DNA of 64,000 nt from Pyrobaculum sp. WP30 (GTDB lineage Archaea > Thermoproteota > Thermoprotei > Thermoproteales > Thermoproteaceae). Where the stretch lies: contig CP012158.1 in the NCBI GenBank assembly GCA_001189275.1, positions 1,116,001-1,180,000 of the forward strand. Direction: 5' to 3'. A program made the position numbers and the translations under genes. The notes below the pieces were generated by a model. The model did no database searches. It worked only from the letters and a program-made list of their open reading frames with translations, and was not told the DNA's origin. This document shows, piece by piece, positions 1 through 64,000 of the stretch (position 1 is its first letter; each line of letters starts with the position of its first letter).

Positions 1-1
1 G

Positions 2-586
2 GTGGAGGAGCTCGAGAAGGCCATGACCCGTAGAGTTACATGCGTCTGTTTCTTCGGAGGCGACCCGGCCCCCCAGACGGTGCACGCCCTGTTGGTGGCC
101 CGGAGAGCCGCCGAGAAGGGCGTAAGGGTCTGCTGGGAGACCAGCGGCCAGCTAGCGCCGCATCTCCTGGATAAGGTGGTGGAGGTCTCTCTTAAGACGG
201 GGGGTATAGTCAAGTTTGACCTTAAGGCCTTTACGCCGAGTGTCTACAAGGCGCTTACAGACGGCGAGGTGGACGTCGCCCTAAGGAATTTTAAAGTAGC
301 CGCCCGCCGCTTCCGAGAGAGGCCGGAGGTGCCGCTGGTGGTCGCCTCTATACTGCTTGTGCCGGGCTACGTCGACGAGGTGGAGGTAGACCTCTTAACC
401 AAGTTCGTAGCACAAATAAACCCGGAGATACCGACGCGTTTCTTAGCCTTCCACCCGGATTACATGCTCCGCGACTTGCCGCCTACGTCTAGGAGGCACG
501 CGGAGGCGGCGGTTAAAATCGCTAGGGAGAACGGCCTCGCGGAGGTGTCCCTGGGGAATGAGTGGCTCCTGGGCGACTACTACTGA
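2..586 (+). CDS. Radical SAM protein, C-terminal part (cut by window edge)
   Basis: The visible 194 residues resemble the rear part of a pyruvate formate-lyase-activating-enzyme-like radical SAM protein. A glycine-rich FFGGDPAPQ segment (the SAM-binding GGE-type motif) lies near residue 18. It is followed by alternating strands and helices, including WETSG, KFDLK and LVPGYVD, typical of the second half of the TIM barrel. The CxxxCxxC iron-sulfur motif is not in the window, so the gene almost certainly begins upstream and the GTG at position 2 is internal. Its end overlaps the end of the convergent Bax1 gene by 7 nt. Substrate unknown. Confidence 0.75.
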   Translation: MEELEKAMTRRVTCVCFFGGDPAPQTVHALLVARRAAEKGVRVCWETSGQLAPHLLDKVVEVSLKTGGIVKFDLKAFTPSVYKALTDGEVDVALRNFKVAARRFRERPEVPLVVASILLVPGYVDEVEVDLLTKFVAQINPEIPTRFLAFHPDYMLRDLPPTSRRHAEAAVKIARENGLAEVSLGNEWLLGDYY

Positions 587-1710
587 CGGCAATAGGGCTT
601 AACGTGTTTAAAGACGTCTTCCAGCCGGGGCCTCCCCTTAAACACCACCACGTTGGGGAGCAACTGCCTCCAGGTGGCCATGGCTAGCTCCTCATTGACA
701 AGGACCAGGAGGGGCTTCCCCACCTTGGCGATCTTTTCGTATTTCCGCCTGAGGTAGTCGGGGGTCCAGAACCCCACGATTTCGATGTATAGATCGCCTA
801 TTTTGAAGTCGGGGATGTAGACTCTGCCCCCGACGACGAGGACCTCGGGCTCTCGTTGCACAGGGCATACCCTGGAGACCTGCCGGTAGAACTCCTGCTC
901 TACGGAGCTGTCAAACTCCTCGGCCTCCGTGGGGTTCTTCGGCATGTCTGGAGCGGTGGCGTTGCTTTCTCTGAAGGTGTAGATTTTCTCGTTTAGCTTC
1001 ACCGCCGCCTCTATGCTCCACCGCCCGGCCGCTGTTATGTAGGGCACGAGCTTGGCGAGGCGGACGCCGTAGCGCTCTATCTGTCTAAGCGCCGAGGCGG
1101 GGCCGTCGAAGTGGAACTCCAAGTCGCCGCTTCTCTCCTCTGCTATATACATCAGCCTCAGACCCTTGACCGCCCTCACGAGGCTCTTCACGACAACGGG
1201 GGCGTTGGGCAACGTGGCCTTGACGTAGAGCGACTTGAAGAGGAGGGTCTGGATGAGGGCCAAGTTGTAGCGCCGCACCAGCTCAGCGGGGTCGACCCCC
1301 GGCGGCTTCAACACGGCTCTGTTCTCCTCGTACGCCTTCATGAACAGCCTCTTCACCTCTGCGGCGCCCATGCGCAGCTTAGCCGCGGCGGCTTCGAAGA
1401 TCTTCTCCCGCTCCTCCGGCGTAAGTGGGAAGCCCGCGGCGGAGGACGCCTTGAACACCTCCAGCCTCACCCGCGCCACCAGGCGGCTGTCCACCTCCTC
1501 CACCTCCATCAGTTGCTCCACAAGCCTTGCGAGACCGCCCAGTAGCTTCCTGTCCCCTCTGAGCGCCTCCACGGCTTTTCTGAAGTCGCCTAGGGTTTTC
1601 GCTCCCCGGGCCGCCTCAAGCACCTCCGCCGCCGCGGACACGTCTGAAAGATAGGCCGGCTTGATCTCCTTGCCCCGCCTTGTGACTCGTAGGTAGTCTA
1701 GGGGTATCAC
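580..1710 (-). CDS. bax1: Bax1-type nuclease (DUF790), XPB partner
   Basis: This 376-residue protein matches the archaeal Bax1 family, which binds the XPB helicase and supplies a nuclease for archaeal nucleotide excision repair (known for the family). The C-terminal 100 residues hold the nuclease-like core: YIPDFKIGDLYIEIVGFW followed by a basic helix and a KPLLVLVNEE strand, i.e. the D...E-x-(V) arrangement of PD-(D/E)XK enzymes. The N-terminal two thirds is helical and lysine/arginine rich. Its ATG overlaps the XPB stop codon (4 nt), so the two are co-translated, which fits a physical partnership. Confidence 0.85.
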   Translation of the reverse strand: MIPLDYLRVTRRGKEIKPAYLSDVSAAAEVLEAARGAKTLGDFRKAVEALRGDRKLLGGLARLVEQLMEVEEVDSRLVARVRLEVFKASSAAGFPLTPEEREKIFEAAAAKLRMGAAEVKRLFMKAYEENRAVLKPPGVDPAELVRRYNLALIQTLLFKSLYVKATLPNAPVVVKSLVRAVKGLRLMYIAEERSGDLEFHFDGPASALRQIERYGVRLAKLVPYITAAGRWSIEAAVKLNEKIYTFRESNATAPDMPKNPTEAEEFDSSVEQEFYRQVSRVCPVQREPEVLVVGGRVYIPDFKIGDLYIEIVGFWTPDYLRRKYEKIAKVGKPLLVLVNEELAMATWRQLLPNVVVFKGRPRLEDVFKHVKPYCRQ

Positions 1711-3062
1711 GCCACGCCCTTCTTCCGTCTCTTGGCTGTGTTGACCTCCCTGGTGCTGGCGGTGATCACCTCATATATCTTCGCCTTGTGGGGTTTGAGC
1801 CTGAGGGCTCTGCCCATCCTCTGTATGAACTGCCTCGCGCTTGATGTACCGCCTAGTATCACCACCACGTCGACGTCGGGCACATCGACGCCTTCGTCGA
1901 GCACCTTCCCCGTGACAAGCGCCTTGAGCTCTCCTCTTCTGAAGGCGGCCATTATCTGCTCCCTCTCGTGTCCCGAGATGTCGTGCGTGACCAGGGGAAT
2001 CAGGTACCGTTCAGACACGGCGCGCGCCAACGACGTGTATTCGGTAAATATGAGGATTTTGGATCCCCGGTGCCTCGCCAGTATGTCCCCCACCGCCTCC
2101 ACCTTGGCGCGTGTCTCAAATATGAGGCGCCTCATGCCGTGCCACGCCTCCAAAGCCTCCCTAGCCCGGGGGTCGCGGCCCGACATCACCACCAGCTTCT
2201 GGAAGTCGCTGGGGGATCTGAACCTAAGACCCCTGCCCCGGATGTAGCTGAGGTACTTCTTCTCCAGCTCCTTGTAGAGGGCCCTCTCCTCCTCGGTGAG
2301 TTGCACCTTCACCACCTCCACCTCGTAATCAGCGGTCCAGACGCCCCTTATCTCAGACGCCGAAATCCTGTAGACCACGGGCCCCACCAGCCAGTCCAGG
2401 TCGACGTGTAGCCCGTCGGAGCGCTCCGGCGTGGCGGTGAGGCCTAAGCGATGAGGCGCGGGGCTCAGCTCGGCGATTTGGCGGTAGGAGGGGGAGGGGA
2501 GGTGGTGCACCTCGTCGAAGACGAGGAGCTTGAACCTGTTGCCCAGTTGCTCTATTGCCACATATGCCGAGTCGTAGGTAATCACCGTGATGCAGCTCTC
2601 CCTCTTCTCCTCGCCGTACCACACCCCCACGCGGCCGGGGAAGTGCTGAGCCAGCTTCGCCCTCCACTGCTCCACCAGCTCCACGGTGGGAACCACCACA
2701 AGCGCGGGCTCGCCCAGCTTGGCAATCGCCGCGATGGCCACGTGGGTCTTCCCGGCGCCTGTGGGCATAACCACGACGCCTTTCTTGGTCTTCATCCACG
2801 CCGCGAGGGCTTGCTCCTGGTAGCTCCTCAGCTTAACCTCAGATGCCGCCTTCACTTCCTTGCACTGCGGAGACCAGACGCGGTCCTCCACGGAGGACGC
2901 TGTGGCCAGCGCCACCGAGAGTATGCGCGGGTAGTAGATGGCGAGCGCCCGGTATTTGCCGACGCGGGAGTCGAACTTCAGGAAGGATAGGCGTTTCAAC
3001 TCGCTGGGGATGTCCCCCTCAAGTAGGACGGTCCCCCGGTCCCAAGACAGTATTAATCCCAC
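1707..3062 (-). CDS. xpb: XPB DNA helicase
   Basis: A superfamily 2 helicase of 451 residues from the GTG at 3062. It has Walker A PTGAGKT, the DExH box DEVHH, motif III LTATPER, and C-terminal motifs around TGKVLDEGVDVP and QFIQRMGRALR. The short N-terminal damage-recognition-like domain of about 75 residues is present. In archaea XPB unwinds DNA with Bax1. An in-frame start 117 nt further upstream (3179) would overlap the ornithine cyclodeaminase gene by 127 nt in a low-complexity arginine-rich frame, so I chose the GTG, which gives a 10-nt overlap. Confidence 0.88.
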   Translation of the reverse strand: MGLILSWDRGTVLLEGDIPSELKRLSFLKFDSRVGKYRALAIYYPRILSVALATASSVEDRVWSPQCKEVKAASEVKLRSYQEQALAAWMKTKKGVVVMPTGAGKTHVAIAAIAKLGEPALVVVPTVELVEQWRAKLAQHFPGRVGVWYGEEKRESCITVITYDSAYVAIEQLGNRFKLLVFDEVHHLPSPSYRQIAELSPAPHRLGLTATPERSDGLHVDLDWLVGPVVYRISASEIRGVWTADYEVEVVKVQLTEEERALYKELEKKYLSYIRGRGLRFRSPSDFQKLVVMSGRDPRAREALEAWHGMRRLIFETRAKVEAVGDILARHRGSKILIFTEYTSLARAVSERYLIPLVTHDISGHEREQIMAAFRRGELKALVTGKVLDEGVDVPDVDVVVILGGTSSARQFIQRMGRALRLKPHKAKIYEVITASTREVNTAKRRKKGVA

Positions 3063-3916
3063 AGAACCTCCACGCCGGCGCCGAGCTTTTTGGCCCTCTC
3101 CAGCACGTAATGCGCCATGGACACGTCGAAGAGGGGGTTCCCCACGGACTTGTAGACCTTCACCTCGCCGAAGCGGCACTCAGCTCCTCTCAGGTAATCG
3201 CCTATGTACACCCACCGGTCGCCGACGTCGTCGCTCTCCTCAGTGGCGTGGGGGTTGTCGACCAGCATGCATCCGGCCCTCCTCTTCACCTCGTCGTCTA
3301 GCTCCCTCACGGGACGCGGCGCGCCGACCGAGATCACCACGGCGCCGCTCCTCACCCCCTTCACGACGGGGCTCCTCGACGTGGTGGCGGAGATCACCAA
3401 GTCGCTCCCCAGAGCCTCAGCCAAAGAGACTGCAACAGCGCTGTGTCTCCGCGCCACCTCTCTGGCTCTCTCCTCCGCTACGTCGAATACTTTGAACCGG
3501 GCGTTGGGGTAAAGCGCCTTGAAAACCCTCAAGTGGTACTCAGCCTGGAGCCCAGCCCCCACGACTCCCACCTCTCTGGGGTCGGCCCCTAGGGCCTTTG
3601 CGGCCACTGCGCTTGCGGCGGCCGTCCTCCAGCCGGTGAGCTGAGTGCCGTTTATGAGGGCTAGGGGGACGCCTCTCTCGGGGTCGAAGACGACGACCAC
3701 GGCCTTCACACGCGGCGTGGCCTTGGGGTATATGCCAACCAGCTTAACCGCTATGCCGGCTCCGGCTATGTAACCGACCATGGGGGCAAACCAGGTCTCG
3801 CCTATTGTGAGGGCTTGGCGGGGTAGGAACTGGGCCTCTGCGAAGTAGGCTCTTCTTATGGCCTCCACAGCCTCGTGCGGGTCGACGAGGGGGTCGATGT
3901 TGGGCAGAAGAAGCAT
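3053..3916 (-). CDS. Ornithine cyclodeaminase / mu-crystallin family protein
   Basis: A 287-residue NAD(P)-dependent enzyme of the ornithine cyclodeaminase/alanine dehydrogenase fold. Visible hallmarks are GWRTAAASAVAAKALG after residue 90, the dinucleotide-binding VGAGLQAEYHL, the SATTSRSPV loop and the C-terminal KSVGNPLFD motif. Members deaminate ornithine to proline, reduce cyclic imino acids, or act as alanine dehydrogenases; the residues seen do not separate these. A TATA-like ATTTAAAA lies about 20 nt upstream of the ATG. It is the first gene of an apparent operon with xpb and bax1. Confidence 0.85.
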   Translation of the reverse strand: MLLLPNIDPLVDPHEAVEAIRRAYFAEAQFLPRQALTIGETWFAPMVGYIAGAGIAVKLVGIYPKATPRVKAVVVVFDPERGVPLALINGTQLTGWRTAAASAVAAKALGADPREVGVVGAGLQAEYHLRVFKALYPNARFKVFDVAEERAREVARRHSAVAVSLAEALGSDLVISATTSRSPVVKGVRSGAVVISVGAPRPVRELDDEVKRRAGCMLVDNPHATEESDDVGDRWVYIGDYLRGAECRFGEVKVYKSVGNPLFDVSMAHYVLERAKKLGAGVEVLWD

Positions 3917-3936
3917 GTCTCTTCCACTTCCCTTTT

Positions 3937-4578
3937 TTAAATCTTATTTATTACATAGGCGAAGAAGGCTGTGGATGCAGCAAGTATTAAGAAGACGAGG
4001 GGCGGGTTGTCGGCGGCGGGTAGCCAGCTTAGATTCATTCCGTAGAAGCTCGTGATTACTACAGCCGGCGTAGCCACCGTGCCTAGCCACGTCAGCTTCT
4101 TTATGGAGATGTCGAGAGAGAGTTGTATGATTGAGGCGTATAGGAGACGTACGTCTCTGGCGTACCGCCTCACCATGTAGGCCTTGCGTAGGAGTCTACG
4201 GGCTTGGTAGTAGGGCCGGTGTCGTATGAAGCCGCGTTGGAGGAGTCCTTTCGCGGTGGCGTACAGCTGGATGGCTGTGTAGTGGAGCTGGTGCGCCATG
4301 TAGGACGTCGTGTAGACCTCGCCGGGGTCCACCTTTTCCTCTGTCTCTAGTCTGTATTCTAACTTGTCGAGGAGGGACTCCGCCTCTCTGAGGGCCTTGG
4401 CGAGGTTGTCCAAGGCTTTATCTAGGGCCTCCTGGACCGTGGCGTAGGGTCCTTTAACAACTTTGCCGGAGGCGTCTAATACCAGCTCTACCTCTTCTTC
4501 CTTCACCTCTCCTTCTCTGACCTCTACCATGGGTAGCTGGACGACGGTGTGTTCGTTTTCGGTAAATATATAGGCCAT
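3937..4578 (-). CDS. CorA-like divalent cation transporter, short form
   Basis: This 213-residue protein ends with two transmembrane helices separated by the YGMN signature of CorA magnesium channels (around residue 180), preceded by a long helical stalk. The usual MPE after GMN is missing: the loop reads SWLPAADNPP. The family normally has about 300-350 residues, so the cytoplasmic N-terminal domain is reduced. I start at the ATG at 4578 because a TATA box lies 20-26 nt upstream; the frame stays open further upstream but reads as an arginine/glutamine-rich run over the divergent gene. Substrate uncertain. Confidence 0.7.
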   Translation of the reverse strand: MAYIFTENEHTVVQLPMVEVREGEVKEEEVELVLDASGKVVKGPYATVQEALDKALDNLAKALREAESLLDKLEYRLETEEKVDPGEVYTTSYMAHQLHYTAIQLYATAKGLLQRGFIRHRPYYQARRLLRKAYMVRRYARDVRLLYASIIQLSLDISIKKLTWLGTVATPAVVITSFYGMNLSWLPAADNPPLVFLILAASTAFFAYVINKI

Positions 4579-4597
4579 GGCTTTCTTACCATCGTGG

Positions 4598-4606
4598 GTT
4601 ATAAAG
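4598..4606. promoter_or_regulatory. Shared bidirectional TATA box between corA-like and CPBP genes
   Basis: GTTATAAAG reads as CTTTATAAC on the other strand, so a single box can serve both directions. It lies about 24 nt before the minus-strand ATG (4578) and about 30 nt before the plus-strand TTG (4633), as expected for leaderless crenarchaeal transcripts. Confidence 0.55.
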
Positions 4607-4632
4607 AAAACGTCGGCGGGGCGGCGGCGGTT

Positions 4633-5091
4633 TTGTTGGCCACGGCGGTTTTGGCAACGGCGCCAAGGCCCCTCGGCCATCTGGCCCTCCTAGCCGCTCT
4701 GCCTCTTTTCCGCAGGCGGGTCGTCTGGACGCGTTTTGAGCCCTCCTTCATCGCCTCGGCGGCTGTTGCCTACCTAGGCGCCTTTCTGTTGGACTTCTTC
4801 TTCGTGGGGATACCCCGCGAGAGGCCGCCGTGGTGGCAGGTGGTTGTCTTGGCGCCGTTGGCCGAGGAGCTGGTGTTCAGAGCCTTGGCCTTCGCCTTTC
4901 TGCCGCCTATCCTGGCGTGGATCTTTGCAGTGGTGATATTCGGCGTGTTGCACCCAGCAAACCCCCTCGTGGCTTCACTATACGGCGCCTCTCTTGCGTT
5001 TATGTACCGCGGCGGCGGCTACGCGGCGTCTACGGCTCTCCACGCCTTCAACAACGCCCTCTGGCTGGCCCTAGCTACAGGCCTCCTCTAG
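4633..5091 (+). CDS. CPBP-family intramembrane metalloprotease
   Basis: A polytopic membrane protein of about 152 residues with the CPBP/Abi signature: the EELVFRAL motif in the middle, a following helix containing GVLHPAN, and a C-terminal STALHAFNN. These glutamates and histidines form the metal site in the Rce1-like family, which cleaves CAAX-type or other membrane-associated substrates. The start is uncertain: the TTG at 4633 fits the TATA distance, while a GTG at 4594 or 4549 would add residues that read poorly and overlap the divergent promoter. The 3' end overlaps the convergent radical SAM gene by 21 nt. Confidence 0.75.
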   Translation: MLATAVLATAPRPLGHLALLAALPLFRRRVVWTRFEPSFIASAAVAYLGAFLLDFFFVGIPRERPPWWQVVVLAPLAEELVFRALAFAFLPPILAWIFAVVIFGVLHPANPLVASLYGASLAFMYRGGGYAASTALHAFNNALWLALATGLL

Positions 5092-6504
5092 GTACTTTAG
5101 GTACCTCCGCCGGAGCTCCTCAGGCGGGTAAAACGCCTTGACGTGGCCCCAGGGGAGGGGATCCTCCCTAGGCTTAAAGACGTAGTCGAACAGCCCTTCC
5201 CTCAACGCCCGTCTCCAATAGCCCGGCGGTGAGGTGGCGGCCGCCTCTATGTGCCGCGCCACGTCGCGGCCGCCGAGAGATATGGCGGCCTGCACGGCGC
5301 CGAGGACCGGGTCGTAGAAGGAGAAGTCGCCGCGGTGCACCCGCCTTAGGTGCTCAATCTTCTCCCTTAAGTAGGCGAGGGGGGCCATGGGGCTGTATTG
5401 AAGGGGGGTCTGGGGCTTGGGGATGAAGGGGTTGACGCTGAGCGAGACGGCCCCCGCGACCTTCCTCACCTCCTTCATAAGCGAGGTGACTTCCTCCAAG
5501 TCCGCCGGCCGCTCGCAGGGGAGCCCCACCATTAGGTAGAGCTTCAGCCTCATGCCGAGCTCCCCCGCCTTCTTGGCCACCCTCAACACGTCTTCGTCTG
5601 TTATCTCCTTCCCCAACGCCCTCCTCAACCTCTCGCTGGCCTCCGGCGCTATGGTCAACGTTCTCTGCCCAACGGCGGCGAGGAGCTCGACAGCCTCTTC
5701 GTCTAGTAGCTCGGCCCGCATGGAGGGCAGAGATAGGCGGAGGCCCCGCCTCGCCGCCTCCGCAAGAAGCTCCTTGAAACCGGGGTGGGCGTTGGCCGTC
5801 AAGGCTACTATTGACGGTCTCACCCCGTATTTAGAACGGAGCCTCTCCGCCTCGTCAAGCACAACGCGCCAGTCGCGTGGCCTGTACGGCTTTGTGACGT
5901 AGCTCTCCATGCAGAACAGGCAGGAGTAGGGGCACCCCCTAGCCAGCTCCACGGCGAGACTGAAAGCCGCCTCGGGCTCCGGCATCCTCCGGTAGTCCGG
6001 CTCCACGTGTTTAGCGTATTTGACCTCCACGGGATGAGGCCCCCTTGCCGGGTAGTAGAGCCCCTCCGCCTCGTCGCCCGTGGCAAGGTACTGCACCAGG
6101 GGGCCCCACAGAGGCTCAAGCTCCCCCACGGCCGCGGCGTCTGCGAACTCAGCCAGCGGCTCCGGATTGGCGGCGACGGGCGGCCCCCCGACCACCAGCT
6201 TCGGCCTCCTCCGGTCCGCCGCGCGTGGAGGTATGCCGGCGTCTATCAACATCTTGACTAGGTTTACGTAGTCTAGTTCGTAATGTACAGTCGCCACGAT
6301 GTAGTCAAAATGGGCAAGGGGGGTTCCGTCCTCCACGCCGTGGGGTCCTTTGTCGACGGTAAAACGCTCGACGTAGAACCCTTCGTCTTGCAACTTAAAA
6401 TACAGCATGTGGTACACAGCAGACGACATGGCGACTCGATACGTGGAGGGGTAGAGCAGAGCCACCTTCACGGCGGCTTTGCGGTAGGCGACGCGGCGCA
6501 CCAC
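5071..6504 (-). CDS. B12-binding domain / radical SAM protein
   Basis: A 477-residue protein with an N-terminal cobalamin-binding-like Rossmann domain (VALLYPSTYRVAMSS at the start, VGGPPVAANPEPL near residue 105). A radical SAM core follows, with RGCPYSCLFC (the CxxxCxxC cluster motif) near residue 190 and a GLPCERPAD strand later. This architecture occurs in many archaeal enzymes that methylate or rearrange unactivated carbons; the substrate cannot be told. A TTTTTAAAG box about 21 nt upstream supports the GTG start, and overlaps the promoter of the divergent PsiE-like gene. Confidence 0.8.
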   Translation of the reverse strand: MVRRVAYRKAAVKVALLYPSTYRVAMSSAVYHMLYFKLQDEGFYVERFTVDKGPHGVEDGTPLAHFDYIVATVHYELDYVNLVKMLIDAGIPPRAADRRRPKLVVGGPPVAANPEPLAEFADAAAVGELEPLWGPLVQYLATGDEAEGLYYPARGPHPVEVKYAKHVEPDYRRMPEPEAAFSLAVELARGCPYSCLFCMESYVTKPYRPRDWRVVLDEAERLRSKYGVRPSIVALTANAHPGFKELLAEAARRGLRLSLPSMRAELLDEEAVELLAAVGQRTLTIAPEASERLRRALGKEITDEDVLRVAKKAGELGMRLKLYLMVGLPCERPADLEEVTSLMKEVRKVAGAVSLSVNPFIPKPQTPLQYSPMAPLAYLREKIEHLRRVHRGDFSFYDPVLGAVQAAISLGGRDVARHIEAAATSPPGYWRRALREGLFDYVFKPREDPLPWGHVKAFYPPEELRRRYLKYLEEACS

Positions 6505-6532
6505 AGTTTTAAACTTCTCTCTTTAAAAACCC

Positions 6533-6970
6533 GTGGATCTGTTAAGACTGTTGCGGAAGGGGGAGCACATTACGTATGTCGTAGTCCTGTTTTTAACGGC
6601 GTTGTTGCTGGTTCTTTCGCTTTATCTCGCCCTTTCCCGCCTCGCCGAGCTCTACGCGGCGGTCTCGGCACATCGCGACGTGCTTGCACAAGCTATCTAC
6701 AACGCGCTTTCCGACATCTTTCTCGTCATTGTCTTCATCGAACTCATCGACACCTTTATAACATATATCGAACAGAAGCGAATAGTTGTGTATAAGATCA
6801 TAGACGTGGCCCTGGTGGCCCTCGCGAGAGAGCTCTTTATATATCTGGCGCCGGTGAACAAGGAGTTTCAATTTGACAAAGCCATCGCCATTGTGGCGGC
6901 GACTTTTGTGGTTGGCCTTGTGGACTACCTACAGCGCAGGGCGCTGAGGACCGAGGCGCGGAGGAGGTAA
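6533..6970 (+). CDS. PsiE-like integral membrane protein
   Basis: 145 residues with four predicted membrane helices: one at residues 14-35, a second in LSDIFLVIVFIELIDTF, a third in VALVALARELFIYL and a fourth in AIAIVAATFVVGLVDYL, ending in a basic tail. The pattern, with charged residues inside the helices (ELID, RELF), resembles the phosphate-starvation-inducible PsiE family, whose biochemical role is unknown. A GTTTTAAAC box lies about 21 nt upstream of the GTG start. Downstream is the S24e operon, which has its own TATA-like ATTTATTAA. Confidence 0.65.
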   Translation: MDLLRLLRKGEHITYVVVLFLTALLLVLSLYLALSRLAELYAAVSAHRDVLAQAIYNALSDIFLVIVFIELIDTFITYIEQKRIVVYKIIDVALVALARELFIYLAPVNKEFQFDKAIAIVAATFVVGLVDYLQRRALRTEARRR

Positions 6971-7000
6971 AAATTTATTAACGGACCCCTTTCAACGTTC

Positions 7001-7369
7001 GTGTCGGCGGAGTCTTTCAACATTCTGAACATCAGGGAGAACAAGTTGCTGGGGCGAAGGGAGGTGCTGGTCGATGCGGCGCATCCAACGACCTCCACCC
7101 CCACTAGGCAGGCGGTGAGGGAGTGGGTGGCGAAGCAACTCGGCGTCGACGTGGTGAACGTGTTTGTGAGGAGGATAAGGACCGACTACGGCGTGGGGAG
7201 GTCCGTGGCGGAGGTGCACATCTACGGCGATTCGAAGCTGGCCAGGGCCCTTGAGCCTCTGTACGTACTGGCTAGGAACCTCGGCGAGGAGGGCAAGAAG
7301 CTGCTGGAGGAGGCTAGAAAGAAGAGGGCTGAGCGCAGGGAGAAGAGGAGGAAGAAGAGGAAGAAGTAA
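7001..7369 (+). CDS. rps24e: Ribosomal protein S24e
   Basis: 122 residues. The beta-alpha-beta core matches S24e: an N-terminal NILNIRENKLLGRREVLV, the THPTTSTPTR-like segment (AHPTTSTPTR) that contacts rRNA, and RTDYGVGRSVAEVHIY. The tail is strongly basic (RRKKRKK), as expected for a small-subunit protein. It starts with GTG about 25 nt after a TATA-like AAATTTATTAA. It heads an operon with S27ae and Kae1, an order conserved in many archaea. Confidence 0.95.
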   Translation: MSAESFNILNIRENKLLGRREVLVDAAHPTTSTPTRQAVREWVAKQLGVDVVNVFVRRIRTDYGVGRSVAEVHIYGDSKLARALEPLYVLARNLGEEGKKLLEEARKKRAERREKRRKKRKK

Positions 7370-7370
7370 T

Positions 7371-7568
7371 ATGTCTAAGAAGACCCCCGCCCAGAAGGAG
7401 AAGAAGTTGCCGCGAGCCGCCGCTTGGTACGAGCTAGACCTGCAGAAGGGGGTGTTCCGGTTCAAGAACAAGTTCTGCCCCAAGTGCGGCTCCGTCATGG
7501 CTTTCCACAGAGAGCCGGTGCCTAGGTGGCACTGCGGCAGGTGCGGATTCACCCAGTTCCAGAGGTAG
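7371..7568 (+). CDS. rps27ae: Ribosomal protein S27ae
   Basis: A 65-residue zinc-ribbon protein of the small ribosomal subunit. The zinc ligands are two CxxC pairs, CPKC near residue 36 and CGRC near residue 55. The lysine-rich start (SKKTPAQKEKK) is typical of archaeal S27ae, which lacks the fused ubiquitin of eukaryotes. Its ATG lies 1 nt after the S24e stop, and its TAG stop shares one base with the GTG start of kae1. Confidence 0.95.
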   Translation: MSKKTPAQKEKKLPRAAAWYELDLQKGVFRFKNKFCPKCGSVMAFHREPVPRWHCGRCGFTQFQR

Positions 7569-8584
7569 TGCTTGTTCTAGGCGTAGAGTCCACCGCACAC
7601 ACCTTCAGCCTCGGCCTCGTAGAAGACGGGAGGATCCTGGGCCAGGTGGGGAGGACCTACACACCGCCGAGCGGCGTCGGGATTCACCCCCGCGAGGCCG
7701 CGGAGCACCACGCCCGCCACGCCCCGGCGCTTCTGCGCCAGCTTCTGGGCACATACGGCGTTGATCTTCGGGACATAGACGTGGTGGCCTATGCGGCGGG
7801 CCCCGGGCTTGGGCCTGCCTTGAGAATCGGCGCGGTGCTGGCCCGCGCCTTGGCTATTAAACTCGGCGTCCCGCTGGTGCCTGTGCACCACGGCGTTGCT
7901 CACATCGAGGTGGCGAGGTACGCGACGGCGGCCTGCGACCCGTTGGTGCTTCTGATCTCCGGGGGCCACACGGTCATTGCCGGCTACTCCGATGGGCGGT
8001 ACCGGGTATTCGGCGAGACGCTGGACGTGGCCATCGGCAACGCCATAGACGTATTTGCGAGGGAGGTGGGGCTGGGGTTCCCCGGCGTTCCTGCGGTGGA
8101 GAAATGCGCCGAGTCCTCCGACGGCATAATGCCCTTCCCCATGCCCATAGTGGGGCAGGACCTGTCCTACGCCGGGCTCGCCACCTACGCCCTTCAGCTG
8201 GTGAAGAGGGGAGTCCCCCTGCCGGTTGTATGTAAGTCGCTGGTTGAAACCGCGTATTATATGTTGGCTGAGGTCACGGAGAGGGCGCTTGCCTTTACTA
8301 AGAAGAGGGAGCTCGTGGTTGCCGGCGGCGTGGCTAGGAGCAGGCACCTTAGGGAGATACTGCAGGCCGTTGGGGAGGAACACGGGGCGGAGGTGAAGGT
8401 GGTGCCCGACGAATACGCGGGGGACAACGGCGCCATGATAGCGCTGACGGGGTACTACGCGTATCGACGCGGTGTCTACACCACGCCTGAGCGTAGCTTC
8501 GTGCGTCAGAGGTGGAGGCTTGACAACATCGACGTGCCGTGGTTCCACGACCTATGTGCCGACATTAAGGCAATAGATAAATAA
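7568..8584 (+). CDS. kae1: tRNA N6-threonylcarbamoyltransferase Kae1 (KEOPS)
   Basis: Kae1 transfers threonylcarbamoyl to A37 of ANN-decoding tRNAs as the catalytic subunit of KEOPS. The 338-residue protein has the ASKHA ATPase fold: VLGVESTAHTFS at the start, YAAGPGLGPALRIG, the iron-binding PVHHGVAHIE (HxxxH), LLISGGHT, and VVAGGVARSRHLRE. The GTG overlapping the S27ae stop by one nucleotide gives the family length. There is no Bud32 kinase fusion at the C terminus, so that subunit must be encoded elsewhere. Confidence 0.93.
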   Translation: MLVLGVESTAHTFSLGLVEDGRILGQVGRTYTPPSGVGIHPREAAEHHARHAPALLRQLLGTYGVDLRDIDVVAYAAGPGLGPALRIGAVLARALAIKLGVPLVPVHHGVAHIEVARYATAACDPLVLLISGGHTVIAGYSDGRYRVFGETLDVAIGNAIDVFAREVGLGFPGVPAVEKCAESSDGIMPFPMPIVGQDLSYAGLATYALQLVKRGVPLPVVCKSLVETAYYMLAEVTERALAFTKKRELVVAGGVARSRHLREILQAVGEEHGAEVKVVPDEYAGDNGAMIALTGYYAYRRGVYTTPERSFVRQRWRLDNIDVPWFHDLCADIKAIDK

Positions 8585-8602
8585 GAGAGGTTACAAGCTG
8601 CC

Positions 8603-8935
8603 GTGAAGCCCTTCATCACTGCGGTGATATTCCTCGCGGCCGGGGCGGTCCTCGTGGTTTTCGCAGTGGTAAACGCGTTACTTCTCTACACGGCAGGAGT
8701 GCCTAAAACCACCCTCAACGTGACAGCGCCGGTACTGGGGCAACTGAAGATACAGGGCGTTCCGGACCCCTACTACCTGGGAATCGGCGTGGTGAGGGGC
8801 GTTGTGCTTCTGGTCATCGGCCTCATAGGCGCGAAGCTGATGGAAATCGGCCTCGCCGAGTTGCGCGAGCGGAGGAGGGAGGAGGCTGTGAGGAGGTACT
8901 ACGAGCAGTATGGGTATCAATACCAGCAGTATTGA
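8603..8935 (+). CDS. Small two-TM membrane protein, unknown
   Basis: 110 residues. A hydrophobic helix (residues 5-30) is followed by an extracytoplasmic-looking loop with an NVT sequon and then a second helix (GIGVVRGVVLLVIGLIGAKL). The cytoplasmic tail is charged and tyrosine/glutamine rich (YYEQYGYQYQQY). I do not recognise a family. It follows kae1 by 18 nt, so it may be the last gene but one of that operon, and its end overlaps the next gene by 26 nt. Confidence 0.65.
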   Translation: MKPFITAVIFLAAGAVLVVFAVVNALLLYTAGVPKTTLNVTAPVLGQLKIQGVPDPYYLGIGVVRGVVLLVIGLIGAKLMEIGLAELRERRREEAVRRYYEQYGYQYQQY

Positions 8936-9233
8936 CGAGCTCGTTTTCGCCTACTTCAGAAAGTTGGAGGAGCGCGGCCTTGGGGAGCGGGTGGATGAGG
9001 TGTTCCCCACCTCCGCCGTCTTTGAGGAAATTAGGGGCATGGCCGGATCCTCGGCGGAGGAGGTGGTGGAGCGGCTGGCGCGCGAAGTCGCTGAGAGGAT
9101 AGTGCCGGAGGTCGCCGAGGAAGTGGTTGGGGTTCCCGCGTCCTCAGCGGTGTGGCACCTGGCGAGGAGAATCGCCATGTGGTATCTTCAGCTGGCTGAG
9201 GAGTTCGGCGTCGTGAGGGGCGTGCGGAGGTAG
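8910..9233 (+). CDS. Small acidic helical protein, unknown
   Basis: 107 residues, rich in Glu, Val and Ala with a helical, amphipathic pattern (EEVVERLAREVAERIVPEVA) and no membrane segment. It begins inside the preceding gene in another frame and its end overlaps the convergent radical SAM gene by 46 nt. It could be a regulatory or scaffold peptide; no family is recognised. The long overlap at both ends makes the exact limits less certain. Confidence 0.55.
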   Translation: MGINTSSIDELVFAYFRKLEERGLGERVDEVFPTSAVFEEIRGMAGSSAEEVVERLAREVAERIVPEVAEEVVGVPASSAVWHLARRIAMWYLQLAEEFGVVRGVRR

Positions 9234-10426
9234 GCCCGTAGCTCCTCGTAGGTCTTCAGTATCTTCCTGCTCAGCTCTATCTGCTCCTCCCAGTAGCCCT
9301 CCACCTTCTTCCTGTGGCGTTTGATGAAGTCGCCGTATAGCGGATGCGGCGGGGCTGGTCTTCGTCCCCACAGTGGGGTGCCCGGCAACGGGATGAAGTA
9401 GTGCATGCGTATTAGAGCCCCCATAGATATCAGCTTCTCCATCTCCTTCACTGTAGACGCCACGTCCTCCTCCTCGCCGGGGAGTCCGCCTATGACGTCT
9501 ACCACCGGCCTGAAGCCTATGGAGACTGCAGTCCTCACCGCCTCTTCCACGGCGGCTACGTCGTGGACTCTCTTCATGGCCTTCAATAGTCTTTCTGAGG
9601 CTGTCTGGAGGCCAAAGGAGAGGCGGCGGTTGGCGATGTAGGGCTTTATAGCCCTGAGGACGTCCCTAGTCACAGTCTCGGGGCGGGTCTCGGAGGGGAA
9701 GGTGCCGAGGTAGGGCCACCCACCTGCCTCTCTCACGGCCTTTAGGAGGGACACCAAAGCGTCTACGTTGGGCGTCTTGCCGTCTTCAGAGCCGTATAGG
9801 AAGCCCACAGGCGCGATGAACCTAATGTCGCCGTGTCCCCTGGCCACGTAGACCTTAGCCAAGGCTACCACGTTGTCCTCAAGCCTGTACCTCACGGGGC
9901 CCTGGGTCCAGGTCTGGCAGAAGGCGCATCTGTAGTTGCACGACCGCATTATCTCTATGGGCGGATAGATAGACAAGGCCTCGCTATACGTTTTGTACAC
10001 AAGTTCGACGTAGAAGCGGCGCCCCGTCTTCACCCTGCCGTCTTCAATAACCACGGTATTGGGAGGGAGCTCGTCTCTCAGCCCCAGCTCCCTCTCCACA
10101 ATGGCGGGCAACGCGGCTTCGCCGTCTCCCACCACCACGTACTTGACCCCGAGCTTCGCCAGGGTGATGGGGTCCCCCGCCGCGTGGGGGCCGCCCGCCG
10201 CCACCGGGAACCTCGACGCGACCTCTGCCACCTCGCGCCGATGCTCCACAAATGTGGGGGTTGAGAGGCTGTAGAGTATCAACACCTCCTCCCCCCGGGC
10301 CTTGAGGGCTCGGGCGTCCGCGATGGGGTCTCTAGTGGGTATCACCTTGTATTTGTCCTCCAGCGGCGCCACTGCGTAGGCCATCCCGTTGTTGGGGCCT
10401 TCAAACAGCCGGGCGAGGAGTAGCAC
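9188..10426 (-). CDS. B12-binding domain / radical SAM protein (archaeal family)
   Basis: 412 residues. The N-terminal cobalamin-binding-like domain has AAGGPHAAGDP and VVVGDGEAAL motifs, followed by the radical SAM core with MRSCNYRCAFCQ (CxxxCxxC) near residue 165, LSFGLQTASERLL, and a C-terminal GGLPGEEED plus HYFIPLPGTPLWG. It resembles a family found in methanogens and crenarchaea, of unknown substrate. Starts with GTG; a CTTAAAAAT box lies about 23 nt upstream in the region shared with the divergent gene. Confidence 0.82.
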   Translation of the reverse strand: MLLLARLFEGPNNGMAYAVAPLEDKYKVIPTRDPIADARALKARGEEVLILYSLSTPTFVEHRREVAEVASRFPVAAGGPHAAGDPITLAKLGVKYVVVGDGEAALPAIVERELGLRDELPPNTVVIEDGRVKTGRRFYVELVYKTYSEALSIYPPIEIMRSCNYRCAFCQTWTQGPVRYRLEDNVVALAKVYVARGHGDIRFIAPVGFLYGSEDGKTPNVDALVSLLKAVREAGGWPYLGTFPSETRPETVTRDVLRAIKPYIANRRLSFGLQTASERLLKAMKRVHDVAAVEEAVRTAVSIGFRPVVDVIGGLPGEEEDVASTVKEMEKLISMGALIRMHYFIPLPGTPLWGRRPAPPHPLYGDFIKRHRKKVEGYWEEQIELSRKILKTYEELRAYLRTPLTTPNSSAS

Positions 10427-10455
10427 AGTTTTATCTACCCCATGATTTTTAAGCC

Positions 10456-11148
10456 ATGTATCTCGCCTATGTGCGCGGGCCCCCCGTCGCCGTGTTCGCC
10501 GGGTCGTGGCTCTGCTCGAAATCCCCCGTCGACGGGACTCCCATTGCGCTTGGCGAGCCCTTCGGCGACTGCGACCCCGCGGTGGCCCGCCTCATGTCCG
10601 TGGCGACCACCGTGCGGATGGCTAAGGCACTCGGCGTGAAGGTCTTCGTCAGCAGAGAGCTAGGGGAGGACGGGGTAGACGCGGCTTTCGCCGGCGGCGC
10701 AGACGGGGTGTTGGAGGAGCTTCAGTTCTCCCGGGGGGGTTATGGAGAGGGCGCGAGGTTCGTGTTGCTGGAGCCCCGCAATGTCGAGGAGCTTGTAAAC
10801 ACCGTGAGGAACGTGGCGGAGGCTGTACATAAGCCTTTCGACGTGCTCGTCGCCACTACGCTTGAGGATGCGGGGGACTTCGCGCCTTATGTAGACGGGC
10901 TTGTGCTGGTGGGGGGCTGGGTCCCTGCGGAGGTTGAGGAGGTTGGCGAGTTGCCGGAGGTCGGGAGGTGTCTTCACTGCGGAATCGACTACTTGATGTA
11001 TGGCGGGGGCATCCGGAGGTGCGTATACTGCGGCAGGAGGCTCTCCAGAGTTGTGACCTCCGTGAAGCCGCCGAGATCCAGAGCTGTGTTTCGCTCCGTA
11101 TATAAGAAGTATGCAAATCTCACAAGGCTCCGGTTCAAAGTTGTGTAA
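10456..11148 (+). CDS. Zinc-ribbon protein, unknown function
   Basis: 230 residues. The first 170 form an alpha/beta domain (repeated strands such as VKVFVSREL, FDVLVATT and DGLVLVGGW). A C-terminal zinc ribbon has CLHCG and CVYCG pairs separated by about 20 residues, then a basic tail. Zinc ribbons of this form bind nucleic acid or a partner protein. No family recognised. A TTTTAT box about 24 nt upstream of the ATG is shared with the divergent radical SAM gene. Confidence 0.65.
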   Translation: MYLAYVRGPPVAVFAGSWLCSKSPVDGTPIALGEPFGDCDPAVARLMSVATTVRMAKALGVKVFVSRELGEDGVDAAFAGGADGVLEELQFSRGGYGEGARFVLLEPRNVEELVNTVRNVAEAVHKPFDVLVATTLEDAGDFAPYVDGLVLVGGWVPAEVEEVGELPEVGRCLHCGIDYLMYGGGIRRCVYCGRRLSRVVTSVKPPRSRAVFRSVYKKYANLTRLRFKVV

Positions 11149-11261
11149 CGGATTTTCCTAGATCTATTTTCGTGTTTTATTTGGATGGGTCGATAAATAT
11201 AATTATATTATATAGTACTGTATAGTGAGTTATACTTATATACCGCAGTGTACTCGTCCAC
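11149..11261 (+). promoter_or_regulatory. AT-rich promoter region of ppsA
   Basis: A 110-nt stretch much richer in A+T than its surroundings, with several TATA-like runs. CTTATATACC at about 11235-11244 lies at the right distance (about 22 nt) from the ppsA ATG. The several upstream AT blocks (e.g. around 11193-11226) may be binding sites for a regulator; no operator repeat is obvious. Confidence 0.55.
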
Positions 11262-13694
11262 ATGCGGTTTATACGGTGGCTAAACGAGGTGGGGAAGAAA
11301 GACATCCTTCTAGTGGGGGGCAAGGGGGCTAACCTCGGCGAGGTGGCGAGCATAGTCCAGGTGCCGCCCGGCTTCGTCGTTACCTCCGAGGCTTTTCTTT
11401 ATTTCCTCAACGTCACCGGGTTGAGGGAAAAGATAAAGGAAGTACTTAGGGAGTTCATCTCTAAAGGCGAGCCCGACGAGTACGAGAAGGCGAGTTCTGA
11501 GATACGTAGCTTGATTGAGAACTCGCCTCTGCCCTCTGATCTGGAGGCGGAAATAACCGAGGCCTACAAGCGGCTCTGCGATATAACCGGCGTGAAAAAC
11601 GTGGCTGTGGCCGTGAGGAGCTCCGCCACCGCCGAGGACATCCCCGAGGCGTCTTTTGCCGGGCAGCAAGACACCTACCTCAACGTGAGGGGCGTGGAGA
11701 ACGTGGTACACTACACGAAGAAAGTCTGGAGCTCTCTCTTCACTGCGCGTGCGCTTTATTACAGGGATAAGATGGGGATCCCCCACGAGAAGAGCTTGAT
11801 GGCGGTGGTGGTCCAGAAGCTCGTCAGCGCCAGGTCGGCGGGGGTGATGTTTACCCTCGACCCCACCAACGGAGACAGAAGCAAGGTTGTGATCGAGGCG
11901 AGCTGGGGGCTTGGGGAGGGCGTTGTAAGGGGGGTAGTAACCCCGGACGAGTTCGTCGTAGACAAACCTACGTTGAAGATTGAGGAAAAGAGGATCTCTG
12001 TGAAGAGGCTGGCTGTGGTGAGGGACGAGGCGGGGCTCACTAAGGAGGTTGAGCTACCGCGTGAGAAGGCAGAGGCGCCGGCCCTCACTGACCAGGAGGT
12101 GGTGGAGCTGGCTAAGATGGCCCTGAAGCTTGAGCAACACTACGGCTATCCCGTAGACATAGAGTTCGCCGTTGATGCAGACATGCAGTTTCCCCAAAAC
12201 CTCTTCGTGCTTCAGGTACGGCCTGAGACCGTGTGGTCTAGGAGGGAGGAGGCGCCTAAGAGGGCTGAGGCGGCTCCTGCGGGGACTGTGGTGGTTAAGG
12301 GCATAGCCGCCAGCCCCGGGGTGGCGGTGGGCACCGCTAAGATATGTCTCACGCTTGAAGACGCCAAGAAGAAGCTGAAGAAGGGCGACATACTCGTCAC
12401 TAAGATGACAGACCCAGACTGGGTGCCTTACATGCGTCTGGCGGCGGCCATAGTTACAGACGAAGGCGGCAGGACCTCGCACGCCGCCATAGTCAGCAGG
12501 GAGCTGGGCATACCCGCCGTGGTTGGGACAGGCAACGCCACCTCCGCCTTGAAAGAGGGCGAGGTCTACACGGTAGATGGGGGCAAGGGCGTGGTGTTGG
12601 CCGGCGCCGTGACGAAGGCGGAGGAGAAGAAGGCCGCGGAGGCCGCCGCGGCGGCTCCGCCCAGAGAGATCATACTTCACATATACCGCGCCGTGCCCAC
12701 GGGCACCAAGGTATATATGAACTTGGGCGAGCCGGAGAAGATAGACGAGTATAAGGACCTCCCGTTTGACGGCATTGGCCTCATGAGGATTGAGTTCGTC
12801 ATCTCCAGCTGGGTTGGGCAACACCCGCTTTATCTATTGTCTGTGGGGCAGGAGCAAAAGTTCGTGAATAAGATGGCCGAGGGCATCGCCAAGGTCGCCT
12901 CGGCGATTTACCCGAGACCCGTGGTGGTTAGATTCAGCGACTTTAAGACCAACGAATACAGGAGCTTGGAAGGAGGCGAGAAGTTCGAACCGGAGGAGCG
13001 CAACCCCATGTTGGGCTGGCGCGGCGTGTCTCGCTACGTCTCGCCGCAGTACGAGAAGGCCTTTAGGCTTGAGCTCAAGGCTGTGAAGATGGCGAGGGAG
13101 GAGATGGGGCTCTCCAACGTGTGGGTTATGGCGCCGTTTGTGAGGACTGTGTGGGAGGCCGAGCAGTTCGCGAGGCTTCTGGAGGAGGAGGGGCTACACC
13201 GGGACCGCGACTTCAAGGTGTGGGTCATGGCTGAGGTGCCCTCAATCGCATTTATGGTAGAGGAGTTTTCACAGTATTTCGACGGCTTCTCCATAGGCTC
13301 CAACGATCTGACCCAGCTGGTGCTTGGAGTGGACCGCGACAACGACTTCCTGGTGAGGATCAACCCGAAGTATTTCGACGAGCGGGAGGCCCCCGTGTTG
13401 AAGGCCATATATGAGATCATCAAAAGGGCCCACAAGATGGGGCGCACCGTGTCTATATGCGGGCAGGGCCCCTCGGTGTATCCGCAACTGGTGGAGTTCT
13501 TGGTGAGGGCGGGTATCGACAGCATCTCGGTGAACCCAGACGCGGTGTTGCAGACCAGGATTCTGGTGGCCTCGGCGGAGCTTAAGTTGCTCCGCGAGAG
13601 GATTGACGCCATATACCACGCCTTGTATAAACAAGACGAGGCGTCTGAGTTCTACGACATATTGAAGAAGGTGTTTGGAGGGGTTAGGTACTGA
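11262..13694 (+). CDS. ppsA: Phosphoenolpyruvate synthase (pyruvate, water dikinase)
   Basis: An 810-residue three-domain enzyme that makes PEP from pyruvate and ATP for gluconeogenesis. The N-terminal ATP-grasp domain begins with VGGKGANLGE and contains VRSSATAEDIPEASFAGQQD. The swivelling phosphohistidine domain has GGRTSHAAIVSRELGIP, with the catalytic histidine near residue 407. The PEP/pyruvate-binding barrel includes FSIGSNDLTQLVLGVDRD and ICGQGPS. Length is normal for archaeal PpsA. Strong AT-rich promoter upstream suggests regulated or high expression. A decayed ppdK remnant elsewhere in the window encodes a related enzyme. Confidence 0.95.
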   Translation: MRFIRWLNEVGKKDILLVGGKGANLGEVASIVQVPPGFVVTSEAFLYFLNVTGLREKIKEVLREFISKGEPDEYEKASSEIRSLIENSPLPSDLEAEITEAYKRLCDITGVKNVAVAVRSSATAEDIPEASFAGQQDTYLNVRGVENVVHYTKKVWSSLFTARALYYRDKMGIPHEKSLMAVVVQKLVSARSAGVMFTLDPTNGDRSKVVIEASWGLGEGVVRGVVTPDEFVVDKPTLKIEEKRISVKRLAVVRDEAGLTKEVELPREKAEAPALTDQEVVELAKMALKLEQHYGYPVDIEFAVDADMQFPQNLFVLQVRPETVWSRREEAPKRAEAAPAGTVVVKGIAASPGVAVGTAKICLTLEDAKKKLKKGDILVTKMTDPDWVPYMRLAAAIVTDEGGRTSHAAIVSRELGIPAVVGTGNATSALKEGEVYTVDGGKGVVLAGAVTKAEEKKAAEAAAAAPPREIILHIYRAVPTGTKVYMNLGEPEKIDEYKDLPFDGIGLMRIEFVISSWVGQHPLYLLSVGQEQKFVNKMAEGIAKVASAIYPRPVVVRFSDFKTNEYRSLEGGEKFEPEERNPMLGWRGVSRYVSPQYEKAFRLELKAVKMAREEMGLSNVWVMAPFVRTVWEAEQFARLLEEEGLHRDRDFKVWVMAEVPSIAFMVEEFSQYFDGFSIGSNDLTQLVLGVDRDNDFLVRINPKYFDEREAPVLKAIYEIIKRAHKMGRTVSICGQGPSVYPQLVEFLVRAGIDSISVNPDAVLQTRILVASAELKLLRERIDAIYHALYKQDEASEFYDILKKVFGGVRY

Positions 13695-13719
13695 TATTTA
13701 AAAGAGCTACATTTCTTAC

Positions 13720-14439
13720 GTGGACTTCACCTCCGTTGTTTTAGGCGGCGTCGCGGCAGTCATGGTGTTTCTAATGGCTATGTACTCCGTGAAGAGGTTT
13801 TTCTCCAAGGCCTTGACGAAGAAGCAGATATACCTCATAGAGTTCTTGGCGTTGCTCTTCTCCATATCGCTCTTCTTGGCGATCGCCTCGCCGGCGACGC
13901 AGATGCATAATCTGTTCTTCCTGGTGCTTGCCGTGTTTGTAATAGCTATGGGCATCCTCATGCTGGGGACCTGGCGCGTGTTGGAACAGTACCTCACCGG
14001 TCTTTTCGTGACCAGGGTGTTAGATCTCCACGTGGGCGACTACGTGGAGCTCGACGACATGCGCGGCTACATCACTGCGTTGGAGGATACCTACGTGGTG
14101 GTGAGGGATCCGAGGAGGGAGTACGTCTATATACCATACACCGTATTGTTGCGGAGGCCGTTTAGAAGGGTTAAGGCGCCGGAGGGGCATGAGGTCAGGA
14201 TCAGGCTTTTCGTGCCCCGTTGGCAGGAGCTGAGGAGGGTGAAGGATGTGGTGGGGCAGGTGGCTAAGGAGTATGGGCTGGAGAGGCTCAGCGTAGACGT
14301 TGAGAAGATCGGAGTCAGGGGTGTTATCATCGTCGTTAGAGGCGTGTTGAAGGACCCGCGCCAGGAGGACGAGCTGAAATACGCCGTGCTTGACCGCGTC
14401 TACGCCGAGTTTCAATCTACTCGTCGGGGCACCGGCTAA
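13720..14439 (+). CDS. MscS-like small mechanosensitive channel family protein
   Basis: 239 residues with three membrane helices in the first 85 residues, then the beta-domain typical of MscS relatives: VLDLHVGDYVELDDMRGYI and EYVYIPYTVLLRRP, followed by an alpha/beta C-terminal domain. MscS channels release solutes on hypo-osmotic stress. The conserved glycine-rich pore helix is not obvious, so the channel role is inferred. GTG start, about 21 nt after an ATATTTAAAAG box. The 3' end overlaps the convergent TrkA-type gene by 4 nt. Confidence 0.7.
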   Translation: MDFTSVVLGGVAAVMVFLMAMYSVKRFFSKALTKKQIYLIEFLALLFSISLFLAIASPATQMHNLFFLVLAVFVIAMGILMLGTWRVLEQYLTGLFVTRVLDLHVGDYVELDDMRGYITALEDTYVVVRDPRREYVYIPYTVLLRRPFRRVKAPEGHEVRIRLFVPRWQELRRVKDVVGQVAKEYGLERLSVDVEKIGVRGVIIVVRGVLKDPRQEDELKYAVLDRVYAEFQSTRRGTG

Positions 14440-15065
14440 TCCGCCAACGACTGCAGGTCTTCTTGGGGCCCTACCGCGATTAGGTAATCGCCTTCTTGTA
14501 TCTCGGCGTCTTTCGCGGATATGAAGCCGTCGTCTCTGACCACGGCGATTTTGGCGCCCGTCTCCTCCTCCAGCTCCCCTACGGAGCGGCCCAGCACTTT
14601 GGAGTCGGATGTCACCAGCATTTCGAGGAGGGCGACGCCGCCCTTTATTGGTATAATCCTAGTGAACTTGAGGTTGAGCATCCTCAGCAACCTGGACACC
14701 ACGCAGTGGTAGGTGATTATCGCCGTCATGCCTTCGTCCTCCGCTTGCTTGGCGACGGAGGCGCTTCTCGCCACGATGATCACCATGGGGACGCCTTGGG
14801 ATTTAGCCAACCGCGCCAGCGAGAGGTTTAACATCTCGTTGGGCGAGGGAAACACGGCCATCTCCACATGTGAGAAATCGATTTCCTTGACGACCTTTTC
14901 GTAGTTCTCTGTCAGCGTGTGTATGTAGACAGGCTCCTTCTCGAATATCTTCGCCCGCTCCCGCGTGGCGAGCACCCTAACCACGTAGCCGTTGTCTGAG
15001 AGCATTTTTGCCAACTGGGGGGCCAAGTCGTCGTTGCTGTCTAGCACCAGGGCTTCTCTAACCAC
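14436..15065 (-). CDS. TrkA-type K+ channel/transport regulatory protein
   Basis: 209 residues with an N-terminal Rossmann-like RCK/TrkA-N domain (ALVLDSNDDLAPQLAKML, then FSHVEMAVFPSPNEMLNLSLARLAK) and a C-terminal TrkA-C domain (LGRSVGELEEETGAKIAVVRDDGFI, KDAEIQEGDYLIAVGP). These proteins gate potassium channels or carriers by binding nucleotides. The canonical GxGxxG is degenerate here (LDSNDD), so NAD binding is doubtful. It faces the MscS-like gene tail to tail; a link with ion homeostasis is inferred. Confidence 0.78.
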   Translation of the reverse strand: MVREALVLDSNDDLAPQLAKMLSDNGYVVRVLATRERAKIFEKEPVYIHTLTENYEKVVKEIDFSHVEMAVFPSPNEMLNLSLARLAKSQGVPMVIIVARSASVAKQAEDEGMTAIITYHCVVSRLLRMLNLKFTRIIPIKGGVALLEMLVTSDSKVLGRSVGELEEETGAKIAVVRDDGFISAKDAEIQEGDYLIAVGPQEDLQSLAD

Positions 15066-15255
15066 ATGGGAATTGTTTCGCAGGTTTTTAAATAAAAACG
15101 GAGGCTGAAACTCTCATACTCTCTACACACTCTTCTCTATAGATAATCAAAGGTTCGCCCTTTAATATCCTATAAATTGCCTTTATTATATTTATATCTC
15201 CATGTTTATACTATAGGGCGGCAAAGATTTATATAGGAAGTTTAAAGGAGGTGTA
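15066..15255 (+). promoter_or_regulatory. AT-rich intergenic promoter region with Shine-Dalgarno
   Basis: 190 nt between divergent genes with several TATA-like runs (around 15163-15200) and GATTTATATAGG near 15229. Immediately before the PLP enzyme start is AAAGGAGGTG, 3 nt before ATG: a strong Shine-Dalgarno, unusual among the mostly leaderless genes here. It suggests that this mRNA has a 5' leader. No riboswitch fold is evident by eye. Confidence 0.5.
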
Positions 15256-16416
15256 ATGCGTAAAGGCACCGTGGCCGTGAGGGGGTACAGAAATGTGGAC
15301 CCCTACGGCTCCTTGCATCCCCCAATCTACCAGACCGCGGTCTTCAGGATGGAGGGGGAGGCCGCCAAGTCTGACAGGGGGTTCGACCTAAAGTACAGCA
15401 GGGAGGAAAACCCCACCCTGAGACCCCTGGAGGAGGTGGTGGCCAGGCTGGAGGGCGGGCTTGACGCCCTTGCCTTCAACAGCGGCATGGCGGCTCTCTC
15501 AGCCGTCTTCTTCTCGTTTTTAAACGCTGACGTCGCTGTTGCGACGACCATGGAGGCTTATGGAGCTACCCTTAGGCTTCTCGGCTCGCTTGATAAATTC
15601 GGCGTAAGGCTACGAAAGGGGTTTCCAGACACCGACGTGTTTGTGGAGTTGATCAAGGAGGCTAGACCCAGGATGGTGTTTCTGGAGACCATAACGAACC
15701 CGACGCTGAGGGTTTTGGATGTGCCGGCAGTAGTTAAGGCGGCTAAGGACTTCGGCGCTGTGGTCGTGGTGGACAACACCTTCGCCACCCCTGTGTTGTC
15801 CGCTCCTCTTTCCTACGGCGCAGATGTGGTGGTGCATTCAGCCACCAAGTACCTCGCCGGCCACAACGACGTGGTTGGCGGAGTCGCCGTGGTGGCGCGG
15901 CGGGAGCACCTGGAGGATCTGTGGCTCTGGAGGGCGATGCTGGGCGGAATCATGCAACCCTTTGAGGCTTTCCTCACGCTGAGGGGCGTCAAGACCCTCT
16001 TCGTCCGTTTCGAGAGGCAGTGCAGAAGCGCCATGGCAGTCGCCGAGTTTTTGGCCGAACACGGCAAGGTGAGCGAGGTCATCTACCCCGGTCTGCCCAC
16101 CCATCCAAACCACGGCACCGCGAGGAAGCTCTTCGGCGACAAATTCGGGGCCGTGGTCTCCTTCAGGTTACGAGGCGGCAGAGACGCCGCGGTGAAGTTC
16201 TTCAAGTCACTGAGGATCATAACCCCCGGCCCCAGCCTCGGCGGGGTGGAGAGCATCGCCACCTACCCGGTGGCCAGCGCCGCCTCCCCCATACCTGAGG
16301 AGGATAGGAAGGCGCTTGGCATCACGGAGGATTTGGTCAGGCTGTCGGTGGGGCTTGAGGACCCAGAGGATCTCATTGAGGATCTCGACAGGGCTTTAAA
16401 CAGCTCTTTTTTATAG
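15256..16416 (+). CDS. Cys/Met metabolism PLP enzyme (cystathionine gamma-synthase/lyase family)
   Basis: 386 residues, normal for the family. Landmarks: PIYQTAVF, KYSREENPT, LAFNSGMAA, VVDNTFATP (the PLP-contacting aspartate), and HSATKYLAGHNDVVGG with the Schiff-base lysine near residue 200; C-terminal RLSVGLEDPEDLI. Members include cystathionine gamma-synthase, gamma-lyase and methionine gamma-lyase, and these motifs do not decide between them. The Shine-Dalgarno supports the ATG at 15256. The NreA gene follows by 15 nt. Confidence 0.88.
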   Translation: MRKGTVAVRGYRNVDPYGSLHPPIYQTAVFRMEGEAAKSDRGFDLKYSREENPTLRPLEEVVARLEGGLDALAFNSGMAALSAVFFSFLNADVAVATTMEAYGATLRLLGSLDKFGVRLRKGFPDTDVFVELIKEARPRMVFLETITNPTLRVLDVPAVVKAAKDFGAVVVVDNTFATPVLSAPLSYGADVVVHSATKYLAGHNDVVGGVAVVARREHLEDLWLWRAMLGGIMQPFEAFLTLRGVKTLFVRFERQCRSAMAVAEFLAEHGKVSEVIYPGLPTHPNHGTARKLFGDKFGAVVSFRLRGGRDAAVKFFKSLRIITPGPSLGGVESIATYPVASAASPIPEEDRKALGITEDLVRLSVGLEDPEDLIEDLDRALNSSFL

Positions 16417-16431
16417 ACCTCCCTACTTAAC

Positions 16432-17568
16432 GTGAGCATCTGTGTAAAGTGCCAAGGCCGCAAGCTGTTATGCGGCTTGCCTAGGTGCCCCATTAAAGAC
16501 AGGATCTCCGCCTTTAAAATCGCGCTCAGCAAGGCGGCAGGAGCCGAGGTCTTCGGCTCGTCTCCTCCCGCCGCCGTGGTGGGCGAGTACGGGTGGCCAC
16601 GGGTGGCGGTTTATATCGGCGAGCCGCCGGAGGTCTTCGGAGAGGAGGCCAAGCGGTATGAGGATCCCAGCCTCCTGTGGGGGCTTCCGCTTGAGGAGAT
16701 CGCGAGGCTTCGGAGCTACGTGACCTTTGGCGTTAGGCGCGCCGAGACGCCGTGGGAGCTCGGGGAGCTCCCATACGTGGCCGTGTCGGCGAGACCCGTA
16801 GACGTGGAGATGAAGCTGGCCAAGCCGCCGGCTCCGCAGGTGAGGTTCGATCTGCGCGAGAAGCCGATGGGGCCCCGGGCGCCGCTGGAGAGGGCTAGGG
16901 TGGTGGAGAACCCCGTGGTGCCCCGGCAGCTGGACCGGCTGATCGCAGAGGACGCGGCCGCTGGCGAGGCCGTTGTGGAGCTTTACTCAAAGGGCGTAGA
17001 TCTCTACATCATCCAGAGGGCGTTCGCCCTTGGTCTCCTCGGCGCTAGACACAGGAGGAGGCTAGTCCCATCGCGGTGGGGCATAACGGCTGTGGACGTG
17101 GCGGTGGGCGACTGGCTGGCGTCTAGGGTGAGGGATCAGCCCGAGGTTCCGCAGACGCTCTATGGCTACGGCGAGTACCTAGACAACAGATACCTTGTGG
17201 CGGTTGTTCCAGGGCCCCTCAGGTTTGCCTACCTCGAGAGGTGGCAGTCCGGGGGCGGGGTTGCGGAGATATTGGTGAGGGAGGACGTGCGTGGTGTTCG
17301 GTCCACCATGGACGGCGGGTTTGAGGCGGCTAGAGTCGCCGTGTTGGAGAAGCTGGCCTCTATGGGCAGGCGGGGCTCTGTGGGCATCGTTCGGTGGATC
17401 GGCGAGGGCTACTACGTGTCTGTGGGGAACTGGCAGATCCGGGAAACCCTGAGGCGAGTTGCGTTGAGGCCCATCGACGAGGGGTATAGGCTATACGTCG
17501 AGAGGGTGGGCGCAGACCCCTTGAGACTCCTCGGCAGGTCAGCAAAACCGCTGACGGAGTTTTTCTAA
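16432..17568 (+). CDS. NreA-like DNA repair protein
   Basis: 378 residues of the archaeal Nre family (DUF650/DUF651), which in haloarchaea acts in repair of DNA damage with PCNA. The N-terminal CVKCQGRKLLCGLPRCP is the family zinc motif (four cysteines within 17 residues). The ending SAKPLTEFF resembles a degenerate PCNA-interacting peptide (terminal FF, hydrophobic at -4) but lacks the usual glutamine. Start is the GTG at 16432. Co-transcription with the PLP gene looks likely from the short gap. Confidence 0.8.
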   Translation: MSICVKCQGRKLLCGLPRCPIKDRISAFKIALSKAAGAEVFGSSPPAAVVGEYGWPRVAVYIGEPPEVFGEEAKRYEDPSLLWGLPLEEIARLRSYVTFGVRRAETPWELGELPYVAVSARPVDVEMKLAKPPAPQVRFDLREKPMGPRAPLERARVVENPVVPRQLDRLIAEDAAAGEAVVELYSKGVDLYIIQRAFALGLLGARHRRRLVPSRWGITAVDVAVGDWLASRVRDQPEVPQTLYGYGEYLDNRYLVAVVPGPLRFAYLERWQSGGGVAEILVREDVRGVRSTMDGGFEAARVAVLEKLASMGRRGSVGIVRWIGEGYYVSVGNWQIRETLRRVALRPIDEGYRLYVERVGADPLRLLGRSAKPLTEFF

Positions 17569-17600
17569 ATAGTGTTAAAAGTATCCTATATATCAGACAC

Positions 17601-17843
17601 ATGAGCGTGCCGAGTAGGTACAAGGGTAGACCTATTGAGGAGCTTATTTCGGCCGGCTTCTACGACCCTGAGACTCGTGTCGTCAGAGCAATAAAGGGGT
17701 ACGAGTTCTACGTGTGGAGCCGAGACTGGCAGATAACCGTATCAACTGCTATCGGTCTAAGCGCCTTTGAAAGACTAGCCACGAGTTTTATTGTCTCTCT
17801 GGTGTACAATCCAGCTTGTCAAACCCTCGGAGGTAGTACGTAA
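17601..17843 (+). CDS. Short orphan ORF, possibly 3'-truncated gene
   Basis: 80 residues, unrecognised. The first 60 look protein-like (RPIEELISAGFYDPETRVV, GYEFYVWSRDWQIT), and a GTTAAAAGT box lies 25 nt upstream of the ATG, so the 5' end is credible. The last 20 residues overlap the broken arginase gene on the other strand and read as random sequence. I infer that this gene lost its 3' part at the same junction that removed the arginase C terminus. It may still be expressed as a small protein. Confidence 0.4.
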   Translation: MSVPSRYKGRPIEELISAGFYDPETRVVRAIKGYEFYVWSRDWQITVSTAIGLSAFERLATSFIVSLVYNPACQTLGGST

Positions 17844-18173
17844 ATCTAGGTGAGCATCTAGCACAATGTAGCCGAGACGCCTCCCCTCTGCCAGGCCTTG
17901 GTATGTAAAGGCCGACAGAGAGTGGTCGCCGTCAGCTATGAGGAGTTGGCGCTGGTTGATTAAGGCCTTAGCGGTCTCTTCAATTCTTTTCCAAGTCTCC
18001 TCCGCGTCTCCTATCACGACGTCTATATCCCCCATGTCTTCCAAGTCGAAGCGTTTGGGGAGGCTACATAAGGCAGTTCTTATGTGCGCCGGCGTATATC
18101 GTGCGCCTGGTCTACCGGCAACTGCGCCGTCTCAGGTCATGCCGAAGAAAACTATAGAAGATTCGCCGGACAT
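17775..18173 (-). pseudogene. Broken arginase/agmatinase-family gene
   Basis: Read from an ATG at 18173, the frame gives MSGESSIVFFGMT, then TGA, then DGAVAGRPGARYTPAHIRTAL, the expected ureohydrolase N-terminal motif. It continues in the same frame through LIADGDHS and YIVLDAHLDLR (two manganese-binding motifs, here with ADGDHS and DAHLD). The stop lies where the family usually has an aromatic or Pro residue, consistent with a TGG to TGA change. After about 115 more residues the homology ends at 17810 and the second half of the enzyme (the SxDxDxxDP region) is absent. So there is one nonsense mutation and a C-terminal deletion. Confidence 0.75.
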
Positions 18174-18264
18174 GTCGCAAGTTCTCACGTCTAGTGGATC
18201 TTTTAAAAATCGGAGCTGCTTCGTCAGATACGCATTGTGCATGTTTAACATTATGTATCACTAT

Positions 18265-18564
18265 TTAACGTATATAGAGCTTTCCCTCCGCCGTGCTTCC
18301 AATTATCATGTACCCTTGGGTCTTCTCAATTGTTAACACTTGGTCTTTAGGCACCCACAGCCCACAGGTTATGTAGAGGCGGTCTGTGTAGTTTCTTATT
18401 TCAAACCTTCCGTAGATGCGAAGCTCCGAGCCTGGATTCTCCAACACAAACTTAACTGCTTGACAAACAGAAGGTGTAGAGACATATTGGACGCCGAAGA
18501 TTAGGGAAAGCGCCATGGTGGCCATCAACATCACTGCCACGAGGTCGAGGTATTCCTCTATCAT
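18265..18564 (-). CDS. Small single-TM protein at the end of the pilus-like locus
   Basis: 99 residues: a helix at residues 8-27 and then an outward-facing domain with two cysteines (VCQAVKF and YITCGLW) and an NYT sequon. No family recognised. Its ATG overlaps the stop of the preceding 88-residue gene by 4 nt, so it is translated with it. With its neighbours it forms a group of small membrane-anchored, cysteine-pair proteins that may be minor pilins or envelope assembly factors (inference). Confidence 0.6.
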   Translation of the reverse strand: MIEEYLDLVAVMLMATMALSLIFGVQYVSTPSVCQAVKFVLENPGSELRIYGRFEIRNYTDRLYITCGLWVPKDQVLTIEKTQGYMIIGSTAEGKLYIR

Positions 18565-18827
18565 GGCTTAAAACGGCAGTAAAGACTTAACACCTTATAG
18601 GCCAGGCCTGGATATGCTTCTAACCGACCTGAAGCGGTACATATGACGAAGCCGACCACTCTGTAGATCACAGATGGGTCTCCCACCTCTGCGTATTTAT
18701 ACGCCTCCGGCCAGTAGAGAAAAACCGCAGACAAGTCAGTCTTGCGCACCTCAACCGGCTTAATGAACAGCATAGCCGCCACCGCCAGCGCGAATATCAC
18801 CGGTATAAACACTATTTCTAGTCTCAT
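18561..18827 (-). CDS. Small single-TM cysteine-pair protein
   Basis: 88 residues. Hydrophobic segment at residues 5-22, then an external part with tyrosines and two cysteines (VICTASG, LYCRFKP) that could form a disulfide. No family recognised. Stands 17 nt downstream of the 163-residue gene and overlaps the 99-residue gene, so it belongs to the same leftward transcription unit. Confidence 0.58.
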   Translation of the reverse strand: MRLEIVFIPVIFALAVAAMLFIKPVEVRKTDLSAVFLYWPEAYKYAEVGDPSVIYRVVGFVICTASGRLEAYPGLAYKVLSLYCRFKP

Positions 18828-18844
18828 ACCAGCTTGAACACGAG

Positions 18845-19336
18845 TTAGCAGTTTACAACCACCAGCCTCATCTTGACCCCAGACGCCTCCACCTCAGCGG
18901 TCTCGGGTCTGAAGTCTGTCCCGGAGCGGCAGGTGGCGGCGTAGTGGGTGATGGTGCTACCCTGCACCCACGGCATGACCAGCACACAGTTGGTCAAGAC
19001 CACCGTGGCGTTTCTCACGGCGTAGGTCTTGTTGAGCATGTCTTGAATCGACGGCGGGCACTGGCCCAGGCTCAGCACGTAGACCGGTACGGCTGTTGCT
19101 CCGGGGCTGACTCTGTTGGTGAGTATCCACCTGCCGTTTGTGTATGTGTAGTTGGCGGGGTACAGCCTCACGGCTACTGGGGTGTCCAGGTGGGCCGCCT
19201 TCTCCGCTACTATAGACGCCGCCGCGGACACGAGGGGCGCTTGGCTGGAACTAAACATGCCCAACACGGTTGCCGCCACAGCCGCAGTGGCGGCCATAGC
19301 CGCAACGACGGTGAGGAGGTATCTAAAGGTCAGCAT
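18845..19336 (-). CDS. Single-TM exported protein with cysteine pairs
   Basis: 163 residues from ATG 19336 (a GTG at 19342 would add two). A long alanine-rich N-terminal helix (residues 4-30) is followed by a beta-rich external domain with NYT, NKT and NAT sequons and four cysteines (GQCPPS, LTNCVLV, ATCRSG, VVNC). It overlaps the end of the 922-residue gene by 7 nt, which links the two in one operon. Unrecognised family; an anchor or minor-pilin role is only an inference from context. Confidence 0.62.
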   Translation of the reverse strand: MLTFRYLLTVVAAMAATAAVAATVLGMFSSSQAPLVSAAASIVAEKAAHLDTPVAVRLYPANYTYTNGRWILTNRVSPGATAVPVYVLSLGQCPPSIQDMLNKTYAVRNATVVLTNCVLVMPWVQGSTITHYAATCRSGTDFRPETAEVEASGVKMRLVVVNC

Positions 19337-22098
19337 GGCCACATGACCAAGACGCTTCTGGCGCCCTTGGGGTAGCCCACCAAGTCGGCCCAGGTTTTGA
19401 ACAAAAGCGCAGTTTCGGGACGCCAGATCGCAACCGTGCTCCCTGGCGTAGCCTCTAGCTTCTGTTCCACAAGCGGCAGGACGAGGATTGGATCCCAGGG
19501 GAATATCCTAGAAGCGTTCACCAAGACACAACCTCTGTATTCATTGCCCACCTTGGTCGACACTTCGCCTATCTTGACCCACGCCCCGCCGCGCTGGGCG
19601 TAGAAGGCGAAGCCAGCCACGGGGCCGTCCGCCCTGACCCTCACAAGGCCTCTCCAGGGGCCTACCAGCTCCAGCTTCGGCTTGGTGTAGACGTACTCTA
19701 TGTTGACTGGTCTCAGCAACGTGTTGGCCAAGCCGAAGGAGCCCCAGAAGTCGCCAGAGAACATGAGCTGAGACGCAGGATAGGTGTTGTCGTACCACGT
19801 TGAGACGCACGCTGGCGGCGAGAGCCTGCCGCCTTCGCCGTAGCTGTATACTGCATGGTAGTACTGGACGCCGTCCAGCATGAGGTAGGCCGTGATGTTG
19901 AAGGGCGTGGCCGTGATTGTCTCTGGGACTGGCGTGGACGTTGTGATGTGGTACTTCACGTCGTTGGTCACTTGGAAGACGTAGGTGGAGTTTTTCCCGT
20001 TGTCTTCCACAATTACCTTGACAGGTCCAAGCCTGTCGGGCGTCGCGTATATCGACGAGACGCTGACGGGCATTGTCTCACATGGGCCGAGCTGTCTGTA
20101 GGGCACCCACCAGCCCGGGCCCACAACGACGGCTTCGAAGGGCTTCCACTCCTTGTTTATCTCGATCATCCTGTAGTTCCTAACCCTGGAGACGTTTATA
20201 GACAGGCCAGACGAAACCACGTACCCGTCCTCTACGTAGATCTTGATCCTATGCCTGCCAGTGGAGTTTAGATACATCAGCATTATGGAGTAGCCGAAGT
20301 TAGGCAAGGCCCTGTCTCCTGGGAAGGGCGGCAGAGGCCCCAGCACCTCCGGGCTCAGCGACGTGCAGAGCATAGACTTGCAGGCGGCAGTGGGGACAAG
20401 CCAGACAAGCCAGGAAGACACCGAATCGGTGACATCCTTGCCGACGGTCTGTGGCGCGGACGGTATGAAGAGCGCCCCGGCGTCTGTGGGGTCGATTCCA
20501 GTCGTGTGGTACAGCTTGACCGAGCCAGCGCTGTCTGCCGTTGTGCTAGCATAGTACCGTGCAGTGTGTAAATAGACCATCGCGTATTGGTCTCCACTGC
20601 CCCAATAGTACGTGGTTGGTTCGCCATAGAGGAAGTGGAGAAGGTCGACATGGCGGCCACCGCTTATGTCGGGGTGGTTCTGCTTCAAAGCATCGGTAAT
20701 CCAAATCGGGGCAGTTAAGCCTATATATGTGGGCGTAGAGTTACACAATTCTGTCTTAATAATCCAAGAAATTTCGGCTTTGGGGCGTTGAGTGGGGTAG
20801 TACGGCACTGGCCAGCTGTACCAGCCAAGCTCTACTGTTGACACATGCTCATCGACAGCGATGGCGATTTTAGACTTGCTCCATATAGAGGCAGGGAAGG
20901 GGCCGTTGATCTTCCCCTTTTCAGCAACACCCTCATAGTAGGTGGGACTACGGATCACGCGGGCGTATGGCGTGTCAGCCAAGCGAACTACAACAATACC
21001 AAGTCCCGACGACCACCAAACTTCCACCACAGGGAAAATGATGGAGCCAAACGGGAGATGTATATCCGCCCCTAAATAGCCTTCTTCCTCGCTTAGCTTA
21101 AAGGAGACACCTTCGGTCATCGTGACGCCGCTCTGCACGGCCACCAAAGATGCGTATTGGATGTCCATTACTTTTTGATTACACCACTTAGTACGGTTTT
21201 CCCACGCCAGCACGACGCAGGCGGGCGGCCTGCAGAACGCCGTAGGGGGTTGCCGCGACGCCACAGGCTTCACGACGTAAATAGGCGCCTTTGCGCCCGT
21301 TGCCTTCACAACCCCCCACTTCTTCGGCATCCCCACCGCGTAGAAGTACACCGAAGAAGATACCGGGACGTCCTTCGCATTCTTGGGTTCATAGACATCT
21401 GAGTCGTCTATCCGGACGAAGGAAAGCGTTGCCATGTTGTCGGGTTCAAGGCTGTACTCCCAGGGTTTCGGTATCGTGGCGTTTACCCCATACGCCTTCA
21501 CTGTCTCACCTGGCCTGCGGCCGTTAACCTGGAGGGCTTGCCACTTGGAGTAATTAACTGAGACTTTGTTGGGGTCTGGCTTGACGGTGGGGCAGTTGGG
21601 CCAGCTTTTGACAGATGGAGTCGACGAGCAGTAGGTGTCTTCGAGCGGCTTGGAGACTTTGACGGAGGTCGATTCGCTGTGTTCCGCGGCTGTGTCTGGC
21701 ACTTTGAAGGTTATGGTGGTCTTCTTCCTCTCGGGCTTCTGGGCCAGCACGTCGTAGTAGCGCACCTCGACATTGCCGCTGTTGTTGTAGACGCATTTGT
21801 ACTTGTCGATTCTCCAGCTCTGATTGGGGGCATAGTGCTCCAGAGTCACCTTAAATTCCAGCGGCCCATCCCACTGCACGCTACTTACAGTTTCGTAGAG
21901 ATAGGCGTACGAGGTGGTGAAGCCGACGAGACCAGAGCCGGAGAACACAGGCGCTATCGACGTAAAGTCGAAGCTTATGTCGATGCTGTCGGTGGTGTCT
22001 TTCGTATCGCTTGATTCTACTGTGCAGGTCAGCGTTGCGTTTCCAGCCGCTACGGCTACGGCTAGGAGGAGGACTGCCAGCAGTCCGGCCCGGTACAT
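19330..22098 (-). CDS. Large exported surface protein (922 aa), unknown family
   Basis: A clear Sec signal peptide (MYRAGLLAVLLLAVAVAAGNA) precedes about 900 residues that read as beta-rich extracellular sequence: many Tyr, Trp, Thr and Pro, numerous N-x-S/T sequons and several cysteines. No C-terminal membrane helix is seen, so it is secreted or held by partners. The size and composition suggest an S-layer-associated, adhesin-like or filament-cap protein. The gene has its own copy of the AAGGTTTTTCC element about 27 nt upstream of ATG. Confidence 0.7.
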   Translation of the reverse strand: MYRAGLLAVLLLAVAVAAGNATLTCTVESSDTKDTTDSIDISFDFTSIAPVFSGSGLVGFTTSYAYLYETVSSVQWDGPLEFKVTLEHYAPNQSWRIDKYKCVYNNSGNVEVRYYDVLAQKPERKKTTITFKVPDTAAEHSESTSVKVSKPLEDTYCSSTPSVKSWPNCPTVKPDPNKVSVNYSKWQALQVNGRRPGETVKAYGVNATIPKPWEYSLEPDNMATLSFVRIDDSDVYEPKNAKDVPVSSSVYFYAVGMPKKWGVVKATGAKAPIYVVKPVASRQPPTAFCRPPACVVLAWENRTKWCNQKVMDIQYASLVAVQSGVTMTEGVSFKLSEEEGYLGADIHLPFGSIIFPVVEVWWSSGLGIVVVRLADTPYARVIRSPTYYEGVAEKGKINGPFPASIWSKSKIAIAVDEHVSTVELGWYSWPVPYYPTQRPKAEISWIIKTELCNSTPTYIGLTAPIWITDALKQNHPDISGGRHVDLLHFLYGEPTTYYWGSGDQYAMVYLHTARYYASTTADSAGSVKLYHTTGIDPTDAGALFIPSAPQTVGKDVTDSVSSWLVWLVPTAACKSMLCTSLSPEVLGPLPPFPGDRALPNFGYSIMLMYLNSTGRHRIKIYVEDGYVVSSGLSINVSRVRNYRMIEINKEWKPFEAVVVGPGWWVPYRQLGPCETMPVSVSSIYATPDRLGPVKVIVEDNGKNSTYVFQVTNDVKYHITTSTPVPETITATPFNITAYLMLDGVQYYHAVYSYGEGGRLSPPACVSTWYDNTYPASQLMFSGDFWGSFGLANTLLRPVNIEYVYTKPKLELVGPWRGLVRVRADGPVAGFAFYAQRGGAWVKIGEVSTKVGNEYRGCVLVNASRIFPWDPILVLPLVEQKLEATPGSTVAIWRPETALLFKTWADLVGYPKGARSVLVMWPC

Positions 22099-22119
22099 GT
22101 GTGGCCGATGGATAACGGG

Positions 22120-22131
22120 GGAAAAACCTTA
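22120..22131 (-). promoter_or_regulatory. Pilus-locus promoter element, copy 1
   Basis: Reads TAAGGTTTTTCC on the minus strand, centred about 27 nt upstream of the ATG of the 922-residue surface protein. It replaces the usual TATA-like box. Confidence 0.6.
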
Positions 22132-22140
22132 GGTTTCGTG

Positions 22141-22845
22141 TTAACGACGCTGGGGGCAGGCCAGCGGGACTTTCAACGGGTAGTCCACCACCAGTATATA
22201 CAGCGCAGACGGCGGCGCGGCGACGTAGAGCATCGTTACGCCGCTGGTGGCGTTGTGGACAAGGGCCCACTCGACCTTGACGAGCTCCATAAACCCTACA
22301 TTTGCGTCTACACTGAGGGCCAAACCCACAGCGGGCGACCTGCGCGACACCGTGTAGTAGTTGTAAAGCCAGCTGTAGTACTGGGTGATGTTCCGCGGCA
22401 CTGCGGCGTAGACTTCGAGCCACGGCAGTGGGTCGAGGGAATGCTTAAGCTCGACCTCGTAGAGCATGGCGGCGGTGCCGCCTTGAAGCGTTGCGTTTCT
22501 ACATCTCGTCACGTTTAGATAGACTTGGTAAACTACGCTCTCCCCAGCTCTCTCAAGCCTGTACCCCACCGGCAGGTACACCGGGAATGTCACCCACTGC
22601 TTTGCGACATAGTCGTACGCCGTGGCGTTGGCCTTCACCACCCTCACCACGTTGACGAAGACGCGGAAACGCGACTTAACGTCCACCTTCGGGAACGAGG
22701 GGAGGTATTCGGCTAGCCACTTCTTGGCTCCGTAGAGCTGGTCTGCCAGGTTCACAGTCTTGAAATTCGGCGCATGCGCCGCGGCGTAGAGCACCACAAA
22801 GGCAACGACGGCGAGGGCAATCAAGCCGTACGCCAGCGACCACAT
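22141..22845 (-). CDS. Single-TM exported protein in pilus-like locus
   Basis: 234 residues with an N-terminal membrane anchor (residues 4-26, AYGLIALAVVAFVVLYAAAH) and an external domain carrying NAT and NVT sequons and two cysteines (TRCRNA near the middle, ACPQ at the end). No recognised family. Lies 10 nt downstream of the 373-residue gene, so probably transcribed with it; only the shared element precedes the next gene. Confidence 0.62.
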   Translation of the reverse strand: MWSLAYGLIALAVVAFVVLYAAAHAPNFKTVNLADQLYGAKKWLAEYLPSFPKVDVKSRFRVFVNVVRVVKANATAYDYVAKQWVTFPVYLPVGYRLERAGESVVYQVYLNVTRCRNATLQGGTAAMLYEVELKHSLDPLPWLEVYAAVPRNITQYYSWLYNYYTVSRRSPAVGLALSVDANVGFMELVKVEWALVHNATSGVTMLYVAAPPSALYILVVDYPLKVPLACPQRR

Positions 22846-22855
22846 GTCAGCCCCT

Positions 22856-23977
22856 CTAGCACACCTTTATGAAGGTCGCCCTGGCGTTCATGGTGGAGTC
22901 TGGCGACTCGAACCACACAGTGGTCACAAACCAAGGCACTGTGAAGCTATTGTACTTAGGCCCTTCTTTGTTCCACGTCCATATCAATGTCTTCCTACCG
23001 GGTAGATTGTAAGCCTGCCCATCTAACACATACACCTCATGCCAGTAGCCTCCCTGCGAGGAGATGCGGGTGAGGACGATGTACTGGGTGAAGGTGATGC
23101 GCCAAACCTCGTCTATGTACAGGGCGCCGTTTGTCGGGTCGCAGTTGTGGCAGTCCTCCCAGGCCAGGAGGAAGTCGGCGAAGGCGCCTGTAGGCGCCGA
23201 GAGGGTGTAAGACGCCCCGGCTGGGTTCACCTGCACCGTCACGCTGGTGTAGCCCTTCTTCCAGTAGTTGGTGAGGTCGAAGATCTTAAGCGATGTGGAG
23301 GGCCGGAGATCTTCTGTGTTGTTTGACGTAAACACCTGTGCCCTGACTAGGTCTGTTATGCTGATTCGAGCTATCAAGGTGTGCCACTCGTCGAGGAGCG
23401 GCGGCGCGTATATATGTACGCGGTAGACGCCCGCCATCGGGATGGAGAAGGATACAGAGCCAGGTATCGTAGTTGTACCTGAAAACACCAGCCGCCCCTC
23501 TTCGTCGTATACATCTACAGTGACCACGTAGCGCTCTGTGAGGTTTGCGTCGAATCTATAAGTGTATGTACAGCTTCTCCAGTCTGAGCTGGTGGTGATG
23601 TTGACAAAAGGCAGTTTCGGCCCCAAAACGTCGCGGCCGAATCTCGGCGAGGAGCCGTCGCACGACACGTACGCCACCCCGCCGAACACCCAGAGGTACA
23701 TAGCCGGGCTACACGTGGCGTTCTCCCCTATCTTCAGCGGTCTTCCCTCATCAGCTCTGTAGGCCCATCCGTACCTCGCCACCTCTCTTGTGCCTAAGTA
23801 AAGCGAGGCGTAGTTGCCGTACTGCCGTATCCAGTACCCGCCCGTAAGCTTGAAGGCGCAGTCTGAACACGCCGGCACCGGCGAGGCTCCCTCCCCCGCG
23901 GGAAACAGCGAAGCTATTACGGCGGCGGCGAGGGCCGCAAGCCCCGCGAAGATCAAGATATCTCTAAAGGCGATCAT
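22856..23977 (-). CDS. Single-TM exported protein with cysteine pairs
   Basis: 373 residues from the ATG at 23977, which overlaps the previous gene's TGA (ATGA). A longer frame upstream exists but runs through the previous gene. N-terminal helix (DILIFAGLAALAAAVIASLF), then CSDCAFKL, a beta-rich domain, and CHNC further on; the terminal residue is Cys. The middle part (YVVTVDVYDEEGRLVFSGTTTIPG) looks like an Ig/CARDB-like beta sandwich. Likely extracellular; function unknown. Confidence 0.65.
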   Translation of the reverse strand: MIAFRDILIFAGLAALAAAVIASLFPAGEGASPVPACSDCAFKLTGGYWIRQYGNYASLYLGTREVARYGWAYRADEGRPLKIGENATCSPAMYLWVFGGVAYVSCDGSSPRFGRDVLGPKLPFVNITTSSDWRSCTYTYRFDANLTERYVVTVDVYDEEGRLVFSGTTTIPGSVSFSIPMAGVYRVHIYAPPLLDEWHTLIARISITDLVRAQVFTSNNTEDLRPSTSLKIFDLTNYWKKGYTSVTVQVNPAGASYTLSAPTGAFADFLLAWEDCHNCDPTNGALYIDEVWRITFTQYIVLTRISSQGGYWHEVYVLDGQAYNLPGRKTLIWTWNKEGPKYNSFTVPWFVTTVWFESPDSTMNARATFIKVC

Positions 23978-24435
23978 GGCATCCCAGGACAGCTGTACTG
24001 AACAAGAAGCCACCTGCCTCTGGAGGTAAGCCCCACGGGGACGCAAGTCCTGCTGACACCGACCCTGTCTGCCTTTACGTCAAACGGCGGCGGGCACCAC
24101 AAACCAGTGTAGGGGTCTGGCCCTATCCTCACCGGGGCGCGTGTATACCTTGTGCAGTTGTAGCCGCCGGGGTAGACTGTGAAGACTGCGGCGAGGGTGC
24201 CTGGAACCCCCACTGCTCTTCTAAAGGCCTCTGGGTTGCTTCCTGCGTACTCCACTGCGTAGAGTCTGCCCGTGTGGTTGTAGACGTAGATACGTATAGT
24301 CGGCGCGTCCTTTCCGGGCGCCGCCGGCACTTCAACTATTTTCGACGGGAGGAACGGTTTAAGCGTCGCCACTGCCATTACGAACAGTGCCGCTAGGGCG
24401 GTTACGAAGACCGTTGCCGCTATGAAGTCCTCCAC
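23974..24435 (-). CDS. Pilin-like small membrane-anchored protein
   Basis: 153 residues. The first 30 (EDFIAATVFVTALAALFVMAVATLK) form one hydrophobic helix preceded by a glutamate, like the start of a mature type IV pilin, but there is no K/R-G processing site. The external part has NHT and NCT sequons and four cysteines (YNCTRY, LWCPPP, RTCVP, YSCPG). GTG start, with an AAGGTTTTTTCC element 28 nt upstream. Could be a minor pilin; family not recognised. Confidence 0.6.
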   Translation of the reverse strand: MEDFIAATVFVTALAALFVMAVATLKPFLPSKIVEVPAAPGKDAPTIRIYVYNHTGRLYAVEYAGSNPEAFRRAVGVPGTLAAVFTVYPGGYNCTRYTRAPVRIGPDPYTGLWCPPPFDVKADRVGVSRTCVPVGLTSRGRWLLVQYSCPGMP

Positions 24436-24456
24436 GGAGGGGAAAGAGAGGGGGAA

Positions 24457-24469
24457 GGAAAAAACCTTA
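24457..24469 (-). promoter_or_regulatory. Pilus-locus promoter element, copy 2
   Basis: Reads TAAGGTTTTTTCC on the minus strand (one T longer than copy 1), centred about 28 nt upstream of the GTG of the 153-residue pilin-like gene. Confidence 0.6.
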
Positions 24470-24477
24470 CCTTTGGA

Positions 24478-25635
24478 CTATTTTCTCCTTCTAAACATTA
24501 AGGCCGTGACGGCGGCCCCGGCGGCCGCCCCCACAGTTGCGCCTATCCAGGCGGCGCGCGTCCAGGTCTCAAGCTGGGTTCGTAGCTGGGCTGTCTGGGA
24601 GGCATATGCCTCGTTTAGCTTAGCGAGAGTCTCATTCATAGAGGCTATCTGCGCCTTCAGCGCCTGGTTTTCGGCCGTGAGCTGGGCGAGCTGGGCCGCC
24701 ACGGAGGTGCGGACTGCCTCAAGCTGAGACCTGTAGGCGTTGGTCTCCGCCTCAAGTTGCGCGCGCGTGTAGTTGAGCGCCTCCAGCTGGGCCCTCAGCC
24801 TCTGGTTCTCCGCCGCAAGCCGGGTCGCTTCGCCCCTCGCCTCGGCCAGAGCCGCGTTGAGCTGGGCAATAGTCACGTTGAGCCGTGCCGCCGTGGCGTT
24901 GAGCTGGGCCGTCTTGTTCGCCAGCTCCGCCTCCAGGTCGGATATCCTCAACCTGAGCCTCTGGAGCTCCGCCATGACGGCCGTGTCGTTGCTCGGAATT
25001 CTGAAGACCTTCTTCGTCACCACGTCTAGATACCAGCCTCCGGGAATGACGTAGTCCCCGGGAGGCGCCGCTGGCACTTCTACCTCTACTCTTGTGTCTG
25101 TGAAGTTGACGGCCTCTACCCCCTCGGCGATTAAGTCGTCAAATATATACGGCAGTAGTCTCAGCCAGAACCACCGGTTGCCATATAGGCAGTAGATGTC
25201 GGAGATCCATATCTGGGTGGTGGGGTTCAGCTCAATTACCTTGTTGGGGGCGACCATGGCGATGCCCTGCGCACAGTATCGATTCTTAATGTGCCACCCG
25301 ATGAAGTCGGCGATGACCTGCGGCCGCCGAACTCTGGAGAGATCCATCCTCACGCCCTCCTGGACGACGTAGATGGTGGCAGGCTCGTATCTGCACCCGC
25401 CGCCGCAGACGCGTACTGGGTACGTGCCTATGAACCATATAGCCTCAGGCTTGAGCCACGTCACGTTGAGAAGCATCAAGTTCATAGGCACGGCATGCGG
25501 CGGAAACCACAGCAGATAGACCGATCCAATAATGTTCGATCTATAGTAGTAGGGGCTTAAGCTAGGCGGCGATGAGGCCGCCGCGGCTACGGCCAGCAGT
25601 AGCGCCGCAACCAGGGCTGTTTTTGGAACCGTCAT
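24478..25635 (-). CDS. Surface coiled-coil protein with C-terminal membrane anchor (paralog 1)
   Basis: 385 residues: signal peptide (ALVAALLLAVAAAAS), an N-terminal globular domain of about 180 residues (FPPHAVPMNLM, DIYCLYGNRWFWLRLLP, IPGGWYLDVVTKKVF), then about 130 residues of heptad-rich coiled coil with a few asparagine-threonine sequons. A glycine/alanine-rich transmembrane helix ends in FRRRK. The layout is that of a membrane-rooted stalk with a head outside the cell. It is a clear paralog of the next gene upstream. No AAGGTTTTTCC copy precedes it; a TTTTTTAACC run lies 22 nt upstream. Confidence 0.75.
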   Translation of the reverse strand: MTVPKTALVAALLLAVAAAASSPPSLSPYYYRSNIIGSVYLLWFPPHAVPMNLMLLNVTWLKPEAIWFIGTYPVRVCGGGCRYEPATIYVVQEGVRMDLSRVRRPQVIADFIGWHIKNRYCAQGIAMVAPNKVIELNPTTQIWISDIYCLYGNRWFWLRLLPYIFDDLIAEGVEAVNFTDTRVEVEVPAAPPGDYVIPGGWYLDVVTKKVFRIPSNDTAVMAELQRLRLRISDLEAELANKTAQLNATAARLNVTIAQLNAALAEARGEATRLAAENQRLRAQLEALNYTRAQLEAETNAYRSQLEAVRTSVAAQLAQLTAENQALKAQIASMNETLAKLNEAYASQTAQLRTQLETWTRAAWIGATVGAAAGAAVTALMFRRRK

Positions 25636-25678
25636 GCAAAAAGAGTTTGGGGGGTTAAAAAAGAATTGAATTGTCGTA

Positions 25679-26662
25679 CTACTCCTCTGCCTTCTTCTGC
25701 CTGTATATGAAGAAGGCGGCGGCTACTCCGGCCAGCGCAATTGGCAGTACGTAGATCAGGGGGTTGGGCCCCTCCTCGCCGCCCGACACCCGGGTCTCCA
25801 GTTGCGTCTTTAGGGACGACAGCTGGTCGTTTAAGCTGGCCAAGGTCTGGTTCATAGAGGCGAGCTTTGCCTTGAGCTGGTCGTTTTCAGCCTTGAGCTG
25901 GGCCAGCTGGGCCTTGAGCCGCTCGTTCTCGGCCTGGGCGGCGCGTAGGTTGGCTTGGAGCGCTGTCAGCTCAGCCTCCCTCTGCCGGAGGGCCTCCTCA
26001 AGGGCGCGCCTCTGCGCCTCCAGCCGCTCTGCTTGGGCCTCCAGCTTGGCCGCCAGAGAGGCGGTTTGGTTCGCATCGGCCCTGCTCTTGTCCAGCTCAG
26101 CCTTGAGTGCCTTGAGCTGGGCCGAGAGGCGGTCGACGTATGCCAAGAGGGTTATGTTGGCTTCCGGAATCATGAAGACGGCCTTAGTCGCGGGGTCTAG
26201 GTACCACCCGGCGGGGATGTAGTTTGTGAAAGTGCCCACGGGCGTGATTACAGTCGCATTGGTGGCGTTGGCGAACTGGACGTAGCCGCTGTATGCTGTG
26301 AAGCGGAGCGGAAGCCACCTCAGCCAAAGCCACATGGAGCCGTCTGAGGAGCAGTACACGTCGGCGAGCCAGAGTTGCTCGCTCTCGGAGATCTGCGTGG
26401 CGTTGAGCACGTCCACGGCCATGTGCTGGCACTGGGAGTAGAGGTACTGCATGACAGCCTGCTCCTCGGCTGGAGAGCCGTGGAAGGACAGGTTCGCCTG
26501 CACTATGTAGACCGTCGTGTTGTTTACATACGTGGTGAAGTGGGTGGCGTTCATGGGATACGCCTGCGTCAACACCGCATGCGGCGGGATCCAGCTCACA
26601 TACGCCACCGCATAGGCCGCCAGCAACAGAGATGTTACCCAAGCCCACTTCGCTTTCGACAT
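25679..26662 (-). CDS. Surface coiled-coil protein with C-terminal membrane anchor (paralog 2)
   Basis: 327 residues with the same plan as its neighbour: N-terminal signal/anchor, head domain (WIPPHAVLTQ, DVYCSSDGSMWLWLRWLP, IPAGWYLDPATKAVF), about 110 residues of coiled coil (repeated Q-L-K-A heptads) and a C-terminal helix ending KKAEE. The matching motifs PPHAV, YC...W.WLR.LP and IP.GWYLD show that the pair arose by duplication. Preceded by the AAGGTTTTTCC element. Likely structural or stalk-forming; no recognised family. Confidence 0.75.
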   Translation of the reverse strand: MSKAKWAWVTSLLLAAYAVAYVSWIPPHAVLTQAYPMNATHFTTYVNNTTVYIVQANLSFHGSPAEEQAVMQYLYSQCQHMAVDVLNATQISESEQLWLADVYCSSDGSMWLWLRWLPLRFTAYSGYVQFANATNATVITPVGTFTNYIPAGWYLDPATKAVFMIPEANITLLAYVDRLSAQLKALKAELDKSRADANQTASLAAKLEAQAERLEAQRRALEEALRQREAELTALQANLRAAQAENERLKAQLAQLKAENDQLKAKLASMNQTLASLNDQLSSLKTQLETRVSGGEEGPNPLIYVLPIALAGVAAAFFIYRQKKAEE

Positions 26663-26683
26663 GCCCCTCCCGCAAACACATGA

Positions 26684-26695
26684 GGAAAAACCTTA
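26684..26695 (-). promoter_or_regulatory. Pilus-locus promoter element, copy 3
   Basis: Reads TAAGGTTTTTCC on the minus strand, centred about 27 nt upstream of the ATG of coiled-coil paralog 2. Confidence 0.6.
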
Positions 26696-26735
26696 CCGGT
26701 GAGAAAAGGGGTAGGGGGAAAAAGGGGCGTTTTTC

Positions 26736-27218
26736 TTACGATATCCCTACTGTAACCACCCCCTTGGCGATTTGTACCGTCTTGCCGCTTGAGGCGTCTA
26801 CGGCGTATATGACGTAGGTGTACTGAGTTCCGGGGGTTAGAGTGTAGGGGCCGAATCTGCAGGTGATTGACTGGCCAGCCGACACTGGCGGGTTTATGCT
26901 GTTGGACCGGACGCCGGTCTGAACGCTTCCGCCCCGAGCCACTGTACACGTGCCAGGTTGCGGGCTACCCAGGTTATTGCCAGATGCGGCGTAGGCCAGC
27001 AACACGCCGCTTAGACGGCCGTTCAGCACCTCCACGGTGACGTCGAAGCCCGCCCTGTCGGCTGTGGCTATGGCGTTGGCTCTGAGGCTTTCGGCCGCGG
27101 ACTTGCCCATGCCTTGGAATGTAAGCAGACCTATCACGCCCACTATTATGAACGCCGCGGCGATTAGCAACGCCTCCACCGTGGTTAGGCCTTTCATTTT
27201 GGTTTTAGTTTTGGGCAT
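26736..27218 (-). CDS. Type IV pilin-like protein with class III signal peptide
   Basis: 160 residues from ATG 27218. The start MPKTKTKMKG followed by LTTVEALLIAAAFIIVGV is a typical archaeal class III signal: a short basic leader, K-G at the prepilin peptidase site, then a hydrophobic helix with Glu at mature position 5. The mature protein (about 150 residues) is rich in Gly, Ser, Thr and small residues with two cysteines (GTCTV, ITCRFG), as in archaeal pilins. It sits next to the membrane platform gene. The start fits the promoter element 26 nt upstream. Confidence 0.82.
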   Translation of the reverse strand: MPKTKTKMKGLTTVEALLIAAAFIIVGVIGLLTFQGMGKSAAESLRANAIATADRAGFDVTVEVLNGRLSGVLLAYAASGNNLGSPQPGTCTVARGGSVQTGVRSNSINPPVSAGQSITCRFGPYTLTPGTQYTYVIYAVDASSGKTVQIAKGVVTVGIS

Positions 27219-27238
27219 AAGCCCGTAGACAGCTGGCC

Positions 27239-27250
27239 GGAAAAACCCTA
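27239..27250 (-). promoter_or_regulatory. Pilus-locus promoter element, copy 4
   Basis: Reads TAGGGTTTTTCC on the minus strand, centred about 26 nt upstream of the pilin ATG (27218). It supports that start over the in-frame one at 27263. Confidence 0.58.
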
Positions 27251-27259
27251 TGTCCGCCG

Positions 27260-28456
27260 TCACAGCAGAGCCAGCAGGACTTGTTGCAGGGCTACGCCTG
27301 CGATGCCTCCTAGGAGGGCGGACTTGTGTATGCCTTCGGGCGCCATGAATATCGTGATGTAGCTTGCGGCTATTAGAGACATGGCTGTGGCGAGGATGGC
27401 CTTGACCTCCTCATACGGCGGCGGGGCGAGGAGGGGCATGTAGCCGAGCTCTGCGGAGGATAGTTGCTTCGCGGCTGAGGAGATGGCGAAGGCCACTATC
27501 ACCACCGCAACTATGAACAAGGTGAAGTAGGCCGCGGCCTGCCTAACCATCTTCTTAATTGTGGATGACTCTATGTCGATTATGGTCTGTATGTACTCCA
27601 CGGCCTTGACGGCGGCGACGCCTCCGGCCTCTACTATGGCGCGGTACATGGCCTTGGCCAGGACGAAGTATTTAGAGGGTATGAAGTAGCCGTAGGCGAT
27701 TTTGGCGGCCACCCTGTACCGCCCAATGAGGCGGCCGATGATGAGGTCGGGGGGAGCGCCTTCTTTAAGCATCGCCGCGGTTGACCGGAGCATGGGCGGA
27801 ACCTCCCGCCTAATGCCGAACCACCACAGCCTGTCTTTGAAGTACAGCCAGAGGTAGGCGACGGCGCCGAAGGCGATGAAGGCCGCCGGTGGATAGAACA
27901 AGCCTGCCACGGCGCCAGCGGCGAGGCCCAGCGGGATAGACCACTCGTAGGTGCGCAGTAGGTTTACATCCATCGGCGACGACATAAGCGCCACCGCCGC
28001 CAAGCCGCCGGTCATGCCGAAGACGATGCCCAAGAGGAGGGTGGGGTCTACGTCGAAGATCCCGATGGCCCATAGGAAGAGGAGGAACAGGGGTAGCAGA
28101 AACAGCGACCCAAGCGACGAGTTGATTGATTCGTACATCCTCGCCTTGGTCTCTGTCTTAGCCACCGCCACGGCCTTCATGCTCTCCAGGAAGGAGTGGA
28201 CGAGAACCTGCCTCTCCACGCCAGCCTCCTCCTGCGCAAGGGCGAAGCCGAACTGCCTAGCCGTCTCGTCCTTGTCCTCGATGAACTGGGAGGAGGGCGT
28301 GGGCATGAGCGACGCCACGAAGAGCCTCCTGGACTCGGTTTCGTCCAGCTCAGCCGTGTTGAAGGAGGTGTGCTTAAGCGCCTCGTTCCCCGACGATACG
28401 CCTATGTATGTGGCGAATATAGGAGCCGCCGATATGTAGAAGTCCTCCTTCTTCAT
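27260..28456 (-). CDS. Type IV pilus / archaellum-type membrane platform protein (TadC/FlaJ-like)
   Basis: 398 residues with about seven membrane helices in two groups, separated by a cytoplasmic basic region (RLIGRYRVAAKIAYGYF, KAVEYIQTIIDIESSTIKKMVRQAAAYF). This is the TadC/FlaJ/PilC plan: the integral protein on which the assembly ATPase acts. The N-terminal 110 residues are soluble. It lies between the pilin and the ATPase, the expected order. Promoter element at 28480-28491. Confidence 0.8.
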   Translation of the reverse strand: MKKEDFYISAAPIFATYIGVSSGNEALKHTSFNTAELDETESRRLFVASLMPTPSSQFIEDKDETARQFGFALAQEEAGVERQVLVHSFLESMKAVAVAKTETKARMYESINSSLGSLFLLPLFLLFLWAIGIFDVDPTLLLGIVFGMTGGLAAVALMSSPMDVNLLRTYEWSIPLGLAAGAVAGLFYPPAAFIAFGAVAYLWLYFKDRLWWFGIRREVPPMLRSTAAMLKEGAPPDLIIGRLIGRYRVAAKIAYGYFIPSKYFVLAKAMYRAIVEAGGVAAVKAVEYIQTIIDIESSTIKKMVRQAAAYFTLFIVAVVIVAFAISSAAKQLSSAELGYMPLLAPPPYEEVKAILATAMSLIAASYITIFMAPEGIHKSALLGGIAGVALQQVLLALL

Positions 28457-28479
28457 ATAACCGGGGGAGAAGCCGAAGA

Positions 28480-28491
28480 GGAAAAACCCTG
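28480..28491 (-). promoter_or_regulatory. Pilus-locus promoter element, copy 5
   Basis: Reads CAGGGTTTTTCC on the minus strand, centred about 29 nt upstream of the platform-protein ATG. Confidence 0.55.
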
Positions 28492-28529
28492 CGAACGGCC
28501 CCCTCAGCTGTCCCGGATGCGCCGAACTG

Positions 28530-28865
28530 TTAGATTAAGTTGCTTAAGACCTCTCTTATGTGCTCCAGCTTCCCGGCCCTCTCCACAGCCTTAGGGAGCT
28601 CCTTCACCGCCTCGGCCGGGGAGGTGCCGGAGGCCACGCGTCTTATGATGTAGTCCACGGCCATGTCGAGGTGTTTCATGTCTATAGTCCTGGCCACGAG
28701 CCGCCAGTCCTCGGCCTCTAGCCATATCCCGTGTCTAGCCAGCTTCACCACAGCCTTGAGGAGCTTCTTCTCCTTAACCCCCAGCTCTTTTGCCAACTCC
28801 TCGAGCCACCTCGCCGTGGATAGAGTGAAGCCGTGCTTAAGGGCCAGCTTCTCCAGCCTGCTCAT
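28530..28865 (-). CDS. Small soluble helical protein in pilus-like locus
   Basis: 111 residues, entirely helical pattern, no membrane segment or cysteine pair. Begins MSRLEKLALKHGF and contains ATAR-like helices (VVKLARHGIWLEAEDWRLVARTIDMKHLDMAVDYI). Its ATG overlaps the preceding gene's TGA (ATGA). No family recognised. May be a cytoplasmic accessory of the assembly ATPase (inference from position). Confidence 0.6.
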   Translation of the reverse strand: MSRLEKLALKHGFTLSTARWLEELAKELGVKEKKLLKAVVKLARHGIWLEAEDWRLVARTIDMKHLDMAVDYIIRRVASGTSPAEAVKELPKAVERAGKLEHIREVLSNLI

Positions 28866-29107
28866 GGGCTCAGCCCGAGGAGCTTCAAGGCGAGTTTCAC
28901 GTAGGGGTCGTCTCTGCTTTGAAGCGCCTTTACTAAAACCTCCTTAGGAAGCGACGGTATCACTTTCTCCGCCACTTCAGATGGCATCTCCACAAGCGCC
29001 TTGACGAGGCAGTCTTGCCAGCTCTCCCGCCCAGCGTCGGGTCTCCTCCCGCCGCCTACCTCTCCGTCTTGTTCTAACACCTCGGCAAGCGACTTCTTCT
29101 TCAACAT
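28862..29107 (-). CDS. Small soluble protein in pilus-like locus
   Basis: 81 residues; begins MLKKKSLAEVLEQ, has a glycine/arginine-rich linker and a helical C-terminal half with repeat-like KALVEMPSEVAEKVIPSLPKEV. Unrecognised. It has its own promoter element (29128-29140) and is translationally coupled to the 111-residue gene. The pair may be a small toxin-antitoxin-like or accessory pair, but nothing in the sequence shows it. Confidence 0.55.
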   Translation of the reverse strand: MLKKKSLAEVLEQDGEVGGGRRPDAGRESWQDCLVKALVEMPSEVAEKVIPSLPKEVLVKALQSRDDPYVKLALKLLGLSP

Positions 29108-29127
29108 AGACGGCGATTTATACCACC

Positions 29128-29140
29128 CGAAAAAACCTTA
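29128..29140 (-). promoter_or_regulatory. Pilus-locus promoter element, copy 6
   Basis: Reads TAAGGTTTTTTCG on the minus strand, centred about 27 nt upstream of the ATG at 29107. It overlaps the stop of the ATPase gene; a more ordinary TATA-like GGTATAAAT lies only about 10-15 nt from the ATG, too close to be the box. Confidence 0.55.
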
Positions 29141-30667
29141 AATGTACCCAAAGCGCCTGGCCTCTTCGTTGAGGTACTCTCTAAAGTCCAGCCGACCCTG
29201 CCAGACCGTCTCTAAGACCGTCCTCCTGGCGGCCGCCGGGTCCTCCACCTCCGAGGCCTTTATCAACGCCTCCATCCTCAGAGAAAGCTCTTTCTTTAAG
29301 TCGTTGTCGTACATGTCTCTCACATAAGACGCAACTCTAGCCGCAAGCTCAGAAGGCTCGGCCACGTCGACCTCTCTGCCTTTGGCTACCACCGCCTTCA
29401 CCTCCTTGACGAAGCGCGTCCCTCCCACGGCGGAGAGCTGAATTACAAGAGTCCCGTCCAGCCCCTCCGGCGGCGCCTCGGCCTCTTTAATGCGCAGAAC
29501 AGCGTCGCCGACAGTGTCGGCGTGCATCGTCGTAAGAGCCCCGTGTCCCGTTAGCTTGTAGTTCACAAGCGTCCTAAGCTCCTGCGGCGTCCTCGCCTCC
29601 GCCAGCGCCACCAGCGTGTGCATAGTGCCGTAGCGCAGAGCTTGGTCCAGAGCCATCCACAGCTTGTCCTCAGAGGGGACGGAGAGGTGGAGCATCTGCC
29701 CCTCAAGGGGGGCCCAGATCTCCCGGGCGCCCCGCTCCACCGTCACTACTTGAAACCAAGGCGGGGTGAGGTAGAGCAACTGATTCAGTTGCGTGGTCTT
29801 GCCTGTGCCCATGCCCCCTGAAAACACCACCGAGCCCCGCGTCTCGATGACGAGAGAGGCGAAGGCAAGGACTTCAAGCCCCTCTGGGCTGTACGGCTCA
29901 GCCTTAGCCTCGCCGACATGTTTAGGCTTCGTCAGATACGGCCTCAACAACGACCTAGAGGGCTTGGGGTACGCCGACGCCTTTCTTATGTTCACATTGA
30001 ACTCGAGGAGGTCTGCGGCTATTCTAGCCTTGTAGATCTGGTCCTCCCGCGTAAGCATAGGCCTGTCCATGGTTAACGACGGCAACAACTGCTTAACCAC
30101 CACGTACATAAGCGGCTCTGGGATGACGATGTTTGTGGGCAGGCGGAGTTCGTTCCTCACCGCCACGACGCGTCTGTACCGCCCCAGCTCCACCATCTGG
30201 AACTTGATGTAGTCCAGCTGCTCCTTTAGGTTCTTGGGTATGTAGGTGTATTTGGCGGCGGGCGCCACGGGCTGGGGGATTACGATTTCGGTGAGCATGG
30301 GGTCTCGCATCAACGCCTCAAGCGCCCCGTAGCCCATGTACTCCCTAGCCCCAGACCACCTGTCCAGGAGGTAGTGGACCACATCTCTGTATTCTCTGTA
30401 GAGAGACCAGATGGCCTTATCTCTGAGGCCTTCGGCTACTGATTTTACCAGCTTGGGGTACTCTCTCTCGTCTGGGGGAACTGCCCCCCGGAACATAATC
30501 AACAGCAACGCCGTCTGTAGGTCGTCGGGGAGCTCCGGGTCTATGACGACGTACATGAGGTCTTCTGTGATGCATACGTCCGTCCTCACGCCTCTGTCCA
30601 CTATGACGCCCTCTTTCCTAAGGACACAACGCGACTTGAGGACGGCGTCTACGTGGGCGTAGATCAT
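29138..30667 (-). CDS. Type IV pilus / archaellum-type assembly ATPase (VirB11/TadA superfamily)
   Basis: 509 residues. The C-terminal half holds the secretion ATPase motifs: Walker A GGMGTGKTT near residue 285, an acidic Asp-box region, Walker B-like HTLVALAEART and the His box GHGALTTMHADT. The N-terminal half (about 250 residues) has the TadA/FlaI-like N domain with MLTEIVIPQPV. Such hexamers power pilin insertion. The first gene of the locus's central part; its start overlaps the MinD-like gene's end by 4 nt. Confidence 0.87.
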   Translation of the reverse strand: MIYAHVDAVLKSRCVLRKEGVIVDRGVRTDVCITEDLMYVVIDPELPDDLQTALLLIMFRGAVPPDEREYPKLVKSVAEGLRDKAIWSLYREYRDVVHYLLDRWSGAREYMGYGALEALMRDPMLTEIVIPQPVAPAAKYTYIPKNLKEQLDYIKFQMVELGRYRRVVAVRNELRLPTNIVIPEPLMYVVVKQLLPSLTMDRPMLTREDQIYKARIAADLLEFNVNIRKASAYPKPSRSLLRPYLTKPKHVGEAKAEPYSPEGLEVLAFASLVIETRGSVVFSGGMGTGKTTQLNQLLYLTPPWFQVVTVERGAREIWAPLEGQMLHLSVPSEDKLWMALDQALRYGTMHTLVALAEARTPQELRTLVNYKLTGHGALTTMHADTVGDAVLRIKEAEAPPEGLDGTLVIQLSAVGGTRFVKEVKAVVAKGREVDVAEPSELAARVASYVRDMYDNDLKKELSLRMEALIKASEVEDPAAARRTVLETVWQGRLDFREYLNEEARRFGYI

Positions 30668-31368
30668 GCCACCTTCAGGCGGTATACAAGCTGGTCTACA
30701 GCCTTCCTGTTTTCGCGGTCTCTCAACACACTGTCGGCCACAGACTCGCCGTAGTAGTCCTTGATGGAGACGCGTTTAAGCACAACAGGCGCTATCTTCC
30801 TAGCCATCTTCACCTCGTCTTTCTCCACTAGGTTTACCACCACCAGGCTGGCGTAGGCCATGTATCTTCTGTACTGCTCAGCCTTGACGTCGGATATGCG
30901 GGAGATGAGGCGGCGGTCTGTCATAAATATATTATAAACGCCGTGTTTCTGCAACCTGGAAAGAAGCTCCGTCCTCAAGGCGGCTGTCGTGTCTATGATC
31001 ACTGTGTCCGCCGGCATCCTCAGCCGCTGGACGAACTTCGGCAGGTGCTCAACCCACTCCATCAACGCCTCAGCGAAGTCCCCCGCCACGTCCTCCCCCA
31101 TCCTTTGATAAAGCTCGAAGGCCTCGTACCCCGGCACGAGATATAACATGGGGGTTATCTTGTGGACGTAAGGCGCGTCGCCCTTGAGAAAAGGCGCCAG
31201 CCAGCCCGGCTTCCGAGGCGCTCTAAAGAGCTGTGAAAGATCCGCCTTCTCCCAGTCCATGTCGATAAGAAGCACGTAGCCCTTGGCGACGCCCAACACG
31301 CTCGCCAGAGTCGTCTTCCCAACCCCCCCGTCGAGGGAGGTCACTAACGCGATCTTCAGCGGCCGCAT
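30664..31368 (-). CDS. MinD/ParA-like P-loop ATPase
   Basis: 234 residues of the SIMIBI MinD/ParA class: SLDGGVGKTTLASVLG at the start, LIDMDWEKADLS, then VIIDTTAAL. The deviant Walker A is KGGxGKT in most members; here the signature lysine is replaced by Asp (DGGVGKTT), so the usual cross-dimer contact may be lost. Related ATPases place polar pili, secretion systems or chemoreceptors. Its coupling to the assembly ATPase suggests that it positions the machine (inference). Confidence 0.8.
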   Translation of the reverse strand: MRPLKIALVTSLDGGVGKTTLASVLGVAKGYVLLIDMDWEKADLSQLFRAPRKPGWLAPFLKGDAPYVHKITPMLYLVPGYEAFELYQRMGEDVAGDFAEALMEWVEHLPKFVQRLRMPADTVIIDTTAALRTELLSRLQKHGVYNIFMTDRRLISRISDVKAEQYRRYMAYASLVVVNLVEKDEVKMARKIAPVVLKRVSIKDYYGESVADSVLRDRENRKAVDQLVYRLKVA

Positions 31369-31697
31369 AACGCCTCGGCGATTCTCTTGTATACATACTC
31401 CGCGGCGGCCCTCCTAAGGCCTTCGCCGTCCGCCACAGGCCCCACAAGCCTCTTAAGCTCGGCAAGGACGTTGGAGGCGGTCTTTATGTCTGAAAGCTCG
31501 GCAAGACGTAGAAGAGACGGCCTGACCTTGACCCCCCGTCCTCTTATGTTCATAAGCGCAAGCCTCGCCGCTATGCACACGTCCTTGTGGGACTGGTAGA
31601 ACTCGACGTCTCTACACGCCCTCTCCACCTCCCTCAGCAGAGCCGCAGTTGAGGCGTCAAACATAACACTCCCTAAGCCGCTCCGGGTCTTCGACAA
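31356..31697 (-). CDS. Small soluble protein upstream of MinD-like gene
   Basis: 113 residues, helical, with a basic middle (IRGRGVKVRPSLLRLAELS) and two cysteines. No family recognised. Overlaps both neighbours (13 nt downstream, 41 nt upstream), so it belongs to the same operon. Could be an adapter for the MinD-like ATPase. Confidence 0.55.
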   Translation of the reverse strand: MSKTRSGLGSVMFDASTAALLREVERACRDVEFYQSHKDVCIAARLALMNIRGRGVKVRPSLLRLAELSDIKTASNVLAELKRLVGPVADGEGLRRAAAEYVYKRIAEALCGR

Positions 31698-32262
31698 TCT
31701 TCTTCACTACTTCGACGAAGCCGGCGTCTAGCTCAATCTTCTCTCTTAGAATCTTCACCAGCTCCTCCAAAAGCCACGTCTGCGGCCTCGGCGGCTGCTC
31801 TGCCTCCCTCTGCCTCAGCTGCCTGGCGGATGCGGCTACCAGCTTGCTTACGACGACAACGGGGTCTTCACAGACCACGGGGTATTCGTCGCAGAGGCCT
31901 GCGAATCTGATCAGCTCGGGGTTTATTTGAAAGAGGGGCACTTTGTCCACCCCCGTGGCGAAGTCGATAAGCGTCTTCACCGCTTGCCTCGCCTTAGACT
32001 TGGCGAATCTCCGCATGAAGGTGGCCATGGGACACTTGGACAAACCGGGCTTCACCCTGCCGTACACCACGTTCAGTCCGCCCTCCAGCGCCGCGACGAC
32101 GTAGACAACCACGAGGTCACCCTCTCCGCAGTAGGCAGACGCCTCTTCAGGCTCCGCCATGTATACCTCCTTCAAGAGATATACTCCGCCGGGGGGCGGC
32201 CCCCACTGCATTCTCCAGCCCTCGCCGAGCCGCGCCTCCACCTCTTTGAGCACCGGTGCCAT
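31657..32262 (-). CDS. Cytoplasmic protein of pilus-like operon, unknown
   Basis: 201 residues: an N-terminal alpha/beta part (GVYLLKEVYMAEPEE, GDLVVVYVVAAL), a basic helical middle and a helical C-terminal third. Four scattered cysteines (AYCGEG, SKCPMA, AGLCDE, VVCEDP). No membrane segment, no recognised motif. Start codon is an ATG at 32262, 4 nt after the previous gene. Confidence 0.6.
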   Translation of the reverse strand: MAPVLKEVEARLGEGWRMQWGPPPGGVYLLKEVYMAEPEEASAYCGEGDLVVVYVVAALEGGLNVVYGRVKPGLSKCPMATFMRRFAKSKARQAVKTLIDFATGVDKVPLFQINPELIRFAGLCDEYPVVCEDPVVVVSKLVAASARQLRQREAEQPPRPQTWLLEELVKILREKIELDAGFVEVVKKIVEDPERLRECYV

Positions 32263-32266
32263 GGCC

Positions 32267-32926
32267 CTACGACGGTACGTACAAGACTTCGGCGGCTGAC
32301 TTTTTTGTACGGAGCGCCGTTTCGTACATACGGCCGAGGGCCGCGTCTATGTGGGGCATCCTCCCCGTGTCGAGCCAGTAGAGCCACTCCGCCAATGCCC
32401 TGTTTCGCCTATCTCTCCACCTAGTCCAAGCCACCCATGCGTAGCCGCGGCTTTGCGCCACCTCTCTAAGCCACGCCGGAAACGCCTCTCTAAACACCTC
32501 AAGAGGCTTGCTCCGCGGCACCGCAGACACCCACTTGAAGAGAGAGGAAGCCCTGTTCCTCCACACGTAGTTAACCTCTCTGCTCAACGAAGCCAGGAGG
32601 AAGCAAGGCGAGATTTGGATGCGGAGGCCTAGCTGTTCTTCGTTGTGCACGTAGGGCCACCTAGCCCTGGCGCCGGGATCCACGTAGCCACCTTCCGCAA
32701 AGAGCCTCCACTCCTCGCGGAAAGGTCCGCCAAAGACGAGACCTCTAACCGCTATACCAGCCACGCCGGGGTTGTCAAGAATGTACCTCACCACCTGGTC
32801 TATGTCGCCAGCGACGTGCTTTAGACGTCGTATCAGCTCATTTACGAAGTCCTCTCCCAGGAGGAGCCGCCAGTCCTCAGGCTCGCTGTGGAGAAATATA
32901 CAGGGATCCGTCTTAGGCTTCAACAC
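32267..32926 (-). CDS. First protein of pilus-like operon, unknown
   Basis: 219 residues, rich in Trp and Arg (AWVAWTRWRDRRNRALAEWLYWL), no membrane segment. Not recognised. GTG at 32926 with TTG immediately after; a CTTAAAAGG box lies about 20 nt upstream and is the only canonical TATA box for the long leftward operon. As the first gene it may encode a regulator or a cytoplasmic assembly factor, but no DNA-binding motif is visible. Confidence 0.6.
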   Translation of the reverse strand: MLKPKTDPCIFLHSEPEDWRLLLGEDFVNELIRRLKHVAGDIDQVVRYILDNPGVAGIAVRGLVFGGPFREEWRLFAEGGYVDPGARARWPYVHNEEQLGLRIQISPCFLLASLSREVNYVWRNRASSLFKWVSAVPRSKPLEVFREAFPAWLREVAQSRGYAWVAWTRWRDRRNRALAEWLYWLDTGRMPHIDAALGRMYETALRTKKSAAEVLYVPS

Positions 32927-32962
32927 GTATGTATAGGGTCCTTTTAAGCAGATTAAAGCGAG

Positions 32963-32990
32963 TAGCCCGGCCGAGATTTGAACCCTGAGT
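32963..32990 (-). repeat. Duplicated 3' fragment of a tRNA (possible attachment-site scar)
   Basis: TAGCCCGGCCG (plus strand) here repeats exactly the 3' end of the tRNA-Gln gene 212 nt away, and the next 16 nt still look like a T arm (GGTTCAAATCTC on the minus strand). No matching 5' acceptor strand is found upstream, so this is not a whole tRNA gene. Such tRNA 3' duplicates are left by integrating elements. It sits exactly at the upstream border of the pilus-like locus. Confidence 0.5.
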
Positions 32991-33174
32991 CACGCGTTTT
33001 GTCAACGCCGTCTTGTAAAATAAGAGAGATAGACGTTGTTGTGTGAACAACTTTCTCAGGGGATTATAGACGCGCCGCTTCGATGTACCGCCTCTTTCAT
33101 AGTTTTCCTACAAAGAAGACGGGGTGCGTCTATCTGTGTCGGAGATTAACGTTGAGCGAAAGATGAAGAAATGG

Positions 33175-33295
33175 TAGCCCGGCCGGGATTCGAATTCCCG
33201 GGGGTCCCTCACGGCGGGGATCCCCGCCCGGGCCACGGGGTCCAAAGCCCCGCATCCCAAGCCGGGTTTTCCTTTGGCCGCTAGACGACCGGGCT
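33175..33295 (-). tRNA. tRNA-Gln (TTG) with two introns
   Basis: Acceptor AGCCCGG pairs with CCGGGCT, discriminator A. Anticodon arm CGGGG-CTTTGGA-CCCCG gives anticodon TTG. The gene is 121 nt against about 74 for a mature tRNA. One insertion of about 15 nt lies between the D stem and the anticodon stem, and one of about 32 nt splits the T arm just before TTCGAAT (after CCGGG). No CCA encoded. A CTTAAAAG box stands about 25 nt upstream. Exact intron borders need the bulge-helix-bulge fold. Confidence 0.85.
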
Positions 33296-33383
33296 CGTTG
33301 GGTATTTTCCACTTGGCTTTTAAGCTTTTTGACGCTCTGCATCGTCAAGAGAAAATTTATATACATGCACTGAACTGGTATAT

Positions 33384-33602
33384 ATGGAGAGACGAATCTC
33401 TATAACCGTATCTACGCCTCACGTAGCTGAACAACTTTATCGACGAATTATAGGCGAGATAAAGACAAGTAGTCAACCTGCAGATGTCTATATAGAAGGT
33501 GACACAATACGTATCCGCTACTCTAGTGGCATAGAAGAGATCATATGGCGTATTGTTAAGACCTCGCCTCTTGTGGCGTTTTCTAGCATAGATTTAAAAT
33601 AG
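33384..33602 (+). CDS. Pcc1-like small protein (possible KEOPS subunit)
   Basis: 72 residues with a beta-alpha-beta-beta-alpha pattern (ISITVSTPHVAEQLYRRI, ADVYIEGDTIRIRY, IEEIIWRIVKT) like Pcc1, the dimerising KEOPS subunit. Length and the GD-x-hydrophobic hairpin fit; the family has few fixed residues, so the call is tentative. ATG at 33384, about 25 nt after ATTTATATAC. Kae1, the KEOPS catalytic subunit, is also in this window. Confidence 0.45.
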   Translation: MERRISITVSTPHVAEQLYRRIIGEIKTSSQPADVYIEGDTIRIRYSSGIEEIIWRIVKTSPLVAFSSIDLK

Positions 33603-33617
33603 TGGAGGAACAGTTTT

Positions 33618-34205
33618 GTGCCTGTTGTAAGCAAGCCCTGCATTTTCGCCGGGTCTTGCCCAGGGGATCTGGGGGATACCGAGGTTTTGTGGTTCGGCAG
33701 ACAGCTCTGCGTCTCAAAAGCATCAAATATAATTAAGGTATTCGGCGCCTTGGAGACCGCATTAAGTTATATAAACACTGCAGCTATTGGGTGCAAGAGA
33801 CAGAGGAAATGCTTAAAAAGAGCATACTGGGTCCTTTTTAATCTTGGTTTCTACCTCTCCACGGGACAAGACAGCTACTACAGCACAAGTCTTCACCTCA
33901 TGCGGAAGGCCCTGAAGTGTATCTACCCTCTTCTCGCCGACACCCCGCTGGGGTGGGTAATCTGCCTCAACAGATGTTGCGCCTTAATAAACACCGCACG
34001 GGTATGGGTCAGATGGGCGGAAAGAAGACTGGCGGCAGTTGAGGAAGGTAGAGAGGTTATCTTAATACTTAACCACCTCGGAAACTTGTTGTTTGAACTC
34101 ATGAGAACTAATAAACACGGGGTAAAAACACAAGATAAATACATAGTTACGTCTCCGCGGCCACTTAAGCCCAGCATACCAAGTTGGTGGGATGAAAAGA
34201 TTTAA
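33618..34205 (+). CDS. Cysteine-rich protein of unknown function
   Basis: 195 residues, basic, mainly helical, with nine cysteines (KPCIFAGSCPGD, QLCV, GCKRQRKCLKR, KCIYP, CLNRCCAL). No clean zinc-ribbon spacing and no membrane helix. GTG start 15 nt after the Pcc1-like gene, so probably co-transcribed. The region is slightly richer in A+T than its surroundings. Unrecognised. Confidence 0.55.
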   Translation: MPVVSKPCIFAGSCPGDLGDTEVLWFGRQLCVSKASNIIKVFGALETALSYINTAAIGCKRQRKCLKRAYWVLFNLGFYLSTGQDSYYSTSLHLMRKALKCIYPLLADTPLGWVICLNRCCALINTARVWVRWAERRLAAVEEGREVILILNHLGNLLFELMRTNKHGVKTQDKYIVTSPRPLKPSIPSWWDEKI

Positions 34206-34226
34206 AGCCATGAGGAACAATGGGCG

Positions 34227-34351
34227 GGGCCGGTAGTCTAGCCGGAAGGATGCCCAGCCGCGTGGCCCTGGGCCCGCGGCGCATACGCCTTGCACGCGGG
34301 TGAACCCGGGAGGGTTAGCCCCCGGGATTTCGAATCCCGGCCGGTCCACCA
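34227..34351 (+). tRNA. tRNA-Ala (TGC) with two introns
   Basis: Acceptor GGGCCGG pairs with CCGGTCC, discriminator A, and CCA is encoded (34349-34351). Anticodon loop CTTGCAC gives TGC. One intron of about 31 nt interrupts the 5' side of the anticodon stem (exon ...GATGCC, then CGCCTTGCAC); a second of about 18 nt lies between T-stem CCGGG and TTCGAAT. Removing both leaves 73 nt plus CCA. ATTTAAAG about 25 nt upstream is the likely TATA box. Confidence 0.88.
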
Positions 34352-34784
34352 CTGAGCTCTTCTAGTCGTGCCTAGACGTGTGGATCTATCCGACGTGCTG
34401 ATCTTGTACTGCGGCTGAGTTCGACGCCTTCGATTCGGCCCGGCTCTCTCCGTGCTTTCTTCGGCTGGGCTAGAATTCCGCCGAGCCCGCTTGATCTTTC
34501 TCGACGCAGGTGGCGGTGGTGTGGTTTAAAAAAAGGCGCCCAGTAACGGCGCGTCAAAGGCTTTTCTGGCTTAACCACCGGCGTGGTTTGACGTGTCGCT
34601 CTTTATGTCTTAACTCTTGTATGGGCGTACGGCGGTGGGCCTCCGCGATGCTGGACGTTGGGCCGTCACCAGCTCAGCGCGAAGCGCCGCGTGGAGAAAG
34701 AAGCCAACCCCCAAAAGCCGGCGGGTGCTTTATGTGGCCCCAAGGCGCAGTTTCTCTTGATGCTGGGTCGTGGTAATTGCTTCC
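34352..34784. other. 433 nt without a recognised gene
   Basis: Open frames here look like noise (arginine/serine rich, no RBS or family motif). A strong TTTAAAAAAA run at 34525-34534 has A/T symmetry that could drive a transcript either way. The minus-strand side (about 34504 down to 34370) can form short GC stems such as GGGCT with AGCCC. A structured non-coding RNA is possible; I cannot identify one. Confidence 0.35.
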
Positions 34785-34961
34785 TTATATAGGTGGGAGG
34801 ACTAGGTTTAGCGCCAGTATTGTCAGTATGACGGCTACTGAGATCGCTATGGCCACCCGGGGTGTGAATTTTATTCGTTCTAGCTCGCCTTCTTCGCTGA
34901 ATTTTATTAGGCCGGCCGCGACGAAGGGGTTAAGGCCTTCGTATTTCCTTCTACGTGCCAT
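34785..34961 (-). CDS. Preprotein translocase subunit Sec61 beta (SecG-type)
   Basis: A 58-residue gene. The product begins MARRRKYEGLNPFVAAGLIK, continues with FSEEGELERIKFTPRVAI and ends in one membrane helix, the classic archaeal Sec61 beta plan: short basic/acidic cytosolic part, then a tail anchor with the conserved proline before it. It is the small third subunit of the SecYE channel. ATG at 34961; a TTTTAAACC box lies about 20-25 nt upstream. Confidence 0.92.
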   Translation of the reverse strand: MARRRKYEGLNPFVAAGLIKFSEEGELERIKFTPRVAIAISVAVILTILALNLVLPPI

Positions 34962-35067
34962 ATGTGTCTCAACGTAGGGGTTTAAAAACTTCAGCCCATG
35001 CGAGTGTCTTCATGTTCTGTCCATCGGGGTTGTTCATCACTTATATTTTTATGGATGTTTTGGATAT

Positions 35068-35793
35068 ATGTATTGGCTCGCCGTTGTTGCGGGGCTTTTA
35101 GGGGGTCTTCTCGGCCCTTTGATCGGCGTCGGCGGCGGGGTAATTATTGTGCCTATACTGAACATTTCTGGGTATTCATTTCAGGCGGCAGCGGCGGCTA
35201 GCCTCTTCTCTATTGTGATCACCGCCGCCACTTCCATTTACAATTACCGGAGGCTGATCGACTTCAATATGCTTGGAAGATATGCCGCGGTCTCGCTCTC
35301 CGCCGCGGCGGCAAGCGCTTTTCTCTCGGTGAAGTATTCGGGCACGTGGATCAAGCTGGCGTACGGGATCTACCTAATCGCAGTAGGCATTGTGTTGTTG
35401 AAAAACGTGAGGCCCCGCAGGAAGTTGCCGTGGCTTGGGTATCTCCTGATCTTAATCGGGGGTTTGGCCTCGTCGCTTTTTGGGATCGGGGGAGGCACCA
35501 TCTTCGTGCCGGCATTGATACTAGTGGCCGGCCTAGACGCCAAGGTTGCGGTTGCCATGAGCATGGGCATAATATTCCCCACGTCGCTGGCCTCCACGGC
35601 AACATACGCCGCGCTCGGCGTGTTGGACCTGCCGCTGGCTTTTTCAACAGCCGTGGGGAGCTTCGCCGGCTCCTACATATCGAGTAGGTACATAATGCCG
35701 CGGATCGGGTCCAGCTCGGTGAGAAAACTCTTCACGACCTACGTGTTTGCGGTGGGGTTCTACTACCTGTGGGTTTATCTCGTCTCGACCTGA
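35068..35793 (+). CDS. TauE/SafE-family sulfite/anion exporter
   Basis: 241 residues, seven to eight membrane helices in two similar halves. Each half opens with a glycine/proline-rich loop: GPLIGVGGGVIIVPIL near residue 17 and SLFGIGGGTIFVPALI near residue 135, the duplicated signature of the TauE/SafE family. Members export sulfite, sulfoacetate or other organic anions. ATG about 26 nt after ACTTATATTT. No sulfur genes lie next to it, so the substrate is open. Confidence 0.88.
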   Translation: MYWLAVVAGLLGGLLGPLIGVGGGVIIVPILNISGYSFQAAAAASLFSIVITAATSIYNYRRLIDFNMLGRYAAVSLSAAAASAFLSVKYSGTWIKLAYGIYLIAVGIVLLKNVRPRRKLPWLGYLLILIGGLASSLFGIGGGTIFVPALILVAGLDAKVAVAMSMGIIFPTSLASTATYAALGVLDLPLAFSTAVGSFAGSYISSRYIMPRIGSSSVRKLFTTYVFAVGFYYLWVYLVST

Positions 35794-36205
35794 TCTGTGG
35801 ATTCTTTTCTGCTTCTGGACGCGTCACGCCGGGGCTTGAGTTTCCCGCGCCGAGTTGCTCAGCCTTTCAATGCGCCTCTCTGGGTTCCACGCGCTGAGCC
35901 AGATCGCCGCGGCGCTTAAGCTCCCTCAACCTGTGCAGACGGGAGGCGGCTGAGGGAACGCCGTTCGACAGCGACAGCGGCGTGCCCCCCCCCCCAGCGG
36001 TCTCCCGAGGCACGGCGGCATCTACAGGTTTCCTTGTTATTCGCCTTCACCTGATCGTGGTCTTTTCGTAGGACGCCGTGTCTGCGCCGGGGGTCTAGCT
36101 ACTTTAAAGGCCTAGCCGGGGCTAGCGCCGGCACCTGGACTCGCCGTGGTGCGTCGGAGGGGCTTCTGGCTTTGCGGTTGTCGATATGGTTGCGGCTTGC
36201 CGCGG
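35794..36205. other. 412 nt without a recognised gene
   Basis: GC-rich, no frame longer than about 60 codons that reads as protein, and no tRNA or rRNA pattern. It holds an 11-C tract (35985-35995) and several inverted GC motifs near 36109-36131 and 36200-36225. A CTTTAAAG box at 36101-36108 is nearly palindromic and could start a transcript either way. Some minus-strand pieces (KPVDAAVPRETAG) look like worn coding sequence, so a decayed gene is possible. Confidence 0.35.
35985..35995. repeat. 11-nt poly-C tract
   Basis: An uninterrupted run of eleven cytosines in non-coding sequence. Long mononucleotide runs are known to vary in length in Pyrobaculum aerophilum, so this is a candidate hypervariable site. 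Confidence 0.7.
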
Positions 36206-36955
36206 CTATAGCCGCGGCGGCTGTAGTTCGTAGTTGATTACTACGTGAATTTTAGCCTTGTGGTCGGCGGTTTTTAGCTTCTCTACGAATTCCGCTGCTG
36301 TGCCTAGATCTGGGAAGGCCACGGCGTAGAAGCCCGCGGCGTATGCGAAGCATCTGAAGAATTTGCGAGTGGCGTATGCGCCTAGGGGGGCGCTGGTCTT
36401 CACCGCCAAGGCCGTGATGCCAGCCCTACTTAGATTAACCCTATATGTGAAGTTGGTGTTTCTCCTAGCCCAAGACACGAGCCTACGCGCCTTGGTGCGG
36501 GGTATGTCTAACTCTCTGGCCAACTCGGTGGAGGATACTAGTGGATTTTTCAGGTAGAGTTTGAGGGTTCTTCTTTGGAGTTCAGTAAGCGGCTTGGGCT
36601 TTAAGCCGGGGACAAACCACGGCCTCCCGTATCTTTCCTTGAGGCTCCTCAGCTCCTCCTCAGACTTATAGGGCAAGGCGAAGATGTGGACCCCCTCCAA
36701 GGTTTCGAACTTCAGTACAGCGTCTTGGCTCATCCGCGTGGCGCTTTGAAAAAATGCATAGTAAAGACCTGCGTGGTCGGGCCTGATGTAGAGCATAGGC
36801 GGGCCGAGCACCCCCGCCTCTCTCAGCCTCTTGAGCGTGTACCAGATCAACTGCCGGGAGACGCCGAGTTTCTTCGCGATAGAGCTGGGCGTGGCCCAGC
36901 TTTCCGTCATCAACATGGTGAGGACGGACCTCTCGTCGTATGTTAAATACTCCAT
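36206..36955 (-). CDS. Transcriptional regulator with two HTH domains
   Basis: 249 residues. N-terminal winged helix (SSIAKKLGVSRQLIWYTLKRL, residues 20-45) and a second HTH in the middle (STELARELDIPRTKARRLVSW), followed by a ferredoxin-like alpha/beta end (FYAVAFPDLGTAAEFVEKL, AKIHVVINYE) similar to the ligand-sensing part of Lrp/AsnC-type regulators. It is divergent from the carotenoid operon and may control it. TATA-like CATTTAAAAG about 25 nt upstream of its ATG. Confidence 0.75.
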   Translation of the reverse strand: MEYLTYDERSVLTMLMTESWATPSSIAKKLGVSRQLIWYTLKRLREAGVLGPPMLYIRPDHAGLYYAFFQSATRMSQDAVLKFETLEGVHIFALPYKSEEELRSLKERYGRPWFVPGLKPKPLTELQRRTLKLYLKNPLVSSTELARELDIPRTKARRLVSWARRNTNFTYRVNLSRAGITALAVKTSAPLGAYATRKFFRCFAYAAGFYAVAFPDLGTAAEFVEKLKTADHKAKIHVVINYELQPPRL

Positions 36956-37063
36956 GGCACCTCTCCGCGTAGCTCTTTTAAATGGTTTTTCGCAGCTCTG
37001 CGCTTTATCTTTTGTAATAAATCATTTGACCAGTTGATTTAGCTGGCGATCCAGCCCGCCGCC

Positions 37064-38458
37064 ATGAGGGCTGTGGTAATTGGAGGAGGATTTGGAGGAT
37101 TAGCAACTGCGGCTTTTCTAGCCAAGAAGGGGTTCGACGTGGTTTTAGTGGAGAAGGGATGCCGTCTGGGGGGCAGGTCGGCTTTGGTTGAGCTGGGGGG
37201 CTACAGGGCTGAGATAGGCCCCACGTGGTATCTGATGGACGACGTGATAGATAAGGTGTTTCAGGAGCTCGGCGGCCGCCGTTACCGAGTCGTCGACCTT
37301 GAGCCGAGTATGGCGTTTGTAGATAGGCGGCTCGGCAGTGTCGAGGTGGGTAAGGACCTGCCTCAGCGTCTTGAGGAGCTGGAGCGGGGGGCCGGGGATA
37401 GATTTGTGGAGATGATGAAAGAAGCCGCACGGCTCTACAGCGCAGTGGTGGACCACATGCTGTTTAAGAAGTACGACAGCTGGCTCGACTTCTTGCCGGT
37501 TGCCAAATCGGGCTTCGGGCTGGCTAGGTACATGCGGAGCTTTGAGAGCTACGTCAACGCCCGGTTTAAACACCCCTTGATCAGGAGGTTGCTGGAATAC
37601 GACGGCATGTTCGTGGGCAGTCCGCCGTGGGAGCTCCCCGCGCTGTACGGCCTGCTCCTCAACTACTCCGTCTTCGTGAGGGGGGTAAAGGCGCCTGTGG
37701 GCGGCTTCGGCGCCGTCGCGGAGAACTTGGCGGAGATAGGGGCCCGACACGGCGCGCAACTGAAGACATGCACCGCCGCTAAGAGGATCGAGGTGGGGTC
37801 CGGCCGGGTCCTCGGCGTCCACACGCAGGATGGCTTCCTCAAGGCGGACGTGGTGGTGGCTAACGCAGACTACAAGCTCGTGGAGGACATGTTGCCCCCT
37901 CGTTACCGGAGCTACGACGAGGACTACTGGCGCGGATTGAAGATGGCTCCGTCGGCCTACATGGCTGTTCTTGCGGGCGACAGGTGGGAGGGGCCTCCCC
38001 ACGTGGTCTACATATCCAGCTGGGAGGAGCATCTCAACGCCTTGGTGGGCCGCGGCGAGATGCCGGACTTGCCCTCTTTCTACATCCACGTGCCTTCTGT
38101 CGTCGAGGAGGGCTGGGCCCCGCCCGGCAGATCCAGCATGTTTCTCCTGGTGCCGTCGCCCCCCGGCGCGGAGTACTGGCCCAGGGGCCTCGCGGAGAGG
38201 CTCGCCGCCATGGCCGTGGGAGGCGACGTGAAGGCGCTTGTGGAGTACCCCAGCAGTTTCTTCTGCCAGCGCTACGGGGCGTACCGATGCACAGCGTTGG
38301 GGCCGAGGCACACGCTACGCCAGACGGCGCTGGGCAGGCCCTTGATGAGGAGCAAGAAGGTGGAGGGGCTGTTCTACGTGGGCCAGTACACCCACCCCGG
38401 GATAGGCGTCCCCTCGGTGCTTGCCTCGGCATACGTGCTGAGTAAGTACTATGTCTAG
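37064..38458 (+). CDS. crtI: Carotenoid (phytoene) desaturase, CrtI family
   Basis: 464 residues of the FAD-dependent desaturase family. N-terminal dinucleotide fold VIGGGFGGLATAAFLAKKG with VVLVEKGCRLGGR, and the C-terminal FAD-binding GLFYVGQYTHPGIGVPSVL, both typical of CrtI-type enzymes. It introduces double bonds into phytoene to give lycopene-type products. Its stop overlaps the crtB start by 8 nt. TTGATTTAGC about 25 nt before the ATG is the likely promoter box. Confidence 0.87.
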   Translation: MRAVVIGGGFGGLATAAFLAKKGFDVVLVEKGCRLGGRSALVELGGYRAEIGPTWYLMDDVIDKVFQELGGRRYRVVDLEPSMAFVDRRLGSVEVGKDLPQRLEELERGAGDRFVEMMKEAARLYSAVVDHMLFKKYDSWLDFLPVAKSGFGLARYMRSFESYVNARFKHPLIRRLLEYDGMFVGSPPWELPALYGLLLNYSVFVRGVKAPVGGFGAVAENLAEIGARHGAQLKTCTAAKRIEVGSGRVLGVHTQDGFLKADVVVANADYKLVEDMLPPRYRSYDEDYWRGLKMAPSAYMAVLAGDRWEGPPHVVYISSWEEHLNALVGRGEMPDLPSFYIHVPSVVEEGWAPPGRSSMFLLVPSPPGAEYWPRGLAERLAAMAVGGDVKALVEYPSSFFCQRYGAYRCTALGPRHTLRQTALGRPLMRSKKVEGLFYVGQYTHPGIGVPSVLASAYVLSKYYV

Positions 38459-39248
38459 TCTCCACTACTCGTTCTTCAGAAAAGGCAGGAACTTCTTCTA
38501 CTCAAGCGCCTTGTTCCCCAGCGCCGTCAGAGACGAGGTGGCGGTGCTCTACTCCTTTGTGAGATACGTGGACGATCTAGTGGACAGGGCCGAGCCGCTT
38601 GTGGAGGACTTCTACCGCGCCTACAGGCTCTTGGAGAGGTCGTTAGACGGCGCCGTAAGCCCCCCGGTCCTCGGCGAGTTCGCCAAGCTGGCGAGGCGGC
38701 GGAGCTTTGAGAGGAGCTGGATAGAGGCGTTTATGGAGGCCATGGAGATGGACCTCTACAAGAGGAGATATGCAACCTTCAGCGAGTTGCTCCGCTACAT
38801 ATACGGCTCGGCAGAGGTCATAGGGCTCTTCATGGCCAAGATAATGAGCCTGCCCCCCGCCTCTTACCCATACGCCAGGTTGCTAGGCAGGGCGTACCAG
38901 CTCATTAACATGATCAGAGACGTCGGCGAAGACCTCGCCCTAGGCCGCATCTACTTACCGGCCGAGGACATGGCGAAGTTCGGGGCGAGGGGGGTCGAGC
39001 CCACCGAGGAGTTCGCCCAAGTTATTAGATACGAGCTCGCCAGGTATCTACAGATCCAGAGGGCCGCCGAGGAGGGCTATAGATACATCCCCCGGAGGCT
39101 ACTGCCAGCTATAAAGACGGCCTCAGACCTCTACAAGAGGACTGCCATGTTGATATGGCGGAGGCCCCTAGTCGTGCTCAACCGCAAGGTCAGGCCACGC
39201 TTCGGCGAGGTGTTGCTACTCTACGTAAAAAACATGGTGTCGATATGA
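38451..39248 (+). CDS. crtB: Phytoene synthase
   Basis: 265 residues of the squalene/phytoene synthase family. First aspartate-rich motif YVDDLVD near residue 40; second INMIRDVGEDLALGRIYLP near residue 150, which matches the signature NxxRDxxED. It condenses two geranylgeranyl diphosphates to phytoene, the first committed carotenoid step. Overlaps the genes on both sides (8 and 4 nt), so it is part of a tight operon. Confidence 0.9.
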   Translation: MSSLHYSFFRKGRNFFYSSALFPSAVRDEVAVLYSFVRYVDDLVDRAEPLVEDFYRAYRLLERSLDGAVSPPVLGEFAKLARRRSFERSWIEAFMEAMEMDLYKRRYATFSELLRYIYGSAEVIGLFMAKIMSLPPASYPYARLLGRAYQLINMIRDVGEDLALGRIYLPAEDMAKFGARGVEPTEEFAQVIRYELARYLQIQRAAEEGYRYIPRRLLPAIKTASDLYKRTAMLIWRRPLVVLNRKVRPRFGEVLLLYVKNMVSI

Positions 39249-40087
39249 ATCCCCGCTACTCCGTCTACAGAATCCTTGTCCACAGCCGCCCCAGGTTCTG
39301 GCTGTACACAGCCGGCCCCTTCTTGGTAGGCTACGGCGCAGGGGCTACCGCGCTCGGCCAATTCGCCGAGCCGCTGTTTATATACGGCATGATCTACTTC
39401 ATGTTATTCGCCAACCTGTACCTTTACGGTGTCAACGACCTCTTCGACCTAGATACCGACCTATTAAATCCCAAAAAGGCCGGGCCGGAGCGCTCAGCCG
39501 CTGGCGCCACGCGGCTTCTAGCCGCCTCAGCCGCCGCCTCCGCCTTAGCCGCCGTGCCGCTGGCGGTCAACCCCACCGCCGCCGCGCTGATGGCCCTTTA
39601 CCTCATCCTATCCACTGCCTACAGCACGCCGCCCCTCCGCTTGAAGGCGAGACCCCTCCTGGACTCATACAGCAACTGGCTCTACATAGTGCCCGCCGCG
39701 CTTGGGTACTACATGTCCTCGGGCAACCTCCCGCCCGCCTGGGTCTGGGCGGCCGGCGTGGCGTGGACGGCGGGTATGCACGCCTTGTCGGCAGTGCCCG
39801 ACATAGAGGCGGACAAGAAAGCCGGCGTCAAGACAGTCGCCGTCGCCATGGGGCCCCGCGGGGCCATGCTATTCGTCGTAGCAAACTGGACAACCACCGC
39901 CGTCGTACTAACAGCCCGCGACCCCCTCCTAGCCCCCTCCCTCCTCTACCCAGCCGTCGCGTTCTACCTAGCGCTGAGACCCCACCTAGTCCCCACTTGG
40001 TACTGGCGGTTTCCCTACATAAACACGGCCATGGGCGCCCTGGCCTTCCTCTACGCCACGAGACACATATGGACTGGCTACTTATAA
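39245..40087 (+). CDS. UbiA-family prenyltransferase (lycopene elongase-like)
   Basis: 280 residues, about eight or nine membrane helices. First Asp-rich motif GVNDLFDLDTDLLNPKK (NDxxDxxxD) near residue 62, second DIEADKKAGVKT near residue 175. In haloarchaea and actinobacteria UbiA enzymes in crt operons are lycopene elongases that add C5 units on the way to C50 carotenoids. The position after crtB makes this likely here, but other UbiA acceptors (geranylgeranylglycerol phosphate, quinones) cannot be excluded. ATGA overlap with crtB. Confidence 0.78.
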   Translation: MNPRYSVYRILVHSRPRFWLYTAGPFLVGYGAGATALGQFAEPLFIYGMIYFMLFANLYLYGVNDLFDLDTDLLNPKKAGPERSAAGATRLLAASAAASALAAVPLAVNPTAAALMALYLILSTAYSTPPLRLKARPLLDSYSNWLYIVPAALGYYMSSGNLPPAWVWAAGVAWTAGMHALSAVPDIEADKKAGVKTVAVAMGPRGAMLFVVANWTTTAVVLTARDPLLAPSLLYPAVAFYLALRPHLVPTWYWRFPYINTAMGALAFLYATRHIWTGYL

Positions 40088-41016
40088 TAGCCCCCCTCCT
40101 TGCGGAGATCCGCAACGTCAAGAAGCTCGCGGGCAGATCGCACACCTGCGTGTACATACCAGCGCGCGGCCGCGAACAACCGCTCAGCCACACCTCTAGA
40201 TATGCCGTAGTGGTGAGAGACGCCGACGACGAATGCGCAGAGGACAACTGCATCAAGGTACCGACGACTGGGAAAAGCGCCGCGGTGGAGTACATCGTCA
40301 ACAACGCCAATTGTGAATACGTGGCTATATTCGACTCAGATGTATACTTCACCCCTACAGACGCCGAGCGCCTCGCCGCCGCGGCGGGACGCGACGGCGT
40401 AGCCACCAGCTACCGCCTGGTTGTAGGGAGGGGCTTCTGGGGATGGGTGGCCGCCGTAGCCAGCGACTTCGGCTTCGTCATAATGGCGCTCCACAGGTTC
40501 GTCTGGGGAGGAGCCGTCGCAGGAAGGAAGGAGACTCTGGCCAGGATGATGCGCGGCGTCTCTAACGCCGTCAGCGACGACATGTACGCCACCGCCAGAG
40601 CCAAGACCCTAGGCGTCCCCATACGCTTCATATACCTAAGGCTAATAAGCCCCCCACCGGCAGACAGCCCACGCACCGTATTCAAATGGATTCAGAGACA
40701 GTACGCCATGGCCGCCAGGTTAGGCCCGCCAGCAGTCAAGGTAGGCTTAGCCGCCCTCGCCATCTGGCTAGCCACCTGGGCCCTCTACCCCCACACACTC
40801 CTCATATACGCCGTAGCGGGCTACATTCGCAGAAAAGCCCTAGGCGTCCCGGCCACGCTCCTGTACATACCCGCCGCCGCCGTGGCATACGTGTACACCC
40901 TAGCCGCCGTGGTGCTGGGATTCCTCACGAGAGAAGTCGAGTGGCGAGGACGCGTTGTGAAGCTCAACGCAACACCCCCCGGAAAGGCCCCAGCCCGGCG
41001 TGAGGCCATCCCGTGA
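40069..41016 (+). CDS. Membrane glycosyltransferase family 2 (GT21-like)
   Basis: 315 residues. N-terminal hydrophobic segment, then a GT-A fold with VRDADDE, FDSDVYFTP (metal-binding DxD) and, further on, DDMYATARA and FKWIQRQYAMAARL, resembling the acid/base and QxxRW motifs of processive or ceramide-type GTs. Two or three C-terminal membrane helices follow. It overlaps the UbiA gene by 19 nt. Best guess: it glycosylates the carotenoid end group made by the operon. The frame is open far upstream but the ATG at 40069 gives a sensible N terminus. Confidence 0.72.
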   Translation: MDWLLIIAPLLAEIRNVKKLAGRSHTCVYIPARGREQPLSHTSRYAVVVRDADDECAEDNCIKVPTTGKSAAVEYIVNNANCEYVAIFDSDVYFTPTDAERLAAAAGRDGVATSYRLVVGRGFWGWVAAVASDFGFVIMALHRFVWGGAVAGRKETLARMMRGVSNAVSDDMYATARAKTLGVPIRFIYLRLISPPPADSPRTVFKWIQRQYAMAARLGPPAVKVGLAALAIWLATWALYPHTLLIYAVAGYIRRKALGVPATLLYIPAAAVAYVYTLAAVVLGFLTREVEWRGRVVKLNATPPGKAPARREAIP

Positions 41017-41325
41017 GGCCCAAGCAAGAGGGTTTAAAATATCCAGCTACCTAAGAAACGCCGATTCAAGCACCTCCTCAAACCCGAACAGCCCATCAAA
41101 AGCACTCATGGCTATCCACGGCCCACCCACCGCTCCACCAGCTCCGCTCCGCGCGGAGCCGCCGCTGATACCGATCCGCGCATTGAACGCGACGACCCTC
41201 AGCATGCGCTGCGTTACCCACCTCTTCGCGCTGGCATGTTCGCGACACGCGGATGCGCTGGGTCGCGTCGGGGGGTATGTGTCGTTGAACACAGAGCTCT
41301 CCGCGGAGCCCCGCGCTGAAATGTC
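41017..41325. other. 309 nt without a recognised gene
   Basis: Between the carotenoid operon and a convergent gene. One minus-strand frame (81 codons, 41047-41292) ends in a plausible stretch SAFDGLFGFEEVLESAFLR but starts with random sequence, so at most a worn fragment. Several inverted GC motifs occur (e.g. CTCCGCGCGGAG around 41148). No RNA gene seen. Confidence 0.3.
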
Positions 41326-41985
41326 CTACGGAGTTACCTTGCCTTGTCCTGACTTTAGGTTCTCAAGGGCCGTCTTCACCCACTGGAACCAGTCTGTGAA
41401 GGACTTGTCGCGGCCCAGCGTAAAGGGCTCATACGCCACGTAGGTTGTGTCGTTTCGGAATATCGCCACGTATATGGGAGGGGTCTGGAAGACGGGTCTC
41501 GTCCCGAGCGGCTGGTACGAGCCGTATGCCTCTGCGGTCATGTTGGCGAGTCTCCATGCCTGGTCGATCTTGGGTGATGTGGCTGTGCCGCTTACAACTT
41601 TGCCTTGTAGGTAGTCGCCGAGCGTGAGCTGGCCGTTGTAGAGCAGGGCGACGTAGCTCCTCGTGGCGTTGTCCGTGGCCCAGGGGGCTAAATACACCGT
41701 GTAGCCCTCCGCGGCTTTGAGCAACTGGCTTAAGACGGAGAGTAGCTCCGTGCGGTATGTGGCGTTTAGCTGGTCGCGGTAGCCCACCACCACCACGCCC
41801 TGCGGCCCCCTCTGCGCCAGTATGCCGACTGAGGAGGCCTCGGCCAGGATTGCGTTTCTCCTGTTGGGGTCTTCCCAGTAGGGCTTGTACACCGGCCCTT
41901 TTCCATAGGCCCCCGCGGCTACTGTGGCGAGGAGCAGGCCGGCCGTCGCGGCGAGGGCTATGGCGAAGATGAGCCAGTTGTTCAT
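41326..41985 (-). CDS. Signal-anchored exported protein, unknown
   Basis: 219 residues from the ATG at 41985, chosen because TTTAAA lies about 24 nt upstream. An N-terminal hydrophobic helix (WLIFAIALAATAGLLLATVAAG) is followed by an external alpha/beta domain with NAT, NMT and NDT sequons. Phrases such as AYEPFTLGRDKSFTDWF recall conserved archaeal surface proteins but no family is certain. No cysteine pairs. It stands divergent to the MFS gene. Confidence 0.6.
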   Translation of the reverse strand: MNNWLIFAIALAATAGLLLATVAAGAYGKGPVYKPYWEDPNRRNAILAEASSVGILAQRGPQGVVVVGYRDQLNATYRTELLSVLSQLLKAAEGYTVYLAPWATDNATRSYVALLYNGQLTLGDYLQGKVVSGTATSPKIDQAWRLANMTAEAYGSYQPLGTRPVFQTPPIYVAIFRNDTTYVAYEPFTLGRDKSFTDWFQWVKTALENLKSGQGKVTP

Positions 41986-42056
41986 CGCCGTGAGTTTGGC
42001 TCCCCCTTTTAAATTTGTCGTCAAAATTTATAAAGCGTCGCGGGTGCGACGGCGTC

Positions 42057-43253
42057 GTGGGTCTCTCGTTTTGGCTTAGGGGAAACGTAGGCGCCATGAT
42101 AATATCTTGGTTTCTATTCGCTATATCAGGCTCCCTGACCTTTCCCTACCTCTCTAAGTATCTGGAGATGTTGGGGGCTTCCGAAATCGAGATCGGCACA
42201 GTGAGGGCCTTGGGTTCCCTCGCCGTCTTGGTCACAATTCTGCCGGGCGGCGTCTTGACTGATGTAATCGGGAGGAAGAGGTCTATCGTCATCGGGACTT
42301 GGGGAATAGCCGTCGTCCAGTTTCTCTACGCTGTTGTGCAGGACTGGAGGCAGTTCGCAGTGGTTTACGTGGTGGATTGGGCTCTCCACTTCTACCAGCC
42401 CGCCCTCACGGCAATCTTGCTGGATTCTCTCCCGCCAGAGAAAAGAGGCGGCGGCATGATGCTCACAGCGGTCCTCCCCCAAGTCCCTTGGCTCTTCTTG
42501 CCACCTGTCGGAGGCTATCTGCTGGATCACCTAGGTCTGCTGGGTATGCGTCTCTCCTTTGTGATATCTGGCCTCATATCGGTCTCCGTGGCGTTGCTCA
42601 GGATGCGGGCTCTTCAAGAAACCATAATGGTGAAAACTGTAGACAGGAGAAAGCTGGCTAGAGAGGTCCTCCACTCTTACTTCTTCTGGAGGGGTCTGTT
42701 TTCTATTCCACCTTTTGTGGTGTATATCACTCTTCTAGGGTTTCTGATGTCTTTTGCAGGCATTGCGCTTCAGACCTTCGGAGTGCTATACGCCACCAAC
42801 GTGGTGGGGCTGGACAACACGTCCTGGGGCGTGGTTCAAAGCGCGACGACGACTGTCGGCATTTTCTTCGGTCTCGTCCTCATGCCTGTCATAGACAAGG
42901 CGCCTCGTGTGTCGGCTCTCTTCGCAGGTCTTCTCCTAATGGCTGTCGGCTACTTCATGGTGGGGACGTGGGCAAATGTGGTGGCGCTCGTTACGGCGGC
43001 GATCCTCGTGGGAATAGGCTCTGAAGTGTCCATGTCGATACGTAGGGCGTTGGTAGGCGACTACATAACGCCGGAAAACAGAGGAAGAGTCATGGGCACA
43101 ACCCTCGCCCTTGAATATCTAGGCTTCATCGCAGGCGGCATAGTAGTTGCTTATATCTACGCTGCATCTCCCCGCCTAGCCTTTATCTTCTCAGGCGCGG
43201 TCTTGTTGTCTGCGGCAGTTCCCCTGGCCAGGAGCGCTCTCCAGGCTCGCTGA
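42057..43253 (+). CDS. MFS transporter
   Basis: 398 residues, about 11-12 membrane helices. After TM2-3 it has GGVLTDVIGRKRSIVIG, the major-facilitator loop motif (G-x-x-x-D-x-x-G-R-K/R). It probably moves a small solute or drug out of or into the cell by proton exchange; substrate unknown. Start GTG 42057 gives a 26-nt distance to TTTATAAAG, ideal for a leaderless transcript; an upstream ATG would fall inside the promoter. Confidence 0.85.
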   Translation: MGLSFWLRGNVGAMIISWFLFAISGSLTFPYLSKYLEMLGASEIEIGTVRALGSLAVLVTILPGGVLTDVIGRKRSIVIGTWGIAVVQFLYAVVQDWRQFAVVYVVDWALHFYQPALTAILLDSLPPEKRGGGMMLTAVLPQVPWLFLPPVGGYLLDHLGLLGMRLSFVISGLISVSVALLRMRALQETIMVKTVDRRKLAREVLHSYFFWRGLFSIPPFVVYITLLGFLMSFAGIALQTFGVLYATNVVGLDNTSWGVVQSATTTVGIFFGLVLMPVIDKAPRVSALFAGLLLMAVGYFMVGTWANVVALVTAAILVGIGSEVSMSIRRALVGDYITPENRGRVMGTTLALEYLGFIAGGIVVAYIYAASPRLAFIFSGAVLLSAAVPLARSALQAR

Positions 43254-43255
43254 AG

Positions 43256-43672
43256 CTACTGATCCTTTACTATGAGGACGTCGATAGGCGACTCCTGTAC
43301 CACTCTTGAGGAGACGCTTCCCATTAATATGCGCCGTATGGTGGATAGACCTCTGGCGCCCAGCACTATAAGCGACGCGTTGACCTCCCTCGCGAATTTA
43401 ATTATCTCGTGGGCCGGGTCTCCCTCCAGCACCTTCCCCTCCGCATTTCCGCCTAGGGTCGCAAGGGCCTCTTTCACCAGTTGCTCAGCCTTCTCCCTCA
43501 GGCTTGCGACTACTGCGGGAGACGAGAACATGTCTGACAGCGACAAGACAGCGGTATCGATCACGTGGACTACGTAGATCTTGGAGCCGAACTTCTCGGC
43601 AAGCGCCTTGGCTTTCTGTAGAGCCTTCTTTGCCTGCGGAGAGCCGTCGTAACCCACAACGATACGTTCCAT
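43256..43672 (-). CDS. Universal stress protein (UspA family)
   Basis: 138 residues. GYDGSPQAKKALQKA at the start, VHVID, and the ATP-binding GARGLSTIRRILMGSVSSRVV with the G-x2-G-x9-G-S pattern, so it is probably an ATP-binding type. Such proteins appear under stress and sense energy status. A TTATAAAC box is about 22-27 nt upstream of the ATG. It ends 3 nt from the convergent MFS gene. Confidence 0.92.
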   Translation of the reverse strand: MERIVVGYDGSPQAKKALQKAKALAEKFGSKIYVVHVIDTAVLSLSDMFSSPAVVASLREKAEQLVKEALATLGGNAEGKVLEGDPAHEIIKFAREVNASLIVLGARGLSTIRRILMGSVSSRVVQESPIDVLIVKDQ

Positions 43673-43700
43673 GGGAAAAAAGTGAACCGTGTTTATAAGT

Positions 43701-44129
43701 TTAATCGGCGCTGGGTCTGTGCTCCTCGGGGACCCCGTACTCTACCAAGCTTTTTAGTATAGACTCCTCCGAAACGAGGTCGCGTATCGAGATTACTCCG
43801 AAGAGCTTGCCGCCCTTTGTCACCACCACGTGGCGTATGTTGTGTTGACGCATTATCTTAGCGACATTCCATATGGGCTCGTCCCCCTCCACCGTTATTA
43901 CGGGCGAGGACATGATCTCCTTCACGGGGAGGTTCGTATCCACGTTGTTAGCCACGGACTTTACAATGTCGCGTTCAGACACGACGCCTATCGCCACGTC
44001 AGGTTGGGCCTTATCCACTACGACCACTAGGCCGATCCTCTTCTCTGCCATGATCCTAGCCACATCTTTGATCCTCGCCTCAGGCGTGGCCGTGACGGGG
44101 GGTTTCCTTGCTATGATTTCTGCTTTCAT
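43701..44129 (-). CDS. CBS-domain pair protein
   Basis: 142 residues from ATG 44129. Two CBS domains in tandem: ATPEARIKDVARIMAEKRIGLVVV with VGVVSERDIV, then MSSPVITVEGDEPIWNVAKIM with LFGVISIRDLV. CBS pairs bind adenosine nucleotides and act as energy sensors. A leaderless promoter (ATTTATC) lies about 26 nt upstream. Next to UspA, suggesting a stress or energy-sensing pair. Confidence 0.88.
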   Translation of the reverse strand: MKAEIIARKPPVTATPEARIKDVARIMAEKRIGLVVVVDKAQPDVAIGVVSERDIVKSVANNVDTNLPVKEIMSSPVITVEGDEPIWNVAKIMRQHNIRHVVVTKGGKLFGVISIRDLVSEESILKSLVEYGVPEEHRPSAD

Positions 44130-44178
44130 GAACAAATTCTCTTTACCGGTAGATAAATATTTCTGAAATTACAGAATA

Positions 44179-44769
44179 ATGAAATCGGCATGGCCGCCGC
44201 CATACAAGGAGGCGGAGCCGTCGACGCGGCGGCAAGGCGGATTACACTCGCCATGGGCAAAAACAGAGACGCCGTCTTGTGGGGGCGGTATGGGCTGTGG
44301 CAGGCATTGAGACGTAGTCGGACGCAGGCTCCTCCGCGTAGCCGCCTCCGGCGACGCGGCCGTGAGGCTGTCAACGCTGTATGTACCAATATCAACAACT
44401 CGCGCGGCTCTCAATACACGGCAAAGAGGGGCCAAGGCAACTTGATTCCTCAAATTCCTAGAAGGCGGATAAGGCCGGCGCCGACGCCCTAAAGAAGCTG
44501 AGGAAGCTTGTGGAGGAGGGCGAGGTAGGTGGTCGCTCCGTCTCGTGAGGCTGGAGGAAGAAGGCGTGAAGATCCCCCGAGGCAAGCGCAGAGCTTAGAG
44601 ACGACAAGCTCTACCCCACTATCAGAGCCTTGGTAGATGGGGGGACGTGTACAAGATCGTCCTCTACCGCCTAAAGAAAGGCGCGAGATACCTTCAGTTC
44701 TACGTGAGGGGCGACGACGCCGCGGCGAGGGCTGTGAAGCTGGTAGGTGCTGACGGGGAAACCCTCTGA
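44179..44769 (+). pseudogene. Degenerate PaREP2-like gene
   Basis: Fragments in different frames read as one protein: an ATG-initiated start (SAWPPPYKEAEP), then SGDAAVRLSTLYVPIS, ADKAGADALKKLRKLVEEG, and VYKIVLYRLKKGARYLQFYV followed by RGDDAAARAVKLVGADGETL and a stop at 44769. Several stops and frameshifts separate them. This resembles the PaREP2 proteins, a repeat family of Pyrobaculum, so the call rests on recollection of that family. Not expressed as an intact protein. Confidence 0.6.
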
Positions 44770-44932
44770 GCCGCACCGATGTCCGACAGGAGGATTAAAA
44801 TAAGCGACTCCAGCAGTCGCATAGACGCTTGGCGCGGTACGAGGAGCTTAGAGAGGCGATAGAGACATGGAGCAACAGCAAATAAGCCCTGGAAGTCCAA
44901 AAAACTTTTAAACAAATACGTTACGGGAGTCG

Positions 44933-45071
44933 GCGGGGGTGCCCGAGCCAGGTCAAAGGGGCGGACGGTTACCCGCCCGGCTAGAGGGGCAGGGTTTAGG
45001 TCCCTGTGGCGTAGGCCTGCGTGGGTTCAATGGCGGGAAAAGCCGCCGGACAGATCCCACCCCCCGCACCA
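44933..45071 (+). tRNA. tRNA-Leu (TAG) with two introns
   Basis: Acceptor GCGGGGG pairs with CCCCCGC, discriminator A, CCA encoded. Anticodon arm CAGGG-TTTAGGT-CCCTG gives TAG, and a long variable arm (TGGCGTAGGCCTGCG) confirms Leu. One intron of about 28 nt lies between the D stem and anticodon stem (flanked by GGGGC repeats); a second of about 23 nt (TGGCGGG...GGACAG) splits the T loop TTCAA/AT. Removing both gives 85 nt plus CCA. CTTTTAAAC is about 25 nt upstream. Confidence 0.88.
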
Positions 45072-45143
45072 CTTCTCTCATCTGGTTGACTGCGCGGTAG
45101 GCGTCGGTGGCTATTTTTAAAAAATGATAAAGATGTGGATTTG

Positions 45144-45428
45144 GTGAAGATTACGGTGAAGATTTTCGGGCCGAAGTACTTTGGTTTAGACACCTATGAT
45201 GTAATTACGATGGTTCTTGAGGTAAGAGATGGCGCTACGGTGGCCGAGGTCATGGACACGCTCGACCGCATATATCCTGGGCTGAAAAACAAGTTGTTAA
45301 GAAACGGAGTCATAATTCCGATGCACGACATATGGATAAATGGCCGTTCTATAGACTTTCTCCAGGGCTTAGATACGGTTTTGAAAGATGGAGATGTGGT
45401 CCAGATAATTCCTCCCTTTGGCGGCTAA
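45144..45428 (+). CDS. MoaD/ThiS-type ubiquitin-like protein
   Basis: 94 residues from GTG 45144. A beta-grasp pattern (ITVKIFGPKYFG, EVRDGATVAEVMDTL, IWINGRSIDFL, DGDVVQIIPP) and the ending PFGG, with the C-terminal Gly-Gly that is adenylated and thiocarboxylated in sulfur carriers. It may supply sulfur for molybdopterin/tungstopterin or tRNA thiolation, or act as a small protein modifier. The GTG at 45144 lies about 27 nt from TTTTTAAAA; GTG 45135 is an alternative. Confidence 0.85.
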   Translation: MKITVKIFGPKYFGLDTYDVITMVLEVRDGATVAEVMDTLDRIYPGLKNKLLRNGVIIPMHDIWINGRSIDFLQGLDTVLKDGDVVQIIPPFGG

Positions 45429-46366
45429 CGGGTCCAATACACCACGTCTTTCTCTATACGTCTAACGGCGCCCTGCTCCTCTAGGTAGAGGAGGTGGCTG
45501 TACGCCTCTCCTATTGCGAATATTTTGTTATACACATCGAATTGTTCAAAAGGCCCGGCGTCCCATGCCATCCTCTGGGCGATTTGGTAGGTGGTCATAG
45601 GCTCTTTTAATAGTTTCAACACCTCGGCGAGCCTCCTCTCGTGGTGGCTTAACAACTCGGCGACGCGTGTGGACAAGTCCGGCATCTCGTCGCCGTGTGC
45701 CGGGAAGGCTTTTGTGGCCCGTGAGACCTTTCTAAGACTTTGTAGATATTCCTTGAGGGGGTTGAAGTCCGGTATTGGGTACCAGGAGATATTAGGCGTG
45801 ATTTTAGGTAATACATGGTCTCCGGTGAAGACGCCGAAGTCGGCCACATAAACCACGTGCCCAGGGGTGTGGCCAGGCGTCCACACGGCCTTGAGCCCGC
45901 AGTCGAGCGCATCGCCGTCTCTCACAGGCCTCCAGTCCAGCTTCCACACGTCTTCAAAAGCTTTCCTAAACCGGGCCATGGGGTGCACCTTTAGAAACGC
46001 CTCAGCCACGTCTGGAGGCGCCCCGTGTCTTTTGTACTCCTCCGCGTACATTTTTGCAAGCTCTTCGAAAGATGTCGCGATGTCCATAAGCTCCTTTTCC
46101 CCTATGTACAAGTCTGGAGAGGCTACCTCGGCTAGGAGTTGCGCCAGGGTTATGTGGTCTGCGTGGAAGTGCGTCACGTATACCTTCGTTATTTCGGCCG
46201 GCTTTATGCCCAGCGACTTAAGCCCCCTCACCAGCGATAAAGCGGCGTCATAGGTGGCTAAGCCCACGTCTATGAGGCCGTAGCCGTCTCCACATCGCAA
46301 GACGTAGACGTTGACGTGGCCCAGCTCCATGCCGGGCAGGGGGATTTTGAGCCGGAAAAACGACAT
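45425..46366 (-). CDS. Metallo-beta-lactamase-fold hydrolase
   Basis: 313 residues from ATG 46366. Metal site motif [11 protein letters not shown] (HxHxDH), then GHTPGHVVY with a further histidine, FTGDHVLP (metal-bridging Asp) and FPAHGDEM (last His). The C-terminal part is helical ([15 protein letters not shown], a wHTH-like region). Such enzymes hydrolyse thioesters, lactones or sulfur compounds; the substrate is unknown. The start avoids a long upstream frame overlapping the divergent sfsA gene. Confidence 0.85.
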
Positions 46367-46390
46367 ATAAACCAAGATGTGATGTGGTAT

Positions 46391-47089
46391 ATGTATTTTC
46401 CCATCGAGGAGCCAGACGCCGAGGGGATCTTCGTGAAGAGGCTTAACAGGTTCGCCGGCGTGGCGCTTATAGGGGGCGGGGAGGCCCTCGTCCACATCCA
46501 CGACCCCGGCAGACTGCAAGAGCTCCTCCGCCCGGGGGCTAAGATCTGGGCCCGGAGGAGGCAGGGCGGAAAAACCCAGTACTACCTACTCGCCGTGGAG
46601 CTAAACGACGAGCTGGTGCTGGTGGACTCGGCGCGGCACAACAAAATTGCCGCGTGGCTAATAGAAAGCGGCGTAGTGCTACGCGGCTACCAGCTCCTTC
46701 GGTTTGAGCCCAGATTCGGCGGGGGTAGGTTCGACCTACTCCTCCGGAGCCCAGGCGGGCGGGGGGCCTTGGTGGAGGTGAAGGGGGTGACCCTTGAGGC
46801 CGAGGGGAGGGCGCTGTTCCCAGACGCCCCCACCTCGAGGGGGGCGCGGCACATGGAGGAGCTGGCAAAGGCTGTGTCGGAGGGGTTCGAGGCGCATGTC
46901 CTCTTTCTTGTCTTCAGGAAGGGGGCGGTGAAGTTCTCCCCCAACTGGGACATGGACCGGAGGTTCTCGGAGGCGCTGAGGCGCGCCCTGGAGCTGGGGG
47001 TTGGTGCACATGCGGTAAAGCTCGAGATGTTTATGTGGGGACTGCGGCCGGTTGGAACCTTGCCTATCGACCTAGAGCCGCCTAGATAG
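46391..47089 (+). CDS. sfsA: SfsA-family protein
   Basis: 232 residues. N-terminal OB-like part ([27 protein letters not shown]) and a C-terminal nuclease-like core: [23 protein letters not shown]-type ([18 protein letters not shown]). These are the invariant SfsA motifs. The family is named from sugar fermentation stimulation in E. coli and has a restriction-endonuclease-like fold; the role in archaea is unknown. ATG 46391 fits a CATATAAACC box 25 nt upstream and the usual family start. Confidence 0.88.
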
Positions 47090-47926
47090 CTCCTTTAGGT
47101 AGCGATACACCGAGCCCCATATTTTGTCGTCATTTCTTATCTTGTTTTCGAAGTTCTCATAGCCGGCCCATTCCCTGAACGCCTTCTCGGTCTCCTCGTC
47201 CCACGTGCCCGTCACGTCGCCTCTGTAGAAGCCGAGTCTCCTCAATATGGACTGAACCTCCGCCGCGACGTCTTTCTTAACCACCACATCGCTGGGGTTG
47301 TCTCTCTGCAACAAGGCTAGTTCCCATATCTTGAAGATCCTGCGGAGCTCGGCCACGGGCTCCGGGTGGTCGTCTACCCTAATGTCCACATACACGTCGC
47401 TGAGACCTAGGTAGCCGCCGTTTGGTCTCAACACGAGCACCGCCGCAGACTGCTTGCCTCTTCTGTCGCCTCCCGCCTTTTCCCCCGCCTCAAGCGCCGC
47501 AAGTAGCTTATCCACCAGCTCCCCCCTCTGCGTCTCAAAAGCCCTGGCCATAGCCTCAACAACCTGCGGACCTGCGAGGATGTTGCCAGAGGCTACGAAG
47601 CCGCTTCCAACTACGTGTCCTGCGTACTCTGGGCATTCCCCGCCAGTGAAGCCGTAGGCGTTGCCTCTTGTGTCAACCGCGCCTATCTGCCTCTGCTCCT
47701 TACCGGGGTCCTGCGCCAGGGCTTTCTCCACGGCCTCCCTCGCCGTCAACCCCTGTCTTATCAACGCAAGAACAGCCTTGCCCAGTCTTGGATTGGCATA
47801 GCATTGAGTAGCCGCGGCGCCTACCCCCGCCTCTCCGTGGGGCACAAATGCACCTACTGCGACGAATTTAGAGGCAACGGCCACACCCACGTCGACGCCG
47901 TCTGTGGCTACGATAGAAAATGTCAT
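47072..47926 (-). CDS. DUF1028 (Ntn-hydrolase-like) protein with C-terminal binding domain
   Basis: 284 residues from ATG 47926. The DUF1028 part begins [10 protein letters not shown] and has [31 protein letters not shown] and [13 protein letters not shown]. The C-terminal 60 residues ([30 protein letters not shown]) are like a peptidoglycan-binding-type helical repeat, an extension also found in this family elsewhere. Function not established. A TATATTTATTT box shared with the divergent gene is about 25-30 nt upstream. It ends overlapping sfsA by 18 nt. Confidence 0.82.
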
Positions 47927-47976
47927 GAAGTAGGTATCATCCCCAAATAAATATATACTGCCCACGGTGCAGACAT

Positions 47977-48783
47977 ATGGAGCTGAGGAAGGGGATAAAA
48001 CTCCTCCGTGGGTCGCCCAATACCTTAATCGCCGGGAGATACGTCGTCGACCCTGGCCAGCCGGCGGAGAGGGCGGCCGAAATCGTCGCCGAGGTAGGCA
48101 ACACGCCAGTCGTCCTCTTGACGCATTTCCACGCGGATCACCTCACCGCCACGCCTGAGGGCGCCGAGGTCTACGCCCCCTGGGGCGAGGAGCTGTTTGT
48201 CTCCAGCGTCAAGGCGCGGCTCTTCTTCACACACGGCGTCTATATGGAAAACGCGGTGTATAAAGGCAACGACTTGAAGGTCGCCGGCTTGGTTAAGCCA
48301 GGCGACCGGGTCGGCCCCTTTGAGGTCGTGCCGTTGCCGGGACACACCTTCGGCCATGTGGGCTTCTACGCCGAGGGGGTCCTATACGCCGGCGATGCCC
48401 TCTTTGGGGAGAAGGTGCTGGAGAAATACGGCGTGCCCTACCTCATGGACGTCGACGCGTTTCTGGCGTCGCTAGAGCGCATCAAGTCGCTGGAGCCCGA
48501 AATGCTGGTGATGGGGCACGGCCCCGTGGCGGCTAGCCGCAGGAGGATCGTGGAGATGATAGAGGCAAACAGAGCGGCTGTGGAGAGGGCGGTTAAGCTG
48601 GTGGTTGACGCGCTACCGGGGGACCTAACCGCCGTTTCGGTGAGGGTGATTAAGGCCTCTGCGGCTGAGCATGGATGGGAGAACGTGTTGCTGACGATGA
48701 CCACGGTGAGGGCGGTGTTATCAAAACTGAGCAGAGAGGGTAGAGTTTACATCGATGAAAACGGCATGTGGAGAATAAATTAA
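47977..48783 (+). CDS. Metallo-beta-lactamase-fold hydrolase (second)
   Basis: 268 residues. LLTHFHADHLTATPEGAEVY (HxHxDH), PLPGHTFGHVGFYAEGVLYAGDALFG and MGHGPVAASRR give the five metal ligands. A C-terminal domain of about 80 residues ends in a wHTH-like fold (VLSKLSREGRVYIDENG). Probably a thioester or glyoxalase II-like hydrolase; distinct from the other family member in the window. ATG at 47977, about 25 nt after AATATATAC. Confidence 0.85.
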   Translation: MELRKGIKLLRGSPNTLIAGRYVVDPGQPAERAAEIVAEVGNTPVVLLTHFHADHLTATPEGAEVYAPWGEELFVSSVKARLFFTHGVYMENAVYKGNDLKVAGLVKPGDRVGPFEVVPLPGHTFGHVGFYAEGVLYAGDALFGEKVLEKYGVPYLMDVDAFLASLERIKSLEPEMLVMGHGPVAASRRRIVEMIEANRAAVERAVKLVVDALPGDLTAVSVRVIKASAAEHGWENVLLTMTTVRAVLSKLSREGRVYIDENGMWRIN

Positions 48784-48903
48784 CATTATATATAATGACA
48801 GAATTATTCCCAAACAAATATTTATATTGCTCTTTATTTATACTAAATCTTCTTTAATTTTTATATGTAATAAATATTTAAATATCAATAATTTCACTAG
48901 TAT

Positions 48904-49513
48904 ATGCATAAGTACGTATACAGCTTCGAGGAGGCTGATTATAAGAACAAGAAGGTGTTTGGCGGGAAGGGCACGAGCCTTATCCAGATAACTCAGCATG
49001 GTCTCCGGGCGCCGCCTGGCCTGATCGTCACCACAGAGGCTTGTAATAAGTTCTACGAGCCGAGGAAAGACGAAATAACGCAACTTGAGGCGGTACTTCT
49101 CAAAAATCCTACCCCCAAGGTGAGAAGCGATTAAAAACTACATTCCGTCATCGACAGCTTGGAGCTACCAGAAGAAATGTGGAGCCAGATAGTGAAATAC
49201 GTGAAGGAGCTGGAGAGGAAGACCGGCAAGAGATTCGGCAACCCCGAAAATCCGATGCTTGTGTCTGTTAGAAGCGGCGGTTTCTATGCCAGGTATGATG
49301 GATACGGTCCTCAACCTAGGGCTTAACGACGAAACCGTCAAGGGCTTGGCTAAACAGACAGGGAACGAGTGGTTTGCCTACGACGCCTACCGGAGATTCC
49401 TCCAGATGTTTGGGAAAATCCTGCTTTCAACAGACGAGAAGCTCTTCTCCTCGACCTGGAAAGAGATGAAGAAGAAATACGGCGTTAAGGACGACGGCAC
49501 AAAATGCATTTAG
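48904..49513 (+). pseudogene. ppdK: Remnant of pyruvate, phosphate dikinase
   Basis: Three fragments in different frames match the N-terminal ATP-grasp part of PPDK: HKYVYSFEEAD... GGKGTSLIQITQHGLRAPPG with LIVTTEACNKFYE; then [25 protein letters not shown]; then [19 protein letters not shown] and [20 protein letters not shown] stop after KVRSD and a frameshift near 49285 disrupt the frame, and about 650 C-terminal residues, including the catalytic histidine domain, are missing. The upstream 100 nt is very A+T rich with a promoter-like sequence still present. Confidence 0.85.
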
Positions 49514-49714
49514 AGAAACCCTTTTATTAAGCCGGCGTCTTCTATACACATGTGGACTAGGTTGAGAAATTTCATAACCAGCATGTGCCTCGTCCTTGCG
49601 CCTTATATAGACGTGTGTAGATTCGGGGCGCCCAAGGAGAAAAGCGACTTAAAACAAGAGAGAGAAAGCCGCTACACCAAAATATAATTTTTTACCCCCT
49701 CTAAAAACCCCTCC

Positions 49715-49987
49715 GTGAACCTGCTCGATTTCATAGGCGCATTCCACACCGAGGTCTCCAAGATGCTCGACGCCGTAGACAGCCACGGCGAAGCCAGCGG
49801 CCTCATGGAGTGGGCAAACGGCAGGGTGGGCAACTACGAGGTTTACTTCCTGTGGTTTCCGAAGACCCGACGCCTGGTCTGCACAGTGAGGGGACCCGGC
49901 GTGAATAAGGACGAGACCATCGCGGTTAAAAGCTCCCTAGACGCCATAGCCCTCGCCGAGCAACTCATAAGGCGCTTAAGAAAATGA
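49715..49987 (+). CDS. Small conserved-looking protein, unknown
   Basis: 90 residues. Mixed alpha/beta: FIGAFHTEVSKMLDAV helix, YEVYFLWFPKTRRLVCTVRGPG hairpin, then SSLDAIALAEQLIRRL helix. No membrane helix or known motif. GTG start about 25 nt after AATATAATTTTTTA. Its stop overlaps the ATG of the next gene (4 nt), so it is co-translated with the diphthamide enzyme and may be functionally tied to it. Confidence 0.65.
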   Translation: MNLLDFIGAFHTEVSKMLDAVDSHGEASGLMEWANGRVGNYEVYFLWFPKTRRLVCTVRGPGVNKDETIAVKSSLDAIALAEQLIRRLRK

Positions 49988-50676
49988 GGGTAGCCGTCCT
50001 CTACACCGGCGGGAAAGACAGCCACTACGCCATCCTGAAGGCCCTAGACCAGGGACATGACGTGGTCTGTCTCATAACGGCTGTTGCCAAGAGGAAGGAC
50101 TCCTACATGTTCCACACGGTGAACATCCGGTGGAGCCTCCTCCACGGAGAAGCCATGGGAATTCCCCAGCACCTCGTGGAGGTAAGCGGCGAGAAGGAGA
50201 GGGAGGTTGAGGAGCTGGCACAACACATGGAGGGGCTAGTCCGGGAGTGCCGTCTGGAGGGCCTCGTGACGGGCGCCGTGGCGTCGGTGTATCAAAAAAG
50301 CCGCGTAGACAAGGTGGCGAAGCGGCTGGGGCTGATCCACATGGCGCCTCTCTGGGGCTACGACCAGGAGAACCTACTGAGGGAGGAGGCTGAGAACATG
50401 CGGTTTCTCATCACCGCCGCCACGGCGATGGGCCTCGGCCCGCAACACCTCGGCAGGATCGTGACGCCGGACATGGCCGAGGAGATAATTGCATTGAGCA
50501 GGAGATACGGCTTCTCCCCCGTGGGGGAGGGCGGGGAGTTCGAGACATTTGTGGTGGAGAGCCCCCTAATGGCCCTTGACGTCGTCAGCGGAGAGATCCA
50601 CTGGCACACAGGCGGGTGGGGCTACTACGAAATCAAGGAGGCTAAGATAAAGGAGCGGAGGCGCCCAAAAATTTAA
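49984..50676 (+). CDS. dph6: Diphthine-ammonia ligase-like protein (Dph6 family)
   Basis: 230 residues of the Dph6/MJ0570 ATP pyrophosphatase family. YTGGKDSHYAI is the PP-loop near the start, GAVASVYQKSRVDKVAKRLGL and PLWGYDQENLL follow, and GEGGEFETFVVESP is the family C-terminal motif. It catalyses the last step of diphthamide formation on elongation factor 2, using ATP and ammonium. Family length matches. Confidence 0.9.
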   Translation: MRVAVLYTGGKDSHYAILKALDQGHDVVCLITAVAKRKDSYMFHTVNIRWSLLHGEAMGIPQHLVEVSGEKEREVEELAQHMEGLVRECRLEGLVTGAVASVYQKSRVDKVAKRLGLIHMAPLWGYDQENLLREEAENMRFLITAATAMGLGPQHLGRIVTPDMAEEIIALSRRYGFSPVGEGGEFETFVVESPLMALDVVSGEIHWHTGGWGYYEIKEAKIKERRRPKI

Positions 50677-50701
50677 AAGGACATGCATAGACGGCACCTA
50701 G

Positions 50702-50819
50702 GCCCCGGTAGCTCAGTCCGGCAGAGCGGCGGAGGATCCGGAGGGCCGGATCCACCGATGCTGCAGACCCGTAGGTCCCGGGTTCAGGGAGAACCCGCCC
50801 AAAAATCCCGGCCGGGGCT
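50702..50819 (+). tRNA. tRNA-Cys (GCA) with two introns
   Basis: Acceptor GCCCCGG pairs with CCGGGGC; discriminator is T, as is usual for tRNA-Cys, and no CCA directly follows. Anticodon loop CTGCAGA gives GCA. One intron of about 27 nt lies on the 5' side of the anticodon stem (after GCGG, before G-CTGCAGA) and one of about 16 nt in the T loop (TTCA / AAT). Removing both leaves 75 nt. ATTTAAAAG is about 25-30 nt upstream. Confidence 0.87.
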
Positions 50820-50886
50820 TCCATGGGCTCTTCTTGCTGTGTCTGGAGAATCCGTCCGCAGACGAGGGGACGTGCGGGTGGACGCT

Positions 50887-51561
50887 CTAACCCGCCGCGA
50901 ATGCGGCTAGTAGATCCAGTTTTTCTCTGTCCTCCAGCGTGAGGCTGCTGGGGTCGATAGAGGAGAGGATGACCTCGGCTGCGGCCTTTGGATTCACGAA
51001 GTAGTAGGTGAAGGGGCCTACCCTCACGCTTCTGAGCCTTCCCTCCCTCTCCAGCACATATATATGCCACTGCACAGCCCCCCAGGTCTTGCCTGTGGCT
51101 TTCACGATCTGTGAAAGGGTGGCCGCCCCCATCCGCTCTACTTGACTTAGTATCTCGCGTCTAATGGGGTCGTCGGCGGTGGCTTTTTTAATGCGGCTGA
51201 TTATTGGGAGTAGCGGCACCAGCAACCACTCCCTCCTGTTTGTGGCGAGATGGCTGAGACCTGCCGCGGCCGCGACGCCGACAGCCGCCGCGGCTACCGG
51301 CACCTCAGGCACATATATGGGAGCTGGCTCGATGGGGGGCGGCGGCTCTACGTATATCCAGCCTGCCACCTCCGCGGGCTTTAGCTGTGTGTTGACGCAG
51401 ATGATCTCCGCGGTGGCTGGGCCTTGGATCTGCAACGGCGAGGTGGGGCTACATAGAGCGGGGAGGTTCGGCACGACTGTTACAGTAGCGTTCATGGGCA
51501 CAGGAACTGAGAACATCCACAGCGACAGCGGCATGAGAATAAGCGTAACTGTAAAATTCAC
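50887..51561 (-). CDS. Membrane-anchored winged-helix protein
   Basis: 224 residues. Signal-like N terminus, an external stretch of about 65 residues with NAT sequon and two cysteines, an alanine-rich helix (VAAAAVGVAAAAGLSHL) and a second hydrophobic segment (LLVPLLPII). A cytoplasmic wHTH follows (RREILSQVERMGAATLSQIVKATGKTWGAVQWHIYVLEREGRL). This looks like a one-component membrane transcription regulator that senses outside the cell. It is next to the MinD/GTPase cluster and may regulate it. Confidence 0.7.
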   Translation of the reverse strand: MNFTVTLILMPLSLWMFSVPVPMNATVTVVPNLPALCSPTSPLQIQGPATAEIICVNTQLKPAEVAGWIYVEPPPPIEPAPIYVPEVPVAAAAVGVAAAAGLSHLATNRREWLLVPLLPIISRIKKATADDPIRREILSQVERMGAATLSQIVKATGKTWGAVQWHIYVLEREGRLRSVRVGPFTYYFVNPKAAAEVILSSIDPSSLTLEDREKLDLLAAFAAG

Positions 51562-51600
51562 GCTTTAAAGCACAGAGAGACTTATATTTATTGTGGTGGG

Positions 51601-51942
51601 TTATTTAGTAGGCTGGTTAAGCAGGTGGTAAAACGTGGGCGTTACGTACCTCAGCTTAGCCAGCTGTTGCGTCTTTGGGGGGAGGGGCTTAGCCAGCTCC
51701 TTCATCTTGTCTGTAATGATGTACTTTTTCACTTTCCTCGAGAGGTCCAGCGTCATCTCCTCGTACTCGGCGGCATAGCCCTCCTCCGTCAGCTGCCGCA
51801 AAGCTTCTTCAACAGCCACGGGGGATATTTCGAGTTTAAGTCCCAGTTCGTTCCTGGCCACCAGCGCAAGCGCATATACGGAGTTTGCATCTCCGCTTGT
51901 GATTGAGGCCAGTATTGACGCCACTAACGTCCTCAAATCCAC
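51601..51942 (-). CDS. Small winged-helix-like protein
   Basis: 113 residues. An N-terminal helical stretch (SVYALALVARNELGLKLEISPVAVEEALRQLTEEGY) has the shape of a winged helix used for DNA or protein binding; a basic, proline-containing end follows. No certain family. 41 nt separate it from the MinD/ParA gene, so it is probably the last gene of that operon. Confidence 0.6.
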   Translation of the reverse strand: MDLRTLVASILASITSGDANSVYALALVARNELGLKLEISPVAVEEALRQLTEEGYAAEYEEMTLDLSRKVKKYIITDKMKELAKPLPPKTQQLAKLRYVTPTFYHLLNQPTK

Positions 51943-51983
51943 GACAGTCTGCCGCCTAAGTTTTTTAAGATTTGTGGTGGCGT

Positions 51984-52652
51984 CTACTCAAACCACCGTG
52001 AGCGGCTCACCCTCTTGAGTTCCTGCAAGAGGTATTCCGCGAGTTTAGCCACAGGTTTTGTGTAGAGCTGGCCCCGGCGGTTGTAGTAGTCTAAGGTTGC
52101 CGAGAACGGGATTTTTAACGCGGCACTGGGGTACTCGATACCCCTTTCGTGCTTATTCAAAACTGTAACCACCTTGGCGTCGAAGAACTTCTTCACCAAA
52201 GCCAGAGGCTTTGTGCAGTCCTCGTAACCCTCAACCACCAACACCACTATGTCGGACTTATCTAGCCCAAAAACCTCGACGGGGGTGATCCTCGACAGCT
52301 GGTACATATCCAAGAAAACTGCGTCTATGGAGTACTTCACTATGTTTTTTCTCACCGCCTCTGCCAAGTTGTTGAAGATTTCGTCCCAGTTCTCCACGCG
52401 CCACACGGAGGCTGGGTCTATGGCTAGGGGGATCACGTAGAGGTTTTTAGTCCTCTCGTCTTTATACGCCTCCACATTTGGCGTGATCCTCTCTAGGTCT
52501 ATCTGGGATGCCGGAAAAAAGCGGGAGGCGCCACCCCCCAGATCCACCAGGAGGACGTTTAGGGGAAGGGCCGCGGCGGTGTTTACGGAGAGAGTGGTCT
52601 TGCCCGCACCTCCTTTACAGCTTGTGAAGGCTACTGTGCCAGCTTTTATCAT
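51984..52652 (-). CDS. MinD/ParA-type ATPase
   Basis: 222 residues with a complete deviant Walker A, SCKGGAGKTTLSVNTAAALP (signature lysine present), LLVDLGGGASRFF, FLDMYQLSRITP and VVLVVEGYEDCTKPLA, with a helical C terminus (LAEYLLQELKR). MinD/ParA proteins form nucleotide-dependent dimers on membranes or DNA and position other complexes. Its operon mates are new: coiled-coil and 144-residue partners plus a large P-loop NTPase. Confidence 0.85.
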   Translation of the reverse strand: MIKAGTVAFTSCKGGAGKTTLSVNTAAALPLNVLLVDLGGGASRFFPASQIDLERITPNVEAYKDERTKNLYVIPLAIDPASVWRVENWDEIFNNLAEAVRKNIVKYSIDAVFLDMYQLSRITPVEVFGLDKSDIVVLVVEGYEDCTKPLALVKKFFDAKVVTVLNKHERGIEYPSAALKIPFSATLDYYNRRGQLYTKPVAKLAEYLLQELKRVSRSRWFE

Positions 52653-52655
52653 CTA

Positions 52656-53090
52656 TCACGGGGGTGTGGAGGGTCTGCACTTCTCGGCCAGTATCGCTAT
52701 CAACGCCGCTAGTTTGGAGTTGAACTTATCAGCCAGCTTGACCAGGTCCTCGGGCGACATGGTTTTGCTGAGGGCCTCGATGTGGGGGTCCTCCAGCAGG
52801 TCGATGTTTTTGAATATCACGTCTATCATCCTGTCGTTCATAACCAGCGGAGTGGCCTTGGGGGCTATTAAGAACCGCACAAATGTCCTCTCCTCCGGAG
52901 GCAACTTCGCGATTGTAGACGCCACAAACCGCATAAACTGGCCCACGTCTGTGGCCTCCCTGGGGACAACCGCGGGCTCGGGTTGCGCCGGAGTCAGATC
53001 GGCTATCTGTCTGACCTCCTGAACAACCTCCGCCAGCTCTCTCTTAGGCTCTTCCTTCTTCTCGCCGACTATGGTCCTAAACTTCTCCAT
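52656..53090 (-). CDS. Unknown protein of MinD/NTPase cluster
   Basis: 144 residues: a charged, disordered-looking N-terminal 45 residues (KKEEPKRELAEVVQEVRQI, then PAQPEPAVVP) and a helical C-terminal domain (FMRFVASTIAKLPPEERTFVRFL, LVKLADKFNSKLAALIAIL). No membrane segment or known motif. Three nt upstream of the MinD gene, so a direct partner is plausible; MinD partners often carry such disordered tails. Confidence 0.6.
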   Translation of the reverse strand: MEKFRTIVGEKKEEPKRELAEVVQEVRQIADLTPAQPEPAVVPREATDVGQFMRFVASTIAKLPPEERTFVRFLIAPKATPLVMNDRMIDVIFKNIDLLEDPHIEALSKTMSPEDLVKLADKFNSKLAALIAILAEKCRPSTPP

Positions 53091-53128
53091 GGTAGCTTAA
53101 TTAGCTAACTTTATAAGTATTGCGAAGA

Positions 53129-53590
53129 TTATGTGACCATGAGGAAGAGCGGCGAGAGGTCGCTGTAGAGACTCGAGTAGAACCTGGCGAATCTACTTGT
53201 AATATCCCACAGCTCGTTGAGTTCCTTGACTAGGTCGAACACCTCGTCTAGAGTGAGGTGGGTGGCTTTGCCCTCTCTCATCTCGTCGAGACGGGCTCGG
53301 AGCTTCTCTATAACCACTTCGGATTCCCGAACCACTGCCGCTAGCCGCTCCTCCACGTCGCCTAGCCCCAGCTCTCTGAACTCGGGCACCTTGGCCTCCA
53401 GCCTTTCGAGAGTCGCCGCGAGCCTAGCCGACTCGTTTTTTATGTATCTCTCGGCGGCCTCTACGATCTGGGCGAGGGAGTCCGCCACCTCGGCGCTGAA
53501 GAGAGCCCTAGCCTCGCCGTGTGTGTTAACAGTCTTCGTCAACTCAGCGATGAGGGTCGCGTCGCCGTATTTACGTACATATTTCTCCAC
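53129..53590 (-). CDS. Coiled-coil protein of MinD/NTPase cluster
   Basis: 153 residues, almost wholly helical; residues 35-120 show heptads (ARLAATLERLEAKVPEFREL, ESEVVIEKLRARLDEM), so a dimeric rod is likely. No membrane helix. No family recognised. Located between the 144-residue gene and the large P-loop NTPase. It could bridge the two NTPases, as scaffold proteins do in other polarity systems (inference). Confidence 0.62.
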   Translation of the reverse strand: MEKYVRKYGDATLIAELTKTVNTHGEARALFSAEVADSLAQIVEAAERYIKNESARLAATLERLEAKVPEFRELGLGDVEERLAAVVRESEVVIEKLRARLDEMREGKATHLTLDEVFDLVKELNELWDITSRFARFYSSLYSDLSPLFLMVT

Positions 53591-53610
53591 ATAGGTGGCA
53601 TGGTGCCGTT

Positions 53611-55377
53611 TTAAATAGATTTACACGTCTCATGCGGTCTGTAGCGGTTCACCACATCTCCGTAGCCCGCCCCCGCCACCGCCACCTCCAGCTGTCTAAG
53701 AGCCAGACATGGGTTGTGCTTCGCCAGCCGCGCCGCGGAGGCCACAGCCGCCTCCACCACCACGTCTCCGCAGTCTGCGCCGCATTTTTCGTATATCAGC
53801 GACGCGTCCCCCACAGTCTCCACGAATTTCTCCAAGAGCCCTTCGATAGATTCGCCGAGATCCGCGGCTGTTACCAACGCCTGAGCCGCCACGTCGCCGG
53901 GAACCACAGATGAGGACTCCACCAAGGCCAGAGCCAGCTTTTTAGTGATCTGTCCCCCACGGGAGAGGGCTTGCAGTACGTAGTCTTTGAAAGGTCTGAG
54001 GTCCACTCTTCTTCCGCGCTCGGCGGCGTCGTAGAGATAGTTCAAAACCTCGATCCACCCCCTCTCGTCTACATCCTCAGCCCTCTTTCCTGCGTACTGC
54101 CCAAGCCCCTCAGCGGCCGCCGGAGGCAACTCCACCGACAGCCTGTAGGGATTTAGAATTGCATCTAGAACCTCGCCGCTGAGCACCCCGCGGCGGCACA
54201 GCAACCTCATCTTCCCTATGCAAGGGGTTTCCCCCAGCGCTACGGCGACGATAGACTTCGCGAGGTCGTCGTAGGCCTCAAACGCCGTGACGCACGCCTT
54301 CACCAACGTCCTCAGGTTGATATGCCTAGGGGCGGCGCCGCACTGCTCACCCACTTCCCTAGCCACCTTTGACAGGGCCTCCTCGTAGAGGGCCCCCCTG
54401 CTTATCCCCAGCGCCTTCAGAGGCCAGGTCGGCTTCATGACGCGTTTAAGCTCCTCTGCAGACTGAAGCGCCAGTATCTTCACATATTCTCTATGCGGCC
54501 CGCCTACTTTGTCGATAAGCGCAAGAAGCTTCTCAAGCATCCTCACCTTAGACTCAACAACGTCGTAGTGGACGGTCTGAGAAGCAATCAGCGGCGGAAG
54601 ATGTCGGTAAGCCATTAAATTCGCGAAGATCCTCGCCCTAGGACAAGTGGACGCGTAGAGGGCCTTGGCTAGGGCGGCAAGCTTCTCCACATATGCCTGC
54701 CTCGCCTTCTCCACAACGCCGTCAGGCTCCTCATCGCAGTATTGGAGACTCTTCGCGGCGTACAACGCCATGTAGCCCAAGCCCTCGCCCCACTTGGCGA
54801 TCCGGGCCACGACCTCGCCGGCGTAGTCGTCGCCGCAGTAAACCTCGGAATTCAGGAGGAAGATCTCCTCGGCCACATCGGCGTCGGGCCTCACCGCGAT
54901 TTTTTCAAAACGCGAAAGCTCAGACCTGCACCGAACCGCCAGCTCTCTTGGCAGAACCACGACGGTCGGGTAGCCCCGGCGCCTTACGTATTCGGCCCTC
55001 GACAATATCTTGCCGCAACTATCGCGCCAAAGAGCCGCGTGTTCAGACCAGATCTCGGGCTCCGAGTAAAACTGCGGAGGCAACGCGTCAAACACCGCGA
55101 AGGCCCACTTGGCCTTCTTCGCCAGCCTTAGGTATTCGGCGAAGGTGGAGGTGTCTGAGGCCAGGTCTATCACCACCGCGCCCTCCTCCACCGCCTTATA
55201 CGCCATGGAGAAAACAGCGATGGATTTCCCAACGCCGTGCGGCCCCACTACCAGGAGTGAATCCCCCCTCCTAACTCTCTTCTCCACCTCCTCAGCCACG
55301 GGGGTCGGCGCAACAACCACGTTGAAGTCGCCTAGTCTAAAATGGGTAGCGCCGCCGCGTCGGCTGAATAAATGCAC
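53611..55377 (-). CDS. Large P-loop NTPase with helical repeats (STAND-like?)
   Basis: 588 residues. Walker A VVGPHGVGKSIAVFS near residue 45; possible Walker B WAFAVFDALPP near residue 95. The rest is helical (ALYAAKSLQYC, VYIL-type helices), suggesting a chain of alpha-solenoid repeats as in STAND or AAA+ ATPases. It has many cysteines. No GTPase or helicase motifs are visible. The GTG start at 55377 lies about 22 nt from GTTAAATAC, facing away from the divergent GTPase operon. It is the first gene of the leftward cluster. Confidence 0.72.
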   Translation of the reverse strand: MHLFSRRGGATHFRLGDFNVVVAPTPVAEEVEKRVRRGDSLLVVGPHGVGKSIAVFSMAYKAVEEGAVVIDLASDTSTFAEYLRLAKKAKWAFAVFDALPPQFYSEPEIWSEHAALWRDSCGKILSRAEYVRRRGYPTVVVLPRELAVRCRSELSRFEKIAVRPDADVAEEIFLLNSEVYCGDDYAGEVVARIAKWGEGLGYMALYAAKSLQYCDEEPDGVVEKARQAYVEKLAALAKALYASTCPRARIFANLMAYRHLPPLIASQTVHYDVVESKVRMLEKLLALIDKVGGPHREYVKILALQSAEELKRVMKPTWPLKALGISRGALYEEALSKVAREVGEQCGAAPRHINLRTLVKACVTAFEAYDDLAKSIVAVALGETPCIGKMRLLCRRGVLSGEVLDAILNPYRLSVELPPAAAEGLGQYAGKRAEDVDERGWIEVLNYLYDAAERGRRVDLRPFKDYVLQALSRGGQITKKLALALVESSSVVPGDVAAQALVTAADLGESIEGLLEKFVETVGDASLIYEKCGADCGDVVVEAAVASAARLAKHNPCLALRQLEVAVAGAGYGDVVNRYRPHETCKSI

Positions 55378-55452
55378 GCATAAACCGCGTCGCCTGTATT
55401 TAACGCTGAAATTCTAAATTCTATATTAATATACCCGCGGCCCCATATAGAC
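55378..55452. promoter_or_regulatory. Divergent promoter region of the NTPase and GTPase operons
   Basis: 75 nt. Minus strand: GTTAAATAC centred about 22 nt from the GTG at 55377. Plus strand: TATTAATATAC at about 55426-55436, 22 nt before GTG 55453. The A/T-rich middle (AAATTCTAAATTCT) could be a site for a common regulator. The divergent arrangement supports joint control of the two operons. Confidence 0.5.
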
Positions 55453-56232
55453 GTGTCCTCTGCCCTTGAGGCAGGAGTGGCTGGAAGCCGATTTCTACGC
55501 CTACTGCTTAGACAAGGCGAAGTGAAGACCGACGACTCGTTGGGCAGACTATACCTGCTACTTGCCGAGCTAGGGTATTTCGTAAAACGCGGCGACAAGT
55601 ACCGACGGACCAGCAAAGTTCAGCCGTCTATCTCAAGCCGCCTGCTAGGCGCTGTGTTCGACGAGGTAATCATACCGCACCTACTAGGCGAGTTAATGAA
55701 GCCAAATTACGAGGCGCTTTTCGCGGCGACGGCCCTCTTCCAAGGCCTACGCACAAGGGCGGCAAGCAAGCTCGGGAAGGGGACGCTAGCCCTAGTGGCC
55801 GGCTGGCTCCCATGCGGGTTCTCCACAGAGATCTCCGCAACGACGGGGGCGGATCTCGTGATCGTAGACGAACATTGGGAGGTCCTCTCTCTCGAGGAGG
55901 AGAGAATATCGCTACTCCCCCTTGAGTTAGAGAAAATAAGCGAACCCATGGCGCCCTCGCTCTATGTCAGCTTCGAGGTGGGGCGCCTCGATGACCTCCC
56001 CCTCGACAAGTACGGCCGCTTCTCCTTCGCCGTGATATGCCACAGAGGCGTAGACGTCAAGAAGACACGTGAATTCGCCGAGAAGGTATACAGAATCAAC
56101 TTCGCAGGTGCGCTGGGGATATTCGCAGACCTGCTGGCGGAGGCCCTCAACCTAGGCCGAAGCGAAAGTTGCGGCCAAGGCGGAAAAGTGGTGTACAAAG
56201 ATCCGGAGGTCTGCATAACCGATGTTTCGTAG
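55453..56232 (+). CDS. Unknown protein upstream of the Ras-like GTPase
   Basis: 259 residues. The first 50 look like a winged helix (FLRLLLRQGEVKTDDSLGRLYLLLAELGYFVKRGDKYRRTSK). The rest is alpha/beta, including LVAGWLPCGFST, ADLVIVDEHWEVLSLEEE and FSFAVICHRGVDV. A regulator or effector for the GTPase it overlaps (11 nt) is possible, but no roadblock or GAP motif is apparent. GTG start. Confidence 0.6.
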   Translation: MSSALEAGVAGSRFLRLLLRQGEVKTDDSLGRLYLLLAELGYFVKRGDKYRRTSKVQPSISSRLLGAVFDEVIIPHLLGELMKPNYEALFAATALFQGLRTRAASKLGKGTLALVAGWLPCGFSTEISATTGADLVIVDEHWEVLSLEEERISLLPLELEKISEPMAPSLYVSFEVGRLDDLPLDKYGRFSFAVICHRGVDVKKTREFAEKVYRINFAGALGIFADLLAEALNLGRSESCGQGGKVVYKDPEVCITDVS

Positions 56233-56737
56233 GAGGAAGGAGACGAGGACTGTGGTGTTCCTTGGCGTAGGCGGCGTAGGCAAGACCACGTATATATACC
56301 GCGTACTCGGCATAACAAAGCAGCCGCGGGTCACGCGGCGGCCCGGCGTATATCAGCTCGCGGTAGGAAACACCGAGCTATACTTGGTGGATACGCCGGG
56401 GCAGTACGCCGTAGAGGTCGCACAGAGGTACTACGAAGCCATCAAGACGTTTGGGACGAGGCTGGACCTAATTATCTACATGTACAGCGTAGTGGATCCC
56501 GCCACATACCACGCCCTCTGGGATATAGAGACGTGGGTCTCCCGCTACCCGCCCCACAGAAAAATCGTGGCTGGCAACAAGATGGACTTGTTCGAGGAGC
56601 TGGGCTACATGACCGAGGGGGAGGATGCGGTTAAGTGGCTCAACGCGGCGCGGATCTACTATGTCTCAGCCCTCAAGGACGACCCCCAGAAACTCCTCGC
56701 CATAATCGCCGAGAGCCTCGGACTCCCTCCGCCTTGA
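56222..56737 (+). CDS. Ras-like small GTPase
   Basis: 171 residues. G1 GVGGVGKTT near residue 15, G3 VDTPGQ near residue 59, G4 GNKMD (NKxD) near residue 120, G5 VSAL near residue 144: all guanine-specific motifs of the Ras superfamily. The N terminus (MFRRRKETRT) is basic and could touch membrane. The switch-I threonine is not clear. Prokaryotic relatives (MglA) organise cell polarity together with roadblock proteins and ParA-like ATPases. Here the GTPase is next to a MinD-like ATPase cluster. Confidence 0.85.
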   Translation: MFRRRKETRTVVFLGVGGVGKTTYIYRVLGITKQPRVTRRPGVYQLAVGNTELYLVDTPGQYAVEVAQRYYEAIKTFGTRLDLIIYMYSVVDPATYHALWDIETWVSRYPPHRKIVAGNKMDLFEELGYMTEGEDAVKWLNAARIYYVSALKDDPQKLLAIIAESLGLPPP

Positions 56738-56748
56738 AGGGCGAGACT

Positions 56749-57696
56749 TCAAGCTGTAAATAGCTGGAGGAGCCACGGCGCATCGCCCTCCAGAGGCTTC
56801 AGCGCCCTCAACTGACGCGCCTCCCTCACGCTCTCCTCCTTCCTCCGCAGAGCCGCCTCATCGCCCCTAGCCGGCGCCTTGATCTCGCTGGGCCTCCCCT
56901 CCGCCATATTTACAAATGTGAAGTACCCATCCGCGACGCGCCGCCTCCCCCTCAGCCCGAAGGCCTCCACAACGAAACCCACCTCCACGCTCGTGGACCC
57001 CACATATGTAACGCCGGTGCTCACCGAGACTATGTCCCCCACATAGATAGGCCTCCTGAAGACGATCCTGTTGACGCTGGCGGTGACGTATATCGCGGGG
57101 AAGAGTCTAAACGCCTCGACAAACGCCAACTCGTCCAGCCTAAAGAGGAGGCGGCCGCCGTACATCAACACCCCGTCTAGGGAGTCCTCCGGCATAGCCA
57201 AGAAGTGAGAAACGAGGCGCCAGTCGCCCGACGCGGCGGGCCCCTCCACCTCCAATACCGCATCTGCGGCCGACCTCCACTCCTGGAAATACCGACACAG
57301 CCCCTCCCACCCTCTTTCACACACCACCCTCCTCCCCACGGGCTCCGGCCGGCCCTCCCGGCCCACCTTGACAAATATCATACGGCCCACCGTGGCTAGC
57401 CTGACCTCCCCATCCCTCTTCACATACGACTCCACCAAGACGCTTACGCTACTACGCCTAACACCCACCACCCACCCCCTAAACACCAACACGTCGCCAA
57501 GTCTCACAGGCGCCACAAAATGCATCTTATCCAGGAACCCCAACACCACGTCGCTCTCCACGAAATTCATGGCGGCCACGGTCCCCGCGTCCACCACCCA
57601 CTCCAACATGAACCCTCCATAGAGCGTACCAAGCGGATTCACATGTCTCTGAGACACCAGACGCCTAGATTCCAAGAGAGTCCTAGAAACAGGCAT
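56749..57696 (-). CDS. Double hotdog-fold acyl-CoA thioesterase-like protein
   Basis: 315 residues from ATG 57696, with a GCTTATAGC box about 26 nt upstream. Two hotdog domains in tandem: first YGGFMLEWVVDAGTVAAMNF and KMHFVAPVRLGDVLVF; second YGGRLLFRLDELAFVEAFRLF and IVFRRPIYVGDIVSV. The catalytic-site aspartate/glutamate is present in each. This double form resembles eukaryotic-type acyl-CoA thioesterases (ACOT7/BACH). It may release fatty acids or other acids from CoA. The longer frame upstream runs into tRNA-Thr and is not real. Confidence 0.82.
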   Translation of the reverse strand: MPVSRTLLESRRLVSQRHVNPLGTLYGGFMLEWVVDAGTVAAMNFVESDVVLGFLDKMHFVAPVRLGDVLVFRGWVVGVRRSSVSVLVESYVKRDGEVRLATVGRMIFVKVGREGRPEPVGRRVVCERGWEGLCRYFQEWRSAADAVLEVEGPAASGDWRLVSHFLAMPEDSLDGVLMYGGRLLFRLDELAFVEAFRLFPAIYVTASVNRIVFRRPIYVGDIVSVSTGVTYVGSTSVEVGFVVEAFGLRGRRRVADGYFTFVNMAEGRPSEIKAPARGDEAALRRKEESVREARQLRALKPLEGDAPWLLQLFTA

Positions 57697-57734
57697 CTCC
57701 ACAGAACACAACACCCACCAAGCTATAAGCGTTA

Positions 57735-57860
57735 AGCCCCGGCCGGGATTCGAACCCGGGACCTCCCGCTGTCTCGCGGGGTCGCTACAAGGCCTGCGCG
57801 CGGCAGGCCCCATACGGGGCTCCGCCCCTGGGCGCTCCGACCGGGCTGAGCTACCGGGGC
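57735..57860 (-). tRNA. tRNA-Thr (TGT) with two introns
   Basis: Acceptor GCCCCGG pairs with CCGGGGC, discriminator T. D arm GCTCAGCCCGGTCGGAGC. Removing an intron of 36 nt (AGGGGCGG to CGCGCAG) from the 5' side of the anticodon stem and one of 15 nt (GCGACCCCGCGAGAC) at the canonical 37/38 site joins CCC+GC, the loop CTTGTA+A and GCGGG. The gene is 126 nt and the mature tRNA 75 nt. The promoter is a TTAAAATTTTAATA run 20-35 nt upstream. Confidence 0.9.
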
Positions 57861-57977
57861 CCGTCTCCCCTATAATGGTTGGTATTAAAATTTTAAGCCG
57901 GGGAACCGCCTTTCACGGGGCCGCCAGCGGCGGCGCTCCAGCGGCACTCTTAAGGTGATGACACTGGAATTTAAAAA

Positions 57978-58595
57978 TTAATGCGTAGCCGCCTTCGCCA
58001 GCTTTTTCTCGTAGTGCTCCACGATTTTCTTCTTCACCTCTTCGAAGTGGTCAGGGAGCCTCTCGGGCTCCAAGCCGCGTTGTAGATAGCGGGAGAACCT
58101 CGCCTTGTAGAGCTCCGGGTTCTCTTCCTTGAGTCTCTTTGCGTACTCAGCCACGTGCGCCCCCTTGACCCTGTCGTCGTCTGGCAGAACCTCCTCTCCA
58201 TGTGGTATCTCCAGGCCGGCGTCCAGCGCGCCTCTGAGCACTGCGAACACCCTGGCGCCGGCGACCGGCCTGTGGAGACCTATGTCCAACACGGCCTCTT
58301 CCACGCCGCGGGCCCTGGCCTTGTACCCCACGATAAGCCCAAGTAGATACGCCGCCGTCGTGTTGTTCTCGTCGCCCTTCCAGCCGAACTTAGCCAAGGC
58401 CCGGGTGTCGGCGCCTGCAATTGTGACGTCTCCCTGCGGCCTAGCCGCGACTACTTGGGCTACGACGTGTTTATTGGTCTTCCTCACCACGAGCCTGGCC
58501 TTCCTAGATATGATCAACCTGCGTCTCTTGCGGTAGTTGGTCAGCCCCTCCCTCCTCCGCCTAAACGGAACCTTGTATCTGGACCCCCTCGCCAT
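57978..58595 (-). CDS. rpl18: Ribosomal protein L18 (uL18)
   Basis: 205 residues, archaeal/eukaryotic form of L18 (binds 5S rRNA). N-terminal [19 protein letters not shown] is the characteristic RNA-binding start; [23 protein letters not shown] and [16 protein letters not shown] follow. The C-terminal extension of about 70 residues is basic and helical. Last gene of the leftward ribosomal cluster. ATG start right after the L19e stop. Confidence 0.95.
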
Positions 58596-58596
58596 G

Positions 58597-59040
58597 TCAC
58601 CTCACAGGTTCCTTTGTCAACTTGTGCTCGTTTATGTAGGTCTTCAAGTGGCCGAGGTCGCGGAAGTAGTTGCCCTTAACCATCCTATACAGCTGGCGCC
58701 ACACGGCGGGCTCCAGCTTGCCCTGCCTCTTCAACGTGTTGAGGAACCTCCTCATGGCTCTGACCTTGTTTTTCCACGCCTCCTCCTCATCTGTCCTCCT
58801 GCCCTCGCGGCTACCGGGACCCCTCCTCCTGCCTTGCTTCTTCTTCATGTGTCTAACGCGCCAGCGCCCCCGGGAAACCCCCTTCTCCGGCTCAGCCCAT
58901 ATCAACCCCTCGTTTATCAAGGCCCTCACGTCGTCTTTGGTGACAACCTCGTCAAGCCTGTCCACGGTCTCTGGGGAGATCTTCACCCTGCTTTCCCCAA
59001 CTCCCAGGATGTCCGCCGCCAATCGCTTCACGTCGACCAT
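58597..59040 (-). CDS. rpl19e: Ribosomal protein L19e
   Basis: 147 residues. [21 protein letters not shown] start, helical [18 protein letters not shown], basic [17 protein letters not shown] hinge and a long helical C terminus ([16 protein letters not shown]). This is the classic archaeal L19e. Two nt from L18 and 2 nt from L32e, so it is tightly cotranslated. Confidence 0.95.
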
Positions 59041-59042
59041 AC

Positions 59043-59513
59043 CTACCGCCCAGAGGAGGCGGTATTTAACTCTTTCTTCAACAGCTCCTCAACCCTCTTA
59101 CCTGGGTTCAACACGTAGAAGCCCAGCTCCCTCGCCTTCTTGACTATCTCCAGCCTCTTCCTAACGCCGACTGTGCCCCCGATCCTAACCGCGTGGATCT
59201 TCGGGTCCAGCCGGCCAAGCTCCTCGGGGTTGTGCACAACAACCTCCACGTAGCCGCTGGGGTGCAGGCCGCGGACAGCGGCGGGTTTCCTGTAGCCGGC
59301 CTCAACGGGCTTGGGCCACCCCTTCATCTTCCTCCTGATCTTGTTGTCGAGGGTCCTCTGGTTCCTCCACCCGCTGTCTTCAATCCTCTTATACCGCCAC
59401 TGATCTATGCGCACGAAATCCGGCTTCTTCCTCTTGAGCAGAAGCCTCAGCCTCAGCAGTCTCCGCAAAGCCGGCGGAAGCTCCCTCCTAGGTCTAGAGA
59501 CAGAGCTAGACAC
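59043..59513 (-). CDS. rpl32e: Ribosomal protein L32e
   Basis: 156 residues. FVRIDQWRYKRIEDSGWRNQR, KMKGWPKPVEAGYRKPAAVRGLHPSGY and GTVGVRKRLEIVKKARELGFYV are the core L32e motifs. An N-terminal arginine-rich region of about 30 residues precedes them. In most archaea rpl6 lies between rps8 and rpl32e; here only 32 nt separate the two, so L6 is not in its usual place. Confidence 0.95.
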   Translation of the reverse strand: MSSSVSRPRRELPPALRRLLRLRLLLKRKKPDFVRIDQWRYKRIEDSGWRNQRTLDNKIRRKMKGWPKPVEAGYRKPAAVRGLHPSGYVEVVVHNPEELGRLDPKIHAVRIGGTVGVRKRLEIVKKARELGFYVLNPGKRVEELLKKELNTASSGR

Positions 59514-59545
59514 GGAAACCCTCAGACAGGTTGACTATTTAAAAT

Positions 59546-59938
59546 TTAGTAGACGTACGCCAGGAGAACTCCGCCGATTTTCCTCTCCTTAGCCTCTATG
59601 TGGGACACGACGCCCTGGCTGGTGGAGACCACGAGAATACCTATCTGCCTAGCCGGGAGGAACTTCTGCTCCCAGTCCACTATCTCACGGTACTTCACGG
59701 GGTACCTAGGCCTGATGGGGCCTATGTCGTTTATCTTGCCCAACAGCTGGACGATGTATTTGCCGCCTCTTCCGTCGTCGACGTACTCCACCTCACCCAC
59801 GTAGCCGTAGCGCTGAAGCACCCTCAAGACGTAGTAGATTAGCTTATTGACCGGCCAGATCACCACCTGCCTCTTCCCCATGGCCTCCGCGTTTTTTATC
59901 TGAATCAACGCGTTAGAAAGCAGATCAAGCATCACCAT
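59546..59938 (-). CDS. rps8: Ribosomal protein S8
   Basis: 130 residues. [20 protein letters not shown] start, [15 protein letters not shown], and the C-terminal [30 protein letters not shown] with the S8 signature. Binds 16S rRNA helix 21. The two genes on either side are S14 and L32e. Confidence 0.96.
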
Positions 59939-59975
59939 AACCCCCCGCCAACCCTAGGCTTTAAAAACATTTCTC

Positions 59976-60140
59976 TCAGTAGTACTTCCTGAAGCCCAGC
60001 TGGGGCGCCACTTCGCGGAAGCAACGCCTGCATAGATAAAGCCCGTACTTCCTGATGACTGCCTCCTTAGTTCCGCATCTCACACACCTTATCTTGCTCT
60101 TCCCATACGGCCTCTCCTTTGGGGGTTTTGTCGATGGCAC
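59976..60140 (-). CDS. rps14: Ribosomal protein S14 (zinc-binding form)
   Basis: 54 residues. From GTG 60140: [18 protein letters not shown], then [15 protein letters not shown] and a C-terminal GFRKYY. Four cysteines in CxxC pairs mark the zinc-binding type, and the GFRKYY ending is typical. A TTTTAAATA box about 26 nt upstream supports the GTG start. Confidence 0.93.
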
Positions 60141-60170
60141 GGACGGAAAAAGGGGGCCGTATTTAAAATT

Positions 60171-61037
60171 TTACGACTGTAGAAACTGCTCGAAGTTGCG
60201 TTGAAAGATCTCGTCCAGCTTCCCCGTCTGCATCAAGTTCTCAATCACCTGGTCAACCACCAGCTTCAGATCTTGGGCGCATTTAGGCATCGCCACGGAG
60301 ATGTACCCGGCGGAGCCCGGGAGCTCAAACGCTATTTTGAGGTCTGGGAACTTCTTGATCAACGCTGTGGCGATCGATCTATCCAGAATTATGGCGTCGA
60401 CGTCGCCCCTCCTCAAGACCTCAACCATGTAGGGATACACCTTGTCGTACCGCCTCACAGAGGCCTTGCCCGGCTTCTCCAAGTTCGCGGTAGCCCACTC
60501 CTCGTGGGTGGTGCCTATCTGGACGCCCACGGTCTTGCCGTAGAGGTCCTCCACCTTGTTTATGTCGTTGCGGGTGGCCTTAGTCACCACCACTATGGAC
60601 TCGAGGTAGTAAGGCATAGAGAACTCCAGGACCTTCTCCCTCTCGCTTGTCCACGTAATGGCGCTTATGGCTAAATCCACGTCGCCTTTTCTGACGGCCT
60701 CGAGGAGGCCGGCGAATCTCATGTCGCGTATCTCCAGCTGGACGCCAAGCGCCTTTGCTATCTCTCTGGCGATGTCTATGTCCCAGCCCACTATCTTGTC
60801 GCCCATCACCCACTCCCACGGCGGCCACGTGGCGTCTGTGCCTAGGATGAGCTTGCCGCGTTTCTTAATCACGTCCACAGACACTGGACATAGGCCTGAG
60901 GCCTGGGGAGTCTGTGTAGATGTTGTAGTTGTGGTTGTCGCCGGGGGCGCTTGTTGCGGCGTGGTGTACATGCCCAATAGATAACCCACGGCGAGTCCTA
61001 TAATCAACGCGAGAACCGACAGTATCGCCGATTTCAT
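60171..61037 (-). CDS. ABC transporter solute-binding protein, amino-acid family
   Basis: 288 residues. N-terminal helix (ILSVLALIIGLAVGYLLGM), a Thr/Pro-rich linker (TTTTTTSTQT), then the periplasmic-type fold: LILGTDATWPPWEWV, GWDIDIAREIAKALG, DLAISAITWTSEREKVLEFSMPYY, GKTVGVQIGTTHEE. This is the SBP family 3 for polar amino acids. It should be tethered to the outside of the cell. No permease or ATPase gene is near, so the partners are elsewhere. TATA box AATTTATAC about 24 nt upstream. Confidence 0.85.
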   Translation of the reverse strand: MKSAILSVLALIIGLAVGYLLGMYTTPQQAPPATTTTTTSTQTPQASGLCPVSVDVIKKRGKLILGTDATWPPWEWVMGDKIVGWDIDIAREIAKALGVQLEIRDMRFAGLLEAVRKGDVDLAISAITWTSEREKVLEFSMPYYLESIVVVTKATRNDINKVEDLYGKTVGVQIGTTHEEWATANLEKPGKASVRRYDKVYPYMVEVLRRGDVDAIILDRSIATALIKKFPDLKIAFELPGSAGYISVAMPKCAQDLKLVVDQVIENLMQTGKLDEIFQRNFEQFLQS

Positions 61038-61073
61038 GTGGAATAGATATAAGGGCTGTATAAATTTTACTCC

Positions 61074-62165
61074 ATGAAAATGGTGGTTGTCGGCGGCGGC
61101 GTCATAGGTCTCTTCACTGCTTTTTTCCTAAAGCGCGAAGACGTGGATGTAGTCGTGGTGGAGCAAGGCGAAGTGGGCGGCTGGTCTCGCGCCGCGGCTG
61201 GGATATTGGAATTCACTCGTTTCGTCATTAACAGGATCAACGTGCGGTCCTACCCTGGGAGATACCTATCTATGATGTTGCGGGGCGACGCGCGGATAAA
61301 GACGTGGGACTGGGGGTGGATCTCTACATATTTAAAGGTGTGGGGGAAGGAGCCGCCTCAGGAGATGTGGGAGGCTATAAAGGCCCTGGGCGACTTCTCT
61401 CGGCGTCAATACCGGGCCTTGGCAGAGGCGAAAAACGACTTCGACTACTCAGAGGAGCCTCTATACGAGGTGGGCATAGACGTTGGGAAGGCCATAGAGG
61501 AGGCGGGGAGAGACCCCCTCTCTCCCAAGGTTGAGGCTGGTACCTGTTGCGGTAGGGAGGCGCTGGCTTACCTCGACGCAGCGAAGCTGGCCACAGACGC
61601 GTTTATTGAGAGAATGCTGAGGGAGCTAGAGGGCGTACAGATCGTGAAGAGGAGGGCGCAGGAGGTGGCCGGTAGGGAGGTCTGGCTGGAGGGAGGCGAC
61701 GTATTGCAGGCCGATGCCGTCGTCGTGGCGGCGGGGTACTGGGCGCGGAAATTCGGCGTGCCTGTGGCGCCGTTGAAGGGCTACGGCTTCCGGACCAACG
61801 CCAAGACGGAGAAGATGTTCATTGAGATGTCGAAAGGCGTCGCGGTCGTCCCGCTTTCTAAGTGGACGAAGGTCACCGGCAGATTCGACCTAGACGGCAC
61901 CGAGGATAACGGCCCCGCGCAGAAGGTGCTACAGAGGGCCCGGGAGGTGCTCGGCCAGTTCGAGGTTATTGACATGGTCGTCGGCTACCGGCCCTGTACC
62001 CCAGACGGGTTCCCTGTCGTGGATAGGATAGGCTCCGTCACGATAGTCACCGGCGCCTGCCGCCTCGGGTGGACCTACGGGCCGGCGTTGGGCAAACTAG
62101 CCGCAGACCTAGCCCTAGGGAAGGGGGGCGTCGAGGCCCTCTCCATGGCTCGGTTCCGCCGCTAG
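61074..62165 (+). CDS. FAD-dependent oxidoreductase, DAO family (proline dehydrogenase-like)
   Basis: 363 residues. FAD-binding VVGGGVIGLFTAFFLK, VVVEQGEVGGWSRAAAGIL, then AVVVAAGYWARKFGVPVAPLKGYGF and C-terminal MVVGYRPCTPDGFPVVDR plus GWTYGPALGKLAADL. Related hyperthermophile enzymes are dye-linked L- or D-proline dehydrogenases; I cannot tell which amino acid is the substrate. ATG start about 25 nt after AGATATAAGG. Its divergent neighbour is the amino-acid binding protein, which fits amino-acid use. Confidence 0.78.
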   Translation: MKMVVVGGGVIGLFTAFFLKREDVDVVVVEQGEVGGWSRAAAGILEFTRFVINRINVRSYPGRYLSMMLRGDARIKTWDWGWISTYLKVWGKEPPQEMWEAIKALGDFSRRQYRALAEAKNDFDYSEEPLYEVGIDVGKAIEEAGRDPLSPKVEAGTCCGREALAYLDAAKLATDAFIERMLRELEGVQIVKRRAQEVAGREVWLEGGDVLQADAVVVAAGYWARKFGVPVAPLKGYGFRTNAKTEKMFIEMSKGVAVVPLSKWTKVTGRFDLDGTEDNGPAQKVLQRAREVLGQFEVIDMVVGYRPCTPDGFPVVDRIGSVTIVTGACRLGWTYGPALGKLAADLALGKGGVEALSMARFRR

Positions 62166-62662
62166 ACGCACACCCTAGCCGTGGGCAAGACAAAAGGCCC
62201 GAACCTCCTATACATGCCCCTTAAGTACGCAACAGCGGTTAAAGCGGCCGCGAAGGCATCTACCAAGTCCCTGTGGCCTACGCCGAGACGCCGCAGTAGG
62301 AAGCCCCTGGTGACGCCCATGGCCTTCATGCTGGTCAGCGGGTGGATCTCTATCACCTCTGCCCCCAGCCTACTGCTGAGCCCCACCCCCCTATCTGTCA
62401 GCCTCCTCATGGGGCCCATTAACGGCGGCAGAAGCTTGAAGCCCATCCTGCGGAGCTCCCTCTCCACCTCCCGCAGGCCCCGGCCCTCCGGCGGATAGGA
62501 GAGCGGGGCGTCGACGGCGACTACTGCAGGCCGCATGAGCGACGCCGTTGTGATTATATCGTCGTCGCTATCCGCCAGCGCTAAGTAGAGAACCTCACAC
62601 CCCTCCAGCACGGCCACGGCGGAGGGCCTACGCACAGAGAGGTCGACACCAGCGACGAGCAT
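62162..62662 (-). CDS. DUF429-family predicted nuclease/hydrolase
   Basis: 166 residues: MLVAGVDLSVRRPSAVAVL start, AVDAPLSYPPEGRGLREVERELRRMGFKLLPP, and HRDLVDAFAAALTAVAYL near the end. The GVD-(8-10 residues)-VDAPL-HRDLVDAF pattern matches DUF429, an RNase H-like fold. The role is unknown. Its end overlaps the DAO gene by 4 nt. Confidence 0.8.
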   Translation of the reverse strand: MLVAGVDLSVRRPSAVAVLEGCEVLYLALADSDDDIITTASLMRPAVVAVDAPLSYPPEGRGLREVERELRRMGFKLLPPLMGPMRRLTDRGVGLSSRLGAEVIEIHPLTSMKAMGVTRGFLLRRLGVGHRDLVDAFAAALTAVAYLRGMYRRFGPFVLPTARVCV

Positions 62663-62688
62663 ATATATTTTAGACCTCGTAGAAATAC

Positions 62689-63420
62689 ATGCCCACCGCG
62701 GTCGTCACGGGGGGCTCCACGGGGATCGGCGCCGCCGCGGTCAAGGCCTTGGCGAGGAGGGGCTACAACGTCGCCTTCACATACCTGAGAAACGCCCAAG
62801 AGGCGGAGTTGGTCGCGCGCGAGGCCTCTGCATTCGGCGTGAAGGCCGTTGCATATAGGGCAGACGCCGCGTCTTGGAGCGACATGGAGACCTTCGCCGA
62901 GGAGGTCAAGAGGACGTTTGGGAAAATCGACGCGCTGGTGGTCAACGCCGGCGGGCTCCCCCAGCGGAGGAACCTGGAGGAGTCCGACCTAGAGTACTGG
63001 CGGCAGATAATTGACCTAAACCTCACAAGTGCGTACATCGCCACGAAGCTCCTAGTTCCCCTCATGGACAGGGGGGCCGTGGTCTACGTGAGCTCCGTCG
63101 CCGCCTACACCGGAGGAGGGCGGGGCGCCTTCGCATACGCCGCAGCCAAGGCGGGTCTCCTCGGCCTCGCCAGGGCGCTGGCTAAGGAGTTGGGGCCGCG
63201 GGGCATCAGGGTAAATGCCGTGCTCCCCGGCCTCATAGACACGCCGTTTCACCAGAAGGCTCAGACAGGCGACATAGAGGGGTGGGCCCGGAACATGGTC
63301 TACCTCAGACGCGTGGGGAGGCCGGAGGAGGTGGCTGAGGTCATCGCCTTCCTCGTCGGCGAAGACGCCTCCTACATAAACGGCGCGTTTATAGACGTAA
63401 ACGGGGGGTGGTACGGCTAA
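62689..63420 (+). CDS. Short-chain dehydrogenase/reductase (SDR)
   Basis: 243 residues of the classical SDR type: TGGSTGIGAAAVKAL (TGxxxGIG), VVNAGGLPQRR (NAG), and YVSSVAAYTGGGRGAFAYAAAKAGLL with the catalytic Ser-Tyr-x3-Lys. FabG-like C-terminal VAEVIAFLVGEDASYINGAFIDVNGGW. Reduces a ketone or dehydrogenates an alcohol, most similar to 3-oxoacyl-carrier-protein reductases, but Pyrobaculum has no standard FabG pathway so the substrate is unknown. ATG 25 nt after TATATATTTT, a box it shares with DUF429. Confidence 0.88.
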   Translation: MPTAVVTGGSTGIGAAAVKALARRGYNVAFTYLRNAQEAELVAREASAFGVKAVAYRADAASWSDMETFAEEVKRTFGKIDALVVNAGGLPQRRNLEESDLEYWRQIIDLNLTSAYIATKLLVPLMDRGAVVYVSSVAAYTGGGRGAFAYAAAKAGLLGLARALAKELGPRGIRVNAVLPGLIDTPFHQKAQTGDIEGWARNMVYLRRVGRPEEVAEVIAFLVGEDASYINGAFIDVNGGWYG

Positions 63421-63444
63421 ATAATACAAACGGAGGAAGATGCG

Positions 63445-63936
63445 ATGCGCTCATACGTAGAGGTGGCGGGCTCGGCGAAGATAAAGATAGAGGACTACAC
63501 AGCCTCTGTGACGTTCAGCAGGATCTACTACGGCGGCATGTGGAGGGGCCGCCCCTCCCTAGTCATACCCATAGCGGCTAGAGAACACGGCGAGGTCCTG
63601 CGGAGCCACACCCTCTGGCAGAACCGGTGGTTCGCCGACGTGATGAAGCTCTCCCTTAATGACCGCGCCGCCAGGTTCCTCGCCGCCTTCGCCCTCTTCG
63701 ACCGCTTCGCCTACCGCTTCGACATAGACCTAGGGATGGCGGTGGAGAAGCTGTACATCCCCCGAATCCCGGGCGGCTGCATATACGCAGACGTGGGGCT
63801 ACCTATGAAGATCTGGAGGGCGGCCTACGCCGCCTACAACGACATGCAAGAACTCGAGAGATGGGCGCCTAAGAGGTTCAGAAAGAGAATTAGATATGTG
63901 GAGATAGTGATGAAAAAACTCACGGACTGGTTTTAG
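63445..63936 (+). CDS. Unknown protein near window end
   Basis: 163 residues. Beta-rich N-terminal part (KIKIEDYTASVTFSRIYYGGMW) and a helical C-terminal half (RAARFLAAFALFDRFAYRFDIDLG, MAVEKLYIPRIPGGCIYADVG, ending RFRKRIRYVEIVMKKL). No membrane helix. No family recognised. ATG 24 nt after the SDR stop, so co-transcription is likely. Its stop shares bases with the convergent partial gene. Confidence 0.55.
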   Translation: MRSYVEVAGSAKIKIEDYTASVTFSRIYYGGMWRGRPSLVIPIAAREHGEVLRSHTLWQNRWFADVMKLSLNDRAARFLAAFALFDRFAYRFDIDLGMAVEKLYIPRIPGGCIYADVGLPMKIWRAAYAAYNDMQELERWAPKRFRKRIRYVEIVMKKLTDWF

Positions 63937-64000
63937 GCCTTTACCACGAGTTCGTACTTCTTGGTGCAGAACCACCAATACTTGCACTCGATGCCGGGCT
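63933..64000 (-). CDS. Partial CDS on minus strand (C terminus only)
   Basis: The last 21 codons seen, GIECKYWWFCTKKYELVVKA before TAA, read like a real C terminus: two cysteines in a C-x5-C arrangement with aromatic residues, then a basic and hydrophobic end. The gene starts beyond the window. It may be a small iron-sulfur or zinc protein; too short to judge. Confidence 0.45.
   Translation of the reverse strand, partial: PGIECKYWWFCTKKYELVVKA

What the first reader, a model, noticed from the sequence alone, without database searches (positions are those of the whole stretch)
18265..32926. A 14.7-kb locus combining a type IV pilus-type ATPase/platform with a MinD-like ATPase, coiled-coil stalks and a 922-aa exported protein
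The locus has the recognisable T4P core (ATPase with Walker A and His box, seven-TM platform protein, class III signal pilin), but its other genes do not match the usual Aap, Ups or archaellum sets: two paralogous coiled-coil surface proteins rooted by a C-terminal helix, at least five single-TM cysteine-pair proteins, a very large secreted protein, and a MinD-like ATPase directly coupled to the assembly ATPase. It reads as an undescribed appendage or secretion apparatus in Thermoproteales.
Basis: partly seen in the sequence, partly recalled or inferred. Interest (0 to 1): 0.78.

Follow-up and report, generated by a model that had tools for sequence, protein, structure and literature searches.

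The report
Pilus locus sharing parts with DNA-transfer machine
This stretch of a heat-loving archaeon's genome encodes a predicted, never-isolated surface pilus of a type already listed in a 2016 survey; what appears new is that its internal control genes recur in, and in two relatives the whole pilus cluster directly adjoins, the genes of the archaeal DNA-exchange machine.

Summary
In detail: 18 co-oriented, tightly packed genes (18265-32926, minus strand) encode a T2SSE/VirB11-type ATPase, a polytopic membrane protein, a class III pilin, six single-TM pilin-like proteins, two coiled-coil proteins, a 922-aa exported protein, a MinD-like ATPase and five small cytoplasmic proteins. The window genome belongs with Pyrobaculum. 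'Undescribed' is wrong: gene content matches type IV pilus subclade 4G (Makarova 2016). It remains experimentally uncharacterised.

What I found that the papers I could search do not mention: (1) The cytoplasmic module (g18, g17, MinD-like, g13, g12; less clearly g16) recurs outside pilus loci. Every confident copy except one relic pair lies in a Ted or Ted-like locus (Ted: the Thermoproteales conjugation-like DNA-exchange system). (2) In P. oguniense copy 2 and in one MAG, the pilus cluster runs straight into tedB-type genes. (3) The MinD-like protein has Asp where MinD/ParA proteins have their signature Lys. (4) Several minor pilins lack the class III leader that Thermoproteus orthologues keep.

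Most likely it is an adhesion/aggregation pilus on an exchangeable TadZ/VirC1-like positioning module. An unproven reading makes it the Thermoproteales counterpart of Ups; against that, the window genome and six other near-complete genomes have the pilus without Ted.

The parts
32267..32926 (-). g18, 219-aa cytoplasmic all-helical protein heading the cluster; homologues head Ted loci
   Evidence: AF2 pLDDT 88.8, no PDB fold match; genome-wide profile hits only in T4P loci and Ted or Ted-like loci
31657..32262 (-). g17, 201-aa cytoplasmic protein; homologues in one Ted locus (G018) and one Ted-like locus (G028)
31356..31697 (-). g16, 113-aa small cytoplasmic protein; relatives in the Ted locus of G018 and above the G017 pilus
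30664..31368 (-). g15, MinD/FleN/TadZ-like ATPase with Asp in place of the signature Lys (SLDGGVGKTT); overlaps the ATPase gene by 4 bp
   Evidence: CbiA 1e-5; PDB profile hit archaeal MinD 1g3q 1.7e-5; D13 invariant in 14 of 14
29138..30667 (-). g14, pilus assembly ATPase (T2SSE/VirB11 family)
   Evidence: Pfam T2SSE 2.7e-10; 74-83% identity across the genus
28862..29107 (-). g13, 81-aa small cytoplasmic protein, also in Ted loci
28530..28865 (-). g12, 111-aa small cytoplasmic protein, also in Ted loci
27260..28456 (-). g11, polytopic membrane platform (TadC-like by position and published assignment)
   Evidence: six hydropathy TMs; own homology test inconclusive
26736..27263 (-). g10, major pilin; likely start about 27218; class III leader MKG|LTTVEALL
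   Evidence: leader present in all orthologues; no Pfam match
25679..26662 (-). g9, signal peptide + ~150-aa head + ~115-aa coiled coil + C-terminal TM; orthologue in all full Pyrobaculum-genus loci except G001
24478..25635 (-). g8, paralogue of g9, seen only in the window genome
23974..24435 (-). g7, single-TM minor pilin-like protein, 4 Cys; Thermoproteus orthologues start MKG|Q/MRG|Q
22856..24046 (-). g6, single-TM minor pilin-like protein (conserved start about 23977), conserved N-terminal ~137 aa, often variable C-terminal part; MRG|LTTLRD leader in G003/G005
22141..22845 (-). g5, leaderless pilin-like protein (MWSLAYGL; Thermoproteus MKG|QWSIAFAL)
19330..22098 (-). g4, 922-aa exported all-beta protein with 14 Cys, candidate tip or shaft adhesin
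   Evidence: AF2 pLDDT 70.8, only generic multi-Ig-like fold matches; 27-34% identity within the genus
18845..19342 (-). g3, single-TM Cys protein, minor pilin candidate
18561..18827 (-). g2, 88-aa single-TM Cys-pair protein
18265..18564 (-). g1, 99-aa leaderless pilin-like Cys-pair protein (MIEEYLDL; Thermoproteus G012 MKG|VEELIEI)
   Evidence: in-frame stop just upstream of the start

Best explanation
The locus encodes an archaeal type IV pilus of subclade 4G. The T2SSE/VirB11-type ATPase drives the platform protein, which assembles class III pilins into a filament. Pilin-like minor subunits and the fast-evolving all-beta 922-aa protein would form the tip or decorations that contact other surfaces or cells. 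The coiled-coil, C-terminally anchored proteins would span the gap between membrane and S-layer near the pilus. The MinD-like protein with g12, g13 and g16-g18 would be an exchangeable cytoplasmic base that recruits or places the machine, comparable to TadZ or VirC1; the same base is reused by Ted DNA-exchange loci. Shown: gene content, conservation, the Asp-for-Lys change, leader loss, module sharing, adjacency to Ted in two relatives. Inferred: filament formation, tip location, positioning role, S-layer spanning.
For: T2SSE ATPase and MinD family hits; class III leader on the pilin in all orthologues and on orthologues of g1, g5, g6, g7; gene order conserved across Pyrobaculum and Thermoproteus; item-by-item match to published 4G; published HMM-HMM similarity of arCOG05608 with TadZ (PMC6668835); module homologues outside T4P found in Ted or Ted-like loci; conservation gradient from 74-83% (ATPase) to 27-34% (922-aa).
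Against: No filament from this locus has been seen; the one solved Pyrobaculum T4P (6W8U) is not detectably related to this pilin. Platform homology to TadC was not confirmed. The prepilin peptidase in the window genome is only a sub-threshold match (0.0016). The 922-aa model has no specific structural match.
Confidence: 0.78

Rival explanations
1. The 4G pilus is the Thermoproteales counterpart of Ups: it aggregates mating cells so that Ted can move DNA, the two being coordinated by the shared MinD module.
For: P. oguniense copy 2: T4P genes followed about 1.1 kb later, same strand, by Ted genes including TedC. G006: g1-57 bp-g13-ParA-160 aa-tedB on one contig. P. oguniense copy 2 and G017 pilus loci are headed by Ted-type g18/g17/g16 genes. 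Ted loci in G003 and G005 carry the T4P-type MinD, most of them with g13 and g12. Sulfolobales need Ups plus Ced, and Thermoproteales lack Ups (PMC9905601).
Against: TedC and the Ted AAA protein are absent from the window genome and from six other near-complete genomes that have the pilus; G014 has Ted without the pilus. Adjacency in only 2 of 15 pilus loci. No expression data.
Confidence: 0.3
2. The shared cassette is only a generic positioning and assembly module that any membrane motor can borrow; sharing says nothing about joint function of pilus and Ted.
For: MinD/ParA proteins serve both Tad pili (TadZ) and T4SS (VirC1) in bacteria; other Ted loci use a ParA with canonical KGGTGKT instead; Ted-type MinD nests within pilus MinD with a long branch, as after capture.
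Against: Does not explain the physical fusion of whole clusters in two genomes nor the restriction of the module to these two systems.
Confidence: 0.5
3. A pseudopilus-type secretion system exporting the 922-aa protein.
For: Large exported protein encoded within the cluster.
Against: The 922-aa protein has its own N-terminal signal peptide; no family hit links the locus to a secretion role.
Confidence: 0.07

Closest known systems
Archaeal T4P subclade 4G, Pyrobaculum-Thermoproteus group (arCOG05609/05611/05612/05608; Makarova 2016, PMC4858521)
   Same: ATPase, platform, pilin, FleN/MinD, two large secreted/anchored proteins, Cys-rich small proteins, two small helical proteins
   Different: Nothing essential; the window has a duplicated coiled-coil gene. 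Module sharing with Ted, leader loss and Asp-for-Lys are not in the parts of that paper I searched or read
Ted DNA-exchange system (Beltran 2023, PMC9905601)
   Same: Shares g18-, g17-, MinD-, g13- and g12-type genes; adjacent to the pilus cluster in two relatives
   Different: Ted is T4SS-like (TedA/B/C); none of these found in the window genome
Ups pili plus Ced of Sulfolobales
   Same: T4P and T4SS-like DNA exchange paired (functional analogy)
   Different: No direct homology tested; co-regulation unknown
TadZ/CpaE of Tad pili
   Same: MinD-family protein with atypical Walker A next to a pilus ATPase; published profile similarity
   Different: Archaeal locus; no secretin or other bacterial Tad genes recognised here
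Sulfolobus SlaB-type S-layer stalks
   Same: Secreted head, coiled coil, C-terminal TM anchor
   Different: Only a sub-threshold NCBIfam match (0.0037 for g8)

Membership tests
T4P subclade 4G | VirB11/T2SSE-family ATPase | tested here: met
   PF00437 2.7e-10
T4P subclade 4G | TadC-type platform | tested here: inconclusive
   No T2SSF hit; hhalign probability 21 and 0.2 against candidate platforms; polytopic
T4P subclade 4G | PilA-like pilin with class III leader | tested here: met
   K/R-G| leader and hydrophobic stretch in all orthologues; no Pfam match
T4P subclade 4G | FleN/MinD ATPase in the locus | tested here: met
   CbiA above cut-off, archaeal MinD in PDB 1.7e-5
T4P subclade 4G | One large protein with C-terminal TM, one with signal peptide; Cys-rich small proteins | tested here: met
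T4P subclade 4G | ATPase falls in clade 4G of the archaeal ATPase tree, arCOG numbers | not tested
   No labelled reference sequences at hand; supplements of the paper not readable here
Canonical MinD/ParA/FleN | Deviant Walker A signature lysine (KGGxGKT) | tested here: not met
   Asp in 14 of 14 pilus MinD proteins and in the intact Ted copies
Ted system | TedB and TedC in the genome | tested here: not met
   No TedC and no Ted AAA match; only generic HerA hits in G000
Archaellum / bindosome | Match above curated cut-off to FlaI or BasE | tested here: not met
   28.4 of 550 and 23.9 of 1000 bits
Ups | DNA-damage induction and aggregation | not testable with these tools
   Needs expression experiments
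Ups | Close homology to UpsA/B/E/F | not tested
   Ups sequences were not fetched

The most novel reading that the evidence does not exclude
The 4G pilus and the Ted T4SS-like machine form one cell-aggregation-plus-DNA-exchange apparatus that shares a cytoplasmic base built on a MinD-like protein without the signature lysine; this would be the missing Ups-equivalent of Thermoproteales, fused into single superclusters in some species.
Probability: 0.28. Interest if true: 0.85.

Novelty: new member of a known kind. Interest (0 to 1): 0.58.

Why it matters
Thermoproteales exchange DNA through Ted, but Ups pili, which in Sulfolobales bring cells together first, have not been found in them. This work names a concrete candidate, shows physical fusion and module exchange with Ted, and gives testable predictions. 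It also identifies a cytoplasmic cassette that serves both a type IV pilus and a T4SS-like machine, and minor pilins that seem to have dispensed with prepilin processing.

Tried and rejected
Undescribed system: rejected after reading Makarova 2016. Identity with the solved P. arsenaticum pilin: no sequence match. Fold of the 922-aa protein: only generic beta-sandwich matches at low TM-score in both libraries. Fold of g18: confident model but no match below E 4.9. Platform homology to TadC: inconclusive. First thought that the second system was an unknown mobile element or defence island: dropped when its TedC matched. tRNA-borne integration: no tRNA found near any locus, though ARAGORN's settings here may miss intron-containing archaeal tRNAs. 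Hidden leaders from wrong start codons: rejected for g1 and in most genomes for g5, where stops lie close upstream; less certain for g6 and g7.

Full report
Observation. The 14.7-kb locus is real and correctly placed. Eighteen minus-strand genes (g18 at the high-coordinate, upstream end; g1 at the low end) are packed with gaps of -73 to +73 bp. Only the ATPase (T2SSE, 2.7e-10) and the MinD-like protein (CbiA, 1e-5) pass curated Pfam cut-offs; NCBIfam adds only sub-threshold pilus-ATPase and MinD hits plus unspecific coiled-coil matches. Hydropathy shows one N-terminal TM in g1, g2, g3, g6 and g7 and a main N-terminal TM in g5 (which has a second weak segment), an N-terminal signal plus C-terminal TM in g8 and g9, six TM segments in g11, and 14 Cys in the 922-aa g4.

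Where it sits. The window is G000:C1:1116001-1180000 of a 1.99-Mb genome. All ten relatives of the same genus except the 74%-complete G008 have the locus. In most, part of the same flanking genes (metC-like, the 378-aa gene, or a cobalamin adenosyltransferase) is kept. Genus g3 (one member is titled Thermoproteus sp. UBA157) has a diverged version in G012, G015 and G016 and a Pyrobaculum-like one in G017. The 922-aa family is confined to this family of genomes within the order.

Already known. Makarova et al. 2016 (PMC4858521) describe T4P subclade 4G in Pyrobaculum-Thermoproteus with the same list of parts, so the system is described by bioinformatics, though I found no experimental study of it in the papers I could search. 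Denise et al. 2019 (PMC6668835) report HMM-HMM similarity of its MinD family (arCOG05608) with TadZ, an atypical Walker A protein that acts as a polar recruitment hub. That arCOG number is matched here by description, not by sequence.

Conservation gradient. Identity to the window falls from 74-83% (ATPase) and 64-77% (MinD) to 40-50% (g9), 35-46% (g5) and 27-34% (g4). In several genomes only the first ~137 residues of g6 are alignable. The outward-facing parts evolve fastest, as expected for adhesins or virus-exposed surfaces; this last step is inference.

Pilin-like minor subunits. Orthologues in Thermoproteus keep class III leaders: g5 MKG|QWSIAFAL, g1 MKG|VEELIEI, g7 MKG|QLSAPV, g6 VRG|VMDLYI. 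The Pyrobaculum proteins begin at or next to the processed position (g5 MWSLAYGL, g1 MIEEYLDL, g7 MEDFIAA). For g1, in-frame stops lie one to three codons upstream in most genomes, so the leader is truly missing there; for g5 the stop is three to eight codons upstream in most. For g7 some species have a possible RG leader, so that gene is mixed. The major pilin g10 keeps its leader everywhere. The window genome's prepilin peptidase is diverged (PF01478 E = 0.0016).

MinD-like protein. The deviant Walker A reads SLDGGVGKTT or SVDGGVGKTT; Asp 13 replaces the signature Lys in 14 of 14 pilus-locus sequences. Archaeal MinD is the closest solved relative. Loss of that lysine predicts altered dimer-dependent ATP hydrolysis (inference from the ParA/MinD family).

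Coiled-coil and 922-aa proteins. g9 occurs in all full Pyrobaculum-genus loci except G001; g8 is a window-only duplicate; Thermoproteus has no recognisable copy. About 115-135 residues of coiled coil would span roughly 17-20 nm (own arithmetic at 0.15 nm per residue), in the range of a membrane-S-layer gap (from memory). The g4 model (pLDDT 70.8) is all-beta with confident N- and C-terminal regions; matches in PDB and viral libraries are generic and of low TM-score.

Unexpected link to Ted. A profile of the MinD-like protein found copies outside the pilus locus in G003, G005 and G017. Their neighbourhoods in G003 and G005 carry g18-, g13- and g12-like genes (not all in every copy) but no pilus genes; downstream lie a 658-aa HerA/FtsK-type membrane ATPase, an AAA protein and a RecA-like protein. 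These are Ted loci: the corresponding P. calidifontis locus encodes TedC (PMC9905601), and TedC homologues are detected in G002, G003, G005, G006, G012, G014 and G018. That the 658-aa ATPase is TedB is inferred from position and family.

Specificity. Genome-wide in 45 genomes of the order, the g18 profile hits ten pilus loci and nine other places. Seven of the nine lie in loci that also hold Ted genes; one (G003 contig 4) lies beside the large ATPase and 155-aa genes that flank Ted loci, at a contig end; and one (G028) is only Ted-like, with g17, the large ATPase and a fragment of the giant protein but no TedB seen. The g17 profile hits ten pilus loci plus G018 Ted and G028. The g12 profile hits pilus loci, six Ted loci in G003/G005 strongly, one more with a stop codon, and an orphan beside a second MinD in G017; the remaining four hits are weak (5e-4 or worse).

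Fusion. In P. oguniense copy 2 the pilus cluster (MinD to g1) is followed on the same strand, after about 1.1 kb with a 257-aa ORF on the other strand, by Ted genes through TedC, a TedA-like gene and a 4372-aa protein with a PaRep2b domain. In MAG G006 one contig reads g9...g1, 57 bp, g13, ParA, a 160-aa gene, tedB; its other pilus contig overlaps by an exact 127 bp inside the coiled-coil gene. P. oguniense copies 1 and 2 are sisters in the ATPase tree (83/98) and G006 is separate, which suggests two independent associations. Pilus loci of P. oguniense copy 2 and G017 are headed by Ted-type genes (44-58% identity to Ted g18- and g17-type genes). The MinD tree places the Ted copies within the Pyrobaculum pilus MinD (87/89, long branch), so capture by Ted is more likely than the reverse; support is moderate.

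Limits. TedC is absent from the window genome and from G001, G004, G007, G009, G015 and G016, which have the pilus; G014 has Ted without the pilus ATPase. The pilus is therefore not dependent on Ted. I regard an adhesion/aggregation pilus with a shared positioning base as best supported, and a joint pilus-Ted apparatus as possible where both occur. Absence of reports linking the two rests on a limited library.

Noticed in passing
L044 / L086 (G012:C1:865436-874530): The pilus ATPase gene of this relative is split near residue 140 by about 7.5 kb carrying AAA, HD-domain and TnpB-like genes: a possible natural loss of the pilus.
   Followed up: partly
L081 4551-7506 (G017 contig 4): A second MinD-g12 pair (Thermoproteus type) without pilus genes sits beside a Pyrobaculum-type pilus cluster: looks like a relic of the old locus beside a horizontally acquired one.
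   Followed up: partly
G003 contigs 1, 2, 3, 5, 4/7 and G005 (three loci): Ted loci are multiplied to about five in one genome and three in another, with tedB copies up to 97% identical, unusual for a 'domesticated' single system.
   Followed up: partly
L115 1202-14320 (P. oguniense): A 4372-aa protein with a PaRep2b domain closes the pilus-Ted supercluster; shorter relatives of 1466-2104 aa follow Ted in other genomes.
   Followed up: no
window 32267-32926: g18 gives a confident all-helical AF2 model (pLDDT 88.8) without any PDB match: candidate new fold.
   Followed up: partly
L034 9758-10003: A ribbon-helix-helix-like 81-aa ORF lies antisense between the coiled-coil gene and g7 in both P. 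oguniense pilus clusters: possible regulator.
   Followed up: no
G000:C1:624606-624878: Likely diverged prepilin peptidase of the window genome, below the Pfam cut-off.
   Followed up: no
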